Shown: piece after piece, positions 1 through 64,000 of the stretch
Numbering within the stretch: position 1 is the first letter of the stretch
Layout of the letters: each line of letters opens with the position of its first letter
Assembly: GCA_013297885.1 (NCBI GenBank)
Contig: JAAFIR010000007.1
Location: forward strand, 1 to 64,000
DNA from: Leptospirales bacterium
Lineage (GTDB): Bacteria; Spirochaetota; Leptospiria; Leptospirales; Leptospiraceae
DNA length: 64,000 bases
Direction: 5' to 3'
The notes under the pieces: generated by a model
Databases searched by the model: none
What the model was told of the DNA's origin: nothing
Seen by the model: only the letters and a program-made list of their open reading frames with translations
Position numbers and translations under genes: made by a program

Positions 1-21
1 TAGCAAACAAAATTCTTAAAA

Positions 22-39
22 TAATAATCGCGATTATTA
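22..39. promoter_or_regulatory. 18-bp perfect palindrome beyond the protease gene
   Basis: The centre reads AATAATCGCGATTATT with one more complementary pair outside. It lies about 100 bases past the stop of the minus-strand protease gene. It could be an operator for an unseen neighbour or part of a transcript end; it has no clear U-tract. Function is unknown. Confidence 0.3.
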
Positions 40-139
40 AAAGCAACAAACCTTATCTACCTAATTTTGTTTCTATTAACCCAATTTTTAAAAAATGATT
101 TGACTTTTTGAACCATAGAGTTCGCTTTGTATTGGGAAA

Positions 140-2020
140 CTAATTTTTGATTTGGGACGTTTTTATTTTTTGGTCTAATTTTTCTTTAATTTGAGTGTAC
201 AATTTTGGTTCTATAGCTTCTTTATCTTGAATTGAAATCACAAGAGAATATTCTTCTTCTTCTTTACCTACCTTGTCTCCCCAAGGAAAATCATTTCTAG
301 TAACTATGACAAAAAACTTATCTCTTGATTTTTTTGGTTGTTGAAATTGCCAAGTAGAAGATTGGTTCGTACCTTTTGATCGTAATTTAGAGCTAATATT
401 TCTATTCGAAGAATATTCCTTAATATTTTCATATTCATCAGCTGTAGTAGCTTTATTAAACATTTTTGTTACCTCCTCTAACGAGGTTGATTTTACAAAC
501 CTAAAAGAAATTCTTGAAGCTCTATAACTGATTCTTGTGTTTCTTGCTGAAGAATTATAAGATAAAGAAACAGTTATTTGTCTTTTTCTTTTTTTTCCGT
601 CAAAAAAACTTTCTGGTATTGGAATTTCATAAAAATGATTTTTGTTATTTTGAATTTTGTCGCTAGAAAACAAAATGACTGATTCTTCACCAGATTTGAA
701 TAAAAAATCTTCATCAACTTTTCCGTAACCTTTCATTTTCACTAAATCATTTTTATCCGTTATATTATGAATTTTTACAAGACTAGAATCAGCTGAAGCA
801 ATTAATAATGCTTTGATGAATGTAATCGAATAGCCCTTCGAATTCGATAAAATTCGACCAGCTAAATGAGTTATATAGGGAGCAGAAAAACTCGTACCGA
901 TATCTTCAGAGAAAACATTATTTCCCACAAATTTGGAATTCAAACTGATTACACCCAATTCATTTTTATTCAAATTTTTTGATCTAAGGTCTATACTTAA
1001 ATTTCCACCATGTGCAATAAGTTCTGGTTTTATACCTCCACCAATTCCAAAGCCAATCCTTGAAAATGGTGAAATGGAATTAACTGGGGCTAAAGGTTTG
1101 TATGTCGGGTCTTTAGGATAACTTTTTGCTACTTTCCCCATATCATATTTTGTATAACTGCCAACAGTTAAGGAATTTATCGAATTTGCTGGTTCAAGTA
1201 TGTTGGAATTTTCTAAAAGATAATTTGGGTATTTTCTTTTGGCATCAAGTTTACTTCGAATATCATTAAGACTCAAATTTCCAGCAGAGATAATAAAAAG
1301 GACTCCGAGTTCATGCGAAAGATTATCAAGTGTTAAAGTTAAAGAACTTACCTTTCCACCTTGATAAGGTTTATCGATGAATGCAATTGAAAAATTAAAT
1401 ATTTTACAATTATATTCACCGTAAAATTCCTTAACTGCTTTTTCTATTTTATTTTCCAGAAAAGTTTCCGACATTGATTGCTTGTCTTCTAAAACTTTTC
1501 CACTCAAAATATAAAAATAAGGAATAAATTTCTTACTTTTAATTGAATCCTCAATATCACCATACAGTGCTATCCCTGAAACAGCCGTACCATGTCCAGT
1601 CTCATCATTGCTATTTCCATCTTCATTATACGATCTGGTGTCCCCTATAGAAGTTCTTAATAAAGGATGATTTGTACTAATACCAGAATCCAAAACGGCA
1701 ATACTTGGAGCATCTTTTTTTAAAGAATCAGGATTTGGAATTTCTGAAATTGAAGTCTCAAGTAATGAGTAATCCAAAGAATATCTAGGAGGTAAATCAA
1801 CAGTCCTTACATCTCTATAATTTAGAATTTTCTCATATTGTTTTTTTGAACATCGTATTCTTATAAGGATAATGTATGAATTATTCACAAAATCTAGAAT
1901 ATTAAAATTTTCATTTTCAGAAAAATTTCTAAATGCTTCAATCATAGTGGTTCGAATATTATTATTTTCTTGAGGCCAAAGTTCTACATCTAAAATAAAA
2001 TCTTTAGATTGAGGAATCAC
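140..2020 (-). CDS. S8 subtilisin-like serine protease, catalytic part (frameshifted gene)
   Basis: This carries the peptidase S8 domain of a cytoplasmic subtilase. The whole catalytic set is visible: Asp111 in VLDSG, His143 in GHGTA, oxyanion Asn248 in SAGN and Ser377 in GTSFSAP. There is no signal peptide. The listed GTG start is only the first usable one; the same frame stays open upstream to about 2190 with no ATG, GTG or TTG, and the extra residues (LTEQALEEFEKRI and on) look like protein. The preceding 98-codon frame supplies the missing N-terminus, so both are almost certainly one gene of about 775 codons, broken at the A5 run 2172-2176. A partner AAA+ ATPase lies directly upstream. 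Subtilase and AAA pairs recur in accessory regions; the substrate is unknown. Confidence 0.85.
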   Translation of the reverse strand: MIPQSKDFILDVELWPQENNNIRTTMIEAFRNFSENENFNILDFVNNSYIILIRIRCSKKQYEKILNYRDVRTVDLPPRYSLDYSLLETSISEIPNPDSLKKDAPSIAVLDSGISTNHPLLRTSIGDTRSYNEDGNSNDETGHGTAVSGIALYGDIEDSIKSKKFIPYFYILSGKVLEDKQSMSETFLENKIEKAVKEFYGEYNCKIFNFSIAFIDKPYQGGKVSSLTLTLDNLSHELGVLFIISAGNLSLNDIRSKLDAKRKYPNYLLENSNILEPANSINSLTVGSYTKYDMGKVAKSYPKDPTYKPLAPVNSISPFSRIGFGIGGGIKPELIAHGGNLSIDLRSKNLNKNELGVISLNSKFVGNNVFSEDIGTSFSAPYITHLAGRILSNSKGYSITFIKALLIASADSSLVKIHNITDKNDLVKMKGYGKVDEDFLFKSGEESVILFSSDKIQNNKNHFYEIPIPESFFDGKKRKRQITVSLSYNSSARNTRISYRASRISFRFVKSTSLEEVTKMFNKATTADEYENIKEYSSNRNISSKLRSKGTNQSSTWQFQQPKKSRDKFFVIVTRNDFPWGDKVGKEEEEYSLVISIQDKEAIEPKLYTQIKEKLDQKIKTSQIKN

Positions 2021-2169
2021 CTCATTTTTAATTCCATTTCCAATTCTATCTTCGGCCTTCCAAAGACCGATTGACTGAGTTGCTTCTATTAATTCTTTTC
2101 TGGTAACAATTCCATTATTTTTTCCAAAACTAGTTATACGTTTTTCAAACTCTTCTAAAGCCTGTTCGG

Positions 2170-2466
2170 TTAAAAATAATAATACAATAGATATTTATCT
2201 TCTTGCGATACTAACTCTATGCCTGTAATGGATTCAAATGCTGTAGGATCAAAATTATCTTCTACATTTAGTTTAATTAAGCGTCTATCATCAAAACCTT
2301 TTATTTCCTCTGATTCTTCTTTTAAAGTTTGAATATCAGATCTAAGGCTATTCGAGAGCTTTAAAGGATCAGCAGAAAATTGTTTTCCTCCAAATCCCTT
2401 TTTTGGTCTTCGATCTGTGAAATTTGTTTCTCTATTAAATTTAATATGTTCATAAATTGCTGGCAT
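2170..2466 (-). CDS. N-terminal part of the S8 subtilase (frameshifted gene)
   Basis: The 98 residues begin MPAIYEHIKFNRET, a type of opening seen in Y4bN-like S8 peptidases that pair with AAA ATPases (family knowledge from memory). Its ATG overlaps the stop of the AAA ATPase by one base (TAATG), so the two are translationally coupled. It stops at 2170 in the sequence TAT TTT TAA. Adding one T to the T5 run (minus strand) joins it in frame to the catalytic part. A minus-one ribosomal slip of Phe-tRNA on the same run would give the same protein. The choice between sequencing error, mutation and programmed frameshift is open. Confidence 0.7.
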   Translation of the reverse strand: MPAIYEHIKFNRETNFTDRRPKKGFGGKQFSADPLKLSNSLRSDIQTLKEESEEIKGFDDRRLIKLNVEDNFDPTAFESITGIELVSQEDKYLLYYYF

Positions 2467-3461
2467 TATTTTTTAAGCTTCGTATTTTTGATTCTCGATT
2501 TTTCTTTTGAAATAGAATTTAAAATATCTTGATCTTCTAAAAATTCTCTACTTTCCAAAATCATATTTTTAATCGCCCTACGGATAATTCTTTCTATATC
2601 GGCATGGCTCATTTGTTTGAATAAAATTGCTAAACTAGGAATTTCTTTTTTTAAATTTCGACGAACTCCTCTTAACTTCATTTCGAGAAGTTTCATAATT
2701 TGATTATTATCAGGTAAAGAGAAATATAACACTTCTTCAAATCTTCGCCAAACAGCACTGTCTAAATTTTTTTCATGATTGGTTGCCGCAATTAAAATAC
2801 TATTTCCATTATAGGTATCAAACATTTGCAATAGTGCGTTTACAACTCTTTTGATTTCTCCATGTTCAGAAGTATCGGATCTTTCTCTTCCAATCGAATC
2901 AAACTCATCAAATAAAACAACCATCCTATTTTTTTGAATATAATCAAAAATTTTTCTTAAGTTCGATGATGTTTCTCCTAAGAATGAAGAAACGATTGAA
3001 TCAATTCTAATCACTACAAATGGTAATTCCAGTTCATAAGCAATTGCTTCGGCAGAAATTGTTTTACCGGAACCGGGAGGACCATAAAATAAAATTTTAT
3101 CAATCGATTTGAGTCCATAAGATTTTAAAACTTCTGATTTTCTATTTTCTAATAATATTCTTTCTATTTGGAAAACATTTTCAGATGAAAGCACAATATC
3201 ATTGATTGACCTTGTGGGTGTATAAACCGTTAAGAGAGGTAAACTTTTTTCTTTGTCAGTTGGTATATCTTCTTTTAATAAATTAAACGAAATCACCTTA
3301 GAAACTTTTCCATAAAGAATTTCTTCTAAATCATTAGCCAAAAGATGATGTTGCTTTTCTCTTTCTTCTTGTATAATTTCAACTGCTACTTTTTCGAAAG
3401 AATCATTATCACCGGACTTTGCAAATTGAAAAATTTGTCTCAAATGTTTTGAACTAGCCAT
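2466..3461 (-). CDS. AAA+ ATPase partner of the S8 protease
   Basis: This is a 331-residue cytoplasmic AAA+ protein of the VCP/SpoVK-like class. Walker A GPPGSGKT is at 127-134, Walker B VVLFDEFD at 181-188, a sensor-1 ILIAATN near 221 and an arginine-rich RRFEE after it; a helical C-terminal lid follows. The start ATG has a strong ribosome site (AGGGGAG, about 5 bases away). It is the first gene of a two-gene unit with the protease, joined by a TAATG overlap. By analogy with other AAA-protease pairs it probably remodels or delivers substrates, or controls the protease; that role is inferred. It could be a defence or proteotoxic-stress module. Confidence 0.88.
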   Translation of the reverse strand: MASSKHLRQIFQFAKSGDNDSFEKVAVEIIQEEREKQHHLLANDLEEILYGKVSKVISFNLLKEDIPTDKEKSLPLLTVYTPTRSINDIVLSSENVFQIERILLENRKSEVLKSYGLKSIDKILFYGPPGSGKTISAEAIAYELELPFVVIRIDSIVSSFLGETSSNLRKIFDYIQKNRMVVLFDEFDSIGRERSDTSEHGEIKRVVNALLQMFDTYNGNSILIAATNHEKNLDSAVWRRFEEVLYFSLPDNNQIMKLLEMKLRGVRRNLKKEIPSLAILFKQMSHADIERIIRRAIKNMILESREFLEDQDILNSISKEKSRIKNTKLKK

Positions 3462-3608
3462 CTATTCTCCCCTAGACTAAGTATATTTTATGCTTATAGT
3501 TTTGTAAACTAATCTAAAATAATTATACTATCGACCTATTACATTTTTTCCCAATTAATAAATCAAGATACAATACCAAAAACAATCCCCAATCCCCCAC
3601 ACATCACA

Positions 3609-3848
3609 TCACAACTCCAACACCGGCAGCGCATCCACAATCTTTCTAGTCTCCAAACTCACAGTGATCACACGTTGAAAAAGTTCTAGTGGGTAGGCTG
3701 GATTATTTTCTACTTCGATGCCCCAAGCGTTTGCGTCGTTTTCGATCCCAGAATCTTTATCGATTTTAATACAGTAGCGTTCTACAATCCAGTCGAGTGC
3801 AGATTTTCCGTTTACGATATATTTGAAAGCATTGAGTAAAATATTTCT
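3609..3848 (-). pseudogene. C-terminal remnant of a type ISP restriction enzyme (copy 2)
   Basis: The frame encodes AFKYIVNGKSALDWIVERY, then KIDKDSGIENDANAW and LFQRVITVSLETRKIV, which is the conserved C-terminal tail of the large DEAD/DEAH-helicase plus methyltransferase type ISP enzymes (about 1500-1600 residues). Only about 80 residues remain. The frame continues upstream to an ATG at 3929, but that part is encoded by a dispersed repeat (3849-3984), so the repeat sits at the break. It is about two thirds identical to the tail at 5840-6317, so it comes from a different ISP gene and not from a simple duplication. Confidence 0.75.
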
Positions 3849-3984
3849 GGGCGAATTTTTTGTGTCGGAATTTTTAATAAAATGAAAGGTATGCCTGTTA
3901 TCTACTACACAAAAAAACTGTGCTTTCAACTTCGGTCAATTTTTTTTATACAAAAAAAATTGACCCCGTTTCAATCACTTTCGC
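3849..3984 (-). repeat. Dispersed modular hairpin element, copy A
   Basis: Read on the minus strand it has GCGAAAGTGATTGAAACGG, a perfect 32-base hairpin (3934-3965), GAAGTTGAAAGCACAG-T7, a second loop region and AAAAAATTCGCCC. It fills the gap after darG and supplies the first 30 codons of the frame running into the ISP remnant. The 200 bases between it and darG show nothing else. Confidence 0.85.
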
Positions 3985-4182
3985 ATTGTGTTGAGGGGAA
4001 TTTTGTTTTTGATTGAATTAATGTTTTTATTTCTATTCAACAAAGGAATCTTTAATAACATTTTAGATTGAGATATAAAACAGTTTTCAATATGCCACGA
4101 AAAACTTTTAAATTGATTTTATTTGGTTGTTTTTGATTATAAAATTCAGATCATCATAGATAAATTGAATTCAAGATAAAAA

Positions 4183-5217
4183 TTAGCTTTCTAATTCTGT
4201 CAATTTTTTAAATGCTATTTCAATAAATTTCGGTTTTGCAAAAAGCATTTTTTTTCTGTCACTCCAATTTTCAATGTAAGATTTGATTTCATCCAAATTA
4301 AATATTTTTTTTTCTGTTTTGATATAATCAATTGTTGATAATAATTCTAAAGCAAAATTTGAATAAAAACCAGTTAAAAATGATTTTGTTTTATTTGCAA
4401 TTTTTAAAAATTTAAGGTTTTCAGATTTATTCAGAAAATTTATAATATCCATTTCAGCATCAAAATTCAATTGTAAATCATCAAAAGCTTTTTTGTCCAT
4501 AGAACTAAATCCAGAAATATAACTTCCATTTAAAATAGATAAAACATGTCTAACTTTTCCAGAATAAGGTCCATAAAAGTTCTGAGTAAAATTTAATTTA
4601 AATTGCTCTTTTGCACCTAGTCTTTGAAGAAAATAAGAAACTTTTTCAGCAGCAAACTCCGAAACAAACTCTTCATTTCGAACTAAATCAAATAAAACAT
4701 TTAACAACATAGCCCTTGCAGGAGTTAATTTGACTCTTTCTGATTTTAAAATTTCTTTTATTAAAGTATCAGGTTCATAAATAATAATTTTACAATTTAA
4801 GTTTTTTAAATATTTTTCCATAATAGATTTTACTTTCTTCCATTCAAGTCCACCTTGACCTGACCCCAAAGGAGGTATTGCAACAGAAGTAAACTTTTTT
4901 TCAGAAATTAATTTTACTAAATCTTTTAAGCCTTGTTCAATATAGTCATACTCTGAAGGTTTTTTCCAATCAGTTTTAGTTGGGAAGTTTAGAATAATTT
5001 TTTTTCCAAAAACTAGTGATTCTTCTTCAGTTAAAAATAATTCACCAATTTTTATTTGTTCAGTCTCACAAGCTTTTTTATATAATTTAAAATTATCAGG
5101 AAAATTTTTTTTAAATTGTAAAGCAATTCCTTTTCCCATGACTCCAACAGTGTTAACAGTGTTGACTAAAACCTGAGCATCGGTATCAAATAGATTTCCT
5201 TCTTTATATTCTATCAT
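4183..5217 (-). CDS. darG: DarG antitoxin, macro domain DNA ADP-ribosylglycohydrolase
   Basis: The first 150 residues are a macro domain with GNLFDTDAQVLVNTVN, MGKGIALQFKKNFP and PPLGSGQGGLEW, the ADP-ribose-binding loops. The C-terminal half matches the DarT-binding region that DarG proteins carry. DarG removes ADP-ribose from thymidine in DNA and also binds DarT, so it neutralises the toxin in two ways (family knowledge). I chose the ATG at 5217, two bases past the darT stop, because the macro domain starts there; a GTG at 5238 in frame would add seven residues and overlap darT. Length of about 344 is normal for DarG. Confidence 0.93.
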   Translation of the reverse strand: MIEYKEGNLFDTDAQVLVNTVNTVGVMGKGIALQFKKNFPDNFKLYKKACETEQIKIGELFLTEEESLVFGKKIILNFPTKTDWKKPSEYDYIEQGLKDLVKLISEKKFTSVAIPPLGSGQGGLEWKKVKSIMEKYLKNLNCKIIIYEPDTLIKEILKSERVKLTPARAMLLNVLFDLVRNEEFVSEFAAEKVSYFLQRLGAKEQFKLNFTQNFYGPYSGKVRHVLSILNGSYISGFSSMDKKAFDDLQLNFDAEMDIINFLNKSENLKFLKIANKTKSFLTGFYSNFALELLSTIDYIKTEKKIFNLDEIKSYIENWSDRKKMLFAKPKFIEIAFKKLTELES

Positions 5218-5218
5218 T

Positions 5219-5836
5219 TTAAAAGAACCATTCCCCACTCGTTTTTATCATATTTTCTGACACTCCAAAATCAATTAATTTTTTCATTGAATTTTGACCT
5301 GAAACTAAAAAATTTATTATAGCTGAATAGGAAATATCTCCGTGAACTAAAAATTCAGCTGCTTTTCTCCTTTTCAAATCTGTATCATTTTCATTTTTCC
5401 AGTATCGGCTGTTAATAGCATTCCAATCTAAAATTTCATTTATCTCACCCACGTCTTCAGAACTATAACATTGACTAAAACTATTTCTTGCATGCCCGTC
5501 AAAAAAAACATAATCTAAATTAACGGAAATAATTTTCTGAATAGATGAGACCGAGTAAACGATATTTTCTTTTGAAACTTGCTTAACTCCATTATGACCA
5601 TTTTGAATTACATATAACATTGGCATTCTTGTCCCAAAATAAAAAGGAGTATATTCACTTATTTTTTTTCCATTACCCAAAATAATTTCGGTTCTGGTAT
5701 TAATCAAACTGGAATCACCGATTGAAATATAATCTTTATTTCTATTTTCTGAATCAACATGAGTAATTCCATTTTTAAGAATATGAGGAATATTCTCAAT
5801 ATGTGTTAATCGAAATAAATATATTTCTTTTTCCAC
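5219..5836 (-). CDS. darT: DarT toxin, DNA thymidine ADP-ribosyltransferase
   Basis: The 205-residue protein has the DarT (DUF4433) layout: an N-terminal FRLTHIENIPHIL start, the TPFYFGTRMPMLY core and the catalytic RKAAEFLVHGDIS motif with Glu161. DarT uses NAD to ADP-ribosylate thymidines in single-stranded DNA, which blocks replication; DarTG loci protect against phage. All expected motifs are intact, and the antitoxin gene follows immediately, so the pair is likely functional. The gene starts three bases from the ISP tail remnant upstream and shares its direction. Regulation was not visible. Confidence 0.94.
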   Translation of the reverse strand: MEKEIYLFRLTHIENIPHILKNGITHVDSENRNKDYISIGDSSLINTRTEIILGNGKKISEYTPFYFGTRMPMLYVIQNGHNGVKQVSKENIVYSVSSIQKIISVNLDYVFFDGHARNSFSQCYSSEDVGEINEILDWNAINSRYWKNENDTDLKRRKAAEFLVHGDISYSAIINFLVSGQNSMKKLIDFGVSENMIKTSGEWFF

Positions 5837-5839
5837 CCA

Positions 5840-6317
5840 TCACAACCCCAACCTCGGAATCTCACCCACTAACTTCACCGTTTCCAAACTCACTGCTATC
5901 ACTCTTTGAAAAAGCTCCAAGATATACTTTGGATTATTCTCTGTTTCGAGTGCATAGTCGTTTGCGTCATTTGTGATACCAGAATCTTTGTCTGTAGTTA
6001 CCGCATAACGCTCCATTATCCATTCAAGAGCAGGTTTTCCGTTTACTATATATTTGTATGCTTCTAGTGGAATTTCAGATAGAGTGATAAACTCGTTGTA
6101 AACAACTCTAGACTTATCTTCTTTTTTTGCAAATTTCATTTTACGAACATAATAGTGGTCAGGCTTCGTGACTTTGCCGTGTTCAATTTTAACTGGATAC
6201 AATTTTGCAGATTCATAGTTCAGATGAATTTTTGCAAGTTTGCGACCAATATCGGATAACGTCCAAAAATCGCTAACCGATACAGCACGAGGAATGCGAG
6301 GCAGCTCTTTAGAAAGA
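5840..6317 (-). pseudogene. C-terminal remnant of a type ISP restriction enzyme (copy 1)
   Basis: The last 120 residues form an open frame from a TTG at 6202, but the same frame is open back to about 6325 and encodes LSKELPRIPRAVSVSDFW, GRKLAKIHLNYE and then YKYIVNGKPALEWIMERY, the standard tail of type ISP restriction-methylation enzymes. Nothing of the helicase or methyltransferase core is left. The remnant begins at the very end of the zinc-ribbon helicase gene, and darT starts three bases after its stop. It is somewhat less AT-rich than its surroundings. An N-terminal ISP piece lies at 11979-12104, so the gene looks hollowed out. Confidence 0.8.
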
Positions 6318-6326
6318 TTGTCTTTA

Positions 6327-9300
6327 TTAAATTAGAAACTTTAAACCGGTTATATATATGAATTGTTTGGTTTGTTTGAAAGTAAGTTTATCAAAACCAA
6401 TTTTAAGAAGAATTTCTTTTAGTTCGTCTTCTCTATTCTCCCATTTTTGAAAAGGCTCTGCAATTATAACAACACCCATAATTTTTAGAATACGATATGC
6501 CTCATTAAGATAATCCTTATAATTTGATCCCATCAATGAAAGTGAAAAAACGGCAATGTCAATTGAGTTGTTTTCAAGGGGTAACTTAGAAATATCACAA
6601 GCTTTTACATTTGTATTAATCGCAACATGATCAAAAGCTAAAACTTTATTTGAAATTTCTTTTCGAAGTAAATCCTCTCCACAACCTAAATCTGCAACAA
6701 TCATTTCTTTACGAGTAATCATCTTACCGATTTCTACATAAGGAATTTCTTTCCAATCTTTTCTTCGTTCTTTGTAAAGTGTATGGTAATAGTACCAGTC
6801 TTCTGGATTTTCTTTTAGTTTTGTGTTAGTTGTCTTAGAATTCGAGATACTCCAAATACGATTAAGTTCTGAGAAATCTCCTAACGTTCTAGAAAGTTGT
6901 TCAACTATTTCAGGACGGAGTGGAAAAATTAAATCCTTTCTCTGGATTATAAAGATTTTGCCGTCTCCAATTCTTTCTTTCCAATCTCGGAGTGCCTCTT
7001 GCGATTTTTTAAAAAGTGTATCTAGAGACGGAATTTTTTTTGAAGGAACGACTCCATCAATGGCAGCATCAGCAAGAGTTTTTTTATTTCTTATTAGATG
7101 AATTCTCTGCATATCCCAAGACCATTCTTTTTCTTCTAATTGAATATAGACTTGAGGAATTAGAATTTCTACTTCCCCGAACTTAGAGCCTTGCCTATAG
7201 ATTCTTCCTTTTAACTGCGTATATTCTGAATCAGTCCAAGGGAGCGAAAGTATAATCATACGATTACATTTTTCTTGGAGTCCATCAACTCCAGTTCCAA
7301 TGGGACGTGAACCAATGAGTATATCGATTTCTCCGTTCAGGAATTTGTTCTTAGCTAATTCTCTTTCTTCTAAAGATTCCTCACCAGTATAAGTTCCAAA
7401 TTTGAAACCGCAGGATTTTACAAAGTCGATAATCGGTTCAATCATTCCAGTTGTATAATGAGTATATAAAATTACTCCTGATTGAAGATAATGATGAATT
7501 GCAGTCAATTTTTTAGGAAGTAAAATTTGTTCTGCTTTAATGTAATTGGTATTTGAAATAGAAAGTAATTCTTCAAGTAAATCTTTTCCATCTAATTTTA
7601 ACTTTGGAGTATTCTCACCTGTTAATTCTTTTATTTGAATTTCATATTTCGGAATATATCTTAATCCATTTAGACTTAGATGTTTAAAGGCTTCAAGCGC
7701 ATTCGCCAAGGTTTTCATTGTGTTAAAGTCTTTGTAGTCCTTGCCAGTCACCATTTCCAATAGAGACTTTGCTTCTGTGAGATTATTGATTACAGGAGTC
7801 GCACTCATTCCAAGAACATAAAGATTTTTATTCTCAGCAGCTCGACCGATAAGTCTCTTGATAGTTCCTCTACGAATACTTTCTTGTTTTTCTGTTCGCT
7901 GTTTTGCATTGTGAATTTCATCAATTGCAATAAAATCAATTTGGTTGTTATCCGTTAGGTCTTGAAATAGTTCTTCTGAATATCCTTGTTGGAATTTATC
8001 ATAATTTAGAATTAGATAATTCTTATTTTTACGCATAAACTTTTGTCCTGATTTATATTGAGTAAATACCTTACTATCAGGATAGGCTTGCAAAATATTT
8101 TTACTCAATTGTTCAATTGTAGAATTTAGACCTATGAGAAGTGTAAGCCTTGCATCAACACTTCGACTACTCAATATAAACGAAAGAGTTTTCCCCGCAC
8201 CCGTTCCCGACCAGTTGCCATAACGTTTATGCTTTAAGAGTCTAAAGACTGTTAACTTCTGCATGAGATTCGGCACATACGGAAATGAATATCCGTCAGG
8301 TGGTGAATACTTCAATACTTCGTTGTATTCATCAAAGAAATATTTTTGCAAAAGAGTGAAATTTATGCCACCGGTTTCTGTCTTAAACTTTTTAACAGAA
8401 AAATCTTTATTCAAAACTTGATTCCAAATCTTTCTCAGTTTATATTGAATCAAAAACTCAATCGTCTCCGCATCACAGGATGAAACCAAGTCATGGTCTA
8501 ACACATGCAGATCTTCATTAGTATCGTTTAGCGAGAGTAATTTCTTTTTTTTGTTTTCTGCTTCGGCAGATTCATAACTTTCTTCATTAGCATTTATTTC
8601 AATATCTTCTGTTTCTACTTCGTCTTGGTTCCAGTCTTCTTCTTGTATTTCCTGATTCGATGATAGCTCTTCGAATTCTATGCTTTCAGTTTCTGTTTCT
8701 AATCTTTCTTTAAGTGCTTTTAGAGTATTTTCTTTGTTATCCTCATCCGTGAAGACTAAGTCTCTGAATGTTTCAGGTAGTCTGCCTTGGTTGATTATCA
8801 TTTGTAACTCGACCGCATCCATTTGTAGAAGGTCTTGGTTTTCTATGGAGTGGAGGAATTCTAGGATTTTTGGTTTAGACCAGCCGAGGTTGCAAGTAGG
8901 GCAGCCTGTTCCACGTTTATGACTATCAGGTATTTGCAAAAACCCACCATGAATATTGCAAATAATTTTAACCGGAGTTCTTGCGTTTAAATATATTAAT
9001 TCCGAATAATCGTATTTATCTCCATGTATTTTTCTAAAGTCTTTTATGACTTCATCTTTGGTTAATAACATTTTACCAAAACACTTAGAACATCCTTGTC
9101 CTGATTTATGATTTCCAGGTGTTTGTAAGAATTCTCCATGCTCCGGACAGATAATTATTACAACTTCTAAATTATTTGCATAGACGACTTTAGAATAATC
9201 GTATTTGTCCCCGTGAACTTTTTTGAAATCATGAATAACTTGTTCGAATGAGAGTTTTATATTTCCACTGCATACAGGACAGCCAGCACCTTTTTTATGA

Positions 9301-10010
9301 GCATAAGGCAACTGTTCAAACTTGCCATGTTTTTTACATATTATGATTACTTTCGAATCAGTATTCTCATACTCTACTTTTGAATAATCATATTTCTTTC
9401 CATGTACTTTTCTAAAATCTTTAATCACTTCGTCAGTAGTTAATTTTACTCTTCCTCCGCATTTAGCACAGCCTTTTCCACTTTTATGTTCACTAGGAGT
9501 CTGTGAAAATTTACCATGTTCCGGACAAATGATAGTAACGGGTGTCATTCCTTTAATATAATTTACTTTGGAATAATCGTATTTATTCCCATGAACTTTT
9601 TTAAATTCCAGAATAATTTCTTCTGTGGTTAATCCACGACCCGCACATTTTGGACAACCAACACCACTCCTATGATGACTAACTCTTTGTAAAAAATCTC
9701 CATGCTCTCGACAAATAATTAGAATAGGCTTTGTTGTGTTAATATAGCTTGCTTTCGAATAATCGTATTTATCTCCATGAATTTTCTTGAAGTCTTGAAT
9801 AATTTCTTCTGTAGAAAATCCTCGACCAACACATTTAGGACAACCCACCCCGCTTTTATGCTTATTTGGTGTTAAAAGAAACTCACCATGTCTTTTACAA
9901 ATAATTTCAACTTTAGTTATAGCGTTTTCATACTCAACTTTCGAATAATCATACTTATTCAAGTGAACTTTTTTGAAATCTTTTATTACATCTTGGGTGG
10001 TTAGTTTCAT
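6327..10010 (-). CDS. SNF2-type helicase with six zinc ribbons and a C-terminal methyltransferase
   Basis: This 1227-residue protein has three parts. Residues 1-375 hold six tandem repeats of about 62 residues with consensus KVHGDKYDYSKV, then IIC-x2-HGxF and GxGCPxC, a DUF723-like zinc ribbon found in phage and endonuclease proteins. An acidic linker follows (about 430-500). A superfamily 2 helicase core spans about 580-1000: Walker A GTGAGKT near 602, DEIH near 697, GMSATP, and a helicase C part ending in LKGRIYRQGSKFGE. The last 150 residues are a class I methyltransferase (ADLGCGED near 1107, then VFSLSLMGSN) like Rrp8. Its start is one base from the KAP NTPase stop, so the two form an operon. 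A defence role is inferred from context; the substrate is unknown. Confidence 0.85.
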   Translation of the reverse strand: MKLTTQDVIKDFKKVHLNKYDYSKVEYENAITKVEIICKRHGEFLLTPNKHKSGVGCPKCVGRGFSTEEIIQDFKKIHGDKYDYSKASYINTTKPILIICREHGDFLQRVSHHRSGVGCPKCAGRGLTTEEIILEFKKVHGNKYDYSKVNYIKGMTPVTIICPEHGKFSQTPSEHKSGKGCAKCGGRVKLTTDEVIKDFRKVHGKKYDYSKVEYENTDSKVIIICKKHGKFEQLPYAHKKGAGCPVCSGNIKLSFEQVIHDFKKVHGDKYDYSKVVYANNLEVVIIICPEHGEFLQTPGNHKSGQGCSKCFGKMLLTKDEVIKDFRKIHGDKYDYSELIYLNARTPVKIICNIHGGFLQIPDSHKRGTGCPTCNLGWSKPKILEFLHSIENQDLLQMDAVELQMIINQGRLPETFRDLVFTDEDNKENTLKALKERLETETESIEFEELSSNQEIQEEDWNQDEVETEDIEINANEESYESAEAENKKKKLLSLNDTNEDLHVLDHDLVSSCDAETIEFLIQYKLRKIWNQVLNKDFSVKKFKTETGGINFTLLQKYFFDEYNEVLKYSPPDGYSFPYVPNLMQKLTVFRLLKHKRYGNWSGTGAGKTLSFILSSRSVDARLTLLIGLNSTIEQLSKNILQAYPDSKVFTQYKSGQKFMRKNKNYLILNYDKFQQGYSEELFQDLTDNNQIDFIAIDEIHNAKQRTEKQESIRRGTIKRLIGRAAENKNLYVLGMSATPVINNLTEAKSLLEMVTGKDYKDFNTMKTLANALEAFKHLSLNGLRYIPKYEIQIKELTGENTPKLKLDGKDLLEELLSISNTNYIKAEQILLPKKLTAIHHYLQSGVILYTHYTTGMIEPIIDFVKSCGFKFGTYTGEESLEERELAKNKFLNGEIDILIGSRPIGTGVDGLQEKCNRMIILSLPWTDSEYTQLKGRIYRQGSKFGEVEILIPQVYIQLEEKEWSWDMQRIHLIRNKKTLADAAIDGVVPSKKIPSLDTLFKKSQEALRDWKERIGDGKIFIIQRKDLIFPLRPEIVEQLSRTLGDFSELNRIWSISNSKTTNTKLKENPEDWYYYHTLYKERRKDWKEIPYVEIGKMITRKEMIVADLGCGEDLLRKEISNKVLAFDHVAINTNVKACDISKLPLENNSIDIAVFSLSLMGSNYKDYLNEAYRILKIMGVVIIAEPFQKWENREDELKEILLKIGFDKLTFKQTKQFIYITGLKFLI

Positions 10011-10011
10011 A

Positions 10012-11982
10012 TTATCGAGAAATCATTTCTTGCTTGTTCAAAGTTAGATTCGATTTATAAGATTGAAGTTTATCAATGCCATCGGTTAAAGCTATTATAA
10101 ATTGATTTAAACTTAAATTCTGAATTGGTTTATCCGAATTACCTTCAATTTTTAATTCGATGCCTTGTTTTAAATCCCGTAGAAATTCTAATTCAGTAAG
10201 AAGTTGACTTGCATTTCCATTATATCTATTTTTAAATAAATAGGATAAATACTGAATTTGTGGATTATCCAACTCAGTTATTACATTCAGGAATTCACTT
10301 GCATTGAAATAAGTAAAAATTGGAAATTCAGCATAAGTGTAATTCGGATTGTGATAGATTTCTAATTTAAACTGCTCAGGATTCTTTTCAATTAAGAATC
10401 CGAGTAATTTTTTTGCTTCTTCTTGATAGAAAGGCTTAGATTTTTTTTTAATTTGATATCTTAAGAATTTAAAGATTTTAAGAAAATCAGAATTATCCAT
10501 TTGAAAACGAAGACCATAAAATCCACATGAGCTATTTGCTAGCCAATTTGGATCAGATAGATAACCCTTTTTACCCATTTCTAGAATGTAATATTTCATT
10601 TCTTTCATGACTTGCTCTTTATTTTTCTTTCCTGGAAAAAGATTATTCTCTAGTAAATATAAATACGTTTTTAAAATTTCCAAAAATATTTCTGGATTTT
10701 TTATTTCATGTGCTTTAATTTCATTTTCAATAATCGTAAACAGCTTTAAAAAGTCTTCATCTGAAATATCTCTGAAGCTTTGTAGCTTTTTCCAAGCAGG
10801 GGTATTTTCTTTAAAGAAATACTCAGACTGAAGTAATTCCTTTGTTATCGCTTCCTTATTCGGAATACCATTTACAAAAAAATAAACCCAATTTTCCACT
10901 GAAATAATTAAACTATTTGAACTAATAAATGAGACACCGTATTTTCCAAAAACGGTATAAGTATTTTCTTCATTTGATACAGTTTTGTTTTTTTGTTCAT
11001 GAAAATTATCTATAAAATCCTTTTCCAGATTCCTTAATTTTTCTGGATTAAATCCTGCTTTAATTTCAAAGGAAAATATAAAAAATATTTGTATCAATTG
11101 TTGGATTAGATCATTCTTGCCCTTTACCTTATCATCTAAATGATTCCAAAAAATTCGCCAATCATAGAAAGTTTGCATTAGGATTCGAAGATTATCTTTT
11201 CCAAATGTGGTATATACTTCTTTTATTATATGAATATTATTTCTTATAACCGTATCTGGGAAACTGCCATTCTTCTCAGTATACTTTTTGATAAATGATT
11301 CTAGTGCTGAGTCAATATCTCCCTGAATACGAAAGGATTTACCAATTAATTTTTCTTTTATAATTTTGTATTTTGATTGATTCTGATTATTCTCGATCTT
11401 TGCTAAATGAGCATTATCCGCATTATTTTTCTGTTCAAAATCTTTTTGTAATTTCTCCGATTCATCAATTTCATCTTCATTAGCAATTATAATAACTCTT
11501 AATTTATTTTGCTCTACGTATTTATTTATATATCCAAGAGTTTCAGAAGGCGATAGCAAACATCTCTCTAGATCATCAAAGATAAGAGTTTTTGATACTA
11601 TATTATCGAATAAATCAATGACGTTTACTTTTGGTATAGAAGCTTCAATTTTAGTTCCATCAAACATTCCTTCCTTGATATCGAAACCAAATTTGCTGAT
11701 TCCTGAAAGTAAAACAGATGTTAATAGTTTCATTCCTTTAGATGCCATAACCGGATGTAAAACAGAAAAAATTTCAGAATCTATTTGCTCTGTCGATTTT
11801 AACCCATTCAATGATACATAGAGAAAAGAATCTTTTGTTTTTTCTTGCTTTTCTTCACGATAGTTTTCTATAAAATGAGTTTTTCCGCAACCCCAATTCC
11901 CAGTTAACATTACGGCAAAACCTGGCTCAATGTGGCTCACATAATCATCTAGAAACTGTTTTATATTTTCGTTACGTTTCAT
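10012..11982 (-). CDS. KAP family P-loop NTPase
   Basis: The 656-residue protein begins with a KAP-type NTPase domain: Walker A GNWGCGKT at 28-35 and Walker B LIFDDLER at 133-140, with the DDLER form typical of KAP proteins. The remaining 400 residues are helical with no motif that I recognise. No transmembrane pair is obvious in the NTPase, unlike some eukaryotic KAP proteins. The ATG overlaps the stop of a 41-residue ISP N-terminal remnant (ATGA), and the helicase gene follows after one base, so the three are cotranscribed. KAP NTPases occur in several phage-defence loci; that function here is inference. Confidence 0.85.
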   Translation of the reverse strand: MKRNENIKQFLDDYVSHIEPGFAVMLTGNWGCGKTHFIENYREEKQEKTKDSFLYVSLNGLKSTEQIDSEIFSVLHPVMASKGMKLLTSVLLSGISKFGFDIKEGMFDGTKIEASIPKVNVIDLFDNIVSKTLIFDDLERCLLSPSETLGYINKYVEQNKLRVIIIANEDEIDESEKLQKDFEQKNNADNAHLAKIENNQNQSKYKIIKEKLIGKSFRIQGDIDSALESFIKKYTEKNGSFPDTVIRNNIHIIKEVYTTFGKDNLRILMQTFYDWRIFWNHLDDKVKGKNDLIQQLIQIFFIFSFEIKAGFNPEKLRNLEKDFIDNFHEQKNKTVSNEENTYTVFGKYGVSFISSNSLIISVENWVYFFVNGIPNKEAITKELLQSEYFFKENTPAWKKLQSFRDISDEDFLKLFTIIENEIKAHEIKNPEIFLEILKTYLYLLENNLFPGKKNKEQVMKEMKYYILEMGKKGYLSDPNWLANSSCGFYGLRFQMDNSDFLKIFKFLRYQIKKKSKPFYQEEAKKLLGFLIEKNPEQFKLEIYHNPNYTYAEFPIFTYFNASEFLNVITELDNPQIQYLSYLFKNRYNGNASQLLTELEFLRDLKQGIELKIEGNSDKPIQNLSLNQFIIALTDGIDKLQSYKSNLTLNKQEMISR

Positions 11983-12104
11983 ATTTTATTTATCTCATTC
12001 TGTAAAAATATTTGGACAATTTCTTCAAAATATTCTCCTTTTTCTCTTTCTGATTTTGCAGTACTTCTAAATACATCAAAAACAACGTCTAGCTCTTTAC
12101 TCAT
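11979..12104 (-). pseudogene. N-terminal remnant of a type ISP restriction enzyme, now a 41-residue leader
   Basis: The short frame begins MSKELDVVFDVFRST and has AKSEREKGEYFEEIVQIFL, which resembles the start of type ISP enzymes (the SEREKGxYFE stretch of the nuclease domain). It keeps a good ribosome site (AAAGGTG) and ends in an ATGA overlap with the KAP gene, so it now works as a translated leader for the KAP-helicase pair. It is too short to be an enzyme. Together with the ISP tail at 5840-6317 it frames the two-gene cassette. The homology call rests on about 20 residues. Confidence 0.6.
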
Positions 12105-12228
12105 ATAACACCTTTATTCAATTCTAATTTATCATTCTAATTTTCTGCAAGACAAAATAGAGTAAATTTTGAATTAAAAATTTTGAATGTAAAATATTTT
12201 TTTTATGAATTTTTCATGTATTGCTTCA

Positions 12229-12542
12229 CTAGACTGTAAATTTAATTATATTTTTTGGTTCATTTTGGTAAGCTTTCCAGATATCAAATTTTAACTGCAT
12301 ATTTAACCAACTTTCAGGAGAAGTATTTGCAGCTTTAGCAATTCTTATTGCTGTAGCTGGAGTCACAGAACATTTTCCATGTACTAATTCAGATAAAGCT
12401 TTTCTTGATATTCCTAAATTAATGCTAGCAGCAGTTATGCTAAGTTCAAGAGGTTTGATTTATCTTCAAATAATACTTCACCGGAATGAGTAGGTTTTCT
12501 TCTAATCAGAAATTCTTCTTTAATGATAATCTTTATAATCAA
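12229..12542 (-). pseudogene. higA: HigA-type antitoxin, frameshifted
   Basis: From a TTG at 12542 the frame reads FLIRRKPTHSGEVLFEDKS, then another frame continues KPLELSITAASINLGISRK and ALSELVHGKCSVTPATAIR to a stop at 12229. Together this is a complete XRE-family HigA antitoxin. The frames switch at the T3 run 12454-12456; one more base restores the gene. It overlaps the higB tail. Confidence 0.75.
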
Positions 12543-12600
12543 CTAAAATTGCGTCAAGTTTTTCAAATTTAAATGCATACTTCCAAATTAGTCGTTGAAA
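12520..12600 (-). pseudogene. higB: HigB toxin, C-terminal remnant
   Basis: About 27 residues remain, including LIWKYAFKFEKLDAILVDYK and the terminal DYH typical of HigB toxins just ahead of higA. The rest of the toxin is lost at the junction with the hypothetical gene starting its stop at 12605. The toxin is therefore dead. Confidence 0.6.
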
Positions 12601-12604
12601 TAAA

Positions 12605-13099
12605 TTAAGGACCATCTGGAAAATTCCAAAAAAAATTAACTTTATCTGATTGAGAATAAAAGTTCAAAATGGAAATAGAACCATTTTCAAACTCAATCTT
12701 TAAACCGAAACTTTGCTTTAGATGATAGTCAAATTCTAAATCTGCATTTTCTATATTTTTTAACACCATTGAACCAAATTGAAAAGTCCAAATTTCATTT
12801 TTATTTAAAGCATCAATTTTTGAAGTTACTAAAATATCTCCATTTTTTTGAAAATTAAATCTTGCTGGAACAGAAATAAAATTTTTAGGAATATTTTTTT
12901 CGGAATATAATAATCCACTATATTCACCATCAAGAAATTCTCTTTTTTGTAATTCATCAAAAGTAGTAGAATAATTTTGATTTAAATCTTCTAGTTTTAC
13001 TTTAAAAAATGAAAGAAAAAAAATGTATAAGAAAATTAAAAATAAAACTAAAAAATTAAATAGAATAAAACCTAAAACAAAGTCTATTACTAAGCTCAA
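12605..13099 (-). CDS. Hypothetical membrane-anchored protein
   Basis: I do not recognise the family. The first 33 residues form one strongly hydrophobic segment (FVLGFILFNFLVLFLIFLY), followed by about 130 polar residues rich in beta-type sequence, so the protein is probably anchored in the inner membrane with a folded domain outside or inside. It lies 11 bases after cheW in the same direction and may be cotranscribed with it. Its stop abuts the higBA remnant, so this is the edge of the housekeeping segment. Confidence 0.6.
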   Translation of the reverse strand: MSLVIDFVLGFILFNFLVLFLIFLYIFFLSFFKVKLEDLNQNYSTTFDELQKREFLDGEYSGLLYSEKNIPKNFISVPARFNFQKNGDILVTSKIDALNKNEIWTFQFGSMVLKNIENADLEFDYHLKQSFGLKIEFENGSISILNFYSQSDKVNFFWNFPDGP

Positions 13100-13110
13100 A
13101 AAATTAAATA

Positions 13111-13581
13111 CTATTTAAAAGCAGTAACTTCGTTTAATTCATCAGCAGTGAGAATTTTTTCAATGTCCATTAAAATAATAAATCGATTATCTTTTTTTGC
13201 TACGCCTAATATATAATTTGAAGACATTCCTTTAACAGAAGGAGGAGGGGGGTCTATTTGATTTGGGGCAAAATGAACAACATGAGAAACTTTATCTACA
13301 ATGATTCCAAGAGATTTATTTTGGATTTTAACTATGATAGCACGGTTGAGTTGAGAATCATTTGATTTTTTATTCATGATTTTTTTACTTAAATCAATCA
13401 TATTTACAATTTTACCACGAATATCCATTAACCCAACAAAATAGTTTTGAGATTTTGGAACTTTGATTAAGTTTGTCACTTTAACAATTTCTTCAACATT
13501 GATAATTGAAATTGCATAATCTTCTTCACCAATAGTGAATGTAATGTATTGCTCACTTAAATGATTTTTTTCTTCAGCCAT
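13111..13581 (-). CDS. cheW: CheW chemotaxis coupling protein
   Basis: The 156-residue protein is a single CheW domain: EQYITFTIGEEDYAISI, VEEIVKV, YFVGLMDIRGKIVNMIDL and LGIIVDKVSHVV are diagnostic. CheW links methyl-accepting receptors to the CheA kinase in the chemotaxis array. No cheA or receptor is close by, so this is an orphan copy or one of several CheW proteins, as is common in spirochaetes. It sits seven bases after the 234-residue gene and precedes a membrane protein gene, which suggests one transcript. Confidence 0.92.
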   Translation of the reverse strand: MAEEKNHLSEQYITFTIGEEDYAISIINVEEIVKVTNLIKVPKSQNYFVGLMDIRGKIVNMIDLSKKIMNKKSNDSQLNRAIIVKIQNKSLGIIVDKVSHVVHFAPNQIDPPPPSVKGMSSNYILGVAKKDNRFIILMDIEKILTADELNEVTAFK

Positions 13582-13588
13582 AAACCAC

Positions 13589-14293
13589 CTAAAATCTAGT
13601 ATATCCTAAGTAGAAATAATATCCACCACTAAATAAAAAACTTATCACTTTTATAAACATTGGATTTCTATTTCTAAACATCCAGTCTAAGACTCCGAAA
13701 AATACTCCCATAAATCCAAGTGCAAAACCTAATACAACCATATCAAAAAAATGAAGATAAATTGCAGTACATAATGAAACTCCAAGCAAAGTATCATAGA
13801 TATCATCAAGAATTCTTAGTTTTAAATTTTTGTATAATGAATTGAGTTTTTCTTTAAGTGTTGGTTTTATTTTAACAGTTTCAATTGACTTTGAAGTTGA
13901 AATTTGATTTTCAGAATCTTCATTTTCATATTTTAACATTGGAGTTTTATTAATATCATAAACACCACCAATTGTTTCTAAAATATCTTCATCAGGGATT
14001 GCAGAAAAAATTTCTTTAAATGGAATAAATTTCTTTTTTAAAGAAGTATTCACTCCATTTAAAACATCTCTTTCACGAATAATAGTCCCATTTTTTATAG
14101 TAGTAGTGTAATTTCTTCCTTTTTCAAAAGAAATAGTTAAACCTAATCTAACTAAATTTTCATGGAAATTAAAATCAACTTGTAGTTCATCACCTGTGGG
14201 TGTTGTTGATCGAAATGATTTTGAAAATCCTTTAGGAAGAGTCTTATTCCTCTTCCAACTTGAACGGTAAACTTCAGTTCCTCGAATAAACAT
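13589..14293 (-). CDS. Hypothetical protein with C-terminal membrane helices
   Basis: No family was recognised. The first 160 residues are soluble and charged, and the last 75 contain two or three hydrophobic segments (LLGVSLCTAIYLHFFDMVVL, ALGFMGVFFGVLDW and VISFLFSGGYYFYLG), so it should be an inner membrane protein. It is upstream of cheW with a seven-base gap, so the two are likely coexpressed. A link to chemotaxis is possible only by position. Confidence 0.6.
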   Translation of the reverse strand: MFIRGTEVYRSSWKRNKTLPKGFSKSFRSTTPTGDELQVDFNFHENLVRLGLTISFEKGRNYTTTIKNGTIIRERDVLNGVNTSLKKKFIPFKEIFSAIPDEDILETIGGVYDINKTPMLKYENEDSENQISTSKSIETVKIKPTLKEKLNSLYKNLKLRILDDIYDTLLGVSLCTAIYLHFFDMVVLGFALGFMGVFFGVLDWMFRNRNPMFIKVISFLFSGGYYFYLGYTRF

Positions 14294-14342
14294 ATAGTTT
14301 ATTTTCGGAACTTTATTGAGTTTTTTTATTTAAAAAACGATT

Positions 14343-14438
14343 CTATTTACCTTTTTTCTTATGTCTGTTCGCTCTTCTTTTTTTCTTTCTCTTATGAGTA
14401 GCGATTTTTTTTCTTTTTCTTTTTTTACCAGATGGCAT
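14343..14438 (-). CDS. AURKAIP1/COX24-domain tiny basic protein
   Basis: This 31-residue frame starts MPSGKKRKRKKIATHKRKKK and is almost all Lys, Arg and His. That sequence matches the AURKAIP1/COX24 domain proteins of Bacteroidetes and spirochaetes, related to the mitochondrial small-subunit protein mS38 and thus likely a ribosome component. It has a good ribosome site (AAGGAG, nine bases before the ATG). It follows manC by about 20 bases on the same strand. An overlapping ATG four bases upstream is in another frame and stops at once. Confidence 0.85.
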   Translation of the reverse strand: MPSGKKRKRKKIATHKRKKKRRANRHKKKGK

Positions 14439-14460
14439 CCATAGACTCCTTTTTTAAAAT

Positions 14461-15531
14461 TTATAATAAGTACTTTTCTAAATTTTTATTTTTTTTCAAT
14501 TCAGCTAAAAGAAGTTTGATGTCTTTTACACCAGACTTATTAGTAACAAGTAATACATCGTCTTCTTCAACAAGAATTAGATTATCTACACCGAGAAAAC
14601 AAACCAGTTCTTTTTTTGTAGAAGAAATATTACCTTTTGATTTAAAATAAAAAGCAGATTTTCCAACATGATTATTGGAATTGGAATCACCTTTTGTGAC
14701 TCTCTCCAAGGATAACCAAGAACCAACATCATCCCATTCAAATTCAGCTTTAACCATTTTGATATTTCTACTTTTTTCCATAATAGCAGTGTCAATTGCA
14801 TCTGATGGTAAAGTTTTAAAAGCATTTGAAAGTTCTCCAAAATTGGAAAATGGAAATTTTGATTTTAAAGGAGATAAAATTGCTGGTGCATGTTTTTCAA
14901 ATTCAGATAAAATAAATTCGGTTCTCCATAAGAATATTCCTGGATTCCAAAAAAAATTTTTTCTTTTAATATATTTTTGTGCAAGTTTCATATCTGGTTT
15001 TTCAAAAAAAGCATTTACTGCAAAAGCTGATTTTTTTTGTTTTCCAGTTGAGATATAACCATATCCAATTTCTGGACGGTTTGGTTTAATTCCAAGTAAC
15101 ACCATTGAATCTTCTGCTTCTGAAATAGCAGTGTTCATTGTTGAAACAAAATCTTTAATTGGGTTTATATATGCGTCTGCAGATAAAACAACTTGTAGAG
15201 GATTACCAAATTTTTGTTGAAAGTAAAGTGAAGCAAGTGCAATGATTGGAGCAGTGTTTTTTCCTTCTGGTTCAATGATGAAATTTTTTTCAGGAAAAGA
15301 TTTTTCTTGTTTAAGAATAGATTTTTTTAAATTTGCATTTGTTCCAATAAAAATTCTATCTAGTGTAGTGATAGTTAATGCTCTATCAATTGTTTCTTTT
15401 AGAAGAGTTTTATTGGAGTATACTTTTTGTAATTGTTTTGGAGTGTTGATTCTAGATCTAGGCCAGAATCTTTCACCTTTCCCACCAGCCATAATTAATA
15501 CAACTGGTTTGTCACTTAAAACTTTTTTCAT
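14461..15531 (-). CDS. manC: Mannose-1-phosphate guanylyltransferase
   Basis: The enzyme makes GDP-mannose from mannose-1-phosphate and GTP for surface polysaccharide. The 356 residues show the nucleotidyltransferase signature [12 protein letters not shown] near the start, TPKQ after it, EPEGKNTAP, and [10 protein letters not shown]. The C-terminal isomerase domain of bifunctional enzymes is absent, so it is the short monofunctional form. Its ATG overlaps the hfq stop by four bases (ATGA), so it is read from the miaA-hfq transcript. Function is clear from the motifs. Confidence 0.93.
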
Positions 15532-15776
15532 TCAGTAATAATGTCTTTTGGATCTTCTTGCATAAATCTGATTGGTTTAGCAGGAATGATGGTAGATACA
15601 GCGTGTTTATAAATTAATTGTTGTTTTGTTTCATTTTCAATGATGATGGTAAAATTATCAAAGCTGTAAACTTTTCCTTTTAATGGAACTCCATTGAGTA
15701 AATAAACTGTTAGCTCAATTTTTTCTTTTCGTGCTGTGTTCAAAATATGGTCTTGAATATTATTTTTAGCTGACAT
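15528..15776 (-). CDS. hfq: RNA chaperone Hfq
   Basis: The 82-residue protein has both Sm motifs: Sm1 across [20 protein letters not shown] and Sm2 with the diagnostic YKHAVSTI. Hfq forms a hexamer that pairs small RNAs with mRNAs. The gene overlaps miaA by 11 bases and manC by 4, an arrangement (miaA-hfq) that is widely conserved in bacteria. Length is normal for a spirochaete Hfq with a short tail. Confidence 0.96.
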
Positions 15777-16693
15777 GTCTTAACCGCTTCTCTATTTTTT
15801 TTATTTCTGCAAGTGCAGAATTCCAATCTAACTTTTTTAAGAGAGTTACTTTTTTAAACCAAGTAATTTGCTTTTTAGCATAATTTCTATGGGATTGGGA
15901 GAACTCTTCTAAAAACACTTCCATAGTTTTTTTGCCGTTCATATAATCAAGTGCAAAATTAAATCCCAGAGATTTAAAAGCAGCCGAGGATTCTCCGTAT
16001 TTTTCATAAATAAATTTTGCTTCTTCCAAAAAACCTGTCTCTATCATTTTTTTACATCTAGAATTTATTTTTTTGTATAATTCTTTTCTATCCAAATCTA
16101 AAAAAATTCCTATCAATTCACCTTGAAATTTTTCTAAAAAAGAATCCACTCTTTCATTTTGTATTTCAGACCAAAGTTTTCCACTTCCACAAATTTCCAA
16201 AGCTCTAGAAATTCTATATTCATCATTTTCAGAAATTAATTTAGTAGCTTCAAAATCTTTTTCTTTTAACAAATTCCATTTTTGGGTTTGGTTTAAATTT
16301 TTTATACTATTTTTTGTATCTTCGTTAATTTCTGTTACCGGAAACATTCCATATAGAAATGCTTTTAAATAAAAACCTGTTCCAGAAGTTAAAATAGGAA
16401 TTTTATTTTTTAAAAAAATTTCATTTATGGACTGAAAAGCTAATTTTGCATAAATGCTTGCATTAATTTTTTCTTCAGGATCAAAAATTTCTGTTAAATG
16501 ATGTATGAGATTTTTTTTTAATTCAGGAGTGGCTTGAGCAGAAGCTATTGGAATATTTTTATAAACTTGCCTAGAATCAAATGAAATGATTTCAAATAGG
16601 TTTGAATCTAGGTGTTCACAAATTTCAGTTTTACCACTGCCTGTTGGACCAGTAAGAAGGATAATAGTTTTTTCTATTCTCTTTCTTCTCCAT
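15766..16693 (-). CDS. miaA: tRNA dimethylallyltransferase MiaA (start region frameshifted)
   Basis: MiaA adds a dimethylallyl group to A37 of tRNAs that read UNN codons. Reading back from the stop, the frame is open through the whole enzyme: the P-loop [14 protein letters not shown], then [29 protein letters not shown] and the C-terminal [13 protein letters not shown]. No ATG, GTG or TTG lies between the upstream in-frame TGA and the P-loop. A well-placed ATG at 16693 with a GAGG site reads MEKKENRK in another frame, and removing one A (or adding two) from the A6 run at 16668-16673 joins it perfectly. I therefore give the gene as 15766-16693 with one frameshift; an internal ATG at 16347 would lose the P-loop. 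Confidence 0.85.
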
Positions 16694-17087
16694 TTTCAAT
16701 TTCCTCATTTTCATCAACTTCTGCATCAGGATCTAAAAGCATGTCCTCTTCCCCAAGTCCTCTAGGAATGACGTTTTCATCTACAACATCAAATTCTGAA
16801 ATCTTTGCTTTTATAATTTTTTGTTTCACAACAGGCTTAACATTTTGATCAGCACTACATTTTGGGCAAATTTTATCTTCTTTTCCAAAATCATAAAACT
16901 TAGTCCCGCAACTGTAACAAGTGAATTTTTTTCCAAGACCATTATTCTCTAAAGATAGTTTTTTGGTTTTAGGTTTTAACTCTGTCTTTTTTTCAGCAAG
17001 AACTTTTGTAACGGGCTTTTTTTTTGCTACCGTTTCTTTCTTATTGGTTTTTTTTATAGTTTCCTTCTTAGGCATAGAAAAAAGCAT
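16674..17087 (-). CDS. FYDLN-type zinc protein (TIGR02300-like)
   Basis: A Lys-rich N-terminus is followed by a zinc ribbon, CYSCGTKFYDFGKEDKICPKC, and a very acidic C-terminus. This matches the TIGR02300 (FYDLN acid) family, whose function is not known. The true start may be the second Met (five residues in). The end overlaps the 5-prime end of miaA, so the gene leads the miaA-hfq-manC operon. Zinc binding is inferred from the four cysteines. Confidence 0.8.
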   Translation of the reverse strand: MLFSMPKKETIKKTNKKETVAKKKPVTKVLAEKKTELKPKTKKLSLENNGLGKKFTCYSCGTKFYDFGKEDKICPKCSADQNVKPVVKQKIIKAKISEFDVVDENVIPRGLGEEDMLLDPDAEVDENEEIENGEERE

Positions 17088-17224
17088 AAAATAAGTTTTA
17101 AAGAATTTTTACAAGTTGTTTTTTTTACTTTAGAATATTTTTTTTAAAAATCAATATAATTCGTTTTTTTGTTGATTTATTAATAATATTAAGCTTATTT
17201 TTAGAAGTATTTAAGGATTTTATT

Positions 17225-20203
17225 TTGAAAGCAAATCTACTGAAGTTTTTTCTTCTATTCCAATTATTACTTACTAATTGTAATGAAGTTGATAAAAAAA
17301 ATTTATTTCCAATTTTAAGTTATATTTCAAGATTTAGAATTGATAGTCTTTTTTCAACTCTTCCAACTCCAATTCCTGCTCCAGTTCCTGTAACTCCAAG
17401 CCCAGTCACAATTTCCAACTATACGAATAATTTTTATTCAAGTGAAACCTTAGCACCAATTTTAATTCCAAAAGATAAGGTTTTAGAATTTAATTTTGGA
17501 GTAGAGATTTCGACTTGTGAAATTTTTCTAGGCACAACAAAACAAAATTTTACAATTGAATCAAATTCTTCAGTTACAAAATTTACTCCAAGTTCAGCTG
17601 GTTGGACTTTAGGAGTGGAAACAGCACAAGCACTTACATTTCAAAATTGTGTTTCAAAATCTGGAACAGCTATTATCACATCAAACCCGAACATCAATTT
17701 ATATGTCGCAGAAAAAGTTATTTATGTAGATTCAGTTTTAGGAGTAGATACTAATTTAGGAACAACAGAAGCTCCAATGAAAACTATTTTAGCATCTCTC
17801 ACATCAGCTTCAACTGGGTGTTTGGATAGATGTGCAATTGGTATCAAAGGTGGAGAATACCTAATTAGTGGAAGCATCACTATGCCACTGAATACTTCTA
17901 TCTTTGGTGGATTTCATTCTACTGATTGGACAAAAAGAAGAGCTGATAAAACAATGCTATCGCCATACGATAGTATTTTGAAGGATACATCAGTGAATAT
18001 CCCTTCTGCAAGTGCAACTATTACAAGTCCATATTCAACATTAAAATTTGTTTCTTATGTTGGATTGCAGAATAAATCCATTATTGATGGTGTTGTTGTA
18101 AATGGTCCAGTTTCTGCAACTGCTACTAGTTTTGTTGCTCCAATTGGATCTGTAAATTTACAGTCTGGTGCTGGATTTATTTTGAGAAATTCAATTTGTA
18201 ATGATTTATCTGATTCAAATAATGTCACTTCTTCAGGTTTTTCTTCAGTTTCCAATTTTGGTACTATTCTTATAGACAATTCTATTCTCAAAGCTTCAAC
18301 AACATCTGTGTCAATTTCAACTAGGTACGGTGTTAGATATAATATTTTTCATCTTGGAAGTGCAATTACTATTTCCAATTCAAATCTGGATTCAAGCATT
18401 TCTAGTGCAAGTGGTTCAGGATTTTTTTCTGAGGGAGGAACTAAAGCAGGAATGATTACCTTAACCAAAAATACAATCAAAGGTCCAGTTTCTAGTTTAG
18501 TAAATTCAATTGGTATTACTGCTGATTTTTCAACTTCTGGTGCAATGAGTATAACTGAAAACACAATTACTTCAGCAATAGGTACGGATTCATATGGAAT
18601 TAATGCTGTAGATGGAAGTGGATTGATTATTTCTAAAAATAGTATTACCTCTGGCAATGGATCAACTTCTTCAAAAGGAATTTCAACTAATTCTTCAACT
18701 TCAAACTTTTCCATTACAGACAATACAATTACATCTGGAAGTGGTGGCACAAATGGTTCAACAGCAGTAATTCTTTTTCAATCAACTGGAACACATACAA
18801 TTAGTAATAATGTACTTACTGGAGGTTCATGTGTTGCAAGTAATTGTATTAGCTCAGCCATTGAGACGAATAATCCAATGGATACAATTATAACAAATAA
18901 TCAATTATCTTCTGGAGCATGTACTGGAGCAACCTGTACAACATCTGGGATCTATTTGAATTCAGCTGGGACACATACTATTTCAGGAAATACAATCAAC
19001 AGTACTGGATCTTGTACAACAGCAAGTTGCATTGCGACAGGCATATTTAACGCTTCTGCAGGAATTATAACTTTAAATTCAACTGGAAATACAATTTCTT
19101 CAGGAACTTGTAGCGGAAATAATTGCACTACTTCTGGATTTTTTTCAAATGCAAATTCAGCAAGTGGATCTGGTTTTAATTTTACAAATAATAATATTAC
19201 ATCAGGAAATTGTACTGGAGCAACTTGCAATGCAAATGGAATTGCTTCCAACACTACAACTTCAGCTACTTTTAATTTTGACAATAACACAATCTCAAGT
19301 GGAACAGGGGTAAATACATGGGGAGCAAATATTTTGTTTGCTAGTACAAGTATATTTACAAATAATAATATAAATGTTGGAACAGCAACAACAGCTCAAA
19401 CGGGATTTAGATTCGCTGGGGCATCGAGTTTAACCATGAATGGAAATACAATTCGCTCTGGAACTCTTGGTGTAAATCGCACAGCTTTTAGACGTGAACA
19501 TCCATCTGGTGGTCCAACGGATATCCAAAGAAATACTTTTATAAATGAATCAAATGGAACAGGTACACCAATTGCTGTTGATTTAGCTCCAAATTCAAAT
19601 CCAAATTATCGTTTTTGTAGCAATTTGATTGTCGGAGGTGGAAGAACAAATCCAGGGAACGCTTCCGGATTACAACTTGGTGTGTTAAATGGTGGTGCAA
19701 TCATTATGGGCAATACAATAATTGGACCAACGATAGTTAGCGGAGGAATTGCATCACTTGTAAATTTTAATGGAATTTCAGGTTATACTGGATTACGAAT
19801 TGATCAAAATATTTTATTTGGAAATGGTCCTTTAACAAATTGTATAAATGAAACCCCTGCAACTAATTATAACGGCACTCTCGCAAAAAATTCTTTTACA
19901 GCTTGTTCTTCAGTGTTTTACAGAAGAGGACCAGATTCACATGATACATTTTGTAGTGGGAATTTTGGTCGAGGTGGTTGTCCAGGTTCAGGTCTTCTTT
20001 CTAATCCAACTGGAAATGGCAATTTAATAAATACACCCATGTTTACAAATTTAGCTGGAAATAATTTCCGCTTAGATGCTTCAACTCACACAAATATTTT
20101 AAATGGTGCTGATGAATCAGCTTTTAACACAGCTTGCGGAAATTCACTGGACCGAGATGGAAATACTAGAACAGCAGGAACTGCAATAGGTGCTTATAGA
20201 TAA
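17225..20203 (+). CDS. Large beta-helix surface lipoprotein
   Basis: The TTG start has a good AAGGA site. Residues 1-19 are a lipoprotein signal ending LLLTNC with Cys19 as the lipidation site. A DUF1565-like stretch (VDSVLGVDTNLGTTEAPMKT) leads into about 600 residues of Ser/Thr/Asn/Gly-rich repeats of the form ITNNTITSG, each 22-35 residues, often with paired cysteines (SGNCTGATC), consistent with a right-handed beta-helix. The C-terminus LDRDGNTRTAG-AIGAYR is the ending of choice-of-anchor-Q proteins. It is probably exposed on the cell surface. The next gene is an outer membrane protein 26 bases downstream. Long antisense frames within it are composition artefacts. Confidence 0.85.
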   Translation: MKANLLKFFLLFQLLLTNCNEVDKKNLFPILSYISRFRIDSLFSTLPTPIPAPVPVTPSPVTISNYTNNFYSSETLAPILIPKDKVLEFNFGVEISTCEIFLGTTKQNFTIESNSSVTKFTPSSAGWTLGVETAQALTFQNCVSKSGTAIITSNPNINLYVAEKVIYVDSVLGVDTNLGTTEAPMKTILASLTSASTGCLDRCAIGIKGGEYLISGSITMPLNTSIFGGFHSTDWTKRRADKTMLSPYDSILKDTSVNIPSASATITSPYSTLKFVSYVGLQNKSIIDGVVVNGPVSATATSFVAPIGSVNLQSGAGFILRNSICNDLSDSNNVTSSGFSSVSNFGTILIDNSILKASTTSVSISTRYGVRYNIFHLGSAITISNSNLDSSISSASGSGFFSEGGTKAGMITLTKNTIKGPVSSLVNSIGITADFSTSGAMSITENTITSAIGTDSYGINAVDGSGLIISKNSITSGNGSTSSKGISTNSSTSNFSITDNTITSGSGGTNGSTAVILFQSTGTHTISNNVLTGGSCVASNCISSAIETNNPMDTIITNNQLSSGACTGATCTTSGIYLNSAGTHTISGNTINSTGSCTTASCIATGIFNASAGIITLNSTGNTISSGTCSGNNCTTSGFFSNANSASGSGFNFTNNNITSGNCTGATCNANGIASNTTTSATFNFDNNTISSGTGVNTWGANILFASTSIFTNNNINVGTATTAQTGFRFAGASSLTMNGNTIRSGTLGVNRTAFRREHPSGGPTDIQRNTFINESNGTGTPIAVDLAPNSNPNYRFCSNLIVGGGRTNPGNASGLQLGVLNGGAIIMGNTIIGPTIVSGGIASLVNFNGISGYTGLRIDQNILFGNGPLTNCINETPATNYNGTLAKNSFTACSSVFYRRGPDSHDTFCSGNFGRGGCPGSGLLSNPTGNGNLINTPMFTNLAGNNFRLDASTHTNILNGADESAFNTACGNSLDRDGNTRTAGTAIGAYR

Positions 20204-20229
20204 TTCTAATTTAAAACAGTCAAAAAGAT

Positions 20230-20952
20230 ATGAAACTTTTTTTATTTCTATTTACTTTGACAATTTTTTCAGAATCTAAAAATTTTGAAAAAAATAAATT
20301 CTATTTTGATTTTGGTTATGGAAACTTAAACACAAAAGTCTCAGATGCAGCAAGTGCTGAAACTTTTTCTACATTATATTTTTATTATGATTTGAATCCA
20401 CTAATCCAGTCTCAAAATGAAGAAAGAAGAAATCTTGGACTATACAAACTTTCAGAATTTAAAGAATCAAAAATCATCAATAATCATACACGGTTTGGAA
20501 TTGAATATGCAGTTTTTAAATATTTGGGAATTGGTTCTTCAATTAATAATAGCAATACAAAAGTTACAAATGTTTTACCGGGAGATTATTTAATTTTGTA
20601 TTCACTTGGACTCACACCACCAAGTCCAAAAAATTCTCCACCAGAATTTTCAAACTACACAACTTTACTAAGAAGAGATTTGAATGCAAGAATCAGCACA
20701 ATAGATTTGGAATTAAGTTTTCATTTTCCAATTTCCAATTTTGATTTTTATACAAGACTTGGATATGGAAAAATTTTAGAAGGTTCATTAAATCCTTCAC
20801 AGGCTTATAAAACTTCTACAATATTTGGAACAAGATTTTTTTATTCAAAAATTTTTCTCAGTTTAGAATATTATAACGCAACAATAATTGGTGATTTAGG
20901 AAGATCTGGTTATGCAATTGAAAATGGTTTTCGTTTTGGATTTGGTTTATAA
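20230..20952 (+). CDS. Putative outer membrane beta-barrel protein
   Basis: The protein has a signal peptide (KLFLFLFTLTIFSES) and then about 220 residues with alternating polar and aromatic residues, many Phe and Tyr, and a final strand ending GFRFGFGL, which is the usual last strand of an outer membrane barrel. I do not recognise the family. It follows the beta-helix lipoprotein by 26 bases and is likely cotranscribed, so it could anchor or export it; that is only positional inference. Confidence 0.65.
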   Translation: MKLFLFLFTLTIFSESKNFEKNKFYFDFGYGNLNTKVSDAASAETFSTLYFYYDLNPLIQSQNEERRNLGLYKLSEFKESKIINNHTRFGIEYAVFKYLGIGSSINNSNTKVTNVLPGDYLILYSLGLTPPSPKNSPPEFSNYTTLLRRDLNARISTIDLELSFHFPISNFDFYTRLGYGKILEGSLNPSQAYKTSTIFGTRFFYSKIFLSLEYYNATIIGDLGRSGYAIENGFRFGFGL

Positions 20953-20957
20953 AATTT

Positions 20958-21064
20958 AGGACGAGTTTTTGCTTCGCCGAAAAGATGGCTGCAAAAATCA
21001 GGCTCTCGCTCTTGTCAAAAAATTTCATTCATAAATTTTTTGACATTGCTTCGATCCTTCTCGC
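20958..21064 (-). repeat. Dispersed modular hairpin element, copy B1
   Basis: Minus-strand copy right after the barrel gene, with GCGAGAAGGATCGAAGC, a GTCAA-type hairpin (21013-21045) and GGCGAAGCAAAAACTCGTCC. It is nearly identical to copy G (39184-39289). Together with B2 it fills the 360-base gap before the peroxidase gene. Confidence 0.85.
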
Positions 21065-21106
21065 ATGGTTAAACCGTATTTAAAAAAGTTTTCCAATTCT
21101 AGCATT

Positions 21107-21231
21107 AGTGATTGAAGCGGTGTCAAAATTTTTTATATAAAAAATTTTGACAAGAGCAGAAAGCACGACTTTTGAGTTTAGAAAAAATAAAATTCTTTTA
21201 TTCAAAAAAAATATATTCCTAAACTCAAAAG
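21107..21231 (+). repeat. Dispersed modular hairpin element, copy B2
   Basis: Plus-strand copy whose 5-prime end faces that of B1, 43 bases away. It has GTGATTGAAGCGG, a perfect 32-base palindromic hairpin (21121-21152), GAGCAGAAAGCACGA, and a second stem CTTTTGAGTTTAG (21169-21181) pairing with 21219-21231. The closing TTCGCCC block is missing. Confidence 0.82.
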
Positions 21232-21312
21232 GAATGCTCAATCATACCAATTAATATTTTAATTTTACATTTTTAATTGATTAAATCCTAGTCTAAAACT
21301 CAGGAGTATTAA

Positions 21313-21792
21313 ATGAATGAACCATTAAATTTTACAGTAAAATCTATTGAAGGTAAAGAAATCAATTTGAATTCATACAAAGGCAAAACTGTCTTAATAG
21401 TAAATGTTGCATCTAAATGTGGACTCACTCCACAATATGAAGGACTTGAATCAATTTACAAAAAATTCAACAGCAAAGGATTTGAAATTTTAGGATTTCC
21501 ATCCAATGATTTTATGGGGCAAGAGCCTGGCACAGAAGAAGAAATTCAAAATTTTTGTTCTACAAAATACAACGTAACCTTCCCACTATTTTCAAAAGTA
21601 AAAGTCAAAGGTGATGAAAAGTCAGAGCTATACAAATACTTAACTTCTAAAGAAACTAATTCTGGTTTTGAAGGTGAAATTGAATGGAACTTTCAAAAAT
21701 TTTTAGTAGATAAAAATGGTAAAGTAGTGAAACGTTATTCACCAAAATCTACTCCATCTGAAATTGAAAAAGAAATAGAATCTTTTTTATAG
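21313..21792 (+). CDS. Glutathione peroxidase family thiol peroxidase
   Basis: The 159-residue protein has the family hallmarks: NVASKCGLTPQYEGL with the peroxidatic Cys36, GFPSNDFMGQEPG and EWNFQKFLVD. It uses cysteine, not selenocysteine. Bacterial members of this form usually take electrons from thioredoxin; it detoxifies hydroperoxides in the cytoplasm. The start has an AGGAG site. It stands alone, with element B2 upstream and a strong hairpin just after the stop. Confidence 0.93.
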   Translation: MNEPLNFTVKSIEGKEINLNSYKGKTVLIVNVASKCGLTPQYEGLESIYKKFNSKGFEILGFPSNDFMGQEPGTEEEIQNFCSTKYNVTFPLFSKVKVKGDEKSELYKYLTSKETNSGFEGEIEWNFQKFLVDKNGKVVKRYSPKSTPSEIEKEIESFL

Positions 21793-21800
21793 TTTAATAA

Positions 21801-21839
21801 TTACTATCATTTGACAATACTATTGTTTGATGGTAGTAA
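21801..21839 (+). terminator. Long hairpin after the peroxidase gene
   Basis: The arms TTACTATCATTTGACAAT and ATTGTTTGATGGTAGTAA pair over 18 positions with one mismatch and a three-base loop. It begins nine bases after the stop codon. The U-tract is poor, so it may act as an mRNA end-protecting or terminator-like hairpin. Confidence 0.55.
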
Positions 21840-21854
21840 ATTCTAATTCTTTAA

Positions 21855-22448
21855 ATGAATTTTATAAATAAAATAATTTTAAACAAGTACTTTCAGTATA
21901 TTTTTTTGTTTAGAAAATATGTATTTGAAGCCAAAACAAATTATTACAATTTGTCCATGTACATTTTGAAGAATACTGACGAAACTTTACCAACTTATAT
22001 CAGAAAACCAATTTTTATATTTAACGAAAAATTTTATTCAGAACAATCAGGAAATCGTTTTTTATTAAAATACAACACTCATCCAATTTCCTACTTAGCA
22101 GATGAAATTTTAATTCAGGGAAAAATAATTGAAGAAGAAAAAAATAAATCTAAAATATTTATTACCATAAGAATTCCTTTCCAAATTTATTTTATAAATT
22201 TAACTCTTTTAATTTTAAGTCTGTTTTGGATAAAATATAAATTTTTTGGAACTAAAAATTCATTTGAAAATAATTTTATAACGAGATCTTTTTTTGAGCT
22301 ATTTATAGAATATGGATTATTCATTTTAATACTTTTATTTATTAAAATAATAAAATCCTTTTTTTCTTTCAAAAAAACTTTACATAAATTTCAAAACTTT
22401 TTTCCCGAAGAATTTGAAGTGAGAAAATTAGATTCAAATAAAAGTTAA
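21855..22448 (+). CDS. Hypothetical inner membrane protein
   Basis: No family was recognised. The 197 residues are very rich in Phe, Ile, Lys and Asn. Two hydrophobic segments (IYFINLTLLILSLFWIKY and LFIEYGLFILILLFIKII) near 110-130 and 150-170 suggest two membrane helices, with a soluble N-terminal part of about 100 residues. It stands between the peroxidase hairpin and the SH3 lipoprotein gene in the same direction. Confidence 0.55.
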   Translation: MNFINKIILNKYFQYIFLFRKYVFEAKTNYYNLSMYILKNTDETLPTYIRKPIFIFNEKFYSEQSGNRFLLKYNTHPISYLADEILIQGKIIEEEKNKSKIFITIRIPFQIYFINLTLLILSLFWIKYKFFGTKNSFENNFITRSFFELFIEYGLFILILLFIKIIKSFFSFKKTLHKFQNFFPEEFEVRKLDSNKS

Positions 22449-22501
22449 GTATTTTTAAATTCTATCTTGCTTGTTCAAAACAGCTTATTTATTTTGAAAA
22501 A

Positions 22502-24028
22502 ATGAAACGTTATTTTAAAATTATCAAACTAATTATTTTAGTTTTAATGATTCAATTTAGTTTTTCTTGTAAAAAGAAAACAGTTTATATAAATGAAATT
22601 GATGGAGTCGAAAGTGAAATTATATATAAAGAAAATCTTTTTAATCCATTTTCAAATCATATTAAAGAAAAAGGAAAACGTTATACTTTCGGCTCAGTTT
22701 TAGAAGTTGAAGCTGAAGTTGTGGAAAAATTTGATTCAAATTATTATAAAGTTATTTCTGATACAGAAAATGAATATATTAAAGAAGGAATTGTTGAAGA
22801 TACTTTAAAAAAAATTTATCTTTCAATAACTCAAGCTGAAGGGGTAAATATTTATTTTGATCAAGAAAAAACAAAATTCAAAGTAAAAATTGATGATGAA
22901 ACTAAATTAATTTTAAAAGCAAAATATCAGAAAGCGTATTCTGTTGAATATGCTGAGAATCAATTTGGTTATGTTGATATTGAATCAGTAACAGTTGGAA
23001 TAGAAAAATCAAGTGAATATTACAGAGTAAACCCTAAATCAGGTTTGATTCTTAGAGAAAGAGCAGATCAAAATTCAAAAAAGTTAGATTTATTACCTCT
23101 TCATTTTGTTGGAAAAGTTATTTTAAAAGATAGCAGAGTTATGACAATTTCAAATAGACTTGGCTATTGGATTTACACTGACTATGAATCAAAAAAAGGT
23201 TGGATATTTTCTGGTTTTGTAAATTTACACAAAGATAAAAATTTTTTAACTAATTTTATTGATAAAAATGTTTCTATTTTAAACGAAACTTATATTGAGT
23301 CTGAAGTAAAACCAACTAAATCCTCACCAGATGGGACAAAAACATTTTTAGACTCCCAGTTAATAAAATATTTTTATAGTTTATTCGATATTTTAGAACG
23401 ATCTGAATCAAAAGCTTTGCAAAAACCGATCTTAAAAAATGATAAAAATTTTGTTGAAGAGAAATTAAATGAAAGATATAGCTTTAGAAATATAATGAAT
23501 AAATCAGAAAAAAATTGTGACCAAGATAATTATTTATCTATTATAGATAATTTAAATAAAATTGAACACAAAGGTCCAGAAATTTATTCAGAAAACATTC
23601 TCTACTACAAAAAAAATGTTCTAATAACCAGCATTCAGTATTGTTTATGTTGTTGTGGCTCTTGGGGTGAGAGGATTTATTTTTTTTTAGAAAATAAGAT
23701 TCTTTATTATGATCTTTTTGGAATAACCACTCATGATGTTGAACAAAATTGTCACACAATCAGTTTAAAAAAAATGAAATATTCTGAAAAAGATAATTCA
23801 ATTTATGTATATACTTTATTGCCTATTTGTGAAAAACTTTCTAATCCAAATAATAAAAACGAACCAACTACAAAATTATTTGATTATGAAACTGAAGTGT
23901 TTATAGTTCTTAAAATCAAAGAAAATGAATTAAAAACAATTCGTTATTATGATAAAAGTATTCCAAAAGAATATATCAAATCTTATGAAGAATCAGAATT
24001 TGTATTCCAAAAAAATCATACAAAATAA
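22502..24028 (+). CDS. SH3-domain lipoprotein
   Basis: The protein begins with a lipoprotein signal (LVLMIQFSFSC, Cys23 lipidated). Residues about 175-245 form a bacterial SH3 domain: YYRVNPKSGLILRERAD, then LDLLPLHFVGKV and KKGWIFSGFV. The C-terminal half, with a CLCCCGSWGERIYFFL stretch, is not recognised. Such SH3 lipoproteins are frequent in Leptospira and sit in the periplasmic face or outer membrane, perhaps binding peptidoglycan. A dispersed repeat (copy C) follows its stop. Confidence 0.75.
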   Translation: MKRYFKIIKLIILVLMIQFSFSCKKKTVYINEIDGVESEIIYKENLFNPFSNHIKEKGKRYTFGSVLEVEAEVVEKFDSNYYKVISDTENEYIKEGIVEDTLKKIYLSITQAEGVNIYFDQEKTKFKVKIDDETKLILKAKYQKAYSVEYAENQFGYVDIESVTVGIEKSSEYYRVNPKSGLILRERADQNSKKLDLLPLHFVGKVILKDSRVMTISNRLGYWIYTDYESKKGWIFSGFVNLHKDKNFLTNFIDKNVSILNETYIESEVKPTKSSPDGTKTFLDSQLIKYFYSLFDILERSESKALQKPILKNDKNFVEEKLNERYSFRNIMNKSEKNCDQDNYLSIIDNLNKIEHKGPEIYSENILYYKKNVLITSIQYCLCCCGSWGERIYFFLENKILYYDLFGITTHDVEQNCHTISLKKMKYSEKDNSIYVYTLLPICEKLSNPNNKNEPTTKLFDYETEVFIVLKIKENELKTIRYYDKSIPKEYIKSYEESEFVFQKNHTK

Positions 24029-24055
24029 ATAAAATTTTTCAATACTGGAAGCAAA

Positions 24056-24287
24056 GCGAGAGTGATTGAAGCGTTTCTTAAAACAGTGGGTCTCGACCCC
24101 AGGTCTGACCCACTGCTTTAAGAAGTAGCATAGCTTGGCTTGGTGCTTCAAAGAAGCAGGGGGGTCATAACACGGTTTTTCGTAAATGAAGAATTAAAAA
24201 TTAAAAATGCTTTTTCAAATTTTTAATTCCAAATTTTTAATTCTTCATTTTTTCTGCAGAGCAGAAAAGAAAAACTCGCCCAAAAAA
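24056..24287 (+). repeat. Dispersed modular hairpin element, copy C
   Basis: This is the longest copy. It has GCGAGAGTGATTGAAGCG, a hairpin whose inner stem is ACAGTGGGTC with GACCCACTG (24074-24124), an inserted stretch, ACACGGTTTTT, a large AT hairpin from AATGAAGAATTAAAAATT (24185-24250) and AAAAACTCGCCC. It fills most of the 386-base gap between the SH3 lipoprotein and thiolase genes. Confidence 0.85.
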
Positions 24288-24368
24288 CAAAAATAAATTT
24301 CTATTTCCAAATCAGCTTTTTAGGAAAAAATGGTAAATAGTTTTTATATATTTAAAATTATTTTTACT

Positions 24369-24394
24369 ATCATGAAACGATACTATCGTGAAAC
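24369..24394 (+). promoter_or_regulatory. Direct repeat, possible operator before thiolase
   Basis: ATCATGAAAC and ATCGTGAAAC are repeated with a 16-base period, and the centre GATACTATC is itself a short palindrome. The pair ends about 20 bases before the thiolase ATG. The placement fits a repressor site, but no regulator gene is near. Confidence 0.4.
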
Positions 24395-24414
24395 ATGAGT
24401 ATAAGGAGTAAGTT

Positions 24415-25596
24415 ATGGAAAAAGCTGTTATTTTAGATGGTGCAAGAACCGCATTTGGAAGTTTTGGCGGAACCCTAAAAGATATTTCTGCTGTGGATAT
24501 GGGTGTTATCGTTTCCAAAAAAGCAATTGAAAAATCAGGTGTAAACGCTTCTGAGATTGGAGAAAGCATTTTTGGTAATGTGGTTCCAGCTGGTAAAGAT
24601 GCAATTTATTTGGCACGTCATATTGGTTTAAAATCTGGTCTCACTGTTGAAACTCCTGCACTAACGATAAATCGACTTTGTGGCTCAGGTCTTGAAGCAA
24701 TTATTCTTGCAGCAAAAAAGATTTATCTAAATGAATCATCTCTTGTTCTCGCTGGTGGTTCAGAATCAATGAGTCAAGCACCATATGTGGTTCGCAATGC
24801 GAGATGGGGTGTAAAATATGGTGCAACTGAATTTGAAGATAGTTTAGCCCAAGGTTTAACAGATATGTATGTCGAGCTCCCAATGGGAATGACTGCAGAA
24901 AATTTAGCAACTCAATATTCCATTTCACGTGAAGAGCAAGATTCTTGGGCGGGCATTTCACAAGAGCGTGCTGAAAAAGCAACTAAAGATGGAACTCTTA
25001 ATAACGAAATTACAGCAGTTACAATTGCCGGAAAAACTCCAATTGTATTTGATAAAGATGAATTTATTCGTGGAGCTGCTTCCAAAGATAAAATGGGAAC
25101 ACTCAAACCTGCATTTAAAAAAGACGGATCAGTTACAGCTGGAAATGCTTCTGGTATAAATGATGGTGCTGCTGCTGTTGTTGTGGCTAATGAAAGTTAT
25201 GCGAAGAAAATTGGCAAGTCTCCCCTCGCAGTTATAAAAGCATATGGTCATTCGGGTTGTGATCCTGCAAAAATGGGAATTGGTCCTGCTCTTGCAATTC
25301 CAAATGCACTAAAAGCATGTGGATTAGATTTAAAAGACATTGGACTTTTTGAAATCAATGAAGCATTTGCAGCACAATATTTAGCTGTTGCAAAAGAACT
25401 CAAACTCAATCCAGAAATTACAAATGTAAACGGTGGTGCAATTGCAATTGGTCATCCACTTGGAGCATCTGGAACAAGAGTAACATTGACACTTGCTTAC
25501 GAAATGAATCGAAGAAAAGTAAAATATGGAATTGCATCTCTTTGTATTGGTGGTGGACAAGGAATTGCAATTATATTAGAAAATCCTAATATATGA
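24415..25596 (+). CDS. Acetyl-CoA C-acetyltransferase (thiolase)
   Basis: The 393-residue enzyme joins two acetyl-CoA into acetoacetyl-CoA, or cleaves 3-ketoacyl-CoA. All thiolase signatures are present: the acyl-enzyme cysteine Cys89 in [24 protein letters not shown] with the catalytic His, and SLCIGGGQG with the second Cys. Length is normal. The ATG has a strong AAGGAG site. The stop overlaps the start of the dus gene, so the two are translated together although their functions differ. It could serve fatty acid degradation or synthesis of storage or mevalonate precursors. Confidence 0.92.
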
Positions 25597-26594
25597 TTAA
25601 TATAGACAATGTCAAAATCGAAAACAACATCATCCTTTCTCCAATGGCTGGTGTTTCAGATTCTCCTTACAGACAAATTTGTAGGGAGATGGGTTCTGGT
25701 TTTGCCTATACTGAATTTGTTAGCACTGACGGAATTAGTCATCATTCCAAAAAATCAATTGATCTATTTCGATTTCAAGAAATGGAACGTCCCATTTTTT
25801 TTCAAATATTTGGAAACAAATGCGAAGTCATCACTGAAGCTTGTAAAATCATTGAAGACTTAAATCCAGATGTGATTGATCTGAACATGGGTTGTTCTGT
25901 TGCAAAAGTTGCACATAAAGGCTCAGGGGCAGGTCTTCTTCGCAATCCACCTTATGTGGGAAAAATTATTGAGTCGATGAAAAAATCTGTAAAAGTTCCA
26001 ATCACTGCAAAAATTAGAATTGGGTGGGATCACCAAAGTTTAAATTATAAAGAAATTGTTCATGTGCTACAAGAGTCTGGTGTGTCTTGCATCTCAGTTC
26101 ATGGACGCACAAAATCAATGGCATATACTGGAGTTGCAGACTGGAACATTATTTCTGAAATCAAATCATTTGCAAAAGTTCCAATTTTTGGAAACGGGGA
26201 TATTCAATCTTTTGCGGAAGCAAAAAAAAGAATTGCTGAATCAAAAGTTGACGGTGTGTTAATTGGTAGAGCAGCAATTGGAAATCCATGGATTTTTTCT
26301 GATATTGACAAATCCACTTTAAGTTTTTTTGAAATTAAAGAAATGATTTTAAGACATCTTGCATTGATGACTAGTTTTTATGGTGAACAATTCGGAGTGG
26401 TATTATTTAGAAAACATGTTTCCAAATACTTAAAAAATTTCCGTGGAGTTTCTGAACTACGTCACAAACTAGTCACTTCTGAAAATTTAGAAATTTTTCT
26501 AAATCATTTACATCAATTTGACCCTGATGGATTTAGTTTTCAAACTGAACAAGAAACTGAAAATTTATCTTGCGAAACTTATGTAGGTGTTTAG
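25593..26594 (+). CDS. dus: tRNA-dihydrouridine synthase
   Basis: This is a flavoprotein of 333 residues that reduces uridines in the tRNA D-loop. The motifs [37 protein letters not shown] with the catalytic Cys, SVHGRT and FGNGDIQS are those of the Dus family, closest in appearance to DusB. The start overlaps the thiolase stop (ATGA). A small gene follows after 11 bases. Confidence 0.92.
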
Positions 26595-26605
26595 TAGCAA
26601 TTTAA

Positions 26606-26905
26606 ATGCTTCAAATCACTGACTGTATTTATATCCAAGAAAACAAAGAAAAAATTTTTGAAGAATTTGAAAAAATTGTTTTGGAATTATTACCAAAATA
26701 CAATGCAAAAATTTTATTCAGAATAAAACCGAACAAAGAACAAATCATCCAAACTGAAATTGGAATTCCATTTGAAATTCATATTTTAGAATTTCAATCT
26801 GAACAAGATTTTGAAAATTTCAAACAAGATGAAACTAGAAAAAAATTTATTTATTTAAAAAATGATTCTGTTAAAAGTAATTTAACTTTGGTCAGCAAAA
26901 GTTAA
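26606..26905 (+). CDS. Small DUF1330-like protein
   Basis: The 99 residues include KYNAKILFRIKPNKE, FEIHILEFQSEQDFENF and then DETRKKF, which resembles the ferredoxin-like fold of DUF1330 proteins. Function is unknown. It lies 11 bases after dus and is likely the last gene of that unit. Confidence 0.55.
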   Translation: MLQITDCIYIQENKEKIFEEFEKIVLELLPKYNAKILFRIKPNKEQIIQTEIGIPFEIHILEFQSEQDFENFKQDETRKKFIYLKNDSVKSNLTLVSKS

Positions 26906-26924
26906 TAAAAAATTTATTGACAAT

Positions 26925-26952
26925 TTGATTCTAAAAATAAAAAAGTTATGCT
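26925..26952 (+). promoter_or_regulatory. Candidate sigma-70 type promoter
   Basis: TTGATT and TATGCT are separated by 16 bases, about 55 bases before the ATG of the 429-residue gene, which also has an AGGAG ribosome site. AT-rich sequence makes chance matches common. Confidence 0.35.
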
Positions 26953-27006
26953 TAGAATTTTCCAATATGCTAAATAAATAATGGAAATTTTCTTCAGGAG
27001 AAAAAT

Positions 27007-28296
27007 ATGTTTAAAAAAATCTGCTTTATTCTACCATTTATCGTTTTTAGTTTAGCTAGTGGTTTATTTTCAGTTAACTTAAAAAAAATCGCTAGTTTTG
27101 ATAGTGTAAAAATTTTAGATAAAATGACTGATAGTAGTAGAGACATGAATAATCTTTACTTTGACAATGGAAAAAGAATTTTAGTCGGGCGAGATTTTGG
27201 ATACCCTGAGAATTATAGATTTTATTTAATAAAGAACCCTGTAATGAATAATACTGTTTTAAAAACTCCAATAGAAATTAAAGAATTTGAAGAAATTAGT
27301 TTTTCATTTAATCAATTTTGTTCATTAGCTAAAAAAGAAAATAATTACAATTGTGAAAAAGACAAACCAAAAGGTGGAATGTATATTGGACCTGAACTTT
27401 GGTATTTGAATTCAGAACAAGGATTTGCAATTTTAGTTTTATCAATTAATTCAAAAGATGGATATCATAGATACCTTGCAAAGTTAGATTTAAAAAGCAA
27501 AGAGATAACGGAAATAAAAAAAATTCAAGTAGACCCTAACTTTGGTTTAGCTTATACAAACGAGGGTGATTTTCAGAAAGATGCAATCCAATGGTTTTCA
27601 GATTTAGATGGAAGACTATTTAGAATCAACTTTCCTGAAATGGAATTCACTGAAAATGTAGCTTGTAGTGAAAAGTTAAAAAAAATTAAACTAGACCAAA
27701 CCACTAAAAGAGAAGCTGAACAAAAAAGAACAGGTGAAAGTTTGGTTCGATTACCAAACCTCAGAACAACTCCTTTTATTTCAGCAGATGAAAAATTTGT
27801 TCTTATGTTTGATTATTCAGATATCGAAGACGGGCATAATAACAATCCAATTGGTTTAGCATATTATTGTGAATTAGAAACAGGTAAGATGGAAACTTTT
27901 CCAGGGCAACATACAGTTTATGCTACAACTATGACAGTTCCCGGAAAAATTATTTATTATGCAAACCAAAGAGGTGAATACTATATACTGGATATGGCAT
28001 CAAAAAAACTGACTAAAGAAGTTAAAAGTAAAACCTCAGGTGATAGAATAGTTATTTTTGAAGATTCAGCAATTGTTTATGAAGATGATTATGCTTGGGT
28101 AGAAGCTAGAAAACTTTCTGATATAAAAAAAGTAAAATCCTATTCTATGTATTCAATGGAAAAAATAAAAAATAATTATACTAGTAAAATTACAATAAAT
28201 CCACAAACTTCAACTTTCTTATTTGCAAATTATGAAGGTAATTTTGAATCACCGATTAAAATGAAATTGTTTATTTACAAGATGTCATCAAAATAA
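27007..28296 (+). CDS. Hypothetical secreted protein
   Basis: A signal peptide (FILPFIVFSLASGLFS) is clear, without a lipobox cysteine. The remaining 400 residues are beta-rich, with repeated segments of the kind seen in beta-propeller proteins (DGRLFRINFPEM, GEYYILDMASKKL), but I do not recognise the family. It has a good AGGAG ribosome site and its own candidate promoter. It converges on the next gene with only one base between stops, without a visible terminator. Confidence 0.6.
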   Translation: MFKKICFILPFIVFSLASGLFSVNLKKIASFDSVKILDKMTDSSRDMNNLYFDNGKRILVGRDFGYPENYRFYLIKNPVMNNTVLKTPIEIKEFEEISFSFNQFCSLAKKENNYNCEKDKPKGGMYIGPELWYLNSEQGFAILVLSINSKDGYHRYLAKLDLKSKEITEIKKIQVDPNFGLAYTNEGDFQKDAIQWFSDLDGRLFRINFPEMEFTENVACSEKLKKIKLDQTTKREAEQKRTGESLVRLPNLRTTPFISADEKFVLMFDYSDIEDGHNNNPIGLAYYCELETGKMETFPGQHTVYATTMTVPGKIIYYANQRGEYYILDMASKKLTKEVKSKTSGDRIVIFEDSAIVYEDDYAWVEARKLSDIKKVKSYSMYSMEKIKNNYTSKITINPQTSTFLFANYEGNFESPIKMKLFIYKMSSK

Positions 28297-28297
28297 A

Positions 28298-28774
28298 TTA
28301 ATCTTTTTTCTTTTGTTTTACAATTCCAAAAATTGGAACATGGCTTGATGTTTCAATTGTTTGGATATTTAGCAAAGTCACAAAATCTTCTTTTAAAGCT
28401 TGAAAAAAACTGGTTTTGCTTGGTCCAAGAGCTGGCATAATTTCAGTTCCTCTAAGTGTTTCAATGCTATCTTCAGTGTTATCCAATTTAATTGCGTTAT
28501 ATGAGTTTGTTTGTTTATAGGAAGCTGGACTAATTTCTACAGGTTTTTCATCATTAAAAATGGGCAGCTCAATTTTTTGAAAAGTTTCATAACTATGAGG
28601 AACAATTTTTAACTGGCCATTTGTTGTAATGCATTTTACATCTGCTTCATGTTTACAATAATAACATCTTACAGTAAAAATTTCTGACTTGGCTTTAGAT
28701 GCCAATTTTGACTTTTTTTTACAACTTGGGCATTCAAATGTAATTTCAGTCAAAGGGGAAGTCATATTTGTCAT
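28298..28774 (-). CDS. Zinc-ribbon protein of unknown function
   Basis: Residues about 14-40 hold FECPSCKKKSKLASKAKSE and then VRCYYCKHEADVKC, two CxxC pairs that should bind one zinc ion. The rest is unstructured-looking with a helical C-terminus. The start could also be the second Met, three residues in. A terminator for the gene upstream lies immediately before the ATG, so it must have a promoter within or be read by leak-through. Confidence 0.65.
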   Translation of the reverse strand: MTNMTSPLTEITFECPSCKKKSKLASKAKSEIFTVRCYYCKHEADVKCITTNGQLKIVPHSYETFQKIELPIFNDEKPVEISPASYKQTNSYNAIKLDNTEDSIETLRGTEIMPALGPSKTSFFQALKEDFVTLLNIQTIETSSHVPIFGIVKQKKKD

Positions 28775-28806
28775 TAAAAAACCTGCTCTTAAATTTTTCG
28801 AGCAGG
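28775..28806 (-). terminator. Rho-independent terminator of the 61-residue gene
   Basis: On the minus strand CCTGCTCG and then GAGCAGG pair around a ten-base loop, and six T follow. It ends one base before the ATG of the zinc-ribbon gene. Confidence 0.75.
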
Positions 28807-28838
28807 ATATTTGAAATTAAAAATTCGTAAAGACATTT

Positions 28839-29024
28839 TTATTTTAAAAGACCTAATTTTTTTGCAATTGCATAAAAATTAGTTCCCCAGCCTACACCTA
28901 AGAAGTTTTTTGCTGGAAACATTTCTTCAGTAGTAGGATCCCAAAAGTCTTTTAGAAAAGCTTCAGTTGATGTTTCTTTACCAATTGGTAAACCCCAAAA
29001 ATTATCTTTCTCTTTTTCTTGCAT
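28839..29024 (-). CDS. Small conserved-looking hypothetical protein
   Basis: The 61 residues (with KDNFWGLPIGKE, FLKDFWDPTTEEMFPAKNF and ending KKLGLLK) have sensible protein composition, an AGGAG site before the ATG and a clear terminator after the stop, which together support a real monocistronic gene. There is no signal peptide or membrane segment. The function is unknown. Confidence 0.65.
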   Translation of the reverse strand: MQEKEKDNFWGLPIGKETSTEAFLKDFWDPTTEEMFPAKNFLGVGWGTNFYAIAKKLGLLK

Positions 29025-29104
29025 TCTTAAACTCCTAACTTTAATTTAATTTAATCCTAAAAAATTTCAAGATTTTTTTAATCTAATTTTTATATTATTT
29101 TTTT

Positions 29105-29223
29105 GGCGAATTTTTTTATTGTAGTTTACACAAAGGCTAGTAAACTACAATAAAAAAACCGGGCTTTTCGTTCCAATCTTTGTTCGTTCCTCACAAAGGA
29201 TTTACACTTCAATCCCTTTTCGC
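29105..29223 (-). repeat. Dispersed modular hairpin element, copy D
   Basis: Minus-strand copy in the gap between two divergent genes. The second stem is perfect: TTTTTTTATTGTAGTTTAC (29111-29129) pairs with 29140-29158. The GCGAAAAGGGATTGAAG block and AAGCCCGG block are both conserved. The first hairpin is weak here. Confidence 0.85.
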
Positions 29224-29309
29224 AAGTTTAGTAGAAATTTCTTTCTAAAAATTAAATACTTCGAATCGCTAAAAAAACATAATAAATTCTGATTGAAAAA
29301 AAAAGGATT

Positions 29310-29696
29310 ATGTCCGATAATAAAATTATGGATCCAAAAGAAAGAGCTAGTTTAATTCGAGAAGGCAATGCTGCATTTAATTCAAAAGATTATTATAAAG
29401 CAAAAGAATTATTTCTCAAAGCAGATTATAAAGATGGTTTGATTCGGCTTGGTGATTATTACATGTATGATAAAAATATGCCGATCTTGGCTTATGGTTA
29501 TTATAAAAAAGCTGGATATGCAAAAAAAATTGATGAAATTTTCCAAAGAATGATTTATGCACTTTCAGTTTGGATTGGTCGTGATAAATTTAAAACACCT
29601 GAAGCGACTGAAAATAATGAACTGGACCCTAACGATTTTGTCGTTCATCCAATTTTAAAACAAAAAGCTTTGGATATTTTAAAAAATTCTCGTTGA
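29310..29696 (+). CDS. TPR-like hypothetical protein
   Basis: The 128-residue protein has two helical repeats of TPR type (IREGNAAFNSKDYYKAKELF and then YYMYDKNMPILAYGYYKKAG), so it likely mediates protein contacts in the cytoplasm. No enzyme motif is present. It has an AAGGA ribosome site. Its 3-prime end overlaps by about 50 bases a possible small gene on the other strand. Confidence 0.65.
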   Translation: MSDNKIMDPKERASLIREGNAAFNSKDYYKAKELFLKADYKDGLIRLGDYYMYDKNMPILAYGYYKKAGYAKKIDEIFQRMIYALSVWIGRDKFKTPEATENNELDPNDFVVHPILKQKALDILKNSR

Positions 29697-29879
29697 TTTA
29701 AAATTACCAGACTGTATCTTCCAAAACTTTTTGGAACTATCTTTATTTTATTTGCTGAAAAAGCTAAAGTGGAAGCAACTTCAATTGCAAATTCCAATTT
29801 TGTTTTATCCGATGATACTTTTGCCAATTTCAGATTTTACATCCGCAAGTTTTTTTACTAGTGGATTTTCTTTGATCAT
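29645..29879 (-). pseudogene. Possible small gene after pgi, frameshifted
   Basis: An ATG overlaps the pgi stop (ATGA) and reads MIKENPLVKKLADVKSEI, stopping 24 codons later. A second frame continues LAKVSSDKTKLEFAIEVAS and on to 29645. One extra T at the junction would give a single protein of about 78 residues. The coupling to pgi supports a real gene, but the family is unknown. Confidence 0.4.
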
Positions 29880-31234
29880 GATTTGCCTAAAGAATTTAAT
29901 TTTGCTTCCACAGTTTTTTTCATTTCTTCAAAACCTTTTTTTCCAAGTAAAGCAAACATATTATTTTTATAATCTTCAACTCCTGGTTGATCAAATGGAT
30001 TTACGCCAAGCATATAACCAGACACACCACAAGCATATTCAAAAAAATAAACTAGCTCACCTAAAGTGGCAGGATTTAATTTTGGAATTAGGATTTCAAT
30101 ATTTGGAACACCGCCTTCATAATGGGCAAGTAAAGTTCCTTCAATTGCTTTTGAATTGATATAAGATAAATTTTTTCCAGAAATATAATTCAGTCCATCT
30201 GGATCTCCAGGAAATTCTTTAACATCTAAATTTTGATTTGCAGATTCAACACGAATTACTGTTTCAAAAATTTCTCGAAGTCCATCTTGGATGTATTGTC
30301 CCATTGAATGAAGATCAGTTGTAAAATTTACACCAGCAGGAAAAATTCCTTTTTTTTCTTTGCCTTCACTTTCACCAAAAAGTTGTTTCCACCATTCTGT
30401 AAAGTATTGAAGTTTTGGATTGTAGTTTACAAGAAGCTCAATTTTTTTTCCAGACTGATAAAGAGTATTTCGTAAAGATGCATAATACAAAGATAAATTT
30501 TTCTCAGGATTTTTTGTACTTTCAATAAAATTCTGCATTTCCACTGCACCAGAAATAAATTCTTCGATATTAATTCCAGCAGCTGAAATTGGAAGTAAAC
30601 CAACTGGAGTGAGAACTGAAAATCTTCCTCCCACATCATCTAGAATCACAAAACTAGTTAAGCCAAATTCATCGGCTAATTTTTTTAACGCACCTTTGGC
30701 TTTATCAGTGGTTGCAAAAATTCTTTCGTTTAACTTTGATTTGCCGTATTTTCTTTCCACTAAAGACAAGATGGAGCGAAATGCAAGAGCTGGTTCAGTT
30801 GTTGTGCCTGATTTGGAAATTACGTTTACTGAAAAATCTTTGTCTTCTAAAAAATCCAAAAGCTCTTTGTGGTAATCAGAATCAATATGATGACCTGCAT
30901 AAATAATTTTTGGACTTCCTGATCTCTGAAAGTTTGAAAACGAATTTATATTTGCTTCGATTATTGCTCTTGCACCAAGATAAGACCCACCAATTCCAAT
31001 CACAACTAAATATTCTGAACTAGATTTGATTTGTTTGGATACTTGTAAAACTTTTTCAATTTCAGATTTGGAAATCGATTTTGGTAAATTAACCCAACCT
31101 AAAAACTCAGAGCCTTTTCCAGATTTTGAATCTAATAATTCTCTCGCAGCTAAAGATTTTTTTAAGTTTGATTCTAATTGGTTCGCAGGAAAAAAAGAGT
31201 TTAAAAATTTTGTTTGAATTTTAATAGATGGCAT
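29876..31234 (-). CDS. pgi: Glucose-6-phosphate isomerase
   Basis: The 452-residue enzyme interconverts glucose-6-phosphate and fructose-6-phosphate. Typical segments are VVIGIGGSYLGARA, NVISKSGTTTEPALAFR with the phosphate-binding SGTT, DDVGGRFSVLTPVGLLP, the catalytic HYEGG region and DQPGVEDYKNN. Length fits the shorter bacterial form. The ATG has a TTGAGGA site. It stands as a separate unit after the glnK terminator. Confidence 0.95.
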   Translation of the reverse strand: MPSIKIQTKFLNSFFPANQLESNLKKSLAARELLDSKSGKGSEFLGWVNLPKSISKSEIEKVLQVSKQIKSSSEYLVVIGIGGSYLGARAIIEANINSFSNFQRSGSPKIIYAGHHIDSDYHKELLDFLEDKDFSVNVISKSGTTTEPALAFRSILSLVERKYGKSKLNERIFATTDKAKGALKKLADEFGLTSFVILDDVGGRFSVLTPVGLLPISAAGINIEEFISGAVEMQNFIESTKNPEKNLSLYYASLRNTLYQSGKKIELLVNYNPKLQYFTEWWKQLFGESEGKEKKGIFPAGVNFTTDLHSMGQYIQDGLREIFETVIRVESANQNLDVKEFPGDPDGLNYISGKNLSYINSKAIEGTLLAHYEGGVPNIEILIPKLNPATLGELVYFFEYACGVSGYMLGVNPFDQPGVEDYKNNMFALLGKKGFEEMKKTVEAKLNSLGKS

Positions 31235-31341
31235 ATAATCCTCAAACTAGAAATATTCTTTTTAGTTATATAAAAGTCTATTAAAAAATATTTGATCAAA
31301 AAAAATAGTTTCTATCATTTTTTTTTCAACACTTTATGGAC

Positions 31342-31373
31342 AAAAAAAAAGCAACCCAAAATGAGTTGCTTTC
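31342..31373 (-). terminator. Rho-independent terminator of amtB-glnK
   Basis: On the minus strand AAAGCAAC and GTTGCTTT pair around a short loop and a run of nine T follows. It starts about 25 bases after the glnK stop. Confidence 0.85.
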
Positions 31374-31397
31374 TTTTATTTTACTTTGAAAAAAGTT

Positions 31398-31742
31398 TTA
31401 GATTGCTGCTGAGCCTCTTTCACCGTTTCTGATTCTGATTACTTCTTCGATTGGCATTACAAAAATTTTTCCGTCACCAATTTTACCTTCACCAGTTTTT
31501 GCAGATTTTAAAATTGCATCAACTGTAGGTTTTACAAAATCATCATTTACAACAATTTCTAATCTTACTTTTCTTAAAAGGTTAACTTGGTATTCGTGTC
31601 CTCTGAATACTTCTGTTTTGCCTTTTTGTTGTCCGTAACCTTGCACATCACTTACTGTTAAACGATAAATTTCATTTTTAGTAAGCTCCGCTTTTACTTC
31701 TTCTAATTTATGTGGTTGAATAATTGCTACAACTAATTTCAT
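31398..31742 (-). CDS. glnK: Nitrogen regulatory protein PII
   Basis: The 114-residue protein is a PII signal protein. It has KLVVAIIQPHKLEEVKAEL at the start, the T-loop EVFRGHEYQVNLL with the uridylylation-site Tyr51, and the nucleotide loops TGEGKIGDGKIFV and RIRNGERG. PII binds ATP, ADP and 2-oxoglutarate and, as GlnK, plugs the AmtB channel when nitrogen is plentiful. It lies 10 bases after amtB, which supports the glnK role, and shares the sigma-54 promoter upstream of amtB. Confidence 0.95.
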   Translation of the reverse strand: MKLVVAIIQPHKLEEVKAELTKNEIYRLTVSDVQGYGQQKGKTEVFRGHEYQVNLLRKVRLEIVVNDDFVKPTVDAILKSAKTGEGKIGDGKIFVMPIEEVIRIRNGERGSAAI

Positions 31743-31752
31743 TTAAATCTCC

Positions 31753-33063
31753 TTATATCCCGTAACCATTCTCGCCATGAATCTCTTGGTCAAGACCATT
31801 AATTTCTTTTTCTTCTTCAATTCTAAAACCAATAGATTTTTCAATGAGGAATGCTAAAATGTATGAAACCACAAAAGAGTAAAGACCAGTTGCAATAACT
31901 GAAATTACTTGAACTTTAATTTGCATTCCACGAGTAACACCTTCAGCAAGTGATAATGCAAAAACACCTGTTAGAATTGCACCAAAAGCACCACCAATTC
32001 CATGAACACCAAATGCATCAAGTGTATCATCGTAACCAAGTTTGCCTTTTAATAAAATTGCACCATAACATAGTGGAGATACTAATAGACCCATTATGAT
32101 TGCAGCTTTAGCATCTACAAAACCTGATGCAGGAGTAATAACAACTAAACCAGCTACGATACCAGAAGCAGCACCAAGTGCAGTTGCTCTTTTGGTATGA
32201 ATCCATTCAATTAACAACCATGAAGCACCGGCAGCAGCAGGAGCAACTAAAGTTACAACAAACGCTCTTGCAGCAAGACCATTAATTGCAAGTCCTGAAC
32301 CAGCATTAAAACCAAACCAACCAAACCATAATAGACCAGAACCTAGTAAAGTGTAAGTCATATTGTTTGGATGAGTGAGTGATCCTGGATCACCTTTTCT
32401 TTTTCCAATTACTAATGCACATGCAAGACCAGCAATACCAGAAATTAAATGTACCACTGTTCCACCAGCAAAGTCAAGTGCACCTTCTTTAAGCAACCAA
32501 CCATCAGCTGCCCAAACCCAATGAGCGACTGGATCATAAACTAGAGTTGCCCATAAGAAAATAAATACTACATATCCAGAAAGTTTAATTCTTTCAGCAA
32601 TTGCACCAGAAATAAGTGCCGGAGTAATTAAAGCAAACATACCTTGAAATAAAAAATGCACAAATTTAGGAATTGTTCCTTCAAGAGTGTCAACATCGAT
32701 TCCATTTAAAAAAGCTAAACTAAAATCACCGTAATATGGATTTGAACCAGAAAAAGCAAAACTATATCCAAAAATTGTCCATTGAAGCGTGAGGACAATG
32801 ATTGCAATAAAACTATGCATCATAGTAGATAATACGTTTTTAGATTTTACAATACCGCCGTAAAATAAGGCTAGCCCTGGAATCATAAAAAATACTAAAG
32901 CAGAAGATACAATTAACCAAGTTGTATCAGCTTTGTCTAATGTTGGAGTAGGAGCTGCTGCAGGAGCTGGTGTCCCTGGCGCATCTTCACCGAATAAAAT
33001 ATTTGGAATTAGCACAAACATAACCATGAGTAGTGTGCTAAATAGAGTCTTTTTTTGAAACAT
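31753..33063 (-). CDS. amtB: Ammonium transporter
   Basis: The 436-residue protein has a signal peptide, then eleven hydrophobic segments of the Amt/Rh family. WLIVSSALVFFMIPGLALFYGG, DFAGGTVVHLISG and the paired histidines in FGVHGIGGAFGAI line the pore. It brings ammonium through the inner membrane. A strong AGGGGG ribosome site precedes the ATG. glnK follows, and a sigma-54 promoter lies 50 bases upstream, so expression should rise under nitrogen limitation. Confidence 0.96.
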   Translation of the reverse strand: MFQKKTLFSTLLMVMFVLIPNILFGEDAPGTPAPAAAPTPTLDKADTTWLIVSSALVFFMIPGLALFYGGIVKSKNVLSTMMHSFIAIIVLTLQWTIFGYSFAFSGSNPYYGDFSLAFLNGIDVDTLEGTIPKFVHFLFQGMFALITPALISGAIAERIKLSGYVVFIFLWATLVYDPVAHWVWAADGWLLKEGALDFAGGTVVHLISGIAGLACALVIGKRKGDPGSLTHPNNMTYTLLGSGLLWFGWFGFNAGSGLAINGLAARAFVVTLVAPAAAGASWLLIEWIHTKRATALGAASGIVAGLVVITPASGFVDAKAAIIMGLLVSPLCYGAILLKGKLGYDDTLDAFGVHGIGGAFGAILTGVFALSLAEGVTRGMQIKVQVISVIATGLYSFVVSYILAFLIEKSIGFRIEEEKEINGLDQEIHGENGYGI

Positions 33064-33112
33064 TAAGTCCCCCTAAAATCGTACTTTTAAAATTATATGT
33101 TAGACTATATTT

Positions 33113-33129
33113 AGCAATTATTGTGCCAA
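33113..33129 (-). promoter_or_regulatory. Sigma-54 promoter of amtB-glnK
   Basis: The minus strand reads TTGGCACAATAATTGCT, with the invariant GG and GC exactly ten bases apart, matching the -24/-12 consensus TGGCAC-N5-TTGCW. It is 50-65 bases before the amtB ATG. Nitrogen control of amtB-glnK by RpoN is well established in other bacteria. Confidence 0.88.
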
Positions 33130-33132
33130 AAA

Positions 33133-33672
33133 TTATAAATTAGTTGAGTAAATTTCAATAATTTTTTTTTCAATTTGATTTAAATCAGCTAATTTTCCTT
33201 TACCTTCATCCCCACAAATCACAATTCCTTCTGTTGGGTCTAGAATTATAACTCCATCTTTTTGAAGAGTTTGAAGATTTCGCTGAACTGCCTTATTATT
33301 GTACATTCCGGGGTTCATTGCAGGAGCAATTATAACAGGAGAAGTATTTGCTAGGTAAGTAGAGCTGACTAAATCATCTGCAATTCCATTTGCAAATTTT
33401 CCTATTGAATTGGCTGAAGCAGGAACAATAGCTAGTACAGCTGCCAAATTTTTCATTTCAATATGAGCCATTCCATGATCATATTCATTTATTCTAACTT
33501 CACGACCAGTCAAAGCTTCAAATGTGATTTTACCAACAAACTCAGTTGCATTTTTAGTCATGATAACTTGAACAGGAAAATTTTGTTTTACTAGACTTCT
33601 AACTAATTCACAAGTTTTAAATGCTGCAATGCTTCCAGTGACAGCAATTAAAATTAATTTTTCAGACTTCAT
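33133..33672 (-). CDS. coaC: Phosphopantothenoylcysteine decarboxylase (CoaC) flavoprotein
   Basis: The protein is a single flavin decarboxylase domain of about 180 residues: [19 protein letters not shown], a His in the HGMAHIEM stretch, [27 protein letters not shown] and the lid CGDEGKG. It makes 4-phosphopantetheine in coenzyme A synthesis. The CoaB synthetase domain is absent, so the two activities are on separate genes here. I use the ATG at 33672; a TTG eleven codons earlier overlaps further into the upstream gene. The start overlaps the CNNM gene by 11 bases. Confidence 0.88.
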
Positions 33673-34993
33673 TTGTTTTAGCTGATTCAGTGTGATTTCT
33701 AACAAACCGAACTTGTAAAATTTTATTACCTTGCATTTTTACTACAGTAAGTGTGCCTTTATTTGTTGAAATTTTTGAACCTACATTTGGCATATCTTCA
33801 TGTTTTTCTAAAAAGAAACCTGCAATAGTTCTAACATCTTCCATATTTTTAAGTTCAGATTCATCTATAATATCTTCTAATTCATCTAGTTCTGTTTCTC
33901 CATCTAGATTGTAAGTATCAATGTTTATATCATTTAATGCTTCTAAGTTCACATCAGTTTCATCGTGAATTGGACCTAAGACTTCTTCAATAATATCATC
34001 TAATGTTAAAAGCCCAGCAACTCCACCATATTCATCAACAACAATCGCCATATGTTGTTTATGCTTTCTAAGTTTTTGTAAAATTTTTTCAATAGACAAA
34101 CTTTCAGGAACAAATACCGGAGCTTGCATAATCGATTTTACAGTTGCAGTTTTATTTTTTTGATTTCTAGAAAGCCATTCGATAACAGCTTGAACATGAA
34201 TGACTCCAATAATTTTATCAGTTGTTTTGTTGTAGACAGGGTAACGTGAAAAATGATTTTTAGCAATCACAGGAAGAATATCTTTAATTTTTTCTTCTAC
34301 AGAAAAACCAATGATGCTCAAACGATGTGTCATTACTTCTTTTGCTTCATGTTCAGAAAATTCAAAAGTGTTCTGAATAATTTTTAATTCTTCATTATCA
34401 AGACTTGAATGTTTTGTGTGTTCCTGTAAAAGGATCATCAACTCTTCAGCAGAATGTACAAATTTATGATTTAAATTATTCAATTTAAATGCTTTCATAA
34501 ATTTATTTGTAAATGCATTCATAAAAAAAGTAATTGGATAAAATAAATAATAAAAAAATAAAAGTGGAACAGATGAATTCAGTGCTACTACTTCAGTGGA
34601 TTGAATTGCGATAGTTTTTGGTATTAATTCACCTAATGAAATATGTAAAAAAGTAATTAATATAAATGAAATTGTGATGGAAATTCCATGTAGGTTTGAT
34701 TGGCTCATATCCAAATTTAAAAATGTTGCAAGTTCTAACATTTGTTGAGCTACAAACTTTTCACCTAACCAACCTAGTAAAAGACTGGCAATTGTAATTC
34801 CAACTTGGCAAACAGACAACATATCGTTTAGTCTTGCCACAACAGATTTTGTAGTGTTTGCTAAAGGTTTATTCTCTTTGATTAATTCTTCTAAACGAGA
34901 TGGACGGAGAGAAACCAAAGCAAATTCACTTGCTACAAAAAAACCATTAATTGCTACTAAAAATAAAATAATAAAAATTTCGATGAAAGCCAT
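33662..34993 (-). CDS. CNNM/CorC-family membrane protein (HlyC/CorC)
   Basis: The 443 residues hold an N-terminal DUF21 (CNNM) membrane domain with three or four helices (residues 1-180), a pair of CBS domains (about 200-330, with [14 protein letters not shown] and [21 protein letters not shown]) and a C-terminal CorC_HlyC domain (to 430). Such proteins are thought to export or sense magnesium or other divalent ions; older annotations call them hemolysins. It is the first gene of a unit with coaC. Confidence 0.9.
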
Positions 34994-35270
34994 GTTAGAT
35001 TAAATTGGAAAAGATTAAAAATAGTATCGTGGGCATATATTTTAAATTAAAAAAAGTTACAATCTCTCTTAAAATGAATTTTAATACAAGTTAAATTAAA
35101 TGACTTAGAATTTCAAGTATAATTGAAATGTTTTTTTATAGTTTAAAGTTTATTTTCTTAACTAGAAATTTTATTTCAATTTTGTAATATAGTAATTAGT
35201 TACATTACAAATAACTATTTAAAACTATGTAAGATTTGAAAATATAAATTTCTTAAAAGCTGTAGACCAA
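34994..35270. other. Intergenic region between divergent genes
   Basis: This AT-rich 277 bases between the CNNM gene and repeat copy E should hold promoters for the minus-strand operon. I see no clear motif, small gene or RNA in it. Confidence 0.4.
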
Positions 35271-35390
35271 GCAAAAGGGATTGAAGCGGAAATCCTTTTG
35301 TCTTCTTAGAATATTTATTTAGCAAAATAGATTCCAAAAGATTGAAGTGGAAAGCCCGGTTTTTGCAAAGCAAAAATTTGCCAAAAAAAC
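35271..35390 (+). repeat. Dispersed modular hairpin element, copy E
   Basis: Plus-strand copy upstream of sufB with GCAAAAGGGATTGAAGCGG, a weak first hairpin (ATCCTTTTG with CAAAAGAT), GAAGTGGAAAGCCCGG, a perfect TTTTTGC-AAA-GCAAAAA stem and TTTGCC. It ends 46 bases before the sufB start, so it would be part of the 5-prime region or just upstream of the promoter. Confidence 0.82.
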
Positions 35391-35436
35391 TTTACATCCT
35401 GTCCATTATAAATATCTAATATATTAGAGGTGATTT

Positions 35437-36816
35437 GTGGAACAAGAACTAGTTAAAGAATACTACAAAGCAGATAATTTTCCAAAAGGTTTAACCAAAA
35501 AAGTGGTTGAGTCCATTTCTCATATAAAAAACGAACCCTCTTGGCTTACTGAATTTCGACTTAAAGCTTTTGAAGTTTATGAATCCAAACCATTTCCTTC
35601 TTGGGGTTTTTTTCCAGAATTTAATGTGGATATTGATTCTTATACACATTATGTTGGATCAAACCAATCCAAAAAAAAATCATGGGATGATGTGGATCCT
35701 GAAGTGATGCGCAGTTTTGAAAAACTTGGAATTCCAGAACACGAAAGAAAATTTTTAGCAGGCATTGAAGCGATGAACGATTCAGAAACAGTTTATGCAA
35801 ATGTAAAAAAAGAACTCACTGATCTTGGAATTATTTTTTGTGACATCGACACAGCTATAAAAGAATATCCAGAAATTGTAAAAAAATATTTAGGAACAGT
35901 TGTCACAATTGGAGACAATAAATTTTCTGCTTTAAATTCATGTGTGTTCAGCGGTGGATCATTTGCATATTGCCCAAAAGGTGTAAAAACTCCAATGCCT
36001 CTTCAAGCATATTTTAAAGTTACTGCAGCTTCAAGTGGACAATATGAAAGAACACTTCTAATTGCAGACGATGATTCTGAAATTGAATATTCAGAGGGTT
36101 GTAGTTCTGTTCAAGACAAAGGCACAAATTTTCACACAGCAGTTGTAGAATTAATTTCTCATCGCAACGCAAAAATCAATTATACCACAATTCAAAATTG
36201 GAAAAAAAATATGTACAACTGGACTGTTAAACGTGGGATTTGTTATGAAGGAGCTCACATTACTTGGACAGATTGCAACATTGGTGCAAATACAGTTAAA
36301 TATCCGGGAATTGTTTTAAAAGGCGACAACTCAACTGGTTCTGTTTTATCTCTGGCATTTGCTGGACATGGACAAATCCAAGATACTGGTGCAAGAATCA
36401 TTCATGTAGGAAAAAATACTCGCAGCAATATTTTAGCAAAAGGTGTTTCACTTGACGGTGGGGTAAATTCTTATCGTGGACTAGTAAAATTTGAAACATC
36501 TTCTGAAAATTCTTTTTCTCATATCAAATGTGATGGACTAATGATGGACAATATTTCTCAGTCACATGCTTATCCATACAACGATGTTTCCGGATCTCAC
36601 GGAGCTTTAAACTATGAAGCTACTGTTTCAAAAATTGACGAAGACCAATTATTTTATCTTCAAACAAGAGGTCTCTCAGAAGACGATGCAAAACTTTTAA
36701 TTGTAAATGGATTTTGTGAATCTGTTGTAAAAGAATTAAATGTTGAATATTCTGCTGAAATGTCCAAATTAATCAAAATGATTTTAGAAGATGGAAAAGT
36801 AATTTCAGAAAAATAA
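35437..36816 (+). CDS. sufB: Fe-S cluster assembly scaffold SufB
   Basis: The 459-residue protein is Suf[22 protein letters not shown] is the usual N-terminal block, then [40 protein letters not shown], and the C-terminal [18 protein letters not shown] and [20 protein letters not shown]. SufB with SufC and SufD builds iron-sulphur clusters in the cytoplasm. The start is GTG, fixed by a GAGGTG site. sufC, sufD and sufS are not adjacent, so the scaffold gene stands alone, flanked on both sides by dispersed repeat copies. Confidence 0.95.
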
Positions 36817-36824
36817 TTTTTTTT

Positions 36825-36964
36825 AGGGCGAATTTTTAAAGTAGGCAAAAATAATTTAGATAAAAAAATCTATTTGTCCAATACCTACTTTAAAAAACAA
36901 GCTCTCGCTTTGGTCAAAAAATTTCATAAACGAAATTTTTTGACCCCGCTTCGATCTTTTTCGC
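36825..36964 (-). repeat. Dispersed modular hairpin element, copy F
   Basis: Minus-strand copy starting nine bases after sufB. It has AGCGAAAAAGATCGAAGCGG, a GGTCAAAAAATTTC-type hairpin (36911-36945), a long second stem using TTTTTAAAGTAGG (36833-36845) with 36884-36896, and AAAATTCGCCC. Confidence 0.85.
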
Positions 36965-37066
36965 TTGTGAATAAAATAATTTCTTCTATAAGAATCACCG
37001 TTTAATCACTGTTAAATTATCTTTACTTAAAAAAGATGAATTTAAAGAATTAATTTAGGATATTTT

Positions 37067-39157
37067 ATGAGATATTTAATTTTATTTATTTTTATCATTT
37101 CTTTATCTGCTCAGGAAGAATTAAAAACTCCAAAAGAAACAAAACAAGCAAAAGAAACTAAATTTTCTAATGAACAAAAATTAGAAGATACAATTAAAAG
37201 ACTTGAAGAGCTTGAAAAAGATTTAAAATCACAAAAAGAAGAAATGGAAACTTTAAAGCAAAAATCAGAAATCCCCTTTAGCCCAAATTTAAAATACATC
37301 AGTCCAATGAAAAAAAATGGAGTGAGTCCTGAATACTTAAGAAACATTTTATTGGAACCAGAAATGATGGGAAAGTATTCTAAAAATGACTCTTTGTGGA
37401 TAAATGATATTATGCGAATGGGAGTTCAAGTGAGACCAAGAGCTGAATTCAGAGAAAACACTGATTTTAATTCAAAAACTGATGATAGAATTTCTAGACA
37501 AAGTTTAGCAACCGGGGTTTGGTTTTTAATTGACCCACATCCAAATATAACAGGAAAAGTTACCATTCAAGATTCTCGCCTTTTTGGTGGAGCAAGTGCG
37601 GCTCAGGCAGGGGATGATAGAAAATATTATTTTGATGCAACAGGAAATACCATTAACCCACAAACTTTTTCAGCAAATTCCAATTGCCCTAGCAATACAC
37701 AAATCACAAATTCCAATTTTAATACTTGTTTGTCACCTTCAGAAAAAAATTCTACTTCTGTGAGAAGTCCCATTTCAATAAGAGAAGCATTTGTAGATTT
37801 TAAAAATATATTTACTAATTTTAGAATTAGATTAGGAAGACAAATTTTGGCTTACGGAGACCAAAGAATTATAGGTGGAGCGAATTGGTTACAAAATGGT
37901 CTATCATTCGATGGTGTGAGATTTTCATATGAACATTCTAGATTTAATGCAGATGCTTTTGGAATAAAATTTGCTTCAGGTCAAAATTATTTTGGTCAAT
38001 CTGAAGCACCAAATGGAATTCTCACAGGGAAAGGAAGATTAAATGGTTCAATTGACGATGCTTATTTAGCAGGAACTTATAACACATTAAAACTTCCTGA
38101 ACTTGGTTTTAATTTAGATTTATATTCGATTGCTCAATTAAAAAAATGGGTTCCGTCATCTTCACCTAACTACAATTTGCCGATTGCAATAACCTATCCT
38201 GAAGATCGCTCAAAACAAAAAGATGAATTGTATACAACAGGTTTTAGATTTACTAATAGAACCAAAGCAAATTCACTTCCTGATGAAAAATCATTTGATT
38301 GGACTGTAGAATCTGCTTTTCAATCTGGAGACACTGGTCAAAAAAATGGTGCAAGTTGGGATCCACTTCAAACCCAACACTTAAACCACCAAGGTGCTGC
38401 TGTTAGAAATCCATACATCACTGAAAACACTGGAAATATTTATAACCAAAAAGGTGCAAGTTGTGGTGGAGTAAATTGTTCAGGTAATGCAAACACAAAT
38501 TTGTACACTGAAAAAGTTCGTTACACTGGACAATTTCATGTGGCTCAAGCAGGTTATACTTTTGAGAAAAAAATTAGAGTAGGTGGTCAGTATATTTATG
38601 CTTCTGGAAATCCAAATAGAAATTCAGGATCAAATTCTACTTTTCAAACAATTGCTGGTCCTCGTTTTAGTACATTTCCAATTTGGAATAATTTTTCTGG
38701 GATTTCTGAAATGATAGATTTTAAAAACGTAAAATCTTATTCAGCTTCACTTTCCTATAAATCTACATCTTGGGGATTTTTTCAAATTGCTTATTTTATT
38801 CATGATAAAGCAAGAATAGAAGATTCTTGGTATGGTGTGTCAGGTGCGGCAAATTCTGGAACATCTGCAAGTACTGAAGTTTTAAATTCAAATCCATATG
38901 TTAGAAACAATAATCCTTTTGATGTTGCACCAAAACTTGGTAAGAGACTATTTAATGAAATTGATTTTACTTGGATGTATTCTTGGAATGAACATGTGAC
39001 AGTTTGGTTTGGTGCAGCTTACATGAAAGCAGGAGATGCAATTCAAAACGAAAGAGAAGGAAGATTCACAGTTAAAAATAACCAAATTGATTACACCACA
39101 AATAGCTTTAGAAGAAATTCTACTGTGGTTTGGTTTATGGTTACAACTGTATTTTAA
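37067..39157 (+). CDS. Alginate-export family outer membrane porin
   Basis: The 696-residue protein has a signal peptide cut after SLSA, a predicted coiled coil (about 20-65, KRLEELEKDLKSQKEEMETL), and then a large barrel. VQVRPRAEFRENTDFNSKTD, IREAFVDFKNIF and FRIRLGRQILAYGDQRIIGG are typical of the alginate_exp domain. The last residues end in a hydrophobic strand with terminal Phe, as outer membrane barrels do. The true substrate is unknown; alginate is only the family name. It is a single gene between repeats F and G. Confidence 0.85.
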   Translation: MRYLILFIFIISLSAQEELKTPKETKQAKETKFSNEQKLEDTIKRLEELEKDLKSQKEEMETLKQKSEIPFSPNLKYISPMKKNGVSPEYLRNILLEPEMMGKYSKNDSLWINDIMRMGVQVRPRAEFRENTDFNSKTDDRISRQSLATGVWFLIDPHPNITGKVTIQDSRLFGGASAAQAGDDRKYYFDATGNTINPQTFSANSNCPSNTQITNSNFNTCLSPSEKNSTSVRSPISIREAFVDFKNIFTNFRIRLGRQILAYGDQRIIGGANWLQNGLSFDGVRFSYEHSRFNADAFGIKFASGQNYFGQSEAPNGILTGKGRLNGSIDDAYLAGTYNTLKLPELGFNLDLYSIAQLKKWVPSSSPNYNLPIAITYPEDRSKQKDELYTTGFRFTNRTKANSLPDEKSFDWTVESAFQSGDTGQKNGASWDPLQTQHLNHQGAAVRNPYITENTGNIYNQKGASCGGVNCSGNANTNLYTEKVRYTGQFHVAQAGYTFEKKIRVGGQYIYASGNPNRNSGSNSTFQTIAGPRFSTFPIWNNFSGISEMIDFKNVKSYSASLSYKSTSWGFFQIAYFIHDKARIEDSWYGVSGAANSGTSASTEVLNSNPYVRNNNPFDVAPKLGKRLFNEIDFTWMYSWNEHVTVWFGAAYMKAGDAIQNEREGRFTVKNNQIDYTTNSFRRNSTVVWFMVTTVF

Positions 39158-39183
39158 AAATAAAAAATTTAAAATATCTTTTT

Positions 39184-39289
39184 AGGCGAGTTTTTGCTTC
39201 GCCGAAAAGATGGCTGCAAAAATCAGGCTCTTGCTCTTGTCAAAAAATTTCATTTAGAAATTTTTTGACATTGCTTCGATCCTTCTCGC
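39184..39289 (-). repeat. Dispersed modular hairpin element, copy G
   Basis: Minus-strand copy between convergent genes and nearly identical to B1. The 5-prime block and the first half of its hairpin encode the last eleven residues and the stop codon of the adenylate cyclase (39254). Confidence 0.87.
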
Positions 39290-40555
39290 TAGTACATCTA
39301 AAAATTTCTCATTAGCATCAATTCCATTTGAGGAATATTCTGACTTTATTGAATCCAAAAAATACATTGAAATTTCACCTTTATTCTTAGCTCCAATTTT
39401 TCCTCGAGGTGTACAGATAAAATATTCTGAGATTTGATGATATGTTTCTTCAGAAATATTAATCTTTCCAAGTTCAGAAGATGATTCCATTCTACTTGCA
39501 GTGTTTACAGTATCTCCCCAAATATCGTATGAAAATTTTTTCTTTCCAATTACTCCTGCAATTAAAGGACCTGAGTGAAAACCAATTCGAATATCCCAAA
39601 AAGGAATATTTAATTCTTGTTTTAATTTTTTGATTTGGTTAAATGCTTCTCTCATTTTAATAGCAGCAAGAGCCATATCAATTGAAGGATTTTTTTTCTC
39701 TACAGGCACACCTGAGGCACACATATAAGAATCACCAATTGTTTTTATTTTTTCAATTTTAAACTGATCTATAATTTGATCAAAAAAAGAAAAACACAAA
39801 TCTAGTTCTTTAATTATATCTTTCGGATTCATATGTTCAGAAATTTTAGTAAACCCAGAAAAATCAGTAAATAGAACTGTTGCATTTTTAAAATAAAGAG
39901 GTTCAACAGTATCTTTTTTTTTCAGTTCATTTGCAACTGCTATAGGTAAAATATTATGTAAAAGTCTATTTGATTCAGCAATAGATTCTTCAAGCCTTGA
40001 TTCAAATACTGTATTTACTAATTCATGGTATTCTTTACTTTGCTCTAAAACAATTTTCCAAGCTTCATCATAATTTAATTCAGGAATTTTTAAAATCATT
40101 TCTCTTAAAATTTCTCGCATATTATTTTCCACACGAATAAAAAACGCAATGGAAAAACCATTTTGCCTATAATCAAGTGCTTTAAACGAATTGGTTGTAG
40201 TTTCTGTAAAAATTTTTTTATTTTCTACATTTGGATCACATAAATCAAAAAGCCTATATAAAAATAAACGATTGTAAGTGTGAAAAGAATAATCTTCATA
40301 TTTATAAATAAATTTATTTCTAAAAGCCCATTCTTTAATTAAATTAAATTCAGGAATTTCTAATTTTTCAATTTCAGGAAGTCTATTTAATAATTCATTT
40401 TTTAATTCCTGGTTTACTTCTTTTCCAGATTTTCCACTATCAACACCACTTGTTTGAGAAAATTCAGTTTCTTTTGTGAGTTCAATGTTGATATGTTTTA
40501 AAAAATGCCGAGCAATTTCTAAAGCAATTATTTTTCTTAATTCAATTTCTTCCAT
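39254..40555 (-). CDS. Adenylate/guanylate cyclase, class III
   Basis: The C-terminal 200 residues are a class III cyclase catalytic domain: VLFTDFSGFTKISEHM with the first metal Asp, KTIGDSYMCASGVP with the second, and IRIGFHSGPLIAGVIG, YDIWGDTVNTASRME. The N-terminal 220 residues are helical with no known sensor and no membrane segment, so it should be a soluble enzyme making cyclic AMP. The last residues, ARRIEAMSKNF, are encoded inside repeat copy G, so the element has set the present C-terminus. It faces the porin gene convergently. Confidence 0.9.
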   Translation of the reverse strand: MEEIELRKIIALEIARHFLKHINIELTKETEFSQTSGVDSGKSGKEVNQELKNELLNRLPEIEKLEIPEFNLIKEWAFRNKFIYKYEDYSFHTYNRLFLYRLFDLCDPNVENKKIFTETTTNSFKALDYRQNGFSIAFFIRVENNMREILREMILKIPELNYDEAWKIVLEQSKEYHELVNTVFESRLEESIAESNRLLHNILPIAVANELKKKDTVEPLYFKNATVLFTDFSGFTKISEHMNPKDIIKELDLCFSFFDQIIDQFKIEKIKTIGDSYMCASGVPVEKKNPSIDMALAAIKMREAFNQIKKLKQELNIPFWDIRIGFHSGPLIAGVIGKKKFSYDIWGDTVNTASRMESSSELGKINISEETYHQISEYFICTPRGKIGAKNKGEISMYFLDSIKSEYSSNGIDANEKFLDVLARRIEAMSKNF

Positions 40556-40646
40556 AGATTCAAGTTTTAAGAAAATCAGTATTTGTCTATTTAAGATTTA
40601 AGAATTTAAACTTGGCGGAAGTAAAAAAAAAATATATTTTTTAAAA

Positions 40647-40952
40647 TCATTTCCAACCTTTAGTAATTCCGTCTATAGATTGTCTTGAGCATTTGAATCT
40701 ATCAGCTTTAAATCCACGTTTAAATTCGTGTTTTAGTTGCCCTTGGTGATTTGTCCTTTTACGCCATCTTTTAAATACATTGCTTTCCAAAGAATGTCTC
40801 ATAAATTGAATAAATTCATTTGGGGTGAGATTAAATTGTGTTTGAATAGATTCAAAAGTGGAACGATCTTCCCAACCCATTCTGATCAAACGGTCTTTAT
40901 CATCATCATTAAAATTATAAAATTTTTCTTTAAGTTTTTTTGACAAACTCAT
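40647..40952 (-). CDS. DUF2805 / TIGR03643 family protein
   Basis: The 101 residues include LIRMGWEDRSTFESIQTQFN, LTPNEFIQFMRHSLE and FKRWRKRTNHQGQLKH, the signature of the DUF2805 (TIGR03643) family of small basic proteins of unknown function. The WRKR patch suggests nucleic acid contact, which is an inference. It is a single gene upstream of repeat copy H. Confidence 0.85.
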   Translation of the reverse strand: MSLSKKLKEKFYNFNDDDKDRLIRMGWEDRSTFESIQTQFNLTPNEFIQFMRHSLESNVFKRWRKRTNHQGQLKHEFKRGFKADRFKCSRQSIDGITKGWK

Positions 40953-41004
40953 ATTTATTAATTAGACATTGCTAAATGATTTACTAAATTTTTTATTTTT
41001 GGTT

Positions 41005-41128
41005 TGGGTGAGTTTTTGCGATGCAAAAAACGGGCTTTCCCCTTTTGTCAAAAATTTGTCCACCCTGCTGCTTTGAAGCACCTATCTGGGATATACAAAT
41101 TTTTGACATCGGGTCAATCCCTCTCACT
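41005..41128 (-). repeat. Dispersed modular hairpin element, copy H
   Basis: Minus-strand copy with GTGAGAGGGATTGACCC, a TGTCAAAAATTTGTAT hairpin interrupted by a GC-richer insert, GGAAAGCCCG-T6 and a TTTTTTGCATCGCAAAAA stem, then CTCACCC. It lies between two minus-strand genes. Confidence 0.78.
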
Positions 41129-41175
41129 TCTAAAGGGGAAATTTTTTAGTGAGAGGATGATTTTAGTTTATTAAA

Positions 41176-41868
41176 TTAAAATGCACAACCTGTAAGACTT
41201 AAACAAGCAGTTACTGTAGTCGCACATTGTGTTGCAGCACTACAACTAAATGGATTTCCAGCAGTACAACCACCAGAAATACCTGTAGTGTTACAAGTTG
41301 CAGCAGTTGTTTCAGCAGCAGAGAAAACTCTAAATGATAGAGTTGCAGTAATACTTCCTGCAGTGTTAGTTGCTGTAACTGTAACGTTTGTTGTTGATAA
41401 AGCAGCTGTTGTATTTCCTGTAATTGCACCTGTAGTAGCATTAATACTTACACCAGCTGGTAATGTTCCAGTTGTAACTGCAAATGTTGGACTAGTTCCA
41501 GGAAATGAATTTGGAGTTGTATTAACTGTATCGCCAATTCTTAATCTAGTTAAAGTTGAAGTTGCATAAGTAAAGCTTTGGCAAGTAGTATCTGCAGCAC
41601 ATGCATCATAAGTAGCGTAACATGTTGGAGAGGCAGTACAAGTAAATGGTCTGCTTGATCCAGTGCAACCAGCACCAAGTCCAGATGTATTACAAGAGCT
41701 AGGACGAGTTGTTGTTGAACCTGCTGCTGGAACAGAAGCAGAAGTACTTCTAGTTGCAAGAGCTACGATGGCAAGATCTCTTCCAGTGTTATCAACCGGC
41801 TTATCTGGGCAATTCACTAATAGTAGTGATATTAAAATTAAAAATATACTGATAAAAATTTTTTTCAT
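41176..41868 (-). CDS. Cysteine-rich lipoprotein with an Ig-like domain
   Basis: A lipoprotein signal ends ISLLLVNC (Cys20). Two cysteine-rich modules of about 38 residues flank the centre: CNTSGLGAGCTGSSRPFTC at the N-terminal side and CNTTGISGGCTAGNPFSC at the very C-terminus, each followed by CxxC-spaced cysteines and a final CQ/CAF-type end. Between them lies a putative Ig domain (He_PIG type, PTFAVTTGTLPAGVSINATT then GAITGNTT). It should sit on the outer membrane or in the periplasm. Ligand unknown. Many long frames on both strands here are caused by the repetitive Thr/Ala codons. Confidence 0.78.
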   Translation of the reverse strand: MKKIFISIFLILISLLLVNCPDKPVDNTGRDLAIVALATRSTSASVPAAGSTTTRPSSCNTSGLGAGCTGSSRPFTCTASPTCYATYDACAADTTCQSFTYATSTLTRLRIGDTVNTTPNSFPGTSPTFAVTTGTLPAGVSINATTGAITGNTTAALSTTNVTVTATNTAGSITATLSFRVFSAAETTAATCNTTGISGGCTAGNPFSCSAATQCATTVTACLSLTGCAF

Positions 41869-42045
41869 GTTTATTCCTATAAATTGTTTTATAATATTAC
41901 GAACTAGTGCAAGTTTTTGTCAAGAAATTAATGATTTCAAAAAAAAAAAAAGGTTTTCTTTAGTACGATTTTATTTTTTAACTAAAAAAAATCATTGAAT
42001 AAATTTAACAAAATTATTTATTTGAATTTTAATTTTGGAGAAAAA

Positions 42046-42817
42046 ATGAAATATTTATTTTTAATTTTGATTATTTTGCAGTTTAATTGTAGAAAAGCAG
42101 TAATTCGTGAATTTAAACCTTCAGTAAATTTAAATAATCCTAATCTAAAAATAGGCTTAGTGGGATTTTATCCATATGATATTAAAAGTTCTAAAAATTA
42201 TGGTAGAAGAAGAACTGCTACAATCGGGATCAATTATGAAAAACCACTAAAAAATGAATTTGGAATTGGAAAAGATTTATCCAATTATCAAAAACCTGGA
42301 ACTAGTTCAAAAATTGATTCTGAAAAAGTAGCTAGCTTGAAAAATTGTATTTGAATTTAACAGGTAAATCAGGAATGCAGGAAATTCAAAAATTTATAGA
42401 AACTTCTGAAGATTCAAAAAAAGGAACTATTTATAAATTTAAAAATTTTGAAGTAGATTATATTGTTGTTGGAGTATTGAGTCCTGGTTTTCAAAAAAGA
42501 ACTGTAAAAGGTGGGCTTGGTCTTTTTTTAGTTTACCATTCTGTATAGCAACACTTGGAATTATTCCAGCATTTGATGAATTTAGAGTTGAACCTGAATT
42601 TTATATGTTTGATAAAAATTTGGATTTAGTAACAAATTTTAAAATCATGTCTTCCTATTATGAAACTTGGAGTGTTTGGAATCCAGAAAAAAAACCAGAC
42701 CCAAATGGGGAAATTACTGTTGCAGTTGCAGGCTCTACAAACGAAAGTAAAGTTTATATTCCAGAAATTCACCAAGCTTCAGACGATTTTGCAATTTTTA
42801 TAAATAAAATGAAATAA
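42046..42817 (+). pseudogene. Hypothetical lipoprotein, two frameshifts
   Basis: The gene starts with a lipoprotein signal (FLILIILQFNC, Cys15) after a GGAG site. It leaves frame at the A5 run 42340-42344 and again at the T7 run 42523-42529. Adding one base to each run gives a single protein of about 257 residues: SEKVASLKKLYLNLTGKSG at the first join and GLGLFFSLPFCIATLGIIP at the second. The middle holds one hydrophobic segment. The family is not recognised. The two same-direction indels in homopolymers suggest sequencing error at least as much as decay. Confidence 0.65.
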
Positions 42818-42861
42818 TAGTTATTTCAAATCTACTAATTTTTCAATTCTAAAAAATCTTT

Positions 42862-42955
42862 GAGAAAGGGATTAAAACGGGGTCAATATTTTTTGTATAA
42901 AAAATATTGACCGAAGTTGAAAGCCCGGTTTTTCCCTTTGGGAAAAATTCTCCCT
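42862..42955 (+). repeat. Dispersed modular hairpin element, copy I
   Basis: Compact plus-strand copy between the lipoprotein and tRNA-Gly: GAGAAAGGGATTAAAACGG, a perfect 32-base hairpin (42881-42912), GAAGTTGAAAGCCCGG-T5, a CCCTTTGGG mini-stem and AAAAATTCTCCC. It differs from copy A in the hairpin by a compensated base pair. Confidence 0.87.
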
Positions 42956-43092
42956 TTTTTTTTTACCTACTTAAAAAATGGAAATTAATTTAGCAGAATT
43001 ATTTTACAAACCATATCTCATTTATCATTTTTAATTTTACTTAACTTGAAACAAGTTTGACCAAAAATCGTTTTAAAAAAAAATGGATGTAT

Positions 43093-43163
43093 GCGGGCGT
43101 GGTGTAACGGTAGCACAACAGCCTTCCAAGCTTTTAGAGAGGGTTCGAGTCCCTTCGCCCGCT
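43093..43163 (+). tRNA. tRNA-Gly (TCC)
   Basis: The 71-base cloverleaf has acceptor GCGGGCG with CGCCCGC, a D-arm with GTAACGGTAG, the anticodon loop CTTCCAA (anticodon TCC) and the T-arm GGTTCGAGTCC. CCA is not encoded. Confidence 0.95.
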
Positions 43164-43198
43164 AAAGTTTTTTCTTCAAATTACGAACAGTATTACAC

Positions 43199-43540
43199 GG
43201 GGGCGACTTTGGTTTCGACTGTTGTATGCTAAGGTTCAGTGGCATGTAGAGGTGAGAGTCCTACTTAAAAACTTTCAAACAATAAACGCTAACAACGAAT
43301 TAGCTTTAGCAGCTTAGGCTACTAACGGGAAGCAAACTTTACACATTCGGTGAGTTGCCTACTGTCATTAAACGAATGTCTTATGTTCACGTTTTCGGCT
43401 TGGTGAACCTGAGTATTAAAGACGATAGGGTTTGAATCCTTTTTGTGGGTAAAACAAACTAGAAAATTTAAACACAAAATAAACATGTAGAGGCTTTGCT
43501 AACGCGCAATAGGACGTGGGTTCGAATCCCACCGTCTCCA
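43199..43540 (+). ncRNA. ssrA: tmRNA (ssrA)
   Basis: The 5-prime end GGGGGCGACTTTGGTTTCGA and the 3-prime end GGACGTGGGTTCGAATCCCA plus CCGTCTCCA form the tRNA-like part; GGGGGCG pairs with CGTCTCC using G-U pairs. The tag frame at 43288-43317 encodes ANNELALAA followed by TAG, a normal proteolysis tag ending in LAA-type residues. It frees stalled ribosomes and tags the incomplete protein. It is 35 bases after tRNA-Gly. Confidence 0.97.
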
Positions 43541-43548
43541 AAAACTTT

Positions 43549-44064
43549 ATGCTAAAAATATTTTTTTTCTTTTTCTACTTTTCTTTAACTGCACAAGAAA
43601 TTCCTGTTTCAATTGGTTCTGTTTATAAAAATAAAAATGATGTCCTTGATTCTGATGTTGAAAAAATATTTTTACTTTCTAAAAAATTAATTTTATGTAC
43701 AATTGAAAAAAATAAAAAATGTTTTTTGGAATCTATATCAAAACAAAAAGGTGTGTATGTCGACCTCAAAGCTATTTGGACTTATAAAGAAGTAGAATCT
43801 GAAATTACAAAACAAGATTCCTATTTTGATATATTCTTTTTTGATTCTGAAAAATTAAAATCCTACACTAAAAATGAAAATTCTAAAACTGTTAAAGAAA
43901 TTTTAGAATCAGCTGATGAAATTTTTTTGGATATTTATTTTGATTCTATCCAAAATGCTGAAATCAATATTAGATTTAAAAATGGAAACAAATTAGAAAA
44001 AGATTTGAACAATCCTTATTTTATTAAAGAAAAAAATAAATGGTTCTTGTTTCGATTTTTTTAG
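43549..44064 (+). CDS. Hypothetical secreted protein
   Basis: I place the start at the ATG at 43549, eight bases after tmRNA; the frame extends into tmRNA but that part is RNA gene. A signal peptide (KIFFFFFYFSLTAQ, cut before QE) is followed by about 155 polar residues with no known domain. There is no good ribosome site. The stop TAG is the first base triplet of repeat copy J, so the element touches the gene end. Confidence 0.6.
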   Translation: MLKIFFFFFYFSLTAQEIPVSIGSVYKNKNDVLDSDVEKIFLLSKKLILCTIEKNKKCFLESISKQKGVYVDLKAIWTYKEVESEITKQDSYFDIFFFDSEKLKSYTKNENSKTVKEILESADEIFLDIYFDSIQNAEINIRFKNGNKLEKDLNNPYFIKEKNKWFLFRFF

Positions 44065-44251
44065 GGCGAATTTTTTTGTTGTAGAGACAATCCGTAAGAC
44101 AATGGGTTTCAACCCACTGAGCAGCTGGTAGCTACCAGCTGTCTAAATTACATAATAAAGTTCTCTACAACAAAAAAACCGTGCTTTACTCTACTTCCTT
44201 CAACCACACCCTTAAGGGTGTGGTTGAAGGAAACGCTTCAATCACTTTCGC
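44064..44251 (-). repeat. Dispersed modular hairpin element, copy J
   Basis: Minus-strand copy with the first stem a perfect 38-base loopless palindrome (44195-44232; half TTCCTTCAACCACACCCTT) and a second region closed by TTGTTGTAGAGA with its complement near 44162. Inside it are two nested hairpins: ATGGGTT-TC-AACCCACT and the palindrome CAGCTGGTAGCTACCAGCTG. The GCGAAAGTGATTGAAGCG and TTCGCCC blocks are intact. Confidence 0.87.
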
Positions 44252-44265
44252 ATTGTGTTGAGTTA

Positions 44266-44610
44266 CTAATTATCCAGATTTTCACTCAAATAGTTTTTTA
44301 TTAAAGATAAAATTTCATATGCAATCAAAATAGATTCTTTGGCAAGAGCTTCAGCTATATTTACATCAATATCTTAATCTCCTGTTTCCCTATATTCAAA
44401 TAATCTATAAACCGATTTTTCAAAATGCGTCGGTAGAAGTTTTGTTTTAATAAACTCCTTATTAAAACTTCCTAGAGTCTGGGAATGAGAAGAAAAGCTT
44501 AAATCTTTTGGTAGCAAAATTGCAGAAATTGCATGAAATGAAGAATATTAAGCTCTTGAAATTACATCGTCAAATTGACCATGGTCACGATTCAAAATCC
44601 AAATGTATCC
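44266..44610 (-). pseudogene. HEPN-domain protein remnant
   Basis: One frame encodes NRDHGQFDDVISRA, a stop, YSSFHAISAILLPKDLSFSS, HSQTLGSFNKEFIKTKLLP, RLFEYRETGD, another stop, then DIDVNIAEALAKES and ILSLIKNYL. This is the HEPN fold found in HEPN/MNT toxin systems and related proteins. Both stops are TAA in place of an expected TAT (Tyr), so point mutations inactivated it. No nucleotidyltransferase partner is nearby. Confidence 0.65.
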
Positions 44611-45182
44611 AATCAGGTTGCTAAAGTTGCATTAGTTGCTTATATCTTAATCTCAAAAATTCAGAAGTATTTATCAAACAAGCTTTGGGTTTTGATAAAA
44701 ATGTTATTTGTGGAATTGCAATAGCTTGTTTAGAGAATATGCCAAATGAAAAGTATAGAGATAAATGTGAAATCGTTTTAAATGAAATTTTATTAAATCA
44801 AATTGAATTGATAGATGAAGATGTTACAAGATATTTTTATGATGTAGATATCAAAGATTTTTTTTTATACTATCCTTTTTTATTAAAACTAAGCCCTTAT
44901 ATAAATTATAAAAAAGGTATTAGAAACATTACGGAGTATATTTATAAATCAGTCCAAGATTTCCAAAAAGAATGTTTTGAAGTAGCAAAAAAAATTCTTT
45001 TACAAAAAAATAATGAAGTTATGTATTCTTATGAATTAAGTAATTTGATTACTGTTGTGAATCAATCTTATATGAAACTTGAAACCTTTCAAGAAAAAGA
45101 AAATGTAATAGATGTGATGGATGAATTGTACAAAAAAGATCATGCAATAGTAAAAGAATTTATTGAAAAATTGGATAGATGA
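44581..45182 (+). pseudogene. HEAT-repeat-like protein fragment, frameshifted
   Basis: From 44581 the plus strand reads TIQNPNVSNQVAKVALVAY, then in another frame LNLKNSEVFIKQALGF and on to the stop at 45182. The frames join if a TA dinucleotide near 44642 is removed. The sequence has helical repeats of HEAT type (FDKNVICGIAIACLENMP). It has no start or N-terminal domain of its own and is probably the tail of a larger protein whose front was lost where the HEPN remnant now lies. The last 166 codons are open from a TTG at 44685. Confidence 0.5.
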
Positions 45183-45278
45183 GTTTAATGATTTTTCAAA
45201 AAATAAAAATTTAAAAAAACAAAATTCCAGTCGAAGATAAAAATGCAAAACTTCTATTTTCTATCCTCTAAAATTTAA

Positions 45279-46169
45279 TCAGCCGCTAACTTGTTGCACT
45301 TTACGGAGTATATTTATTTTTCCTTGTGTGATTCTTCTGAGTTCAATAATTTTATCTATATGGTATTTTAAAATTATATCTTTATCTAATTGGGTTTCTA
45401 AAAATTTTAATGTATTGCGAATAAATATTAAATCTTCAAGCATAGATATTTTAGAAGTATTAATTAATTTTTTTACAACATCAAATTCATATTTCCTAAA
45501 ATGGATTTTAATTAAAAAAGGAACTGAAAATTGATTTGCAGCTTTTGCCCATTTACTATTACTAGGATCAAAATATCTTTGTTTTTCTGGTGCGTGCTGA
45601 GAAGACTCTTCATCTGAAAACATTTCATGATGAGAAAGTAATGCAGGTTCATCTTCTTTGAATAATTTATATAGTTTTTCTTTACGATAGGAATCTGAAT
45701 ATTCAAAAGCATTACTTGCAATAATTCTTAAATAATCTTCAATCATTACTGTTTCGTTTAACGCACGACCAAGTTCAGTATTATTATATTCTTTAACTTT
45801 ATTAAAAAGTTCTCTTGTGATTTGAAAAGCCGATTTTCTTTTATATAAAGTGTTTTCATAAGCAGTAACTAGTTTTTGCTCTGAATTATGTTTTACTTCA
45901 TTTAAAACAGATACATCAGCATAAACATATCCGTCTACACCTTCCAAATAAAGATCTTGGTCTGGTTGAACTAAACTGATTATAAAAATAAAATGAAGTT
46001 CTTTAAGGTTATCCAAAAAAGTAAAAATTTCTTCTGCAGTTTTTGAATGTAAATTCATCATTTTTTTTATAAAAGTTTCAGAAGTAGGGATTCTTTCTTT
46101 CCCTCTTAAGTTTTCTTCTTTGATGAGATTCGCAATATCTTGTAGAATTTTTACTCTAGTTACAGCCAT
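45279..46169 (-). CDS. Hypothetical protein, spirochaete type
   Basis: The 296 residues are mostly helical and charged, starting AVTRVKILQDIANLIKEEN, with no signal peptide, membrane segment or catalytic motif that I can name. A full-length frame with a proper start and a position at the head of no operon (21 bases after the ABC permease end) suggests it is cotranscribed with the ABC exporter genes. The family seems restricted; I recognise it only as spirochaete-like. Confidence 0.6.
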   Translation of the reverse strand: MAVTRVKILQDIANLIKEENLRGKERIPTSETFIKKMMNLHSKTAEEIFTFLDNLKELHFIFIISLVQPDQDLYLEGVDGYVYADVSVLNEVKHNSEQKLVTAYENTLYKRKSAFQITRELFNKVKEYNNTELGRALNETVMIEDYLRIIASNAFEYSDSYRKEKLYKLFKEDEPALLSHHEMFSDEESSQHAPEKQRYFDPSNSKWAKAANQFSVPFLIKIHFRKYEFDVVKKLINTSKISMLEDLIFIRNTLKFLETQLDKDIILKYHIDKIIELRRITQGKINILRKVQQVSG

Positions 46170-46189
46170 ACTTTATTTTCGGAAAAGAA

Positions 46190-48682
46190 TCATTCATAAG
46201 ACAAGACTTTTTTTAAGTTCATAGAAATTAAAATAAAGGCAGGATAAATTGTACCAATTAAAGACAAAATCGGGGATGATATGAAACATAATATGATAAG
46301 AAAATTTTCATTTGCCTGAATTAAATTCCAACCAAATGCTGATTTATTTATTACATCTAAAATGATTGGGTTTAAAATTAGAGATAAAATGACTCCTGTA
46401 AAAATTCCAAAAAAACTTAAAAATAAGTTTTCAAAAAATAAAATTTTGATTAGCTGAAAATTACTTCCACCAATAGCTTTTAGTGATGCTAATGCTCGAA
46501 TTTTTTCAAGCAAATTGTATAAGATTGATGAAAGAAGTGAAACAAGTGATATAAAAACTGCAGTATATTTTAATGAATTCATAGAAGTAAAAACTTTTCT
46601 CACACCAGAAATATAAATAGACTTTAATTCTTCTTTTGAGATGATTTTTAAATTTTTGTCAATATAAATTAGTTCTTCAATTTTTTTATAAGAAGTAAAA
46701 TTCATTTTATCCCTCAAACTAAATCTTATACTCCTATAATTTGAAACTCCAAAATATTCTTCAAACTCAGAATCTGAAATCATTACAGTTCCAAGTTCAG
46801 AAAAAAAATGTTCACGTATTCCAATAATTTTGAAATCAATTTTTCCTTTTAATGTATCCATTTTTAAAATATCACCTATCTTATATCCTTGTAAATAGGA
46901 CATATTTGATGAAATCAAAACTTCATTTTTTGAAATTTTTTCGGGATATGTGTTTTTATTTTTTCCAAATTCCATTTCTAATTTTTTTCCAAGTTCTAAA
47001 TTGTATCCATGAAGAGTAAAAGTTTTTCCATTTATAATTGCTTTAGTATTGAGTAACAACACATCCACATCTTTAATATTTTCTAAATTTAGAATTTGTT
47101 TTTTTAAATTTTCTGGAACACCAAAATTAGTTCCTGTGGAAACATCTGAATAATTTATGATTGAATAATCATAAGGGAATTCTCTATCAGTCCAGTCTGT
47201 AATAGATTTTTCATATGAATCTGTAAGGGTTGACAAACATAAAATTAAAGATACACCAAGCATAAGTGTAGCCGCTGTTAAAGAATTTTTTAAAGAGTTA
47301 AATACAATTTCTTCAAATCCAATTCTTAAAGTTATAAAACTAGAATTAAATTTTTTAAATACTATATTAAATAATACTAATATTGTTTCCATTAAAAATG
47401 GAAAACAAAGAACAAGACTTAAAATGATTAATCCAATTGCAACAAATCCAAATATTGGAAGTGGAAATGGAGATTTTAATTTAGATAAATAAATTGAAAA
47501 TGCTAAAAGTATAATTCCAAAAATAAAAAACTTTTTTGAGTTTTCAAATTTTTTTAAATTCTGAACTTCTCGAACTAATAAAATTGCTTCAATTGAATAT
47601 GATTTTAATGCTGGTATAATCCCAGAAAATACTGAACCCAAAATTCCAAGTGCCAAACTAATTAAAATTAAATCGGGAGAAAGTTCTGTATATGATTTTG
47701 CTAAATTTTTATCTAAAAGGGTTGATTCTCCTGAAAAAAAATCTAAATTCGATAAGAAATTTCCAAATAAAATTCCAAAAATTGTTCCAGTGATACCAAG
47801 CACTAAAGTTTGAGAAATAAACAAAATTAAATTTTCTGATTTTGAGATTCCAAGACATCTAAAAATTCCAAACTCTTTTTTTCTTGATAGAAAAATTCCA
47901 GACATTGAATTAGAAACCATAAAAAATGCAATTAAAATTGATACTAGTGAAATGATAATCAAATTTAAATGAAAAGATTTTAATGCACTACTAGATCTAT
48001 TTTGAACCTCTGCTCTTGTTTCAAAATCTAATTTTTCAAATTCTTTTTTTAAAAAAATATCTGTTTTAATGCTTGGTTCATAATTTAATAGTAAAAATGA
48101 ATAGTTTTTAATTCCTAATCTTTTTTTTAAATAAAATAAATCTTCAATAATAAAAAGACCTTTTTCATCAATAACTTGTAAATCTGAAATTAAAAATTTT
48201 TTATTATCTAAAATAAACTCTATTTTATTTGAATTTATTTTTTCAAATAAGGCTTTGCTAATAAATGCTTTTTCTAATTTAAAATTTTTATTTTTAAATT
48301 CAGAATTAAAAAATTTTCTTTCTTTTAATAAATCAATACCCTCAAAGTTAAAATGTACAATTTCAGAATTGATTTCTGTATAAGCTGATTTTTGTATTCT
48401 TGGTGTGATTTGATTTAAAACCTTAAATTTTTCGCTATAAAAAAGTTCTTCTATAAATTCATCATCAAGAATTTTGTCACTGGATTTCAATTTTCCTTCA
48501 TAATTTTTACCAAATTGCCCAAGTGAAAATTCAAGCATTGCCTCTTCTGCTCTTTTTCCATTTAAATTTGTGCTAACAAATAGTCCTACTGAAAGTGCAA
48601 TTCCAAAAAATGAAAAAAAAGTTTTGAGTTTTTGTGTGCGAATATACTCTACTAGAAATAAATAAATAATTCTTAGATTCAA
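46190..48682 (-). CDS. ABC transporter permease, FtsX/MacB type
   Basis: The 830-residue protein has the two-FtsX layout: an N-terminal helix, a periplasmic domain (about 45-230), three helices (about 240-360), a short middle helix pair, another periplasmic region and three final helices (about 715-825). It resembles permeases of the LolCE/MacB class that move lipoproteins or other substrates to the outer membrane by mechanotransmission. Its start overlaps the ATPase gene by four bases. Substrate is not known. Confidence 0.88.
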   Translation of the reverse strand: MNLRIIYLFLVEYIRTQKLKTFFSFFGIALSVGLFVSTNLNGKRAEEAMLEFSLGQFGKNYEGKLKSSDKILDDEFIEELFYSEKFKVLNQITPRIQKSAYTEINSEIVHFNFEGIDLLKERKFFNSEFKNKNFKLEKAFISKALFEKINSNKIEFILDNKKFLISDLQVIDEKGLFIIEDLFYLKKRLGIKNYSFLLLNYEPSIKTDIFLKKEFEKLDFETRAEVQNRSSSALKSFHLNLIIISLVSILIAFFMVSNSMSGIFLSRKKEFGIFRCLGISKSENLILFISQTLVLGITGTIFGILFGNFLSNLDFFSGESTLLDKNLAKSYTELSPDLILISLALGILGSVFSGIIPALKSYSIEAILLVREVQNLKKFENSKKFFIFGIILLAFSIYLSKLKSPFPLPIFGFVAIGLIILSLVLCFPFLMETILVLFNIVFKKFNSSFITLRIGFEEIVFNSLKNSLTAATLMLGVSLILCLSTLTDSYEKSITDWTDREFPYDYSIINYSDVSTGTNFGVPENLKKQILNLENIKDVDVLLLNTKAIINGKTFTLHGYNLELGKKLEMEFGKNKNTYPEKISKNEVLISSNMSYLQGYKIGDILKMDTLKGKIDFKIIGIREHFFSELGTVMISDSEFEEYFGVSNYRSIRFSLRDKMNFTSYKKIEELIYIDKNLKIISKEELKSIYISGVRKVFTSMNSLKYTAVFISLVSLLSSILYNLLEKIRALASLKAIGGSNFQLIKILFFENLFLSFFGIFTGVILSLILNPIILDVINKSAFGWNLIQANENFLIILCFISSPILSLIGTIYPAFILISMNLKKVLSYE

Positions 48683-49347
48683 ATCAAATTTCCATCTTTC
48701 ATTATCACTTGGATATCTCCTGCTCGCCCAATTTCAGGATTATGAGTTACTAAAAAAATAGAAAACTTTTTTTCAACTTGAAGGGTTTTAAGAAGAGTTA
48801 GAATTTTTTCTGAATTTTCAGAATCTAAATTTCCAGTTGGTTCATCTGCAAAAATAAATTTTGGATCATTTACAATAGCTCTTGCAATTGCTATTCTTTG
48901 TTGTTCTCCACCAGAAAGTTCAGATGGTTTGTGATGAATTCTGTTTTCAAGTCCAACTGCAATTAATGATTCAGTTGCTTTTTTATGAGCAAGAATTTTA
49001 CTTAATCCTGATAAATATAATGGAATAGAAACATTTTCTAAACTCGAAAGATAAGGTAGTAAATTAAAAAACTGAAATATAATTCCAATTTTTTCTCTTC
49101 TGTATAAGGTGATTTCTTTTTCAGTAAGTGAAGTAATTTCAATTTGATCTAAAACAATTTTTCCTGAATCAGCTTTATCTACTCCTGAAAGAATATGCAT
49201 AAAAGTTGATTTACCAGAACCAGAAGCACCCATAATAGTAATCATTTTATTTAAAGGAAATTCTATAGACAAAGATTTTAAAACTGGAATTTCTTCAGTT
49301 CCTAAAAAATAAGATTTTTTTAATTCAGAAATTTTTAAACTCATCAT
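48679..49347 (-). CDS. ABC transporter ATP-binding protein, LolD/MacB type
   Basis: The 222 residues are a complete ABC ATPase: Walker A GASGSGKST, Q-loop FQFFNLLPYLSSLENV, signature LSGGEQQRIAIARA, Walker B KFIFADEPTGNLDS and the H-loop VTHN. The QFFNLLPYLS and DEPTGNLDS forms are those of the LolD/MacB branch. It drives the permease encoded next to it. A hairpin lies 150 bases upstream of its start. Confidence 0.93.
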   Translation of the reverse strand: MMSLKISELKKSYFLGTEEIPVLKSLSIEFPLNKMITIMGASGSGKSTFMHILSGVDKADSGKIVLDQIEITSLTEKEITLYRREKIGIIFQFFNLLPYLSSLENVSIPLYLSGLSKILAHKKATESLIAVGLENRIHHKPSELSGGEQQRIAIARAIVNDPKFIFADEPTGNLDSENSEKILTLLKTLQVEKKFSIFLVTHNPEIGRAGDIQVIMKDGNLI

Positions 49348-50128
49348 TAATTAGACTTTTTAAATTGAGAAAATTTTTTTAAATTTATTAACTTGAAATA
49401 ATCTATATATTATAAGAAAATCATTCTTGAAGTTTACATGAATACCATAATTGCTTTAATCATTCATTGTATTGAGAAAATTTTTAATTGTATTATATAC
49501 CAGCTACCAAAAGTAATTACCCATTACTTTTGGCTATTTGTATGTCTTGTTGAATTTTGTTGTCTAAAATAGGTAATTATTATTGCTAATCAATATAAAT
49601 AATAATAGAAGTTTAAATTAGTGTAATGAAAACCCTTTTTTTGCTAGTTAATTTCTTTTCTATTTTCTATTTTCTATTTAAAAAAAATCTTTTCAAGCTT
49701 ATAGCGAAAATTTTCAACTAATAAAATGAATAATTTTGTTTTTTGTAATTTGTAAATAAAATGGTGATTGAATTTTGATTTGTAAATCTTCCATCGCTTC
49801 TTTTTTTATCAAAAATTAGTTTTTCATGACTCATTGCTCATATTTTTTTAAGAAATGAATTCTTTTTATTTAACTTATGACTTTCTGAAAATTATCTTTT
49901 GTTAATAATTCTTATCCTTATCTTAAGGCTTTTAGTTCACTTTAAAAAGGTAATTTTCTCTCACCAAAAAAAATTAAAAAAAATCCAAAAAAATATGCTT
50001 TTAGCTTGCCAAAAGAAGGTTGTTTAAAGAGTTTCTTTTTAGTAGTAATCTACTCGCCTTTAATATTTTTTTATATAAAAGTTATTGGCACTCTATTTTA
50101 AAATTAAAATTATTTGCCGGAGGACAAA
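49348..50128. other. Long AT-rich intergenic region before acpP
   Basis: This 780-base gap between the ABC operon and acpP has no open frame of note, no tRNA and no rpmF, the gene often found before acpP. It holds one strong hairpin (49503-49534), a weak AGTAG-TAAT-CTACT stem at about 50042, and presumably the divergent promoters. The rest looks featureless. Confidence 0.4.
49503..49534. other. Strong hairpin upstream of the ABC operon
   Basis: CCAAAAGTAAT and ATTACTTTTGG pair perfectly around a TACCC loop, with AGC and GCT outside after a two-base bulge. There is no T-run, so it is not an obvious terminator. Confidence 0.4.
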
Positions 50129-50365
50129 ATGGCAGACTTAGAAAAAATCAAAGCGATCATCGTTGAACAATTAGGGGTTGATGAATCAGAAGTAACTCCT
50201 GAAGCACATTTCATTGACGATTTAGGTGCAGACTCTCTTGACACAGTAGAGCTTGTAATGGCATTAGAAGAAGAATTCGGAATCGAAATTTCTGACGAAG
50301 ATGCTGAGAAAATTCAAACAGTTGGTGATGTTGCAAAATACATCGATGGAAAAGCAAAATCTTAA
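50129..50365 (+). CDS. acpP: Acyl carrier protein
   Basis: The 78-residue protein carries the growing fatty acid on a phosphopantetheine arm attached to the Ser of [20 protein letters not shown]. It is acidic and of normal length. The ATG at 50129 is fixed by a GGAGG site six bases away; an in-frame TTG at 50114 is not needed. It is followed by a terminator hairpin and then rnc. Confidence 0.97.
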
Positions 50366-50376
50366 TTCTGTTTTTA

Positions 50377-50412
50377 TGAAGTAGCCTTAAAAACTACTTC
50401 ATTTTCTTTTTT
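50377..50412 (+). terminator. Terminator between acpP and rnc
   Basis: TGAAGTAG and CTACTTCA pair around a nine-base loop, followed by a T-rich tract. It sits between the acpP stop and the rnc start, so it likely lowers rnc expression relative to acpP. Confidence 0.8.
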
Positions 50413-50416
50413 TTAT

Positions 50417-51133
50417 TTGAAAATCATTTCCCAAAATTTTCTCTCTAAACAACGACTAATCGACCTCAAAGAACTTAATTTAAGTTTTAAATTAAATTTT
50501 CAAAATTATCAATTATTAGATGAAGCTTTTACTCATAAATCTTATTATAATGAAAATCCAGATATAAAATTCCATAATGAAAGATTGGAGTTTTTAGGTG
50601 ATTCTGTGCTTGGTTTAATTATAAGCAAAAATCTTTTTTTAAAGTATAGATATTTTTCAGAGGGTGAATTATCAAAATCAAAATCTGACTTAGTATCAGG
50701 AAAATCTCTATCCAAAATTTGTAATCATTTAGGAATCATAAAATATTTGAGACTTGGAAAAGGAGAAATCCTTAACCAAGGTTATTCCAATAAAAGCACA
50801 TTAGAAAATTTATTAGAAGCATTTATTGGAGCTATTTACCTAGATCAAGGTTTGGAAATGACAGAAAAATTTATTTTAGAAATATTTGAAATTAAAAAAG
50901 CAGGAAAAAAAGATAAAGACTATGGTTCTATTTTACAAGAATATACTCAAAAAGAATTTCAATCATTACCTATTTATACAATTGAATCAGAATCTGGTCC
51001 AGACCATGAAAAAAAATTTAGAATCAAAGTTGAAATTGAAACTAAGCAGTTTGAATATGGCGAAGGGACTAGTAAACAGATTGCAAAACTAGATTCTGCA
51101 AAAAAATTATTAATTAAAATAGGAAAAATTTAA
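50417..51133 (+). CDS. rnc: Ribonuclease III
   Basis: The enzyme cuts double-stranded RNA, including rRNA precursors. Residues about 55-70 hold the signature NERLEFLGDSVLGL, a second active-site segment is ENLLEAFIGAIYLDQG, and a double-stranded RNA-binding domain fills the last 70 residues (GPDHEKKFRIKVEI and on). The TTG start comes right after the acpP terminator, without a strong ribosome site. Its stop overlaps the next gene (TAATG). Confidence 0.93.
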   Translation: MKIISQNFLSKQRLIDLKELNLSFKLNFQNYQLLDEAFTHKSYYNENPDIKFHNERLEFLGDSVLGLIISKNLFLKYRYFSEGELSKSKSDLVSGKSLSKICNHLGIIKYLRLGKGEILNQGYSNKSTLENLLEAFIGAIYLDQGLEMTEKFILEIFEIKKAGKKDKDYGSILQEYTQKEFQSLPIYTIESESGPDHEKKFRIKVEIETKQFEYGEGTSKQIAKLDSAKKLLIKIGKI

Positions 51134-51588
51134 TGTTCGATTTTTTTTCAAAATCAAAAAAGCTTCGTGTAAGAGTTGCTGCTTTAATTAAAAATGAAAA
51201 AGATGAAATTTTATTAATCAAACAAAAGAAAAAAAATCGATCTTATTGGTTGATTCCTGGAGGAGGAGTTGAATTTGGTGAATCAATTGAATCTGCTCTT
51301 GAAAGAGAGCTTAAAGAAGAATTAAGTCTTGAGTATGTTTCATCTGAATTTTTATTATTAAATGAAAGTATAGATCCTGAAGGCAATCGTCACATTATTC
51401 AAATTTTGTTTCTAGTAAAAGTAAAAGATCATAATCCTGTTATTCCTGAAAATGAAAAATCTGTATTAGAATTTGCTTATAAACCAAAAAAAGAAATTTT
51501 AGAACTAGAACTGAGACCAAACATCAAAAAATTTTTTACATCCAATGAAAAAATACAATACCTCAAAACTGAATGGATTAACGAATGA
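51133..51588 (+). CDS. NUDIX hydrolase
   Basis: The 151-residue protein has a complete Nudix box in GGGVEFGESIESALERELKE plus EL, which binds metal and hydrolyses nucleoside diphosphates linked to another group. The exact substrate cannot be told. It overlaps rnc upstream by one base and aroB downstream by four bases, so the three are translated as a chain. Confidence 0.9.
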   Translation: MFDFFSKSKKLRVRVAALIKNEKDEILLIKQKKKNRSYWLIPGGGVEFGESIESALERELKEELSLEYVSSEFLLLNESIDPEGNRHIIQILFLVKVKDHNPVIPENEKSVLEFAYKPKKEILELELRPNIKKFFTSNEKIQYLKTEWINE

Positions 51589-52673
51589 TTTCTAGAGAAA
51601 AAATTTCTTTTAATACAACAAATTATGAAATTTTACTTTCCCAAAATTTTGATGAACTTGGGGAAGAAATTATAAAATTAAAAAATTTTTCTAAAATTTT
51701 TATAATCTCTGAAAAAAAAGTAACAGATCTTTATTATATTCAAGTTTCAGAAGTTTTAAAAAAACATAAACTGACTCATGAACTAATTCTTATGAAAGGT
51801 TCAGAAAAAAATAAACATATAAAAAACGTTCGTCCAGTTTATAATTCATTAATCAAAAATGGAGCAGATAGAAAGTCCATTTTACTTGCACTAGGTGGTG
51901 GAGTTGTTGGAGACTTTACCGGATTTATAGCTTCTACTTTTTTAAGAGGAATCAGGTTTATACAAGTTCCAACAACTTTGCTTGCAATGGTGGATTCTTC
52001 AGTAGGTGGTAAAGTTGCAGTAAATGTTGATTTTGGAAAAAATATGGTTGGTGCATTTCATCAACCCTCTGTTGTGTATGCTGGAATTCATAGTTTAAAA
52101 ACTCTCAAACCTACTGAATGGAGATGTGGTCTTGCAGAGGTTATAAAACATTCACTACTTCAAGGAAAAGATTTTTTTAAAAAAATGCAAACATTTCATT
52201 TAGGTTCTTTAGAAAATTTAGATGATTTAAAATTTATGATTTTGGAATCTGTTAAATTTAAAAAAGAAATTGTTTCCCAAGATGAAAAAGAAATTGGACT
52301 CCGTGGTATATTAAATTTGGGACATACTCTTGGACATGCAATAGAATCTTTGACCAAATATAAAAAATATTCACATGGTGAAGCTGTTGCGATGGGTTTA
52401 GTTTTTGCTATAGAACTTTCTATTTTTAAAAAAGGTTTGAATCTAGAAATTTATTCTGACTTAATAAAATTATTGAACTCGTTTAGTATAAAACCTATAG
52501 ATAAAAAATTAAAAATGAATAAATTAATTGAACATATGTATCATGATAAAAAAACTTCAGATAAAAAATTAAAATTTATTTTATTAGATAAATTAGGTGA
52601 GCCAAGTTTTGGAAATGAAATTACTGAAGAAGAAATTTTAAAAGTATATAAAATCTATTCTGAAAAACTATGA
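51585..52673 (+). CDS. aroB: 3-dehydroquinate synthase
   Basis: AroB makes 3-dehydroquinate, the second step of the shikimate pathway, using NAD and zinc. The 362 residues show LALGGGVVGDFTGFIASTFL, RFIQVPTTLLAMVDSSVGGK, the metal ligand region CGLAEVIKHSLL, NLGHTLGHAIE and the HGEAVAMG histidine. Length is normal. It overlaps the NUDIX gene and the mscS gene by four bases each. Confidence 0.95.
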   Translation: MISREKISFNTTNYEILLSQNFDELGEEIIKLKNFSKIFIISEKKVTDLYYIQVSEVLKKHKLTHELILMKGSEKNKHIKNVRPVYNSLIKNGADRKSILLALGGGVVGDFTGFIASTFLRGIRFIQVPTTLLAMVDSSVGGKVAVNVDFGKNMVGAFHQPSVVYAGIHSLKTLKPTEWRCGLAEVIKHSLLQGKDFFKKMQTFHLGSLENLDDLKFMILESVKFKKEIVSQDEKEIGLRGILNLGHTLGHAIESLTKYKKYSHGEAVAMGLVFAIELSIFKKGLNLEIYSDLIKLLNSFSIKPIDKKLKMNKLIEHMYHDKKTSDKKLKFILLDKLGEPSFGNEITEEEILKVYKIYSEKL

Positions 52674-53551
52674 ATTTTGAATTAAATCCATTTACTTTAA
52701 TTTTGAAAAAATCTAGAGAGTTTCATGAAGATTTAATAATTTATGTTTATATTTTATTTTGTTTAATTTTGATTTATAATCTATTTGGATTTTTATTAGA
52801 TAAATTTTTCCCAGTAAAAAAAAATTCATCTATTTACCATCGAAGAAAAATTATTCGTTACTTAACTGTTATTTTTGGGATACTTGCTATAATTCCAATT
52901 TTTTACGAAAGGATTGCTTATCTTCCAACACTAATTGCATTTACTGGTGCTGCGTTTGTAATTTCTACAAAAGATATTACTTTAAATTTTATTGGTTGGG
53001 TTTTAATTCATTCTAGAAATGGATTTTCTGTTGGTGATAGAATTGAAATTGGTCATAACCAAGGTGAAGTAATCAATATTGGTCTGATGAGATTTACACT
53101 TTTAGAAGTGAATCATTTAGAAAGTTCAGGCTTATCTACAAATCGTTTTATTCATGTCCCAAATCACTTGAGCATAACTAACCAGTATTTTGTTGTATCA
53201 AAAGATTTAGATTTGATTTGGGATGAAATTTTAATTTATTTAGATGTTAAATCTGATTGGATAAAAGCAAAACAAATTTGTTTGGATATTTTGAAAAAAA
53301 ATTCTAACCAAGAAAAAATTGATGCAAAATTAAATGAAGAACTTACTGAAGTTTCAAAAGATTTTTTAGTTAAAATTGGAAAAACAACTCCAATTGTTTT
53401 TTTGAGTTTAGATGAATCAAAAATTGTATTAAATCTAAGATATTTAAGTTTTGTTCACCAAAGAAGAAATAATCGAGATAAAATTTTTACATCTATTTTG
53501 GAAAGTTTTGATAAAGAAAAAAAAATAAAATTTTATTCCAACAAAGAATAA
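52670..53551 (+). CDS. MscS-type mechanosensitive channel
   Basis: The 293 residues have three hydrophobic segments (residues about 25-45, 65-82 and 85-112), the last being the pore helix, then the beta domain with GWVLIHSRNGFSVGDRIEIG, NRFIHVPNHLSITN. MscS channels release solutes on osmotic downshift. It closes the rnc-nudix-aroB unit and overlaps the next, convergent gene by 19 bases. Confidence 0.9.
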   Translation: MNFELNPFTLILKKSREFHEDLIIYVYILFCLILIYNLFGFLLDKFFPVKKNSSIYHRRKIIRYLTVIFGILAIIPIFYERIAYLPTLIAFTGAAFVISTKDITLNFIGWVLIHSRNGFSVGDRIEIGHNQGEVINIGLMRFTLLEVNHLESSGLSTNRFIHVPNHLSITNQYFVVSKDLDLIWDEILIYLDVKSDWIKAKQICLDILKKNSNQEKIDAKLNEELTEVSKDFLVKIGKTTPIVFLSLDESKIVLNLRYLSFVHQRRNNRDKIFTSILESFDKEKKIKFYSNKE

Positions 53552-54519
53552 ATTTCTTTTTTTGCTTTCTTCTTTATTAAAATTTCAGTATATAAATCTC
53601 TTAACAAAAATAGTTTTTTTTCTGTATCAAATTTTTGAATTAATTCTTTTGGAAAAATTTTTTCTAACATCAAATAAGTTTCCTCCATAAAAAATTCTAA
53701 GCCAAATGGATAAAATTCAGATAGTTCCAGATTTTTATTCAAATCTCGTTTTTCATTTATATCCAAAATTCTTTCTTCAAATAAATTTAAAAAAAATAAA
53801 ATTTTATAAAGTTTCACTTCCTCAAATTCTTTAAATTCTTCTTTTAGTTTTGAAATTAGATTTCTGGTATATCCAACAAAAATTGCATTTAAAGAAAGAA
53901 TTTCTGAAAGTCTTAAATTTTCAGAATATTCTCTATAATTCAAATCATATATTTGATTTTCTATTAATTTAAAATTAACTAATTTAATTCTTGCATGAGT
54001 TGCTTCAATAGCAAAATCCAAATTAAAATTTTCTACAAATTCTGAAATTTCTTTTCGGGATAAGATCACTAATTTTAAAATAGAATTTTTTTTCACGACC
54101 AAAATAAATTCACTAGAATTTCCACCATTTGTAAAAAAAGTTTTTTCTGCATTTAAAATTAAATTTTCATCAATTTCTGATTTTATATTAGAAATTTTTC
54201 CTTTCCAAAGAGGTTCTGAAATTCCAAGTGAAATAGATTTTTTTCCTAAGATTAAATCGTTTAATAATGATTTTGCGAACTCATATTTTTCAGAAAGTAA
54301 TTTTAATACAGTCCCAGCGATATTTACCTGAGCCATAATGGAAACTGAAATTCCAACACCATGTTCAGAAACAGACAAAGAAATTAGTTTTTTATGAAAT
54401 TCTAAAAAAGATAATGAATCATTTAAAATTCCAAAAAAATTTTCACTAGCCAACTCTGGTAAAATTTTTGAGTACAATTCATTTGGATTTGTATCTTGAA
54501 ATTTTTTTAAATCTATCAT
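53533..54519 (-). CDS. Divergent acyl-CoA dehydrogenase-like protein
   Basis: The 328 residues follow the acyl-CoA dehydrogenase plan: an N-terminal helical part with VSEHGVGISVSIMAQVN, a middle beta part with SLGISEPLWKG, LNAEKTFFTNGGNSSEFILV, and a helical C-terminus. The catalytic base and flavin-binding residues cannot be confirmed, and it is shorter than true dehydrogenases (about 380). It may be an inactive or specialised relative. It is a single gene converging on mscS. Confidence 0.55.
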   Translation of the reverse strand: MIDLKKFQDTNPNELYSKILPELASENFFGILNDSLSFLEFHKKLISLSVSEHGVGISVSIMAQVNIAGTVLKLLSEKYEFAKSLLNDLILGKKSISLGISEPLWKGKISNIKSEIDENLILNAEKTFFTNGGNSSEFILVVKKNSILKLVILSRKEISEFVENFNLDFAIEATHARIKLVNFKLIENQIYDLNYREYSENLRLSEILSLNAIFVGYTRNLISKLKEEFKEFEEVKLYKILFFLNLFEERILDINEKRDLNKNLELSEFYPFGLEFFMEETYLMLEKIFPKELIQKFDTEKKLFLLRDLYTEILIKKKAKKEIYSLLE

Positions 54520-54593
54520 GTTATTGTTTTAATTTCTGTAATTCCAAGTTTACAAGCAAATTTTATTTTATCAAAAAGATTTTACTTTTCTAC

Positions 54594-54722
54594 GCGAAAG
54601 GGATTGAAACGGTTCTGAGACAGTGGGTTGTAACCCACTGTCTCAGAAGTAGTTGAAAGCCCGGTTTTTTATTGTAGAGACATTGTATGCAACGTCTTTA
54701 CAATAAAAAATTCGCCCAAAAA
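54594..54722 (+). repeat. Dispersed modular hairpin element, copy K
   Basis: The clearest copy: GCGAAAGGGATTGAAACGG, a perfect 36-base hairpin (54613-54648) with the stem ACAGTGGGTT, GTAGTTGAAAGCCCGG-T6, a second stem ATTGTAGAGAC with GTCTTTACAAT, and AAAAAATTCGCCC. Together with the related unit at 54811 it fills the 404-base gap between divergent genes. Confidence 0.9.
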
Positions 54723-54810
54723 CATATTCAGAATATTTATCTTTGCACAAATATTGTCGATAATTAATTATATTTTGAAACTGGAGTTCCTTTTCAGCCA
54801 TTTTAGGCTT

Positions 54811-54892
54811 CAAAGTCGGGCTGCTTTCGCACTTCGCTATCGCTTCGGTCTTGCAAGCAAGACCCTTTCAGGTGCTTTGCATCCCTAACTCT
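54811..54892 (-). repeat. Distant relative of the modular element, copy M
   Basis: On the minus strand it reads GTTAGGGATGCAAAGC, a perfect GGTCTTGCAAGCAAGACC palindrome (54847-54864), then GAAGTGCGAAAGCAGCCCGA. The order of blocks is the same as in the main family but the sequence is less AT-rich and the second half differs. Confidence 0.5.
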
Positions 54893-54923
54893 TGTATTCA
54901 AAAATTTTTATAGAGGTGAACAC

Positions 54924-55835
54924 ATGATTCGTTTTTTAGCTTCATTGATTTTAGTAACAGCAATTTATTCCCAAAACACAAAAGATTCAAAAACCGCAGA
55001 GTCAGCAAAAAATCCAACTGAAAAAAAAGAAGAAGGTAGACCTGTAAAAATGGAAACTGGAACTGTTACTCTAGACCCAGCAACTGTATCAGGAGATTTA
55101 CAAAAAGCAAATTTAAAAAGTTTAAAAAAAATGAAGAGTAGTTTTTTAAATAATGCAATGGAAGAAAAATTCAAAGCCATTACAAAAGGTTATGTTGAAG
55201 CCAATATAAAATACCAAGAAAGAAATTTTTTAACTTCCAGAAGATTATTTGAACAAAACCAAAAAGATATTAATTTAGAAGCTGAAAACTTTTCAAAAAA
55301 ATATTTTGATCTTTATGGGAAACTTTATACAGATGCCTCAACCCAGTTGGTAGATTTTAAAATTAATTCAGAAGCAGAAAATTCAATTAATCCTAGTTTA
55401 GAAAAATATTTAGTAACTGCAAATGAGTTTTTTACTTCAGCACAAACATATGCTTCTAAAAAAAATCATATTGATGCATTAAATGAATACAAGTCAGCAA
55501 TTTTAAATATAGTTAAAGTTTTTCAAACTATTAATAAATTTAAAAATAAAAAATTAACTACTGAAGAAAAATACCAAGCCAATTTACTTTTAGAAGAAGA
55601 TTTTATTCCTAAAGAATTTATAAAGGACTATGACGATGCTTCTGGTAAAGTTTCAGTTGAAGCAGAAAAAGAACGTGAAAAAGAAAGAGACCAAGCTAAG
55701 AAAAATATTGTAAACAAAATTGGTCAAGTAAAGGACTCTAAGGATTCAAAAGTAGCTAAGGAAATTAAAGATTCCAAGTCAGTTAAAGATGAACCAAAAA
55801 AAGATTCTAAAACCGAAGCACCTGCAAAAAAATGA
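54924..55835 (+). CDS. Hypothetical secreted protein with Lys/Asp/Ser-rich tail
   Basis: A signal peptide (FLASLILVTAIYSQ) precedes a charged linker and a helical middle of about 180 residues (YQERNFLTSRRLFEQNQKD and then YASKKNHIDALNEYKSAIL), which looks like TPR-type helices. The last 60 residues repeat KDSK-type units (VKDSKDSKVAKEIKDSK). It is probably periplasmic. The start has a GAGGTG site. It overlaps the small lipoprotein gene by four bases. Confidence 0.65.
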   Translation: MIRFLASLILVTAIYSQNTKDSKTAESAKNPTEKKEEGRPVKMETGTVTLDPATVSGDLQKANLKSLKKMKSSFLNNAMEEKFKAITKGYVEANIKYQERNFLTSRRLFEQNQKDINLEAENFSKKYFDLYGKLYTDASTQLVDFKINSEAENSINPSLEKYLVTANEFFTSAQTYASKKNHIDALNEYKSAILNIVKVFQTINKFKNKKLTTEEKYQANLLLEEDFIPKEFIKDYDDASGKVSVEAEKEREKERDQAKKNIVNKIGQVKDSKDSKVAKEIKDSKSVKDEPKKDSKTEAPAKK

Positions 55836-56050
55836 AATTTATTTTTCTTTTGATTTTAATTCTATTTTCCAATTGTAAAAAAAAACAATTTTCAGATGTA
55901 AATGAATGTGATACAATTGGAAATTATTATGAAAATAAAGAACATTTTATAAAAAGAGAATTTGTAAATGATGACGGTGAAGTTGACTACAAAAAACTTT
56001 TCCAAAAATACAAAGGCAAAGAAACAATTTGTAATCCTCTAAAAGATTAA
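55832..56050 (+). CDS. Small lipoprotein
   Basis: The 72 residues start with a lipoprotein signal (FIFLLILILFSNC, Cys15). The mature part is about 57 polar residues with no known domain. It is coupled to the gene before it (ATGA) and to the gene after it (one-base overlap, TAATG), so the three form one transcript. Confidence 0.65.
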   Translation: MKFIFLLILILFSNCKKKQFSDVNECDTIGNYYENKEHFIKREFVNDDGEVDYKKLFQKYKGKETICNPLKD

Positions 56051-56670
56051 TGTTAATTGAACTTCATCCAGATAATCCAGAAATTCGAATTTTAAAAAAA
56101 ATTTCTGAAGATTTAAAAAACGGTGAAGTTTATATTTTTCCCACAGATACAGTTTATGCACTGATCGCTGATTCCAATTCCAAAAAAGGTATCGAAAAAA
56201 TTTTTACTCTTAAAGAAATGAATAAGAACAAACCACTAACTGTTCTTTGTAAAGATATTTCAACAGCCTCAGAATTTATTGAACAACTTCCTAATGAAGC
56301 ATATCGTTTGATGAAAAAAATTACACCAGGTCCATACACATTTGTATTTAAGTCCAATAAAAATTTACCAAAATACTCTATTGTAAACCAAAAAACTAAA
56401 ACTATTGGAGTTCGATTTCCTTTATCAATATATTTAACTGAATTATTAAAAATTCATGATTCATTAATCACTACAACTTCTGTTGTTCTAGAAGATGAAT
56501 TTTTAACAAATATTTCTGATATTGAAAAAGAGTTTGATTCAAAAGTTAAAGGAATAATAAATGGTGGAAATTTAAAAAATGAACTTTCCACAATTTTAAA
56601 TTTTACTGGTGAAGAACTAGTAATAGAACGAATTGGAAAAGGTTATGATGAGATGAAAGAGCTTATTTGA
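56050..56670 (+). CDS. YrdC/Sua5-family protein (threonylcarbamoyl-AMP synthase-like)
   Basis: The 206 residues are a single YrdC domain: GEVYIFPTDTVYALIADSN, then KEMNKNKPLTVLCKD, GPYTFVFKSN and IGVRFPLS. Members make threonylcarbamoyl-AMP for the t6A modification of tRNA, though the YciO branch may lack that activity. The protein begins with a Leu-rich stretch like YciO. It is the last gene of a three-gene unit. Confidence 0.85.
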   Translation: MLIELHPDNPEIRILKKISEDLKNGEVYIFPTDTVYALIADSNSKKGIEKIFTLKEMNKNKPLTVLCKDISTASEFIEQLPNEAYRLMKKITPGPYTFVFKSNKNLPKYSIVNQKTKTIGVRFPLSIYLTELLKIHDSLITTTSVVLEDEFLTNISDIEKEFDSKVKGIINGGNLKNELSTILNFTGEELVIERIGKGYDEMKELI

Positions 56671-56697
56671 GTTTTTAAAAAAATTTTTTTTAAACTC
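56669..56697. terminator. AT palindrome between convergent genes
   Basis: GAGTTTTTAAAAAAA and its near-complement TTTTTTTTAAACTC span the stop region of both converging genes and could end transcripts from either side. Confidence 0.5.
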
Positions 56698-56978
56698 TAT
56701 CAACTAATTGCCCAGAAACGTATTTATTTATTAAACTTGAAATTAAAGTTTGGTATGGTAAACCTTGATTGACTGCTTTTGTTCTGGAGGATTTGAAGGT
56801 CTTTACTTGAAATTCTAATATTAATTCTTTTATCTTTTTTTAAAGTTTGTTTTGCAATTAAGGAATGTTCTTTTAATAGGCTAGTTTTATTTTTTACTGG
56901 TTTAAATTTACCAGCTTCAAAATCTTTAAGAATAGATTTTTCATAAGAATCTAATTTAATTTTTTTCATCGCTATCAC
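56690..56978 (-). pseudogene. CopG-like antitoxin, frameshifted near its end
   Basis: The protein reads KKIKLDSYEKSILKDFEAGK and then KKDKRINIRISSKDLQILQN. It then leaves frame at about 56767-56770 and stops early at 56724. The other frame continues QGLPYQTLISSLINKYVSGQ and then LVDRV, which is exactly the expected CopG-family ending. Adding one T to the TT at 56769-56770 restores the gene. It overlaps the toxin gene by about 20 bases. Confidence 0.75.
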
Positions 56979-57252
56979 CTTTTTTAAGATTATTTCTTGT
57001 AGCTTTTCTACTAGGTATAATCGTTTTTAAAAATATTTCAGTTTCAGAAATTACAAATGGAACGATATAAACATATTCTTCAATTTCAATTAAATACATT
57101 TGTTGCCCAGGATATTGTTCTTGATTTGGATGTTGAATAATATCTAATACTTGATTTTTTTCTATATAATTCAAAACAATTTCAAAAGAAATTCCTCTTT
57201 CCAAGACTAATTTTTCATTTTTTTCTTTATTCAAATTAAATTCTTTCAACAA
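56956..57252 (-). CDS. BrnT-like toxin of a type II toxin-antitoxin pair
   Basis: The 98-residue protein starts FNLNKEKNEKLVLERGISFE and has DIIQHPNQEQYPGQQMYLIE, YIVPFV and FLKTIIPSRKAT, the pattern of small toxins that pair with CopG-type antitoxins and resemble BrnT ribonucleases. The gene precedes its antitoxin and overlaps it. The toxin frame is intact while the antitoxin frame is broken, which would normally be harmful, so either the antitoxin break is a sequence error or the toxin is inactive. Confidence 0.7.
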   Translation of the reverse strand: MLKEFNLNKEKNEKLVLERGISFEIVLNYIEKNQVLDIIQHPNQEQYPGQQMYLIEIEEYVYIVPFVISETEIFLKTIIPSRKATRNNLKKGDSDEKN

Positions 57253-57428
57253 ATATTATTATAGATTTTGTGTGACTAATGACAACAGATTATTTATTCT
57301 CAATTTTTACAAAAGCCTTAAGATTCATTTCTATTTGACAATCTTTTTTCAATTGTATTCAATTTTGATACGAAATCTAGAAAAAAATAGGATTGAGAAA
57401 AAAGAAAAAATAAAACAAAATATTTAAT

Positions 57429-57860
57429 TTAAACTTTTTTCCATTCAAAAAATTCAATATTTCTATTTTGGCTGTTAAAAATTACACCAACTAAATAAAT
57501 TTTATTACATTCCATCATATCATATTTTTCATAGTATTTTTTGGTTTTAATTTGCTCTATTGGATTTTTTGATTCAGCTTGTTCAGAAACTTTAAATTCA
57601 AACACAAAAATTTTATCTTGATAAAATACTGTCATATCAACTTGACCAAGATTTGTAATTTCTTCAGCCCGAACATCTAAACCAATAGCTGAAAAATAAG
57701 TATAAAAAATTGCTGAGTAATAACCCTCATATTTTTCTAAATAATTTTTTCTATACCAATCATTTGGAATAGAAGCAAAAAATGAATAAAAAATTTTTTT
57801 AATGGATTTAAAATTTATTTCTTCTAATGCTTCAATCAAATTGGATATTTTTTTCCCCAA
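57429..57860 (-). pseudogene. C-terminal part of an AAA-ATPase-like/DUF1703 gene
   Basis: These 143 residues match the end of the intact gene at 62430-63974: YRKNYLEKYEGYYSAIFYT, the nuclease-like core GQVDMTVFYQDKIFVFEFKV and IEQIKTKKYYEKYD. This is the PD-(D/E)XK nuclease-like DUF1703 domain with its Asp and ExK residues. It has no start of its own and joins the N-terminal piece at a deletion that also shifts the frame. About 290 central residues are missing. Confidence 0.75.
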
Positions 57861-58087
57861 TCCCAGTTTTGCTCAAGAAATAGTCCTTTAAATAAAACTT
57901 TATTTCCTTCAAAAGCTTCTTTTAAAGTATCTAAAAAAAGACTTTTTCCAAATCGCCTTGGTCTAGATAAAAAGATATAACTGGCAGTGTTTACTAATTC
58001 AGAAACTAATTTTGTTTTATCAATATAATAATAATTCTCTTCAATAATTTTAGAAAAAGTTTGAATGCCAATTGGAAGTTTTTTCAA
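57836..58087 (-). pseudogene. N-terminal part of an AAA-ATPase-like/DUF1703 gene
   Basis: The 83 residues start KKLPIGIQTFSKIIEENYYY and contain YIFLSRPRRFGKSLFLDTL, the Walker A-like motif of the AAA-ATPase_like (PF09820) family. The frame ends at the deletion junction near 57840 (KYPI then stop). With the piece downstream it is the decayed paralogue of the gene at 62430. It begins two bases after the alpha-galactosidase stop. Confidence 0.75.
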
Positions 58088-58088
58088 A

Positions 58089-59987
58089 TCATTTCACACC
58101 AATTAAAATTGTTTGAAATGGTTTTAAAAACACTCTTAAAGTTTTTCCAATTTCCAAATCTTTAACAAATTCTTTAGTCCAATAATCTTCTGTAATTTGA
58201 AATTTGATTTTTGTTGGAAGTTCTAGTTCAACCCATTCCTCTTTATCTGTTGGATTCCAAACTCCTAAAATTCCTGCTTCGTTGTACATTCCTCTTGGAA
58301 AATCATATTTCATCATTCCAAGTGTAAATGATTTTTTTTTCTGGCAAAGTTTAGATAAATAAAAAGATTTTTTTAATATATCTACTCGATCCTCAGTGAT
58401 TGTGTTTAAATTATCACTAACTAGTAGTATACCAGCACTAAGTGACATTACAGTACACATCATAATTGTTTGTTCATAACTCATTTTATTTTTATCTTTA
58501 CGAGTAATTACACAGTCTGGATCATTTAGCCAAAAATTTTTGTGCATATAATTTCTGTTTAGAGTATTGATTAAACCTTTTTCAGTACAAAGGGCATGTT
58601 TATCTTGTAACATTCTTCTTAAAAAATCTCGCCCCCAATAGGGAGTTACATCACAACCAATTCTCATTCCATCAAATACTCCAATGGATGACATCATTGG
58701 TGCTCCACAACCTAGTAAAAAAATATTTTTGCCAACAACCTTTCTAATAAATTCAATTGCTGTTTTGTATCTCTCTAGTGGCGACAACTTCTTGTTATAT
58801 GGTGAACCAATTAAAGATGCTGAATATAAAAAATCTAATTTTAAATAAGTATATCCATAATCTTTTACAAAAGTTTTAAAAACAGATTCTAAAAATTCTA
58901 ATGATCTTGGGTGAGTTGTATCTAAGGTATAAGTATAATCTAGTCCCCAAAGTGGATTCCATTGAGCAGGAACAGGACTACCAGATTCATCTTTTAAAAT
59001 GGCTTCAGGATAATTTCTAAAAAACTGAGATTTTTTGCGTATTAAAAATGGAGCAAGCCAAATTCCAGGAATCAAATTTTCACGTTTAATTTCTTCTGCC
59101 AAAAACCTTAGTCCTCGTGGGAATTTTTCATTTACTATTGTCCAATCTCCAATTTCATTTTGGTAACCATCATCCACTTGAAAAAATTGAAATGGTAAAT
59201 GTTTTCTTTTAATTTCTCTTAAGTTAGATAAAATAATTTCTTCATTAATTGCAGTATAGTAATAATACCAAGAACACCAACCAGTTGGAGATTCTGTTTG
59301 GTTTAGTTTAACTTTTTCTTTTTTAGAAAGACTTGCAGCATAATCTTCTAATTTAGATTCGGGTGTAATATTTGAAAATTCTGAAAATTCAATTTTAGTT
59401 AATTCAAGAGGTGAGTCTTGTTTTAATTCAGGAGTAGAATAAATTTCATAAATCAATTTTAAACTATTAATTTTTTCATTTGTAAAATCAATTTCAAATT
59501 TTACATTTTGTTTTCCTGATTCATTTGCTCCAACCAAAAATCCTTTTTTAGAATTTTCAGAATATGCAAGTAAAAATCCTTCAGAAATAAAATTTCCAAT
59601 TTTCCCTTTATGTTTTGTATAAATATTTTCTTGTCCATATTTTAAAAATTTTAAAAGTTTTGGAGAAGAGTCTTTTTCTTGAGGAGAATAAGATTTTACA
59701 AAACCCCAAGATTGATACCCATGTTGTAAAATTTTAAGTTGAGGATAATCAGGATTAAAGCCAGGTTCAATAATTAATTCTTCAATTAATAGTCCAATTG
59801 AAGGTCTATGAAGTTCTGTCCAATTTAAAAAAAACGAATAAATTTCTTTTTCACGTTCATTTTTTTTTTGTAAAACTAAATCAAATTTAGAATCAAAACT
59901 TTTGAAATTTTTTGTTTTTGGGTCTAAGATAAAATCAGTTGTAAAATTTTTATCAAATATTTTATATTTTAGAGTAGCTTTATTCAT
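58089..59987 (-). CDS. Alpha-galactosidase, GH36
   Basis: The enzyme of about 632 residues removes terminal alpha-galactose from oligosaccharides. An N-terminal beta-sandwich (about 1-240) precedes the catalytic barrel with GWCSWYYYYTAI, FQVDDGYQ, GIWLAPFL, the nucleophile region YLKLDFLYSAS and the acid/base region MRIGCDVTPYWG; a beta C-terminal domain follows. No signal peptide is present, so it acts in the cytoplasm. I use the ATG at 59987 with an AGGA site; the longer frame to 60047 would overlap the divergent rnd gene. A sugar transporter is not nearby. Confidence 0.9.
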   Translation of the reverse strand: MNKATLKYKIFDKNFTTDFILDPKTKNFKSFDSKFDLVLQKKNEREKEIYSFFLNWTELHRPSIGLLIEELIIEPGFNPDYPQLKILQHGYQSWGFVKSYSPQEKDSSPKLLKFLKYGQENIYTKHKGKIGNFISEGFLLAYSENSKKGFLVGANESGKQNVKFEIDFTNEKINSLKLIYEIYSTPELKQDSPLELTKIEFSEFSNITPESKLEDYAASLSKKEKVKLNQTESPTGWCSWYYYYTAINEEIILSNLREIKRKHLPFQFFQVDDGYQNEIGDWTIVNEKFPRGLRFLAEEIKRENLIPGIWLAPFLIRKKSQFFRNYPEAILKDESGSPVPAQWNPLWGLDYTYTLDTTHPRSLEFLESVFKTFVKDYGYTYLKLDFLYSASLIGSPYNKKLSPLERYKTAIEFIRKVVGKNIFLLGCGAPMMSSIGVFDGMRIGCDVTPYWGRDFLRRMLQDKHALCTEKGLINTLNRNYMHKNFWLNDPDCVITRKDKNKMSYEQTIMMCTVMSLSAGILLVSDNLNTITEDRVDILKKSFYLSKLCQKKKSFTLGMMKYDFPRGMYNEAGILGVWNPTDKEEWVELELPTKIKFQITEDYWTKEFVKDLEIGKTLRVFLKPFQTILIGVK

Positions 59988-60029
59988 TTTGTCCTGTATC
60001 TTGTAAAAATAATTCTGTGGAATAGGGTA

Positions 60030-60671
60030 ATGAGTCAACCAAAACAATTAAAAATAACACCAAAAGTTTTTCAAATGGATTTAGATGATGAAAGCTTTCA
60101 AATTTACGAAAAAGAAACTAGAGTAGCGGTTGATTGTGAAATGATGGGGTTAAACCCAAAAAGAGATAGACTTTGTGTTGTTCAGTTAGCTAGTCCAAAT
60201 AATTATTATTCATTAATTCAGATTTTGCCCGATCAAAAAGAAGCTCCCAACTTAAAAAAACTTTTTGAAAACACTGAGGTCACAAAAATTTTTCATTTTG
60301 CTAGAATGGATTATTTATTTTTAAAAACATTTTTAGATATAAATGTAAACCCAATTTTCTGTACAAAAATTGCAAGTAAACTTGCAAGAACTTATACTGA
60401 TAAACATGGGTTAAAAGAATTAATCCGTGAATTTTTTGATGTGAACATGGATAAAAAAAACCAAAGTTCTGATTGGGGAAAAAAAATATTATCCAAAGAT
60501 CAAATTGAATATGCTTGTGAAGATGTGAGATATTTGGTTTCACTGGAACATTTATTAACAGAAATTTTAATTCGCGAAAAAAGATATGAAACTGCACAAA
60601 AATGTTTTTCTTTTTTACCAACTCAAATTGAACTAGATAAATTAGAACTCAAGGACATTTTGGAACATTGA
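60030..60671 (+). CDS. rnd: Ribonuclease D-like 3-prime exonuclease
   Basis: The 213 residues form one DEDDy exonuclease domain: motif I VAVDCEMMGLNPKRD (Asp and Glu), motif II IFHFARMDYLFL, motif III IEYACEDVRYLVSL (Tyr and Asp). RNase D trims tRNA and other RNA 3-prime ends. The HRDC domains of longer RNase D proteins are absent, so it is the short form. Its stop overlaps the radA start. Confidence 0.9.
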   Translation: MSQPKQLKITPKVFQMDLDDESFQIYEKETRVAVDCEMMGLNPKRDRLCVVQLASPNNYYSLIQILPDQKEAPNLKKLFENTEVTKIFHFARMDYLFLKTFLDINVNPIFCTKIASKLARTYTDKHGLKELIREFFDVNMDKKNQSSDWGKKILSKDQIEYACEDVRYLVSLEHLLTEILIREKRYETAQKCFSFLPTQIELDKLELKDILEH

Positions 60672-62029
60672 AAAAACCTCAGAAATTATTTATCTGCAAT
60701 TCTTGTGGAGCAGAATATTCTAGATGGGCTGGCAAATGTGAAACATGTGATTCTTGGAACACAATTTCAGAACAAGAAGTAAGTTCTGAAAAATTTTCCA
60801 CAGCAAAAAAATTCAAAATAGAAAATTATTCCAAACCAAAATCTATTTCTGAAATTGAAGAAGAAAAATTAATTCGACTAAGCACTGGATTTAATGAACT
60901 TGATTTGGTGCTTGGTGGTGGAATTGTTCCAGGAAGTTTAACTTTAATTGGTGGAGAACCTGGGGTTGGTAAATCCACTTTAATTTTGGAGATAGCTAAA
61001 AATATTTCTAAACATAAAAAAGTTTTGTATGTTTCAGGAGAAGAATCTGCTTCTCAAATTTCAATTCGTGCAAGAAGAATGAATATTGATTCCAAAAATA
61101 TTTTGCTTTCAAGTGAAGTGTATGTAGAAAAAATTTCAGCGATGATAAGTGGAGAAAATCCAGATTTAGTTTTTATTGACTCAATTCAAACTATCTCAAA
61201 AGAAAGTTTACCAAACCAACAAGGCTCAGTCACTCAATTAAGGGAATGTACTTCTTCCCTTTTGGAAGTTGCAAAAAAATCAAACATCCCCATTTTTTTA
61301 ATCGGTCATATCACAAAAGAAGGAAGTATTGCAGGACCAAAACTATTAGAACATATTGTGGACACTGTGCTTTATTTTGATTCAGACAAACTTCATTATT
61401 ATCGTTTGCTTCGTGGAATTAAAAATCGTTTTGGAGCAGTTGGTGATATTGCTGTATTTGAAATGAAATCAGATGGTTTAAAAGAAGTGATCGACAAACA
61501 TAATTTATTTATTTCAGAAAATCGTGATAATCGAATTGGCTCTTGTATTTCAGTTATCATGGAAGGCTCACGCTCATTATCAGTTGAAGTGCAAGCTCTT
61601 GTATCACGCACCACATTTTCTCAAGCAAGAAGAACAGCAGAAGGCTTAGACACAAAGCGTTTGATTTTAATTGCTGCAGTTCTCGAAAAATTTATGGGAC
61701 TGAAGATGATTGAATGTGATGTGTTTTGTAATTTAGCTGGTGGACTAGAAATTGATGAGCCATCTCTTGATTTAGCAATTTCTGGATCTATTTTATCCTC
61801 TTACCTAGAAAGACCAATTCAAAACGAAGTTGCTCTGATTGGTGAAATAGGTTTGTCGGGAGAAATTCGTCCTGTAAGTTTTATTTCGACAAGACTCAAA
61901 GAACTCACAAGTCTTGGAATCAAAAAAGTTTTTTTACCAAAAAGCAATTTAAAAGAAATCAAAAATCAATTTAAAGAATTAAATCTAATCGAAATAGAAA
62001 AAATTAACGAACTAGAAAAAATTTTTTAG
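60668..62029 (+). CDS. radA: DNA repair protein RadA
   Basis: RadA is a RecA-like ATPase that extends recombination intermediates. The 453 residues have an N-terminal zinc finger (FICNSCGAEYSRWAGKCETC), Walker A GGEPGVGKST near 100, the RadA-specific KNRFG motif, and a C-terminal Lon-like domain with LDLAISGSILSSYL. The start is TTG, overlapping the rnd stop. A dispersed repeat lies 47 bases after the stop. Confidence 0.95.
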   Translation: MKKPQKLFICNSCGAEYSRWAGKCETCDSWNTISEQEVSSEKFSTAKKFKIENYSKPKSISEIEEEKLIRLSTGFNELDLVLGGGIVPGSLTLIGGEPGVGKSTLILEIAKNISKHKKVLYVSGEESASQISIRARRMNIDSKNILLSSEVYVEKISAMISGENPDLVFIDSIQTISKESLPNQQGSVTQLRECTSSLLEVAKKSNIPIFLIGHITKEGSIAGPKLLEHIVDTVLYFDSDKLHYYRLLRGIKNRFGAVGDIAVFEMKSDGLKEVIDKHNLFISENRDNRIGSCISVIMEGSRSLSVEVQALVSRTTFSQARRTAEGLDTKRLILIAAVLEKFMGLKMIECDVFCNLAGGLEIDEPSLDLAISGSILSSYLERPIQNEVALIGEIGLSGEIRPVSFISTRLKELTSLGIKKVFLPKSNLKEIKNQFKELNLIEIEKINELEKIF

Positions 62030-62076
62030 AAAAAATTATTTGTGCTCCCTTAAATGGAATGCCTAAACTTTTAGAA

Positions 62077-62255
62077 GGGCGAATTTTTCTTTTTTTGCAA
62101 AGCAAAAAAAAATGTACAATTAAAAATTAATAATTTGGAATTCAAAAAATTTTTAGTATCAATTTTTAATTCCACATTTACGAAAAAACACGCTCGCCTC
62201 TTCGGTCAAAAAAATTGTATTCACAATTTTTTGACCACGAGTTGATCGTTTTCGC
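62077..62255 (-). repeat. Dispersed modular hairpin element, copy L
   Basis: Minus-strand copy after radA with GCGAAAACGATCAACTCG, a GGTCAAAAAATTGT-type hairpin (62204-62236), GAGGCGAGCGTG-T6, an AT-rich stretch with an ATTAAAAATTG inverted repeat, a TTTTTTTGCTTTGCAAAAAA stem and AAAAATTCGCCC. The remaining 170 bases to the next gene show no other feature. Confidence 0.82.
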
Positions 62256-62429
62256 TAGTTCACCAAAATTTATTTTTTTATTCTAATTTTGTTTTGGATT
62301 CAAACTTTACACAACTTAGAACTACATCCTCATAGCTTCACTTTTTTAAAATTCAAGATAAATTAAATCAAGTTATGTGGTTTTAAACTAAAGCTTGATA
62401 AATTCCTAAAATAGTTGAAACATGACATC

Positions 62430-63974
62430 ATGAAGTCTTTACCAATTGGAATTCAATCTTTTAGAAAACTCATTGAAGGAAATTATATTTATTTAGATAA
62501 AACTAAATATATTTATAAAATGCTAAAAAATGAATCTGGTGTGTATTTTTTATCAAGACCAAGAAGATTTGGAAAAAGTTTATTGATTTCTACTTTGAAT
62601 GAAATTTTTCTTGGAAACAAAGAATTATTCAAAGGATTATTTATTTATGAAACCAATTATCAATGGAAAAAATATCCTGTAATCAGAATTGATTTTTCAA
62701 AACAAAAAGCTGAAAACAAAGAGCAACTTAAAAATTTTATAATCACTCAAATTGATTCTATTGCAGAAAATTACAAAATAGTTTTAAATTCCAAAGAATA
62801 CTTTTCAAGATTTGAAGAATTAATTTTAGAATTAAAAGAATTTGGAAAAATTGTAATCCTAATTGATGAATACGATAAACCAATTATCGACTACATCGAA
62901 GAGACAGAAATTGCAAAAGATCTGAGAGAAGTCCTCAAAGGATTTTACACAATTATCAAAGCATCAGATGAATACATTCGATTTGTTTTTTTAACAGGTG
63001 TGAGTAAATTTGCTAAAGCTGGAGTTTTTAGCGGATTAAATAACTTGAATGATATAACTATGGATAGAAAATATTCAGCTATGCTTGGAATTACTCAGAC
63101 TGAACTTCAAGAAAATTTTAAAGAATATATATTAGATTATGCTAATAAAGAAAAAATTAGCACAGAAGATTTACTTGATAAAATTAGATTTTGGTACAAT
63201 GGATATTGTTTTACAGGAGAATGTGAAAAAGTTTATAATCCATTTTCTACTTTGTTGTTATTTGAAAGACAAGAATTTAGAAATCATTGGTTTGAAACAG
63301 GAACTCCAAGTTTTTTAATCAAACTAGCGAAAAAGAAAAATTTTGAAATTGAATCACTTCCAATTACACAAGAGGAAAGTTCTTTTAGTACTTATGATTT
63401 GGAAGAATTAAATATAATTCCACTTTTACTTCAAACAGGATATTTAACTTTAAAAAATTATGATAAAGAAACAAGACTTTATGGTTTAGATTATCCAAAT
63501 TTTGAAGTCAAAAATGCTTTTACTCATTATTTTCTTAGAAGTTATACTAGAGATGGAATTAACGACGGAAAGCTCTATCAATTAATTACAACTCTCAGAG
63601 AAAAAGATTTTGAATTATTTTTTCAAACACTGGAATCTTTATTTGCATCAATTGATTATGATCTTCACATCAACCAAGAAAAATACTACCAGACTATTTT
63701 TTATTTAATATTCACTTTAATTGGTCTCAGAATTTCTGCTGAAGTAAAAACCAATATTGGAAGAATTGATGTTGTGATTGATGATAAAGATTTATTTTTA
63801 TTTGAATTCAAACTAAATGACAGTGCTGAGAACGCCCTCGAACAAATTTACAAAAACAAATATTTTCAAAAATATTTATCTCCAGAATATGCTCTAGGAA
63901 ATAAAAAGATGTTTTTATTTGGTGTGGAATTTAAAGATAGGAATTTGGGAGAGTGGGTGGTGAAGGAATTATGA
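62430..63974 (+). CDS. AAA-ATPase-like protein with C-terminal DUF1703 nuclease-like domain
   Basis: The 514-residue protein starts MKSLPIGIQSFRKLIEGNYI and has FLSRPRRFGKSLLISTL (Walker A-like), VILIDEYDKPIID (Walker B), GVSKFAKAGVFSGLNN and a winged-helix middle. The C-terminal part with RIDVVIDDKDLFLFEFKL and ALEQIYKNKYFQKY is a PD-(D/E)XK nuclease-like fold (DUF1703) with Asp and ExK. This family is widespread and multiplied in anaerobes; it may be defence-related or mobile, but its role is not established. I chose the ATG at 62430 to match the paralogue at 58087; a TTG at 62415 is in frame. Confidence 0.88.
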   Translation: MKSLPIGIQSFRKLIEGNYIYLDKTKYIYKMLKNESGVYFLSRPRRFGKSLLISTLNEIFLGNKELFKGLFIYETNYQWKKYPVIRIDFSKQKAENKEQLKNFIITQIDSIAENYKIVLNSKEYFSRFEELILELKEFGKIVILIDEYDKPIIDYIEETEIAKDLREVLKGFYTIIKASDEYIRFVFLTGVSKFAKAGVFSGLNNLNDITMDRKYSAMLGITQTELQENFKEYILDYANKEKISTEDLLDKIRFWYNGYCFTGECEKVYNPFSTLLLFERQEFRNHWFETGTPSFLIKLAKKKNFEIESLPITQEESSFSTYDLEELNIIPLLLQTGYLTLKNYDKETRLYGLDYPNFEVKNAFTHYFLRSYTRDGINDGKLYQLITTLREKDFELFFQTLESLFASIDYDLHINQEKYYQTIFYLIFTLIGLRISAEVKTNIGRIDVVIDDKDLFLFEFKLNDSAENALEQIYKNKYFQKYLSPEYALGNKKMFLFGVEFKDRNLGEWVVKEL

Positions 63975-64000
63975 ATTTTGAAATAAATAAAAAAAGAATT
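63971..64000 (+). CDS. Start of a further gene, cut by the window edge
   Basis: An ATG overlaps the stop of the previous gene (ATGA) and reads MNFEINKKRI to the edge. The overlap favours a real, coupled gene, but ten codons are too few to tell what it is. Confidence 0.35.
   Translation, partial: MNFEINKKRI

Follow-up and report, generated by a model that had tools for sequence, protein, structure and literature searches.

The 13 hairpin-bearing repeats dispersed through the window, the 64,000-nt stretch of a Leptospirales contig analyzed here, are copies of one element of about 70–230 nt that folds as a three-way junction. Its three helices are a closing helix (P1), a helix that carries hairpin 1 (P2), and hairpin 2 (P3). 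The element extends the known Flavo-1 motif (Rfam RF01705), which corresponds to P2, by the addition of P1 and P3. We consider it probable, though well short of certain, that the element is non-autonomous mobile DNA that keeps the fold of a single strand and is moved in trans. This reading is favored by its copy number, its lack of strand preference and its excess over congeneric genomes.

All 13 copies (Table 1) have the order of parts given in the original prediction, eight on the minus and five on the plus strand as stated there, and all were recovered by a covariance model, R1, at E ≤ 6e-5. R1 was built from 33 rows, including 7 of the 13 window copies; the six copies outside its training set (starting at 3849, 21102, 24056, 36826, 44064 and 62077) gave E values from 2e-16 to 6e-5. 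The prediction described the conserved blocks but missed both the identity of P2 with Flavo-1 and the relation between the first and last blocks, which it read as separate parts and which are the two strands of one closing helix. Because these blocks pair with each other, for example as GCGAA/TTCGC, each copy forms a three-way junction. P1 comprises 5 bp and is followed by a CC tail, P2 combines a near-invariant purine-rich internal loop with hairpin arm 1, and P3 is arm 2.

Table 1 Positions and distinguishing features of the 13 window copies
Copy	Coordinates	Strand	Features
1	3849..3984	-	P1 GCGAA/TTCGC, P2a GTG/CAC; R1 71.6 bits, not a training row
2	20959..21064	-	P1 GCGAG/CTCGT, P2a AGG/CCT, ATCGA/GAGAG
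3	21102..21239	+	P1 GCATT/AATGC, long arm 2, tail TC; R1 54.1 bits for 21102-21197
4	24056..24281	+	P1 GCGAG/CTCGC; R1 29.8 bits
5	29104..29223	-	P1 GCGAA/TTCGC, 2-nt linker; Flavo-1 over gathering score
6	35271..35383	+	P1 GCAAA/TTTGC; Flavo-1 over gathering score
7	36826..36964	-	P2a AAG/CTT, ATCGA/GAGAG; R1 match, not a training row
8	39184..39289	-	P1 GCGAG/CTCGC, P2a AGG/CCT
9	41006..41127	-	P1 GTGAG/CTCAC; second repeat unit nested within arm 1
10	42862..42954	+	P1 GAGAA/TTCTC; R1 79.6 bits
11	44064..44251	-	Arm 2 contains RAYT-type palindrome; R1 match, not a training row
12	54594..54717	+	Arm 1 apex carries RAYT-type palindrome
13	62077..62255	-	P1 GCGAA/TTCGC, P2a ACG/CGT, P2b CTC/GAG; R1 40.5 bits, not a training row

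Copies 2 and 8 are 96% identical, over a match that begins with the first P1 base and ends 5–6 bases beyond the 3′ strand of P1. The 3′ P1 strand of copy 3 is the AATGC at 21233–21237, followed by TC, and the end drawn by R1 (21197) is wrong. Copy 4 holds an AGTGGGT..ACCCACT palindrome in arm 1 and an additional insert within P2.

P1 covaries within the window's genome and across Bacteroidota and Spirochaetota. Of 76 distinct RF01705-selected copies from the window's genome, 60 have P1 paired at 5/5 positions (shuffle mean 20.4, maximum 31), as do 36 of the 48 distinct cross-phylum sites (shuffles 13.5, maximum 24), which were picked by a 23-mer of P2 only. In this test, the 3′ strand was placed from P3 alone and a one-base slip was permitted, in the shuffles likewise; in a fixed register without slip, the counts are 52/76 and 18/48. 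The genomic sample of 86 hits fell to 81, as one lacked a 5′ anchor and four lacked P3, and then to 76 distinct copies; the 81 cross-phylum sites were reduced to 68 (7 with no 3′ block, 5 with no P3, 1 short) and then to 48. P2a is paired at 3/3 positions in 73/76 genome copies (shuffle mean 30.3, maximum 45). Among the distinct RF01705-selected copies, P2b is standard in 151 of 152 cells, and the internal loop has A.G in 75/76 and G.A in 76/76. Alignment A2 has changes on both sides at 14 of 17 pairs, in rows from a scanner that itself demands most such pairs (those of P1, P2a and P3 and the x-y pair); helix 3 is therefore the only part of A2 free of this selection. Its 44 candidates became 42 when two near-identical rows were omitted, and 33 when eight badly aligned rows and one with a shifted start (L383) were removed; one row was trimmed by one base for register.

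Predicted minimum-energy DNA folds contain all three helices in only 73/123 copies on the sense strand and 49/123 on the antisense strand, and predicted RNA folds in 50/123 and 46/123, respectively. G-U pairs outnumber A-C pairs by 14 to 4, which is weak evidence for one folded strand, and the purine loop looks like RNA. A SINE-like retro-element, in which DNA copies are made from a folded RNA, would account for a conserved RNA-like fold in dispersed copies, but the modest G-U bias suits RNA and single-stranded DNA equally, and we regard this origin as very unlikely. Integron attC sites were also considered, as some copies have GCGTT..AACGC as P1. They were discarded because attC has GTT and AAC in the opposite order and because P1 elsewhere is GCGCA/TGCGC or GCAAA/TTTGC.

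The P2 helix of Flavo-1, GATTGAAGCGG..GCGGAAAGC with its purine-rich internal loop, is present in the element; GATTGAAGCGG, allowing one mismatch at most, is found 8 times where 0.41 are expected (maximum of 3 in 100 shuffles). By contrast, the Rfam model (76 nt) lacks P1, P3 and the CC tail, and the top-scoring Flavobacterium copies of Flavo-1 have P2a CCG/CGG or CTG/CAG and different flanks. The original view that no named family has this layout is correct for the full arrangement with P1 and P3, which is absent from Rfam, but not for the hairpin-1 half; the match to a described RNA family, which had been named as a ground for giving up the prediction, extends to P2 only. RF01705 places 2 of the 13 window copies over its gathering score (42 bits) and three below it, with eight unreported at E up to 5; 71 of the 86 hits listed for the window's genome, among at most 150 candidates scored, exceed the cut-off. 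The type of hairpin 1 seems to decide this score. Similar sequences had rightly been expected in other phyla, where the cross-phylum sites are found; the range of Flavo-1 given in print is Bacteroidetes (PMC2864571, PMC9029176). Beyond the Flavo-1 papers, searches of an openly licensed literature collection showed nothing on the element in the titles and abstract openings of the papers listed.

The covariance-model search suggested in the original prediction found 42 further copies in 400 kb of the window's genome, and extrapolation from the R1 hits suggests ~480 copies per genome, far from the few that would have spoken against a dispersed family. The pairing scanner was weak alone (56 hits versus 68 over three shuffled sets, or ~23 per set), and hits were therefore filtered on P1 and counts taken from R1. 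ORFs occupy 81% of the DNA surveyed for placement (the window plus 400 kb), in which 35 of 38 scanner-defined elements lie in inter-ORF gaps, two at sequence edges and one mostly within an ORF. In the window, the copies lie where predicted, in intergenic DNA or at the ends of genes, apart from two overlaps: copy 1 overlaps a weak ORF (3609..3929), and copy 8 the last codons of a cyclase-like ORF (39254..40555). Copy 6 is ~53 nt upstream of the start of a sufB-like ORF (35437). Treponema-like genomes, unlike the window's genome with its intergenic copies, hold some copies in frame within ORFs, a different lifestyle for the element that counts against the mobile reading.

Orientation is independent of gene strand. 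Across the window and 400 kb, elements in tandem gaps have the same orientation as the genes in 12 cases and the opposite in 10, and 7 of 35 placed copies lie in divergent and 6 in convergent gaps; among the 164 gaps measuring 100 nt or more, 44 are divergent and 21 convergent. This distribution argues against an intrinsic terminator or transcript-end stabilizer spread by selection. Such a function would fit the GCCCGG-TTTTT with which P2 often ends in the window's genome, as well as the several copies within ~30 nt of a stop codon. However, the T-run is missing from many Bacteroidota copies, whose P3 begins CC, and just one of the seven copies in 35000-54999 was flagged as terminator-like (7 sites in total, 5.9 expected), making this explanation quite unlikely. 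A lagging-strand bias was examined via GC skew and none was seen (16 to 13, with 26 ambiguous).

The element gives far more hits in the window's genome than in three congeners: R1 matched 104 of 104 scored candidates there versus 6, 8 and 10 of 104 in the congeners, and the independent Rfam model 64 of 64 versus 1, 3 and 2 of 64. Fifteen of 19 close full-length pairs fall in one near-identical group in which similarity continues upstream, so that in this group the repeated unit exceeds the junction; the other four match from 0–7 bases before P1 to 2–12 bases beyond P1′. Terminal inverted repeats in the window's genome do not exceed chance (mean longest 6.34 versus 6.37 shuffled, n = 102). The sequences fetched for this genome held no empty site; of five raw matches that spanned the joined flank, one was the element's own locus and four were short or weak (72–79%, E 6e-4 to 5e-5). 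The best congener matches of window genes are 71–80% identical and lie on separate contigs, so presence or absence at individual sites is unreadable in the congeners, and no insertion is dated in the window's genome because the congeners do not share the gene order around the window. A plasmid collection gave one weak partial match.

Arms are swapped wholesale while the core fold is retained. For example, two copies (C30:88 and C56:43) share 126 identical nt leading to arm 2; there, a different hairpin has been substituted. Moreover, RAYT-type palindromes are concentrated within arms (5 of 6 clean ones), suggesting that the hairpins are favored or tolerated insertion sites. Arm exchange constitutes a natural experiment on the requirements of the core. 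With its arms exchanged and its core kept, this motif, classified as a small RNA, bears a closer resemblance to mobile DNA. The alternative of a structured non-coding RNA family that works at the RNA level, whether in cis or in trans, deserves weighing but is unlikely. It would agree with the covariation and conserved purine-rich internal loop and with the Rfam label of Flavo-1 as sRNA. In Flavobacterium psychrophilum, several 5′ transcript regions coincide with Flavo-1 hits, but the same report describes hits as sense or antisense indistinctly, with many outside transcribed regions (PMC9723704). An estimated ~480 copies unrelated to gene strand and the free replacement of hairpin arms likewise count against an RNA function.

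Of the two natures originally proposed, a REP-like mobile unit or a structured RNA, the mobile unit is favored, but not as a REP of the resident RAYT. The window's genome has one PF01797 match, a RAYT-like gene (L116) with an element copy ~560 nt upstream, and high-copy intergenic hairpins would be expected of a REP or REPIN that a RAYT (a Y1 tyrosine transposase) mobilizes. The expectation that such a gene would be flanked by the same blocks failed, as AGTGGGT..ACCCACT-type palindromes flank it instead. Although 6 of 8 motif-rich genomes examined have a PF01797 match, none was found in G070 (82 Flavo-1 hits) or G065 (140/150 scored candidates), and the element is far longer than a REP. RAYT was rejected as the general mover on the grounds of the different palindrome and these two genomes, and we give this explanation only a very slight chance. 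A REP-finder paper tabulates Flavobacterium and Leptospira genomes (PMC12306157).

In a Spirochaetales MAG (G061), the junction forms the center of MITEs with inverted repeats. The TIR GAGCCTGTT flank the junction, with identical 3-bp TNA flanks at 7 of 8 loci where both ends were seen, and a second MITE family with different ends also carries it, with 4-bp duplications at 4 of 7 loci. In the same MAG, the coding end of an IS5-type transposase (DDE_Tnp_1_2) is followed by the same right end as in the junction MITEs. These families, duplications and end match could mean that the element is an ordinary DDE-transposon MITE whose ends have decayed in the window's genome, a reading that overlaps with our own and that we consider unlikely. 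The window's genome lacks inverted ends, and the four close pairs outside the near-identical group stop near P1; the junction, not the ends, is common across phyla; and 9 of 30 fetched G061 loci had neither end pair by eye.

If the element is non-autonomous mobile DNA, the selected feature would be how one strand folds, into a three-way junction of P1 with its CC tail, P2 with arm 1, and P3. A putative enzyme supplied in trans would recognize the folded core, leaving the arms free to change, and copies would be scattered into intergenic DNA. We infer that single-stranded DNA is the recognized form and that, in the window's genome, the bare junction is moved by a putative enzyme acting in trans. 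More broadly, and more tentatively, a mobile class may extend across Bacteroidota and Spirochaetota in which a putative structure-specific enzyme recognizes and moves, as a unit, a three-way junction of single-stranded DNA whose ends are not fixed and whose arms can be exchanged. Such junctions would also be sites at which other palindromes, RAYT-type REPs among them, preferentially insert. A review lists Flavo-1 in its section on the most abundant sRNA families, giving no function in that passage (PMC9029176). If a mobile DNA junction does have Flavo-1 as its core, many annotations as ‘sRNA’ would be repeats, and a search for the junction-reading enzyme would become possible.

Known repeats offer partial parallels. 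The BOX elements of pneumococcus have modular conserved blocks around variable parts, and the element is modular likewise. Some Treponema-like copies, being in frame within ORFs, resemble Rickettsia palindromic elements; the copies of the window's genome are intergenic. Like REPs and REPINs, the element is high-copy, intergenic, palindromic and strand-indifferent, but a REP is a short palindrome with a GT(A/G)G head, and every RAYT has a pair of them at its flanks (PMC2817692), whereas the element is a junction of about 70–230 nt that lacks this short headed form and does not flank the resident RAYT. Finally, MITEs are short, AT-rich, intergenic and foldable (PMC10969869), as is the element, which is AT-rich in the window's genome and has real TIR and TSD in its G061 copies. 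In contrast to MITEs, however, the element has no TIR in the window's genome, and its conserved part is the core rather than the ends.

Our covariance model of the full element (R1), built from 33 copies, recovers all 13 double-hairpin copies of the original prediction (7 of them training rows, 6 not), with the same split of eight on the minus and five on the plus strand. The predicted layout stands in that its two hairpins are the arms of helices P2 and P3, and is revised in that the blocks at its two ends pair with each other as a closing helix, P1, of a three-way junction. On the sense strand, the 5' half runs as the P1 5' strand (5 nt), 1-2 nt (mostly A), P2a (3 nt), A, T, x, G, A/T, A, P2b and arm 1, and the 3' half as P2b', a purine stretch ending y-A-G, P2a', 1-3 nt, P3 with arm 2, the P1 3' strand and mostly CC. 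In the window's genome (G000), P1 takes the forms GCGAA/TTCGC, GCGAT/ATCGC, GCAAA/TTTGC, GCGAG/CTCGC, GAGTT/AACTC, GCGTT/AACGC and others; other genomes have GCGCA/TGCGC, GCGTT/AACGC, GCGTG/CACGC, GCGCC/GGCGC, GCGCG/CGCGC, GTGCA/TGCAC and GCGTA/TACGC. P2a is GGG/CCC, GTG/CAC, AGG/CCT, ACG/CGT, GAG/CTC or GCG/CGC. The x-y pair is T-A, A-T or C-G in G000, where it is Watson-Crick in 74/76 copies (shuffle mean 65, maximum 72), and G-C in loci of other genomes (L340, L323). A 13-nt context near TTTTTCAAYACTA is common 5' of G000 copies.

With the P1' position set from P3 alone, P1 pairs at 5/5 positions in 60 of 76 distinct copies selected by the Rfam Flavo-1 model (RF01705; shuffle mean 20.4, maximum 31; 5,000 shuffles) and in 36 of 48 distinct cross-phylum sites (shuffle mean 13.5, maximum 24). 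In our element alignment, whose rows were chosen by a scanner demanding most of the scored pairs, 99.5% of cells are paired, and the covariation score is 0.577, versus 0.157 when shuffled; slid versions reach no more than 0.093. Helix 3 (P2b), which the scanner did not demand, has pair counts of GC 19, AU 5, UA 4, CG 1 and GU 1, and of CG 29 and UA 4; the internal loop is near-invariant (A.G in 75/76, G.A in 76/76, and A.G or A.A in 76/76). Minimum-energy folds contain all three helices in 73/123 sense and 49/123 antisense copies as DNA, and in 50/123 and 46/123 as RNA; recovery in only part of the copies therefore makes the fold plausible, not forced by energy alone. P1, P2a and P2b together contain 14 G-U versus 4 A-C cells (two-sided binomial P 0.03), an excess that leans toward the sense strand as the folded strand.

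With ORFs defined by a simple rule rather than a gene caller, 38 scanner-defined elements in 464 kb fall in tandem (22), divergent (7) and convergent (6) gaps, at edges (2) and within an ORF (1), where gaps of at least 100 nt number 99 tandem, 44 divergent and 21 convergent. Elements in tandem gaps run 12 in gene sense and 10 against, and we see no sign of a function linked to the direction of transcription. This agrees with a Flavobacterium psychrophilum transcriptome report, in which several 5' regions coincide with Flavo-1 matches, and the matches lie sense or antisense indistinctly, many outside transcribed regions (PMC9723704). A first main rival, that the element is a family of RNA genes, we consider unlikely.

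Loci L417-L422 of three other genomes (G200, G298, G086), which we take to be Treponema-like, carry the element every few kilobases, in one orientation per stretch, in ORF leaders; many of these ORFs presumably encode RHS proteins. There, one reading frame stays open through the whole element in 22 of 23 copies, each of the 23 lengths is divisible by three, P1 is CGGAC/GTCCG, and the Rfam RNAs TD-1 and TD-2 are close to these copies.

The element is probably mobile DNA, selected for its single-strand fold and moved in trans, a reading based on the fold, the copy number, the surplus relative to congeners, the indifference to strand, the exchange of arms and the carriage by a DDE MITE in another genome, G061. 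R1 finds 42 matches at E <= 1e-3 in a 400-kb sample of G000 drawn at places fixed beforehand, and we therefore estimate ~480 copies in the 4.6-Mb genome; copy density in the window is ~2x that of the sample. All 104 scored candidates in G000 match R1, whereas three congeners give 6, 8 and 10 matches among 104, and 7 of 39 genomes, G000 included, have any match; the independent Rfam model gives 64/64 versus 1, 3 and 2 of 64. Among 19 close full-length copy pairs (>=85%), 15 come from one near-identical group with similarity continuing upstream. In the other four, including window copies 20959 and 39184 (96%), similarity begins 0, 0, 2 and 7 bases 5' of P1 and stops 2-12 bases beyond P1'.

Also seen were ~9 near-identical copies with common upstream sequence of up to a few hundred bases; several bear GCATAACTAT repeats, and a DUF1564 protein (PF07600, 40.3 bits) lies directly upstream in one locus, L067. 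Group and neighbour suggest part of a larger mobile unit.

G000 copies have no inverted ends beyond chance, and no empty insertion site was found for G000 in the sequences compared. Copies in G061, a Spirochaetales MAG (record JAISQU), have sharp borders in common, with 3-bp TNA flanks, the TIR GAGCCTGTT, the junction and AACAGGCTC; flanks are identical in 8/9 rows with both ends seen, hence 7/8 loci, one locus being read on both strands. At one G061 contig end, coding sequence for the final 54 residues of a transposase matching DDE_Tnp_1_2 (32.4 bits against a cut-off of 29.2) precedes this same right end. A TNA duplication fits the IS1031 group of IS5. A second MITE family there bears the junction with different ends (4-bp repeats in 4/7 loci), and 9/30 fetched loci, judged by eye, have neither end pair. 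The second main rival, a decayed ordinary MITE, we judge likewise unlikely.

In this reading, an enzyme acting in G000 would recognize the element as single-stranded DNA; the arms may be free to change because the core alone would be read. When the arms of 128 elements are clustered, arm 1 falls into three main types (GTCAAA.., GGAAATCC.., GCGTTTC..) and arm 2 into many, with 140 of 163 arm clusters singletons. Copies C30:88 and C56:43 do not differ over the 126 nt leading up to arm 2, where a longer hairpin replaces another within the same outer pairs. The sole PF01797 (RAYT-like) gene of G000 is flanked by AGTGGGT..ACCCACT-type palindromes, a kind also inside element arms. This pattern has 12 matches in 464 kb, 6 within elements, which occupy 1.57% of bases; six are clean 18-nt palindromes (5/6 within elements), a seventh, whose loop is 16 nt long, also lies within an element, and the remaining five, long-loop or poor, are all outside. 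With 6/7 palindromes within elements (binomial 1e-10; clean and poor sorted by eye), the arms therefore seem to be nesting sites for the resident REP-like palindrome.

Several copies harbour a second dispersed unit, AGCTTGGCT..GCTTC..GAAGCAGGGNGG or similar, either nested in their loop or inserted in P2. Two further spirochaete MAGs (G065, G066; L314, L316, L324, L411) have several copies with an extra hairpin, GGCTGGTCG..CTGCTCGCCC, directly 5' of P1.

Locations of nested units and other features in the window and its genome
Feature	Location	Remark
Copy with second dispersed unit	window 41006-41127	
Copy with second dispersed unit	window 24056-24281	
Copy with second dispersed unit	G000:C13:59269	
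Copy with second dispersed unit	G000:C42:5380	
PF01797 gene	L116:4172-5450 (G000:C42)	
Near-identical copies (~9)	L067:1900-3700; L099-L104; L110; L083	mostly close to contig ends
Six tandem repeats of 186-189 bp	window 8893-10017	within ORF 6327..10010; 62-71% alike to reference copy
tRNA, then tmRNA	window 43093-43543	called ORF 43516..44064 begins inside tmRNA 3' end

Flavo-1, a 76-nt model filed as an sRNA, spans P2 plus 8 nt on each side. It places 2/13 window copies above its gathering score and 3 more below, and has at least 86 matches in G000, 71 above gathering score (150 of 2029 candidates scored); under strict filters, 25/296 drawn genomes of the phylum, G000 included, have a match. 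Among the matches listed, an exact P2 23-mer occurs on the Bacteroidota side in Flavobacterium, Sediminibacterium, Chitinophaga, Cytophagaceae, Hymenobacteraceae and Bacteroidales, and further in several Spirochaetales and Treponema MAGs and one Thermodesulfovibrionia MAG, with P1 and P3 present at most of these loci. R1, trained on G000 alone, has matches in 11/11 genomes with the 23-mer: three spirochaete MAGs give 108, 130 and 133 (each of 150 scored), but three Flavobacterium genomes only 3, 5 and 14, and the best Rfam matches in the latter belong to a shorter type, in which P2a is CCG/CGG or CTG/CAG and the flanks differ. The family is already known by its P2 half, as Flavo-1. Its folding as a three-way junction, the extent of its amplification, its occurrence in Spirochaetota, the MITE as its vehicle and the palindromes nested in its arms appear new, no description of them having been found in those parts of the literature that our search covered. 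The element is accordingly a variant of a known family.

Follow-up and report, generated by a model that had tools for sequence, protein, structure and literature searches.

The window, that is, the whole 64,000-nucleotide stretch of DNA analysed here, carries on its reverse strand two adjacent genes (Table 1). One encodes a KAP-family NTPase; the other, referred to below as the helicase, encodes a protein in which a zinc-ribbon array, a Snf2-class motor and an Rrp8-type methyltransferase follow each other in a single chain. Only one base separates the KAP stop codon (10014-10012) from the ATG of the helicase (10010-10008). The original prediction had placed two open reading frames here with this spacing, and both were verified; its domain calls likewise agree with the profile scores and motifs given below.

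Table 1. Features of the locus, with their positions in the window
Feature	Position	Strand	Basis
Second type ISP 3' fragment (residues 1570-1647), between IetA and DarG	3612..3845	-	
Type ISP restriction-modification 3' end, displaced	5843..6325	-	residues 1484-1645, 61% identity
Helicase ORF: array, Snf2 motor, Rrp8-type methyltransferase, 1227 aa	6327..10010	-	ORF and profile searches
Rrp8-type (Methyltransf_8) methyltransferase (aa 1046-1218)	6357..6875	-	E 3.8e-36; 2zfu match
SF2 motor, Snf2 class (aa 568-1002)	7005..8309	-	profiles; fold match to INO80 ATPase, Z 22.4
Conserved linker (GWSKPKILEFL...MDAVELQMII) and acidic stretch (aa 374-510)	8481..8891	-	alignment, model
Six tandem DUF723-type zinc ribbons (aa 1-373)	8892..10010	-	unit boundaries by CxxHG...CxxC
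KAP-family NTPase, 656 aa, PADLOC candidate PDC-S49	10012..11982	-	profile match, PADLOC, phrog_4740
Type ISP 5' end (residues 11-45)	11994..12101	-	50% identity, local E 4e-5

A split type ISP gene in a defence island

Both genes lie within the remains of a type ISP restriction-modification gene, for which the 1647-aa enzyme of Leptospira biflexa p74 served as reference. The 5' fragment of this gene stops 11 bp short of the KAP start codon, and the C-terminal frame (5849-6322) restarts about 2 bp past the helicase stop. Because the ISP N-terminus precedes KAP and the C-terminus resumes after the helicase stop, the two genes fill the slot of the ISP gene and replace its residues ~46-1483 (about 1,440). 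The match of the 5' fragment is short (35 residues) and finds support in a plasmid search, whose best twelve matches were all annotated type ISP enzymes. The middle of the enzyme is lost, so that the replacement of its interior may have taken more than one step. The second 3' fragment further indicates that two or more type ISP genes have decayed in the island; no other ISP gene parts were found in the 64 kb. The restriction remnants reported earlier correspond to the two 3' fragments, and the 5' fragment had been missed.

The neighbours of the pair are DarT, DarG, IetA and IetS, which together with the ISP pieces bear out the proposed defence-island setting. The island (IetAS, DarTG, ISP pieces, helicase and KAP) adjoins a CheW-nucleotidyl transferase operon, and the CheW side is syntenic within the genus without the island. 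A prophage in the window was considered and rejected, since the flanks consist of host genes (CheW, nucleotidyl transferase, MiaA-type and thiolase).

Several smaller observations concern these surroundings. IetA and IetS (AAA ATPase and subtilase) occupy positions 140-3461 of the reverse strand with a 98-aa ORF in between; another member of the genus, G176, has at a different place a copy of IetA with 82% identity to that of the window. Immediately upstream of the ISP 5' fragment lies a frameshifted relic of a HigA-type antitoxin (12100-12500, reverse strand), whose sequence KPTHSGEVL ... ISRKALSELVHGK ... NMQLKFDIWKA is split over two frames. The MiaA-type IPP transferase ORF (15766-16347, reverse strand, 193 aa) covers profile positions 85-242 only and is possibly N-terminally truncated or split; genus members seem to have the same layout.

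Domains of the helicase and their nearest likenesses

Each of the six ribbons spans 60-63 aa and contains CxxHG and CxxC, and the array is matched by the DUF723 (E 1.6e-13) and DUF4379 (E 1.6e-9) profiles. The earlier suggestion that the ribbons read nucleic acid is supported by the same arrays in phage homing endonucleases of the T5orf172 type, where DUF723, DUF4379 and CapR arrays form the zinc-finger, predicted DNA-binding part (PMC10448857). The motor is recognized by Helicase_C (E 6.9e-13) and ResIII (E 9e-11), and its motifs GTGAGKT (aa 602), DEIH (697), SATP (736) and QLKGRIYRQG (932) are intact, as are DLGCGE (aa 1107) and LSLMGSN (1157) of the methyltransferase. In an alignment of 14 diverse family members, all helicase and methyltransferase motifs are intact.

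For fold comparisons we used a predicted structure of the core (mean pLDDT 79). The motor model matches INO80 (Z 22.4), ISW1 (Z 21.2) and ZorD (Z 19.4), and the methyltransferase model matches human nucleomethylin/RRP8 (2zfu) with Z 22.9 and 2.2 A over 185 aa. The methyltransferase reaches 125.5 bits with the Methyltransf_8 (Rrp8) profile, against a curated cut-off of 27, and by sequence its best solved structure is again 2zfu (E 9e-27; runner-up 0.009). Judged by sequence, motifs and model fold, the domain is of genuine Rrp8 type. No N6-adenine methylase profile was found in the protein, and no nuclease profile over aa 374-1227.

The motor resembles known defence helicases in part. It is similar to DrmD of DISARM (E 8e-9), but reaches 28 bits where the NCBIfam cut-off is 610, and shares the SF2/Snf2 motor fold with ZorD of Zorya. 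No other DISARM or Zorya genes were found at the locus, and Drm models matched none of the nine other window proteins scanned.

A parallel is provided by the dyads of Snf2 motor and adenine methylase found on phages and conjugative elements, a described theme with DarB as its prototype (PMC5512222). As in the window protein, a Snf2-class motor and a methyltransferase are joined in one chain on phages or plasmids, and a DarB-like PHROG matches the window motor (E 4.5e-7); the helicase could accordingly be an antirestriction protein, shielding the DNA of its carrier from restriction at entry. However, in the DarB dyad an EcoKI/TaqI-type methylase lies N-terminal to the motor, with LPD36 and no array, whereas in the window protein DNA-recognition arrays are present, other polyvalent domains are absent, and the motor is followed by a C-terminal methyltransferase of Rrp8 type. 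Since both methylase family and domain order differ, the window protein would be a functional analogue of the dyad and not a member of it, and we consider a DarB-like role unlikely.

The family of the methyltransferase points to another possible substrate. Rrp8 and nucleomethylin place m1A on 25S/28S rRNA (PMC6085284), so that RNA could also be the substrate here, with m1A placed on host or phage rRNA, tRNA or mRNA and the motor remodelling ribonucleoprotein. The domain clearly belongs to the Rrp8 family, and it shares with nucleomethylin both the fold and the N-terminal NP..W..YH lead-in. The eukaryotic proteins, on the other hand, are nucleolar and have neither motor nor array of their own; Snf2-class motors work on double-stranded DNA. 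The arrays, moreover, belong to a type predicted to bind DNA (PMC10448857), and they vary too much to recognize a single conserved RNA. We therefore regard an RNA-directed enzyme as improbable.

A phage-borne family with exchangeable arrays and insertion cassettes

Relatives of the helicase were sought with an alignment of the window, Crinalium and Rhodococcus cores, and the family was found mainly on IMG/VR phage contigs, which are metagenomic. These relatives show 42-61% identity, and most of them are closer than the plasmid members (35-39%). Some of the carrier contigs have a terminase and/or a tail sheath, including one of 362 kb, and several have no such matches. An origin in giant eukaryotic viruses was rejected, as an NCLDV capsid model, searched without a positive control, matched none of 16 contigs. 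The nearest relative belongs to the Leptospiraceae MAG UBA2033. In the tree it falls with the window copy into a fully supported group of nine, of which the remaining seven members are all viral contigs; the tree being unrooted, the direction of transfer between viruses and bacteria is one that we infer.

Throughout the family the core is constant and the N-terminal array varies, consisting of DUF723 units, DUF4379 treble clefs, INT_rpt ('integrase repeat') units or mixtures of these. Between the window and UBA2033 the core is 85% identical, the array units are 50-73% identical each, and the ribbons number six versus four. In some relatives the array is encoded on a separate upstream ORF. On one contig (L041, 2606-9543) the helicase-methyltransferase has no array of its own, and immediately upstream of it lie tandem array-only ORFs with DUF723 and INT_rpt repeats, an arrangement that looks like provision of the array in trans. 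The unusual architecture that had drawn attention to this protein is thus that of an unreported modular family: in a search of the open literature we found no paper on a DUF723-Snf2-methyltransferase protein or on a phage Rrp8.

Among 23 loci the helicase had no conserved neighbour, and homing endonucleases of three classes adjoin it on phage contigs. On four contigs (L038, L040, L046 and L054) the adjoining gene combines an array with a nuclease domain that carries a homing-endonuclease annotation, L053 carries a GIY-YIG gene with NUMOD3, and L052 an HNH/endonuclease VII-like gene; there is no homing endonuclease beside the window copy. Three of the inserts can be compared with relatives that lack the interruption. 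The L038 insert measures 4,899 bp (7287-12185), and three contigs with flanks 97-99% identical (L074-L076) have 13 bp at that place. The L052 insert (5,614 bp) is missing from L096, L097 and L099-L101, and it interrupts a kinase-like gene of 167 aa, of which L094 and L096 have the complete form. The L053 insert (5.6 kb) splits a gene, presumably mnmA from its sequence motifs, that is uninterrupted in L158. In both L038 and L053 the helicase stop codon forms the right edge of the insert, and the displaced sequence of the target gene picks up again there; at the opposite side of the insert the target gene has a restored 3' end. These comparisons between near-identical phages show that the helicase gene is gained or lost as part of an insert, next to homing endonucleases. 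The window has the same right edge, the helicase stop codon.

The helicase thus shares with the free-standing phage homing endonucleases the zinc-finger arrays (CapR, DUF723 or DUF4379), resembles them in its insertion behaviour, and is often adjacent to them; unlike them, it has a motor and a methyltransferase instead of a nuclease domain (PMC10448857). We conclude that it is a member of a previously undescribed family moving between giant viruses of bacteria, beside homing genes.

Paired tiny ribbon-helix-helix genes occur 5' of the homing endonuclease on four contigs (L052 4195-4548, L038 8219-8581, L053 4245-4584 and L040 8925-9272). Their DNA is 95% identical between L038 and L052, despite differing adjoining nuclease and helicase genes. 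They were rejected as a part of the helicase module, as the pair precedes the adjoining nuclease genes.

Mobility of this kind raises the question of whether the gene is passive cargo, hitch-hiking beside homing endonucleases and functionless in the bacterium. The UBA2033 copy has two in-frame stops, and genus member G217 retains only lone C-terminal scraps of the Rrp8-type methyltransferase (L071 6713-7012 and L072 6616-6831, 61-67% identical), which are decayed copies with no helicase alongside; the linkage to nucleases may also reflect how common nucleases are in such phages. Against this, the motifs are all intact in the 14 diverse members, and in the window, as in L038 and L053, the right edge of the insert coincides with the helicase stop codon, and we find a purely passive role quite unlikely.

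The partner gene was assessed in the same manner. The KAP protein matches the KAP_NTPase profile (E 3.7e-19) and, end to end, the PADLOC model PDC-S49 (E 9.7e-149, aa 1-641 of 656), which is listed as a single-gene candidate without a helicase partner. The original prediction saw in KAP and the helicase a two-gene antiphage system, which would imply a KAP sensor or effector and a helicase-methyltransferase nucleic-acid arm co-acquired as a unit. The one-base gap, the defence island and the replacement of the ISP interior by exactly these two ORFs are in line with this proposal. The suggested neighbourhood analysis did recover relatives of the helicase, but none of the 24 further records with a helicase contained KAP, and none of the 11 other KAP loci contained the helicase; in UBA2033 the upstream gene is unrelated. 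Among 392 spirochaete genomes the helicase occurs in three and KAP in five, with both only at the window locus; outside the spirochaetes, partners were looked for on plasmids, phages and viral contigs, and in chromosomes with a single pattern scan. Since in the records searched neither gene accompanies the other gene's relatives, a conserved partnership is not supported and a true two-gene system is very unlikely; KAP and the helicase share one site, and KAP is a defence candidate in its own right, with no obligate partner.

Proposed action and meaning

We favour, with a probability of roughly 60%, the reading that the helicase belongs to a modular phage-cassette family combining an array, a Snf2-class translocase and an Rrp8-type adenine methyltransferase, which here sits with KAP in a gutted ISP gene and has a putative role in conflict. 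The array suggests DNA, the Snf2 class movement along the duplex, and the Rrp8 type adenine; the protein therefore most likely functions as a DNA translocase, addressed by its array, with methylation of adenine as its predicted chemistry and conflicts between mobile elements as its field of use. The array would locate a target on DNA, the motor would track along the duplex or strip bound proteins, and the methyltransferase would modify adenines nearby, with harm to competing elements or benefit to the carrier as the outcome. The gene would be used between mobile elements and retained by bacteria for a time. DNA as the substrate, adenine as the base and a role in conflict are what we infer from these domains and their setting.

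The nature of the mark affects how this is read. If m1A were written, this positively charged, pairing-blocking base would be an attack, and N6 methylation would be a mark. Snf2 motors usually leave the strands unseparated, which fits poorly with methylation of the Watson-Crick face in duplex DNA. Linkage to an AlkB-type m1A eraser was tried as support for m1A and rejected, occurring on only one of 12 carrier contigs. A bolder version, in which a new class of mobile conflict systems pairs a homing endonuclease (or, in bacteria, a different partner, for example KAP) with an array-addressed Snf2 translocase that writes m1A, which blocks Watson-Crick pairing, on selected DNA in place of cutting it, and in which the eukaryotic rRNA methyltransferase Rrp8 has a common ancestor with the phage enzyme, is for now rather unlikely.

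Two further suggestions of the original prediction can be placed in this light. That the methyltransferase marks self is the less obvious reading, because the domain is of the Rrp8 type (m1A on rRNA in eukaryotes) and is no methylase of DNA restriction-modification. For an antiphage function the defence-island setting still speaks, but the gene is mainly phage-borne, in homing-type insertions, and antiphage action would therefore be at best a secondary use.

The array-addressed translocase family described here joins, on phages, modular DNA-binding arrays and a Snf2 motor to a kind of methyltransferase that has so far been known from ribosome biogenesis in eukaryotes, and it gives a clue to where Rrp8 came from. 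At the window locus, a defence island has traded systems inside one gene: the interior of a restriction enzyme was lost, and two new genes stand in its place. Should the methyltransferase act on DNA, this would represent a new way to attack or mark rival genomes.

Follow-up and report, generated by a model that had tools for sequence, protein, structure and literature searches.

The compensatory base changes in hairpin 1 of the repeated element described here go far beyond chance, and hairpin 1 is only one arm of a larger three-way junction. The original prediction concerned hairpin 1 in three copies from the window (the whole stretch of 64,000 nucleotides that was analysed); it understated the case, and missed both the junction and the kinship to the Flavo-1 family (RF01705). 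The best explanation, which we consider to have about an even chance of being right, is that a folded single-stranded DNA (ssDNA) signal has turned into a REP-like chromosomal repeat. The observations concern the structure of the element, its covariation, its copy number, its intergenic and orientation-neutral placement, and its homologues on plasmids.

The full element is roughly 90-220 nt long. The three-way junction has P1 as its outer stem; P2a comprises three bases and P2b, which bears hairpin 1, two; hairpin 2 completes it. Read along the element strand, the 5' part consists of the P1 5' arm (commonly GCGAA), AG, the P2a 5' arm G-N-G, ATTGAA, the two bases of P2b and then hairpin 1; the 3' part continues with the P2b partner, a GAAAG face, the P2a partner C-N-C, GG, hairpin 2, the P1 3' arm and CC. 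The strand is asymmetric, with internal-loop faces, ATTGA and GAAAG at P2a/P2b, that are unpaired and conserved. Hairpin 1 occurs in three types, namely a (AAATCCTTTTGC..), b (GGTCAA.., the type of the copies first noticed) and c (TTTC..GAAG), and hairpin 2 is as variable as hairpin 1. Comparison of the copies shows long perfect hairpins of very different sequence occupying the same frame. When folded as ssDNA, the minimum free energy structure is the three-way junction both for copy I (z -6.5) and for copy B2 (z -7.2). Copy I sits between a plus-strand gene and a tRNA-Gly/tmRNA pair, and is laid out as follows.

42862-42954, plus strand: copy I, whole element from P1 to the CC after P1 (ssDNA minimum free energy fold; homologous to 164 copies)
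42862-42866, plus strand: P1 5' arm GAGAA, partner TTCTC at 42948-42952 (fold)
42868-42870, plus strand: P2a 5' arm GGG, partner CCC at 42924-42926 (covariation at the middle pair, all four types)
42877-42878, plus strand: P2b 5' arm AC, partner GT at 42916-42917 (Watson-Crick with covariation)
42881-42912, plus strand: hairpin 1, type b, GGTCAA..TTGACC (54 same-type copies)
42929-42947, plus strand: hairpin 2, the variable second arm (fold)
42948-42952, plus strand: P1 3' arm TTCTC, then CC (fold)

Including diverged ones, the window holds about 13 copies. Those other than copy I are listed here.

3866-3987, minus strand: copy A, hairpin 1 at 3934-3965 (Flavo-1 model 27.1 bits, under gathering)
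20955-21070, minus strand: diverged copy adjoining B2, GATCGAAGC.. variant
21100-21240, plus strand: copy B2, hairpin 1 at 21121-21152, P1 GCATT/AATGC, hairpin 2 of 13 bp (fold; Flavo-1 38.5 bits)
24050-24150, plus strand: copy that is partial or diverged, its type c hairpin containing a CAGTGGG palindrome
29153-29233, minus strand: copy above the Flavo-1 gathering score (46.7 bits)
35260-35385, plus strand: copy above the Flavo-1 gathering score (49.4 bits)
36885-36970, minus strand: diverged copy, GATCGAAGC.. variant
39178-39296, minus strand: diverged copy (95% identity to 20955-21064)
41027-41131, minus strand: copy of type b with a loop insert
44173-44268, minus strand: copy of type c, hairpin 1 perfect over 20 bp
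54592-54700, plus strand: copy of type c, CAGTGGGTTGTAACCCACTG palindrome inside hairpin 1
62140-62259, minus strand: diverged copy, GATCAACTC.. variant

Two further features of the window may be recorded. A fragmentary C-terminal domain of a Type ISP restriction enzyme (3609-3929, minus strand) begins directly beside copy A, and six tandem coding repeats of 186-189 nt (8893-10017) lie inside a 1227-aa ORF at 6327-10010 (minus strand).

Across the genome (4.6 Mb in 72 contigs) there are 41 blast matches to copy I and 93 matches to the Rfam model RF01705, 71 of them over the family cut-off. Scanning the window and 98 further stretches (0.67 Mb) gave 164 unique copies, a lower bound, the 0.67 Mb having been picked around known copies; reversed control sequence gave none. 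The consensus element gave no match in phages. Eight near-identical copies form a subfamily (L214:5325, L220, L240, L241, L244, L255, L273 and L278) sharing as much as about 470 nt of upstream sequence and, in most cases, a GCATAACTAT motif just outside the element; several of them lie at contig ends.

Judged by its core sequence and frame, the element belongs with Flavo-1, and is a fuller form of RF01705. Copies I, A and B2 show the conserved GAUUGAAGCGG and GAAAGC faces and the paired frame around hairpin 1, as do the 164 copies. The Flavo-1 cut-off of 42 bits is missed by both B2 and A, and copy I gives no match at E <= 1, so that these three are strictly unlisted variants.

The 32-base hairpins are indeed present in copies A, I and B2, and sequence comparison bears out the exchanges reported between them: pair 8/25 is T-A in A and A-T in I, pair 1/32 is G-C in I and T-A in B2, and pair 7/26 is T-A in I and A-T in B2. 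In a larger alignment of 54 type-b copies these three pairs are Watson-Crick in 54/54, with no independent variation. Pair 1/32 is GC in 23 copies, TA in 29 and CG in two; pair 7/26 is AT in 41, TA in 12 and CG in one; and pair 8/25 is AT in 48 and TA in six. Over all 16 stem pairs, 856 of the 864 cells are Watson-Crick, G-T does not occur and A-C occurs once. The null for covariation came from the inferred tree, on which 300 alignments were simulated; this procedure is our own approximation of R-scape and not R-scape itself. Six true pairs rise above the 95% level of the null maxima, as against none of the non-pairs. Pairs 1/32 and 7/26 each lie above the null; pair 8/25 individually does not, because it varies little.

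The same pattern extends to the stems outside hairpin 1. The middle P2a pair is Watson-Crick in all 164 copies, in all four forms (GC 81, TA 50, AT 19, CG 14), and the two P2b pairs are Watson-Crick in 157 and 162 of the 164, with covariation (G-T in 5 of 328 cells). An exact P1 complement followed by CC is found downstream in 114/164 copies, compared with 4.3/134 when partners are shuffled between copies. When the test was run on the conserved blocks of the full set of 164, two pairs lie above every null maximum, and two further pairs rank third and fourth, within the null range.

Covariation of this kind could also arise with no selection for the fold, if one arm were re-copied from the other by quasi-palindrome template switching, or by self-primed hairpin copying during movement. 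We consider this unlikely, although several observations fit it. Between nearest-neighbour type-b copies, a stem pair has changed at both of its bases in 43 cases and at only one in 8, and pairs change about as often as unpaired bases (51/656 and 52/697). Strong selection for the fold can yield such an excess of two-sided changes, and arm copying without selection equally can. Most of the double changes swap A-T for T-A or the reverse, and no wobble intermediate is seen among them, which leaves arm copying some probability; the unlike long perfect hairpins in one shared frame would also fit it. Against it, the P1, P2a and P2b arms are short and their partners distant, yet they covary as perfectly as hairpin 1, which favours selection; recent copies in the eight-member subfamily keep one-sided mismatches that were not corrected; and the conserved internal loops are left unexplained. 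The original prediction ascribed the covarying pairs to selection for the folded form. The fold is real and conserved, as it stated, and selection is not the sole possible cause, arm re-copying also fitting the data.

Flavo-1 was published as a Bacteroidetes motif and candidate RNA, with no function assigned (RF01705; Weinberg et al. 2010, PMC2864571). A structured RNA (a cis-regulatory leader, terminator or small RNA), with the compensatory changes preserving an RNA fold, would agree with that publication, with the strong covariation, and with the asymmetry of the element strand and the conservation of its internal-loop faces. Placement argues otherwise. No copy among the 164 falls within an ORF, counting ORFs of at least 90 aa by crude calls, and orientation is neutral to both neighbour genes: left neighbours are on the same strand in 73 cases and on the opposite strand in 73, and right neighbours in 77 and 69. 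There are no G-U intermediates in the 864 stem cells, although the P2b pairs of the whole set do include five G-T cells; the plasmid homologues described below are mostly antisense to the surrounding genes, and in F. psychrophilum transcriptomics Flavo-1 matches are sense or antisense to transcripts alike, with many outside transcripts (PMC9723704). RNA-level action thus looks unlikely, given the gene-free placement, the random orientation and the lack of G-U in the 54-copy set, and we regard the structured RNA as distinctly improbable. The RNA reading implied at the outset is therefore retained only as to a folded molecule; this need not be RNA, and the evidence leans toward folded ssDNA.

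Some more specific roles were also considered. A terminator was rejected, orientation being neutral to genes and no consistent U tract following a stem, as was a cis-regulatory leader, since gene starts are not preferred. Copies inside a contig show no agreement in strand (47%), and there is no GC-skew bias, so that a replication-strand signal was rejected as well; this neutrality also speaks against an RNA. An attC integron site was weighed because of the GCGTTA end; judged by inspection only, the ends have the reverse polarity to those of attC.

The number of copies raises the question of transposition. A non-autonomous transposable repeat (REP or MITE), mobilised by a transposase of the Y1/RAYT or another kind and keeping its structure only as the substrate of that enzyme, would fit the well over 100 dispersed copies here compared with only a handful in each of three same-genus genomes. 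It would also fit the only Y1 (RAYT-like) gene of the genome (L253:2408-2830), which has a copy of the element about 0.5 kb away. However, that gene is flanked (2300-2960) by another family of palindromes, CAGTGGG..CCCACTG, probably the REP of that enzyme, and across 61 genomes Y1 genes and Flavo-1 matches do not co-vary. The element was consequently rejected as the REP of the Y1 transposase of this genome, the gene having its own palindromes and Y1 presence not following Flavo-1, and a transposable repeat in the wider sense seems to us an unlikely explanation.

It is worth adding that CAGTGGG..CCCACTG palindromes are also present inside hairpins of the element (window 54592-54700 and 24050-24150, and other copies). 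Nine of 18 CAGTGGG palindromes fall within element hairpins, in about 4% of the fetched bases, which suggests that they were nested into these hairpins by insertion. In addition, an IS-like end (..AAAAAAGTCACCTTTTTATCTAATGG) is joined to the element 5' arm at the same base and in the same orientation at 13/13 contig ends (examples in genome G000 are L294-L306, L221:1-118, L249:1-119 and L285:1-117). The IS occurs as two subtypes, of which one is invariably followed by AAAGGGATTG and the other mostly by AAAGTGATTG, and it looks as if the IS targets the Flavo-1-type element.

The same architecture is found on plasmids, as identified by a search with a Bacteroidota-style consensus. The plasmids are those of Bacteroides, Phocaeicola, Moraxella, Shewanella, Vibrio, Photobacterium and Paraclostridium, and IncX4 of E. 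coli. The elements adjoin leading-region genes (ArdC-like, antirestriction, metallopeptidase, DUF3560, HicAB, StbC, relaxase and coupling protein). At 15/17 annotated plasmid loci (partly related plasmids, and not independent lineages) the 3' neighbouring gene runs on the strand opposite to the element, compared with the 77/69 split of chromosomal right neighbours; the exceptions, with the 3' neighbour on the same strand, are IncX4 and Moraxella bovoculi. The F plasmid carries two copies, opposite in strand to ssb and psiB, each in the same duplicated block as an Frpo promoter, Frpo being a single-stranded promoter (PMC9849209, PMC11541004). A Moraxella bovoculi plasmid carries the plasmid form as three identical copies in direct orientation (L342:2500, 2842 and 4725), near mobF and a coupling-protein gene, with differing intervening sequences.

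In the alignment of the plasmid homologues (A1), AG-GAT and A-AGC are invariant throughout, and the majority sequence is GCGTTAGGGATTG .. GAAAGCCCGAC .. GGGAACGCCC. Plasmid and chromosomal elements have in common the architecture and about 15-20 conserved positions; hairpin 1 differs. The F element (z -1.3) and the IncX4 element (z +0.7) fold no better than shuffles, and their homology therefore rests on sequence and frame.

We propose that one strand of the element folds as a three-way junction with variable hairpins 1 and 2, and that a host or mobile-element protein would recognise the folded single strand. On conjugative plasmids its homologues occupy leading regions, for the most part along the strand transferred into the recipient as ssDNA, and in F they adjoin single-stranded promoters. 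In Bacteroidota and in the Leptospiraceae-type genome studied here, it would have become a dispersed, orientation-neutral, intergenic REP-like repeat, whose chromosomal copies may work as the plasmid ones do, or may have spread via an ssDNA route. A broader proposal, to which we give somewhat less than an even chance, is that Flavo-1 is not an RNA but a cross-phylum family of folded-ssDNA signals, on the T-strand of conjugative plasmids including F, beside both of its Frpo promoters, and also as repeats in the chromosomes of Bacteroidota and Leptospiraceae; its hairpins would be swappable, on a junction that is fixed and covaries. As an RNA candidate, Flavo-1 has lacked an explanation since 2010. 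If it acts as an ssDNA three-way junction, RNA annotation in many bacterial genomes misleads, and the F plasmid offers a concrete sequence for the role of folded T-strand signals besides Frpo at plasmid DNA entry. It is also a warning that even perfect covariation alone is no proof that a structure is RNA.

Among known systems, the element resembles REP/RAYT repeats in being dispersed, intergenic, hairpin-forming, of high copy number and an apparent IS target. It differs from them in having a three-way junction instead of a simple palindrome, and in that the palindromes beside the Y1 gene of this genome are not this element. With Flavo-1 it shares the GATTGAAGCGG..GAAAGC core, the stems around hairpin 1 and the intergenic, high-copy habit. 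The Rfam model, however, spans hairpin 1 only (76 positions), whereas P1 and hairpin 2 are included here; hairpin 1 is replaceable here (types a, b and c); and the host is Leptospiraceae-type, not Bacteroidota. Inspection found no Frpo-like -35/-10 boxes common to the family: TTGAC is confined to type b, in its 3' arm, being absent from types a and c and from the plasmid forms, and nothing resembling TATAAT at the proper distance was seen in the element types and plasmid forms inspected. Frpo is a neighbour of the element, with a different structure. The likeness to Frpo/ssi lies in the plasmid homologues, which are in leading regions and mostly on the transferred strand, and which in F share a duplicated block with each Frpo. 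Sequence and fold are different, and the chromosomal copies have no strand preference: those in the window are chromosomal and strand-neutral, whereas the plasmid homologues are largely on the T-strand of the leading region.
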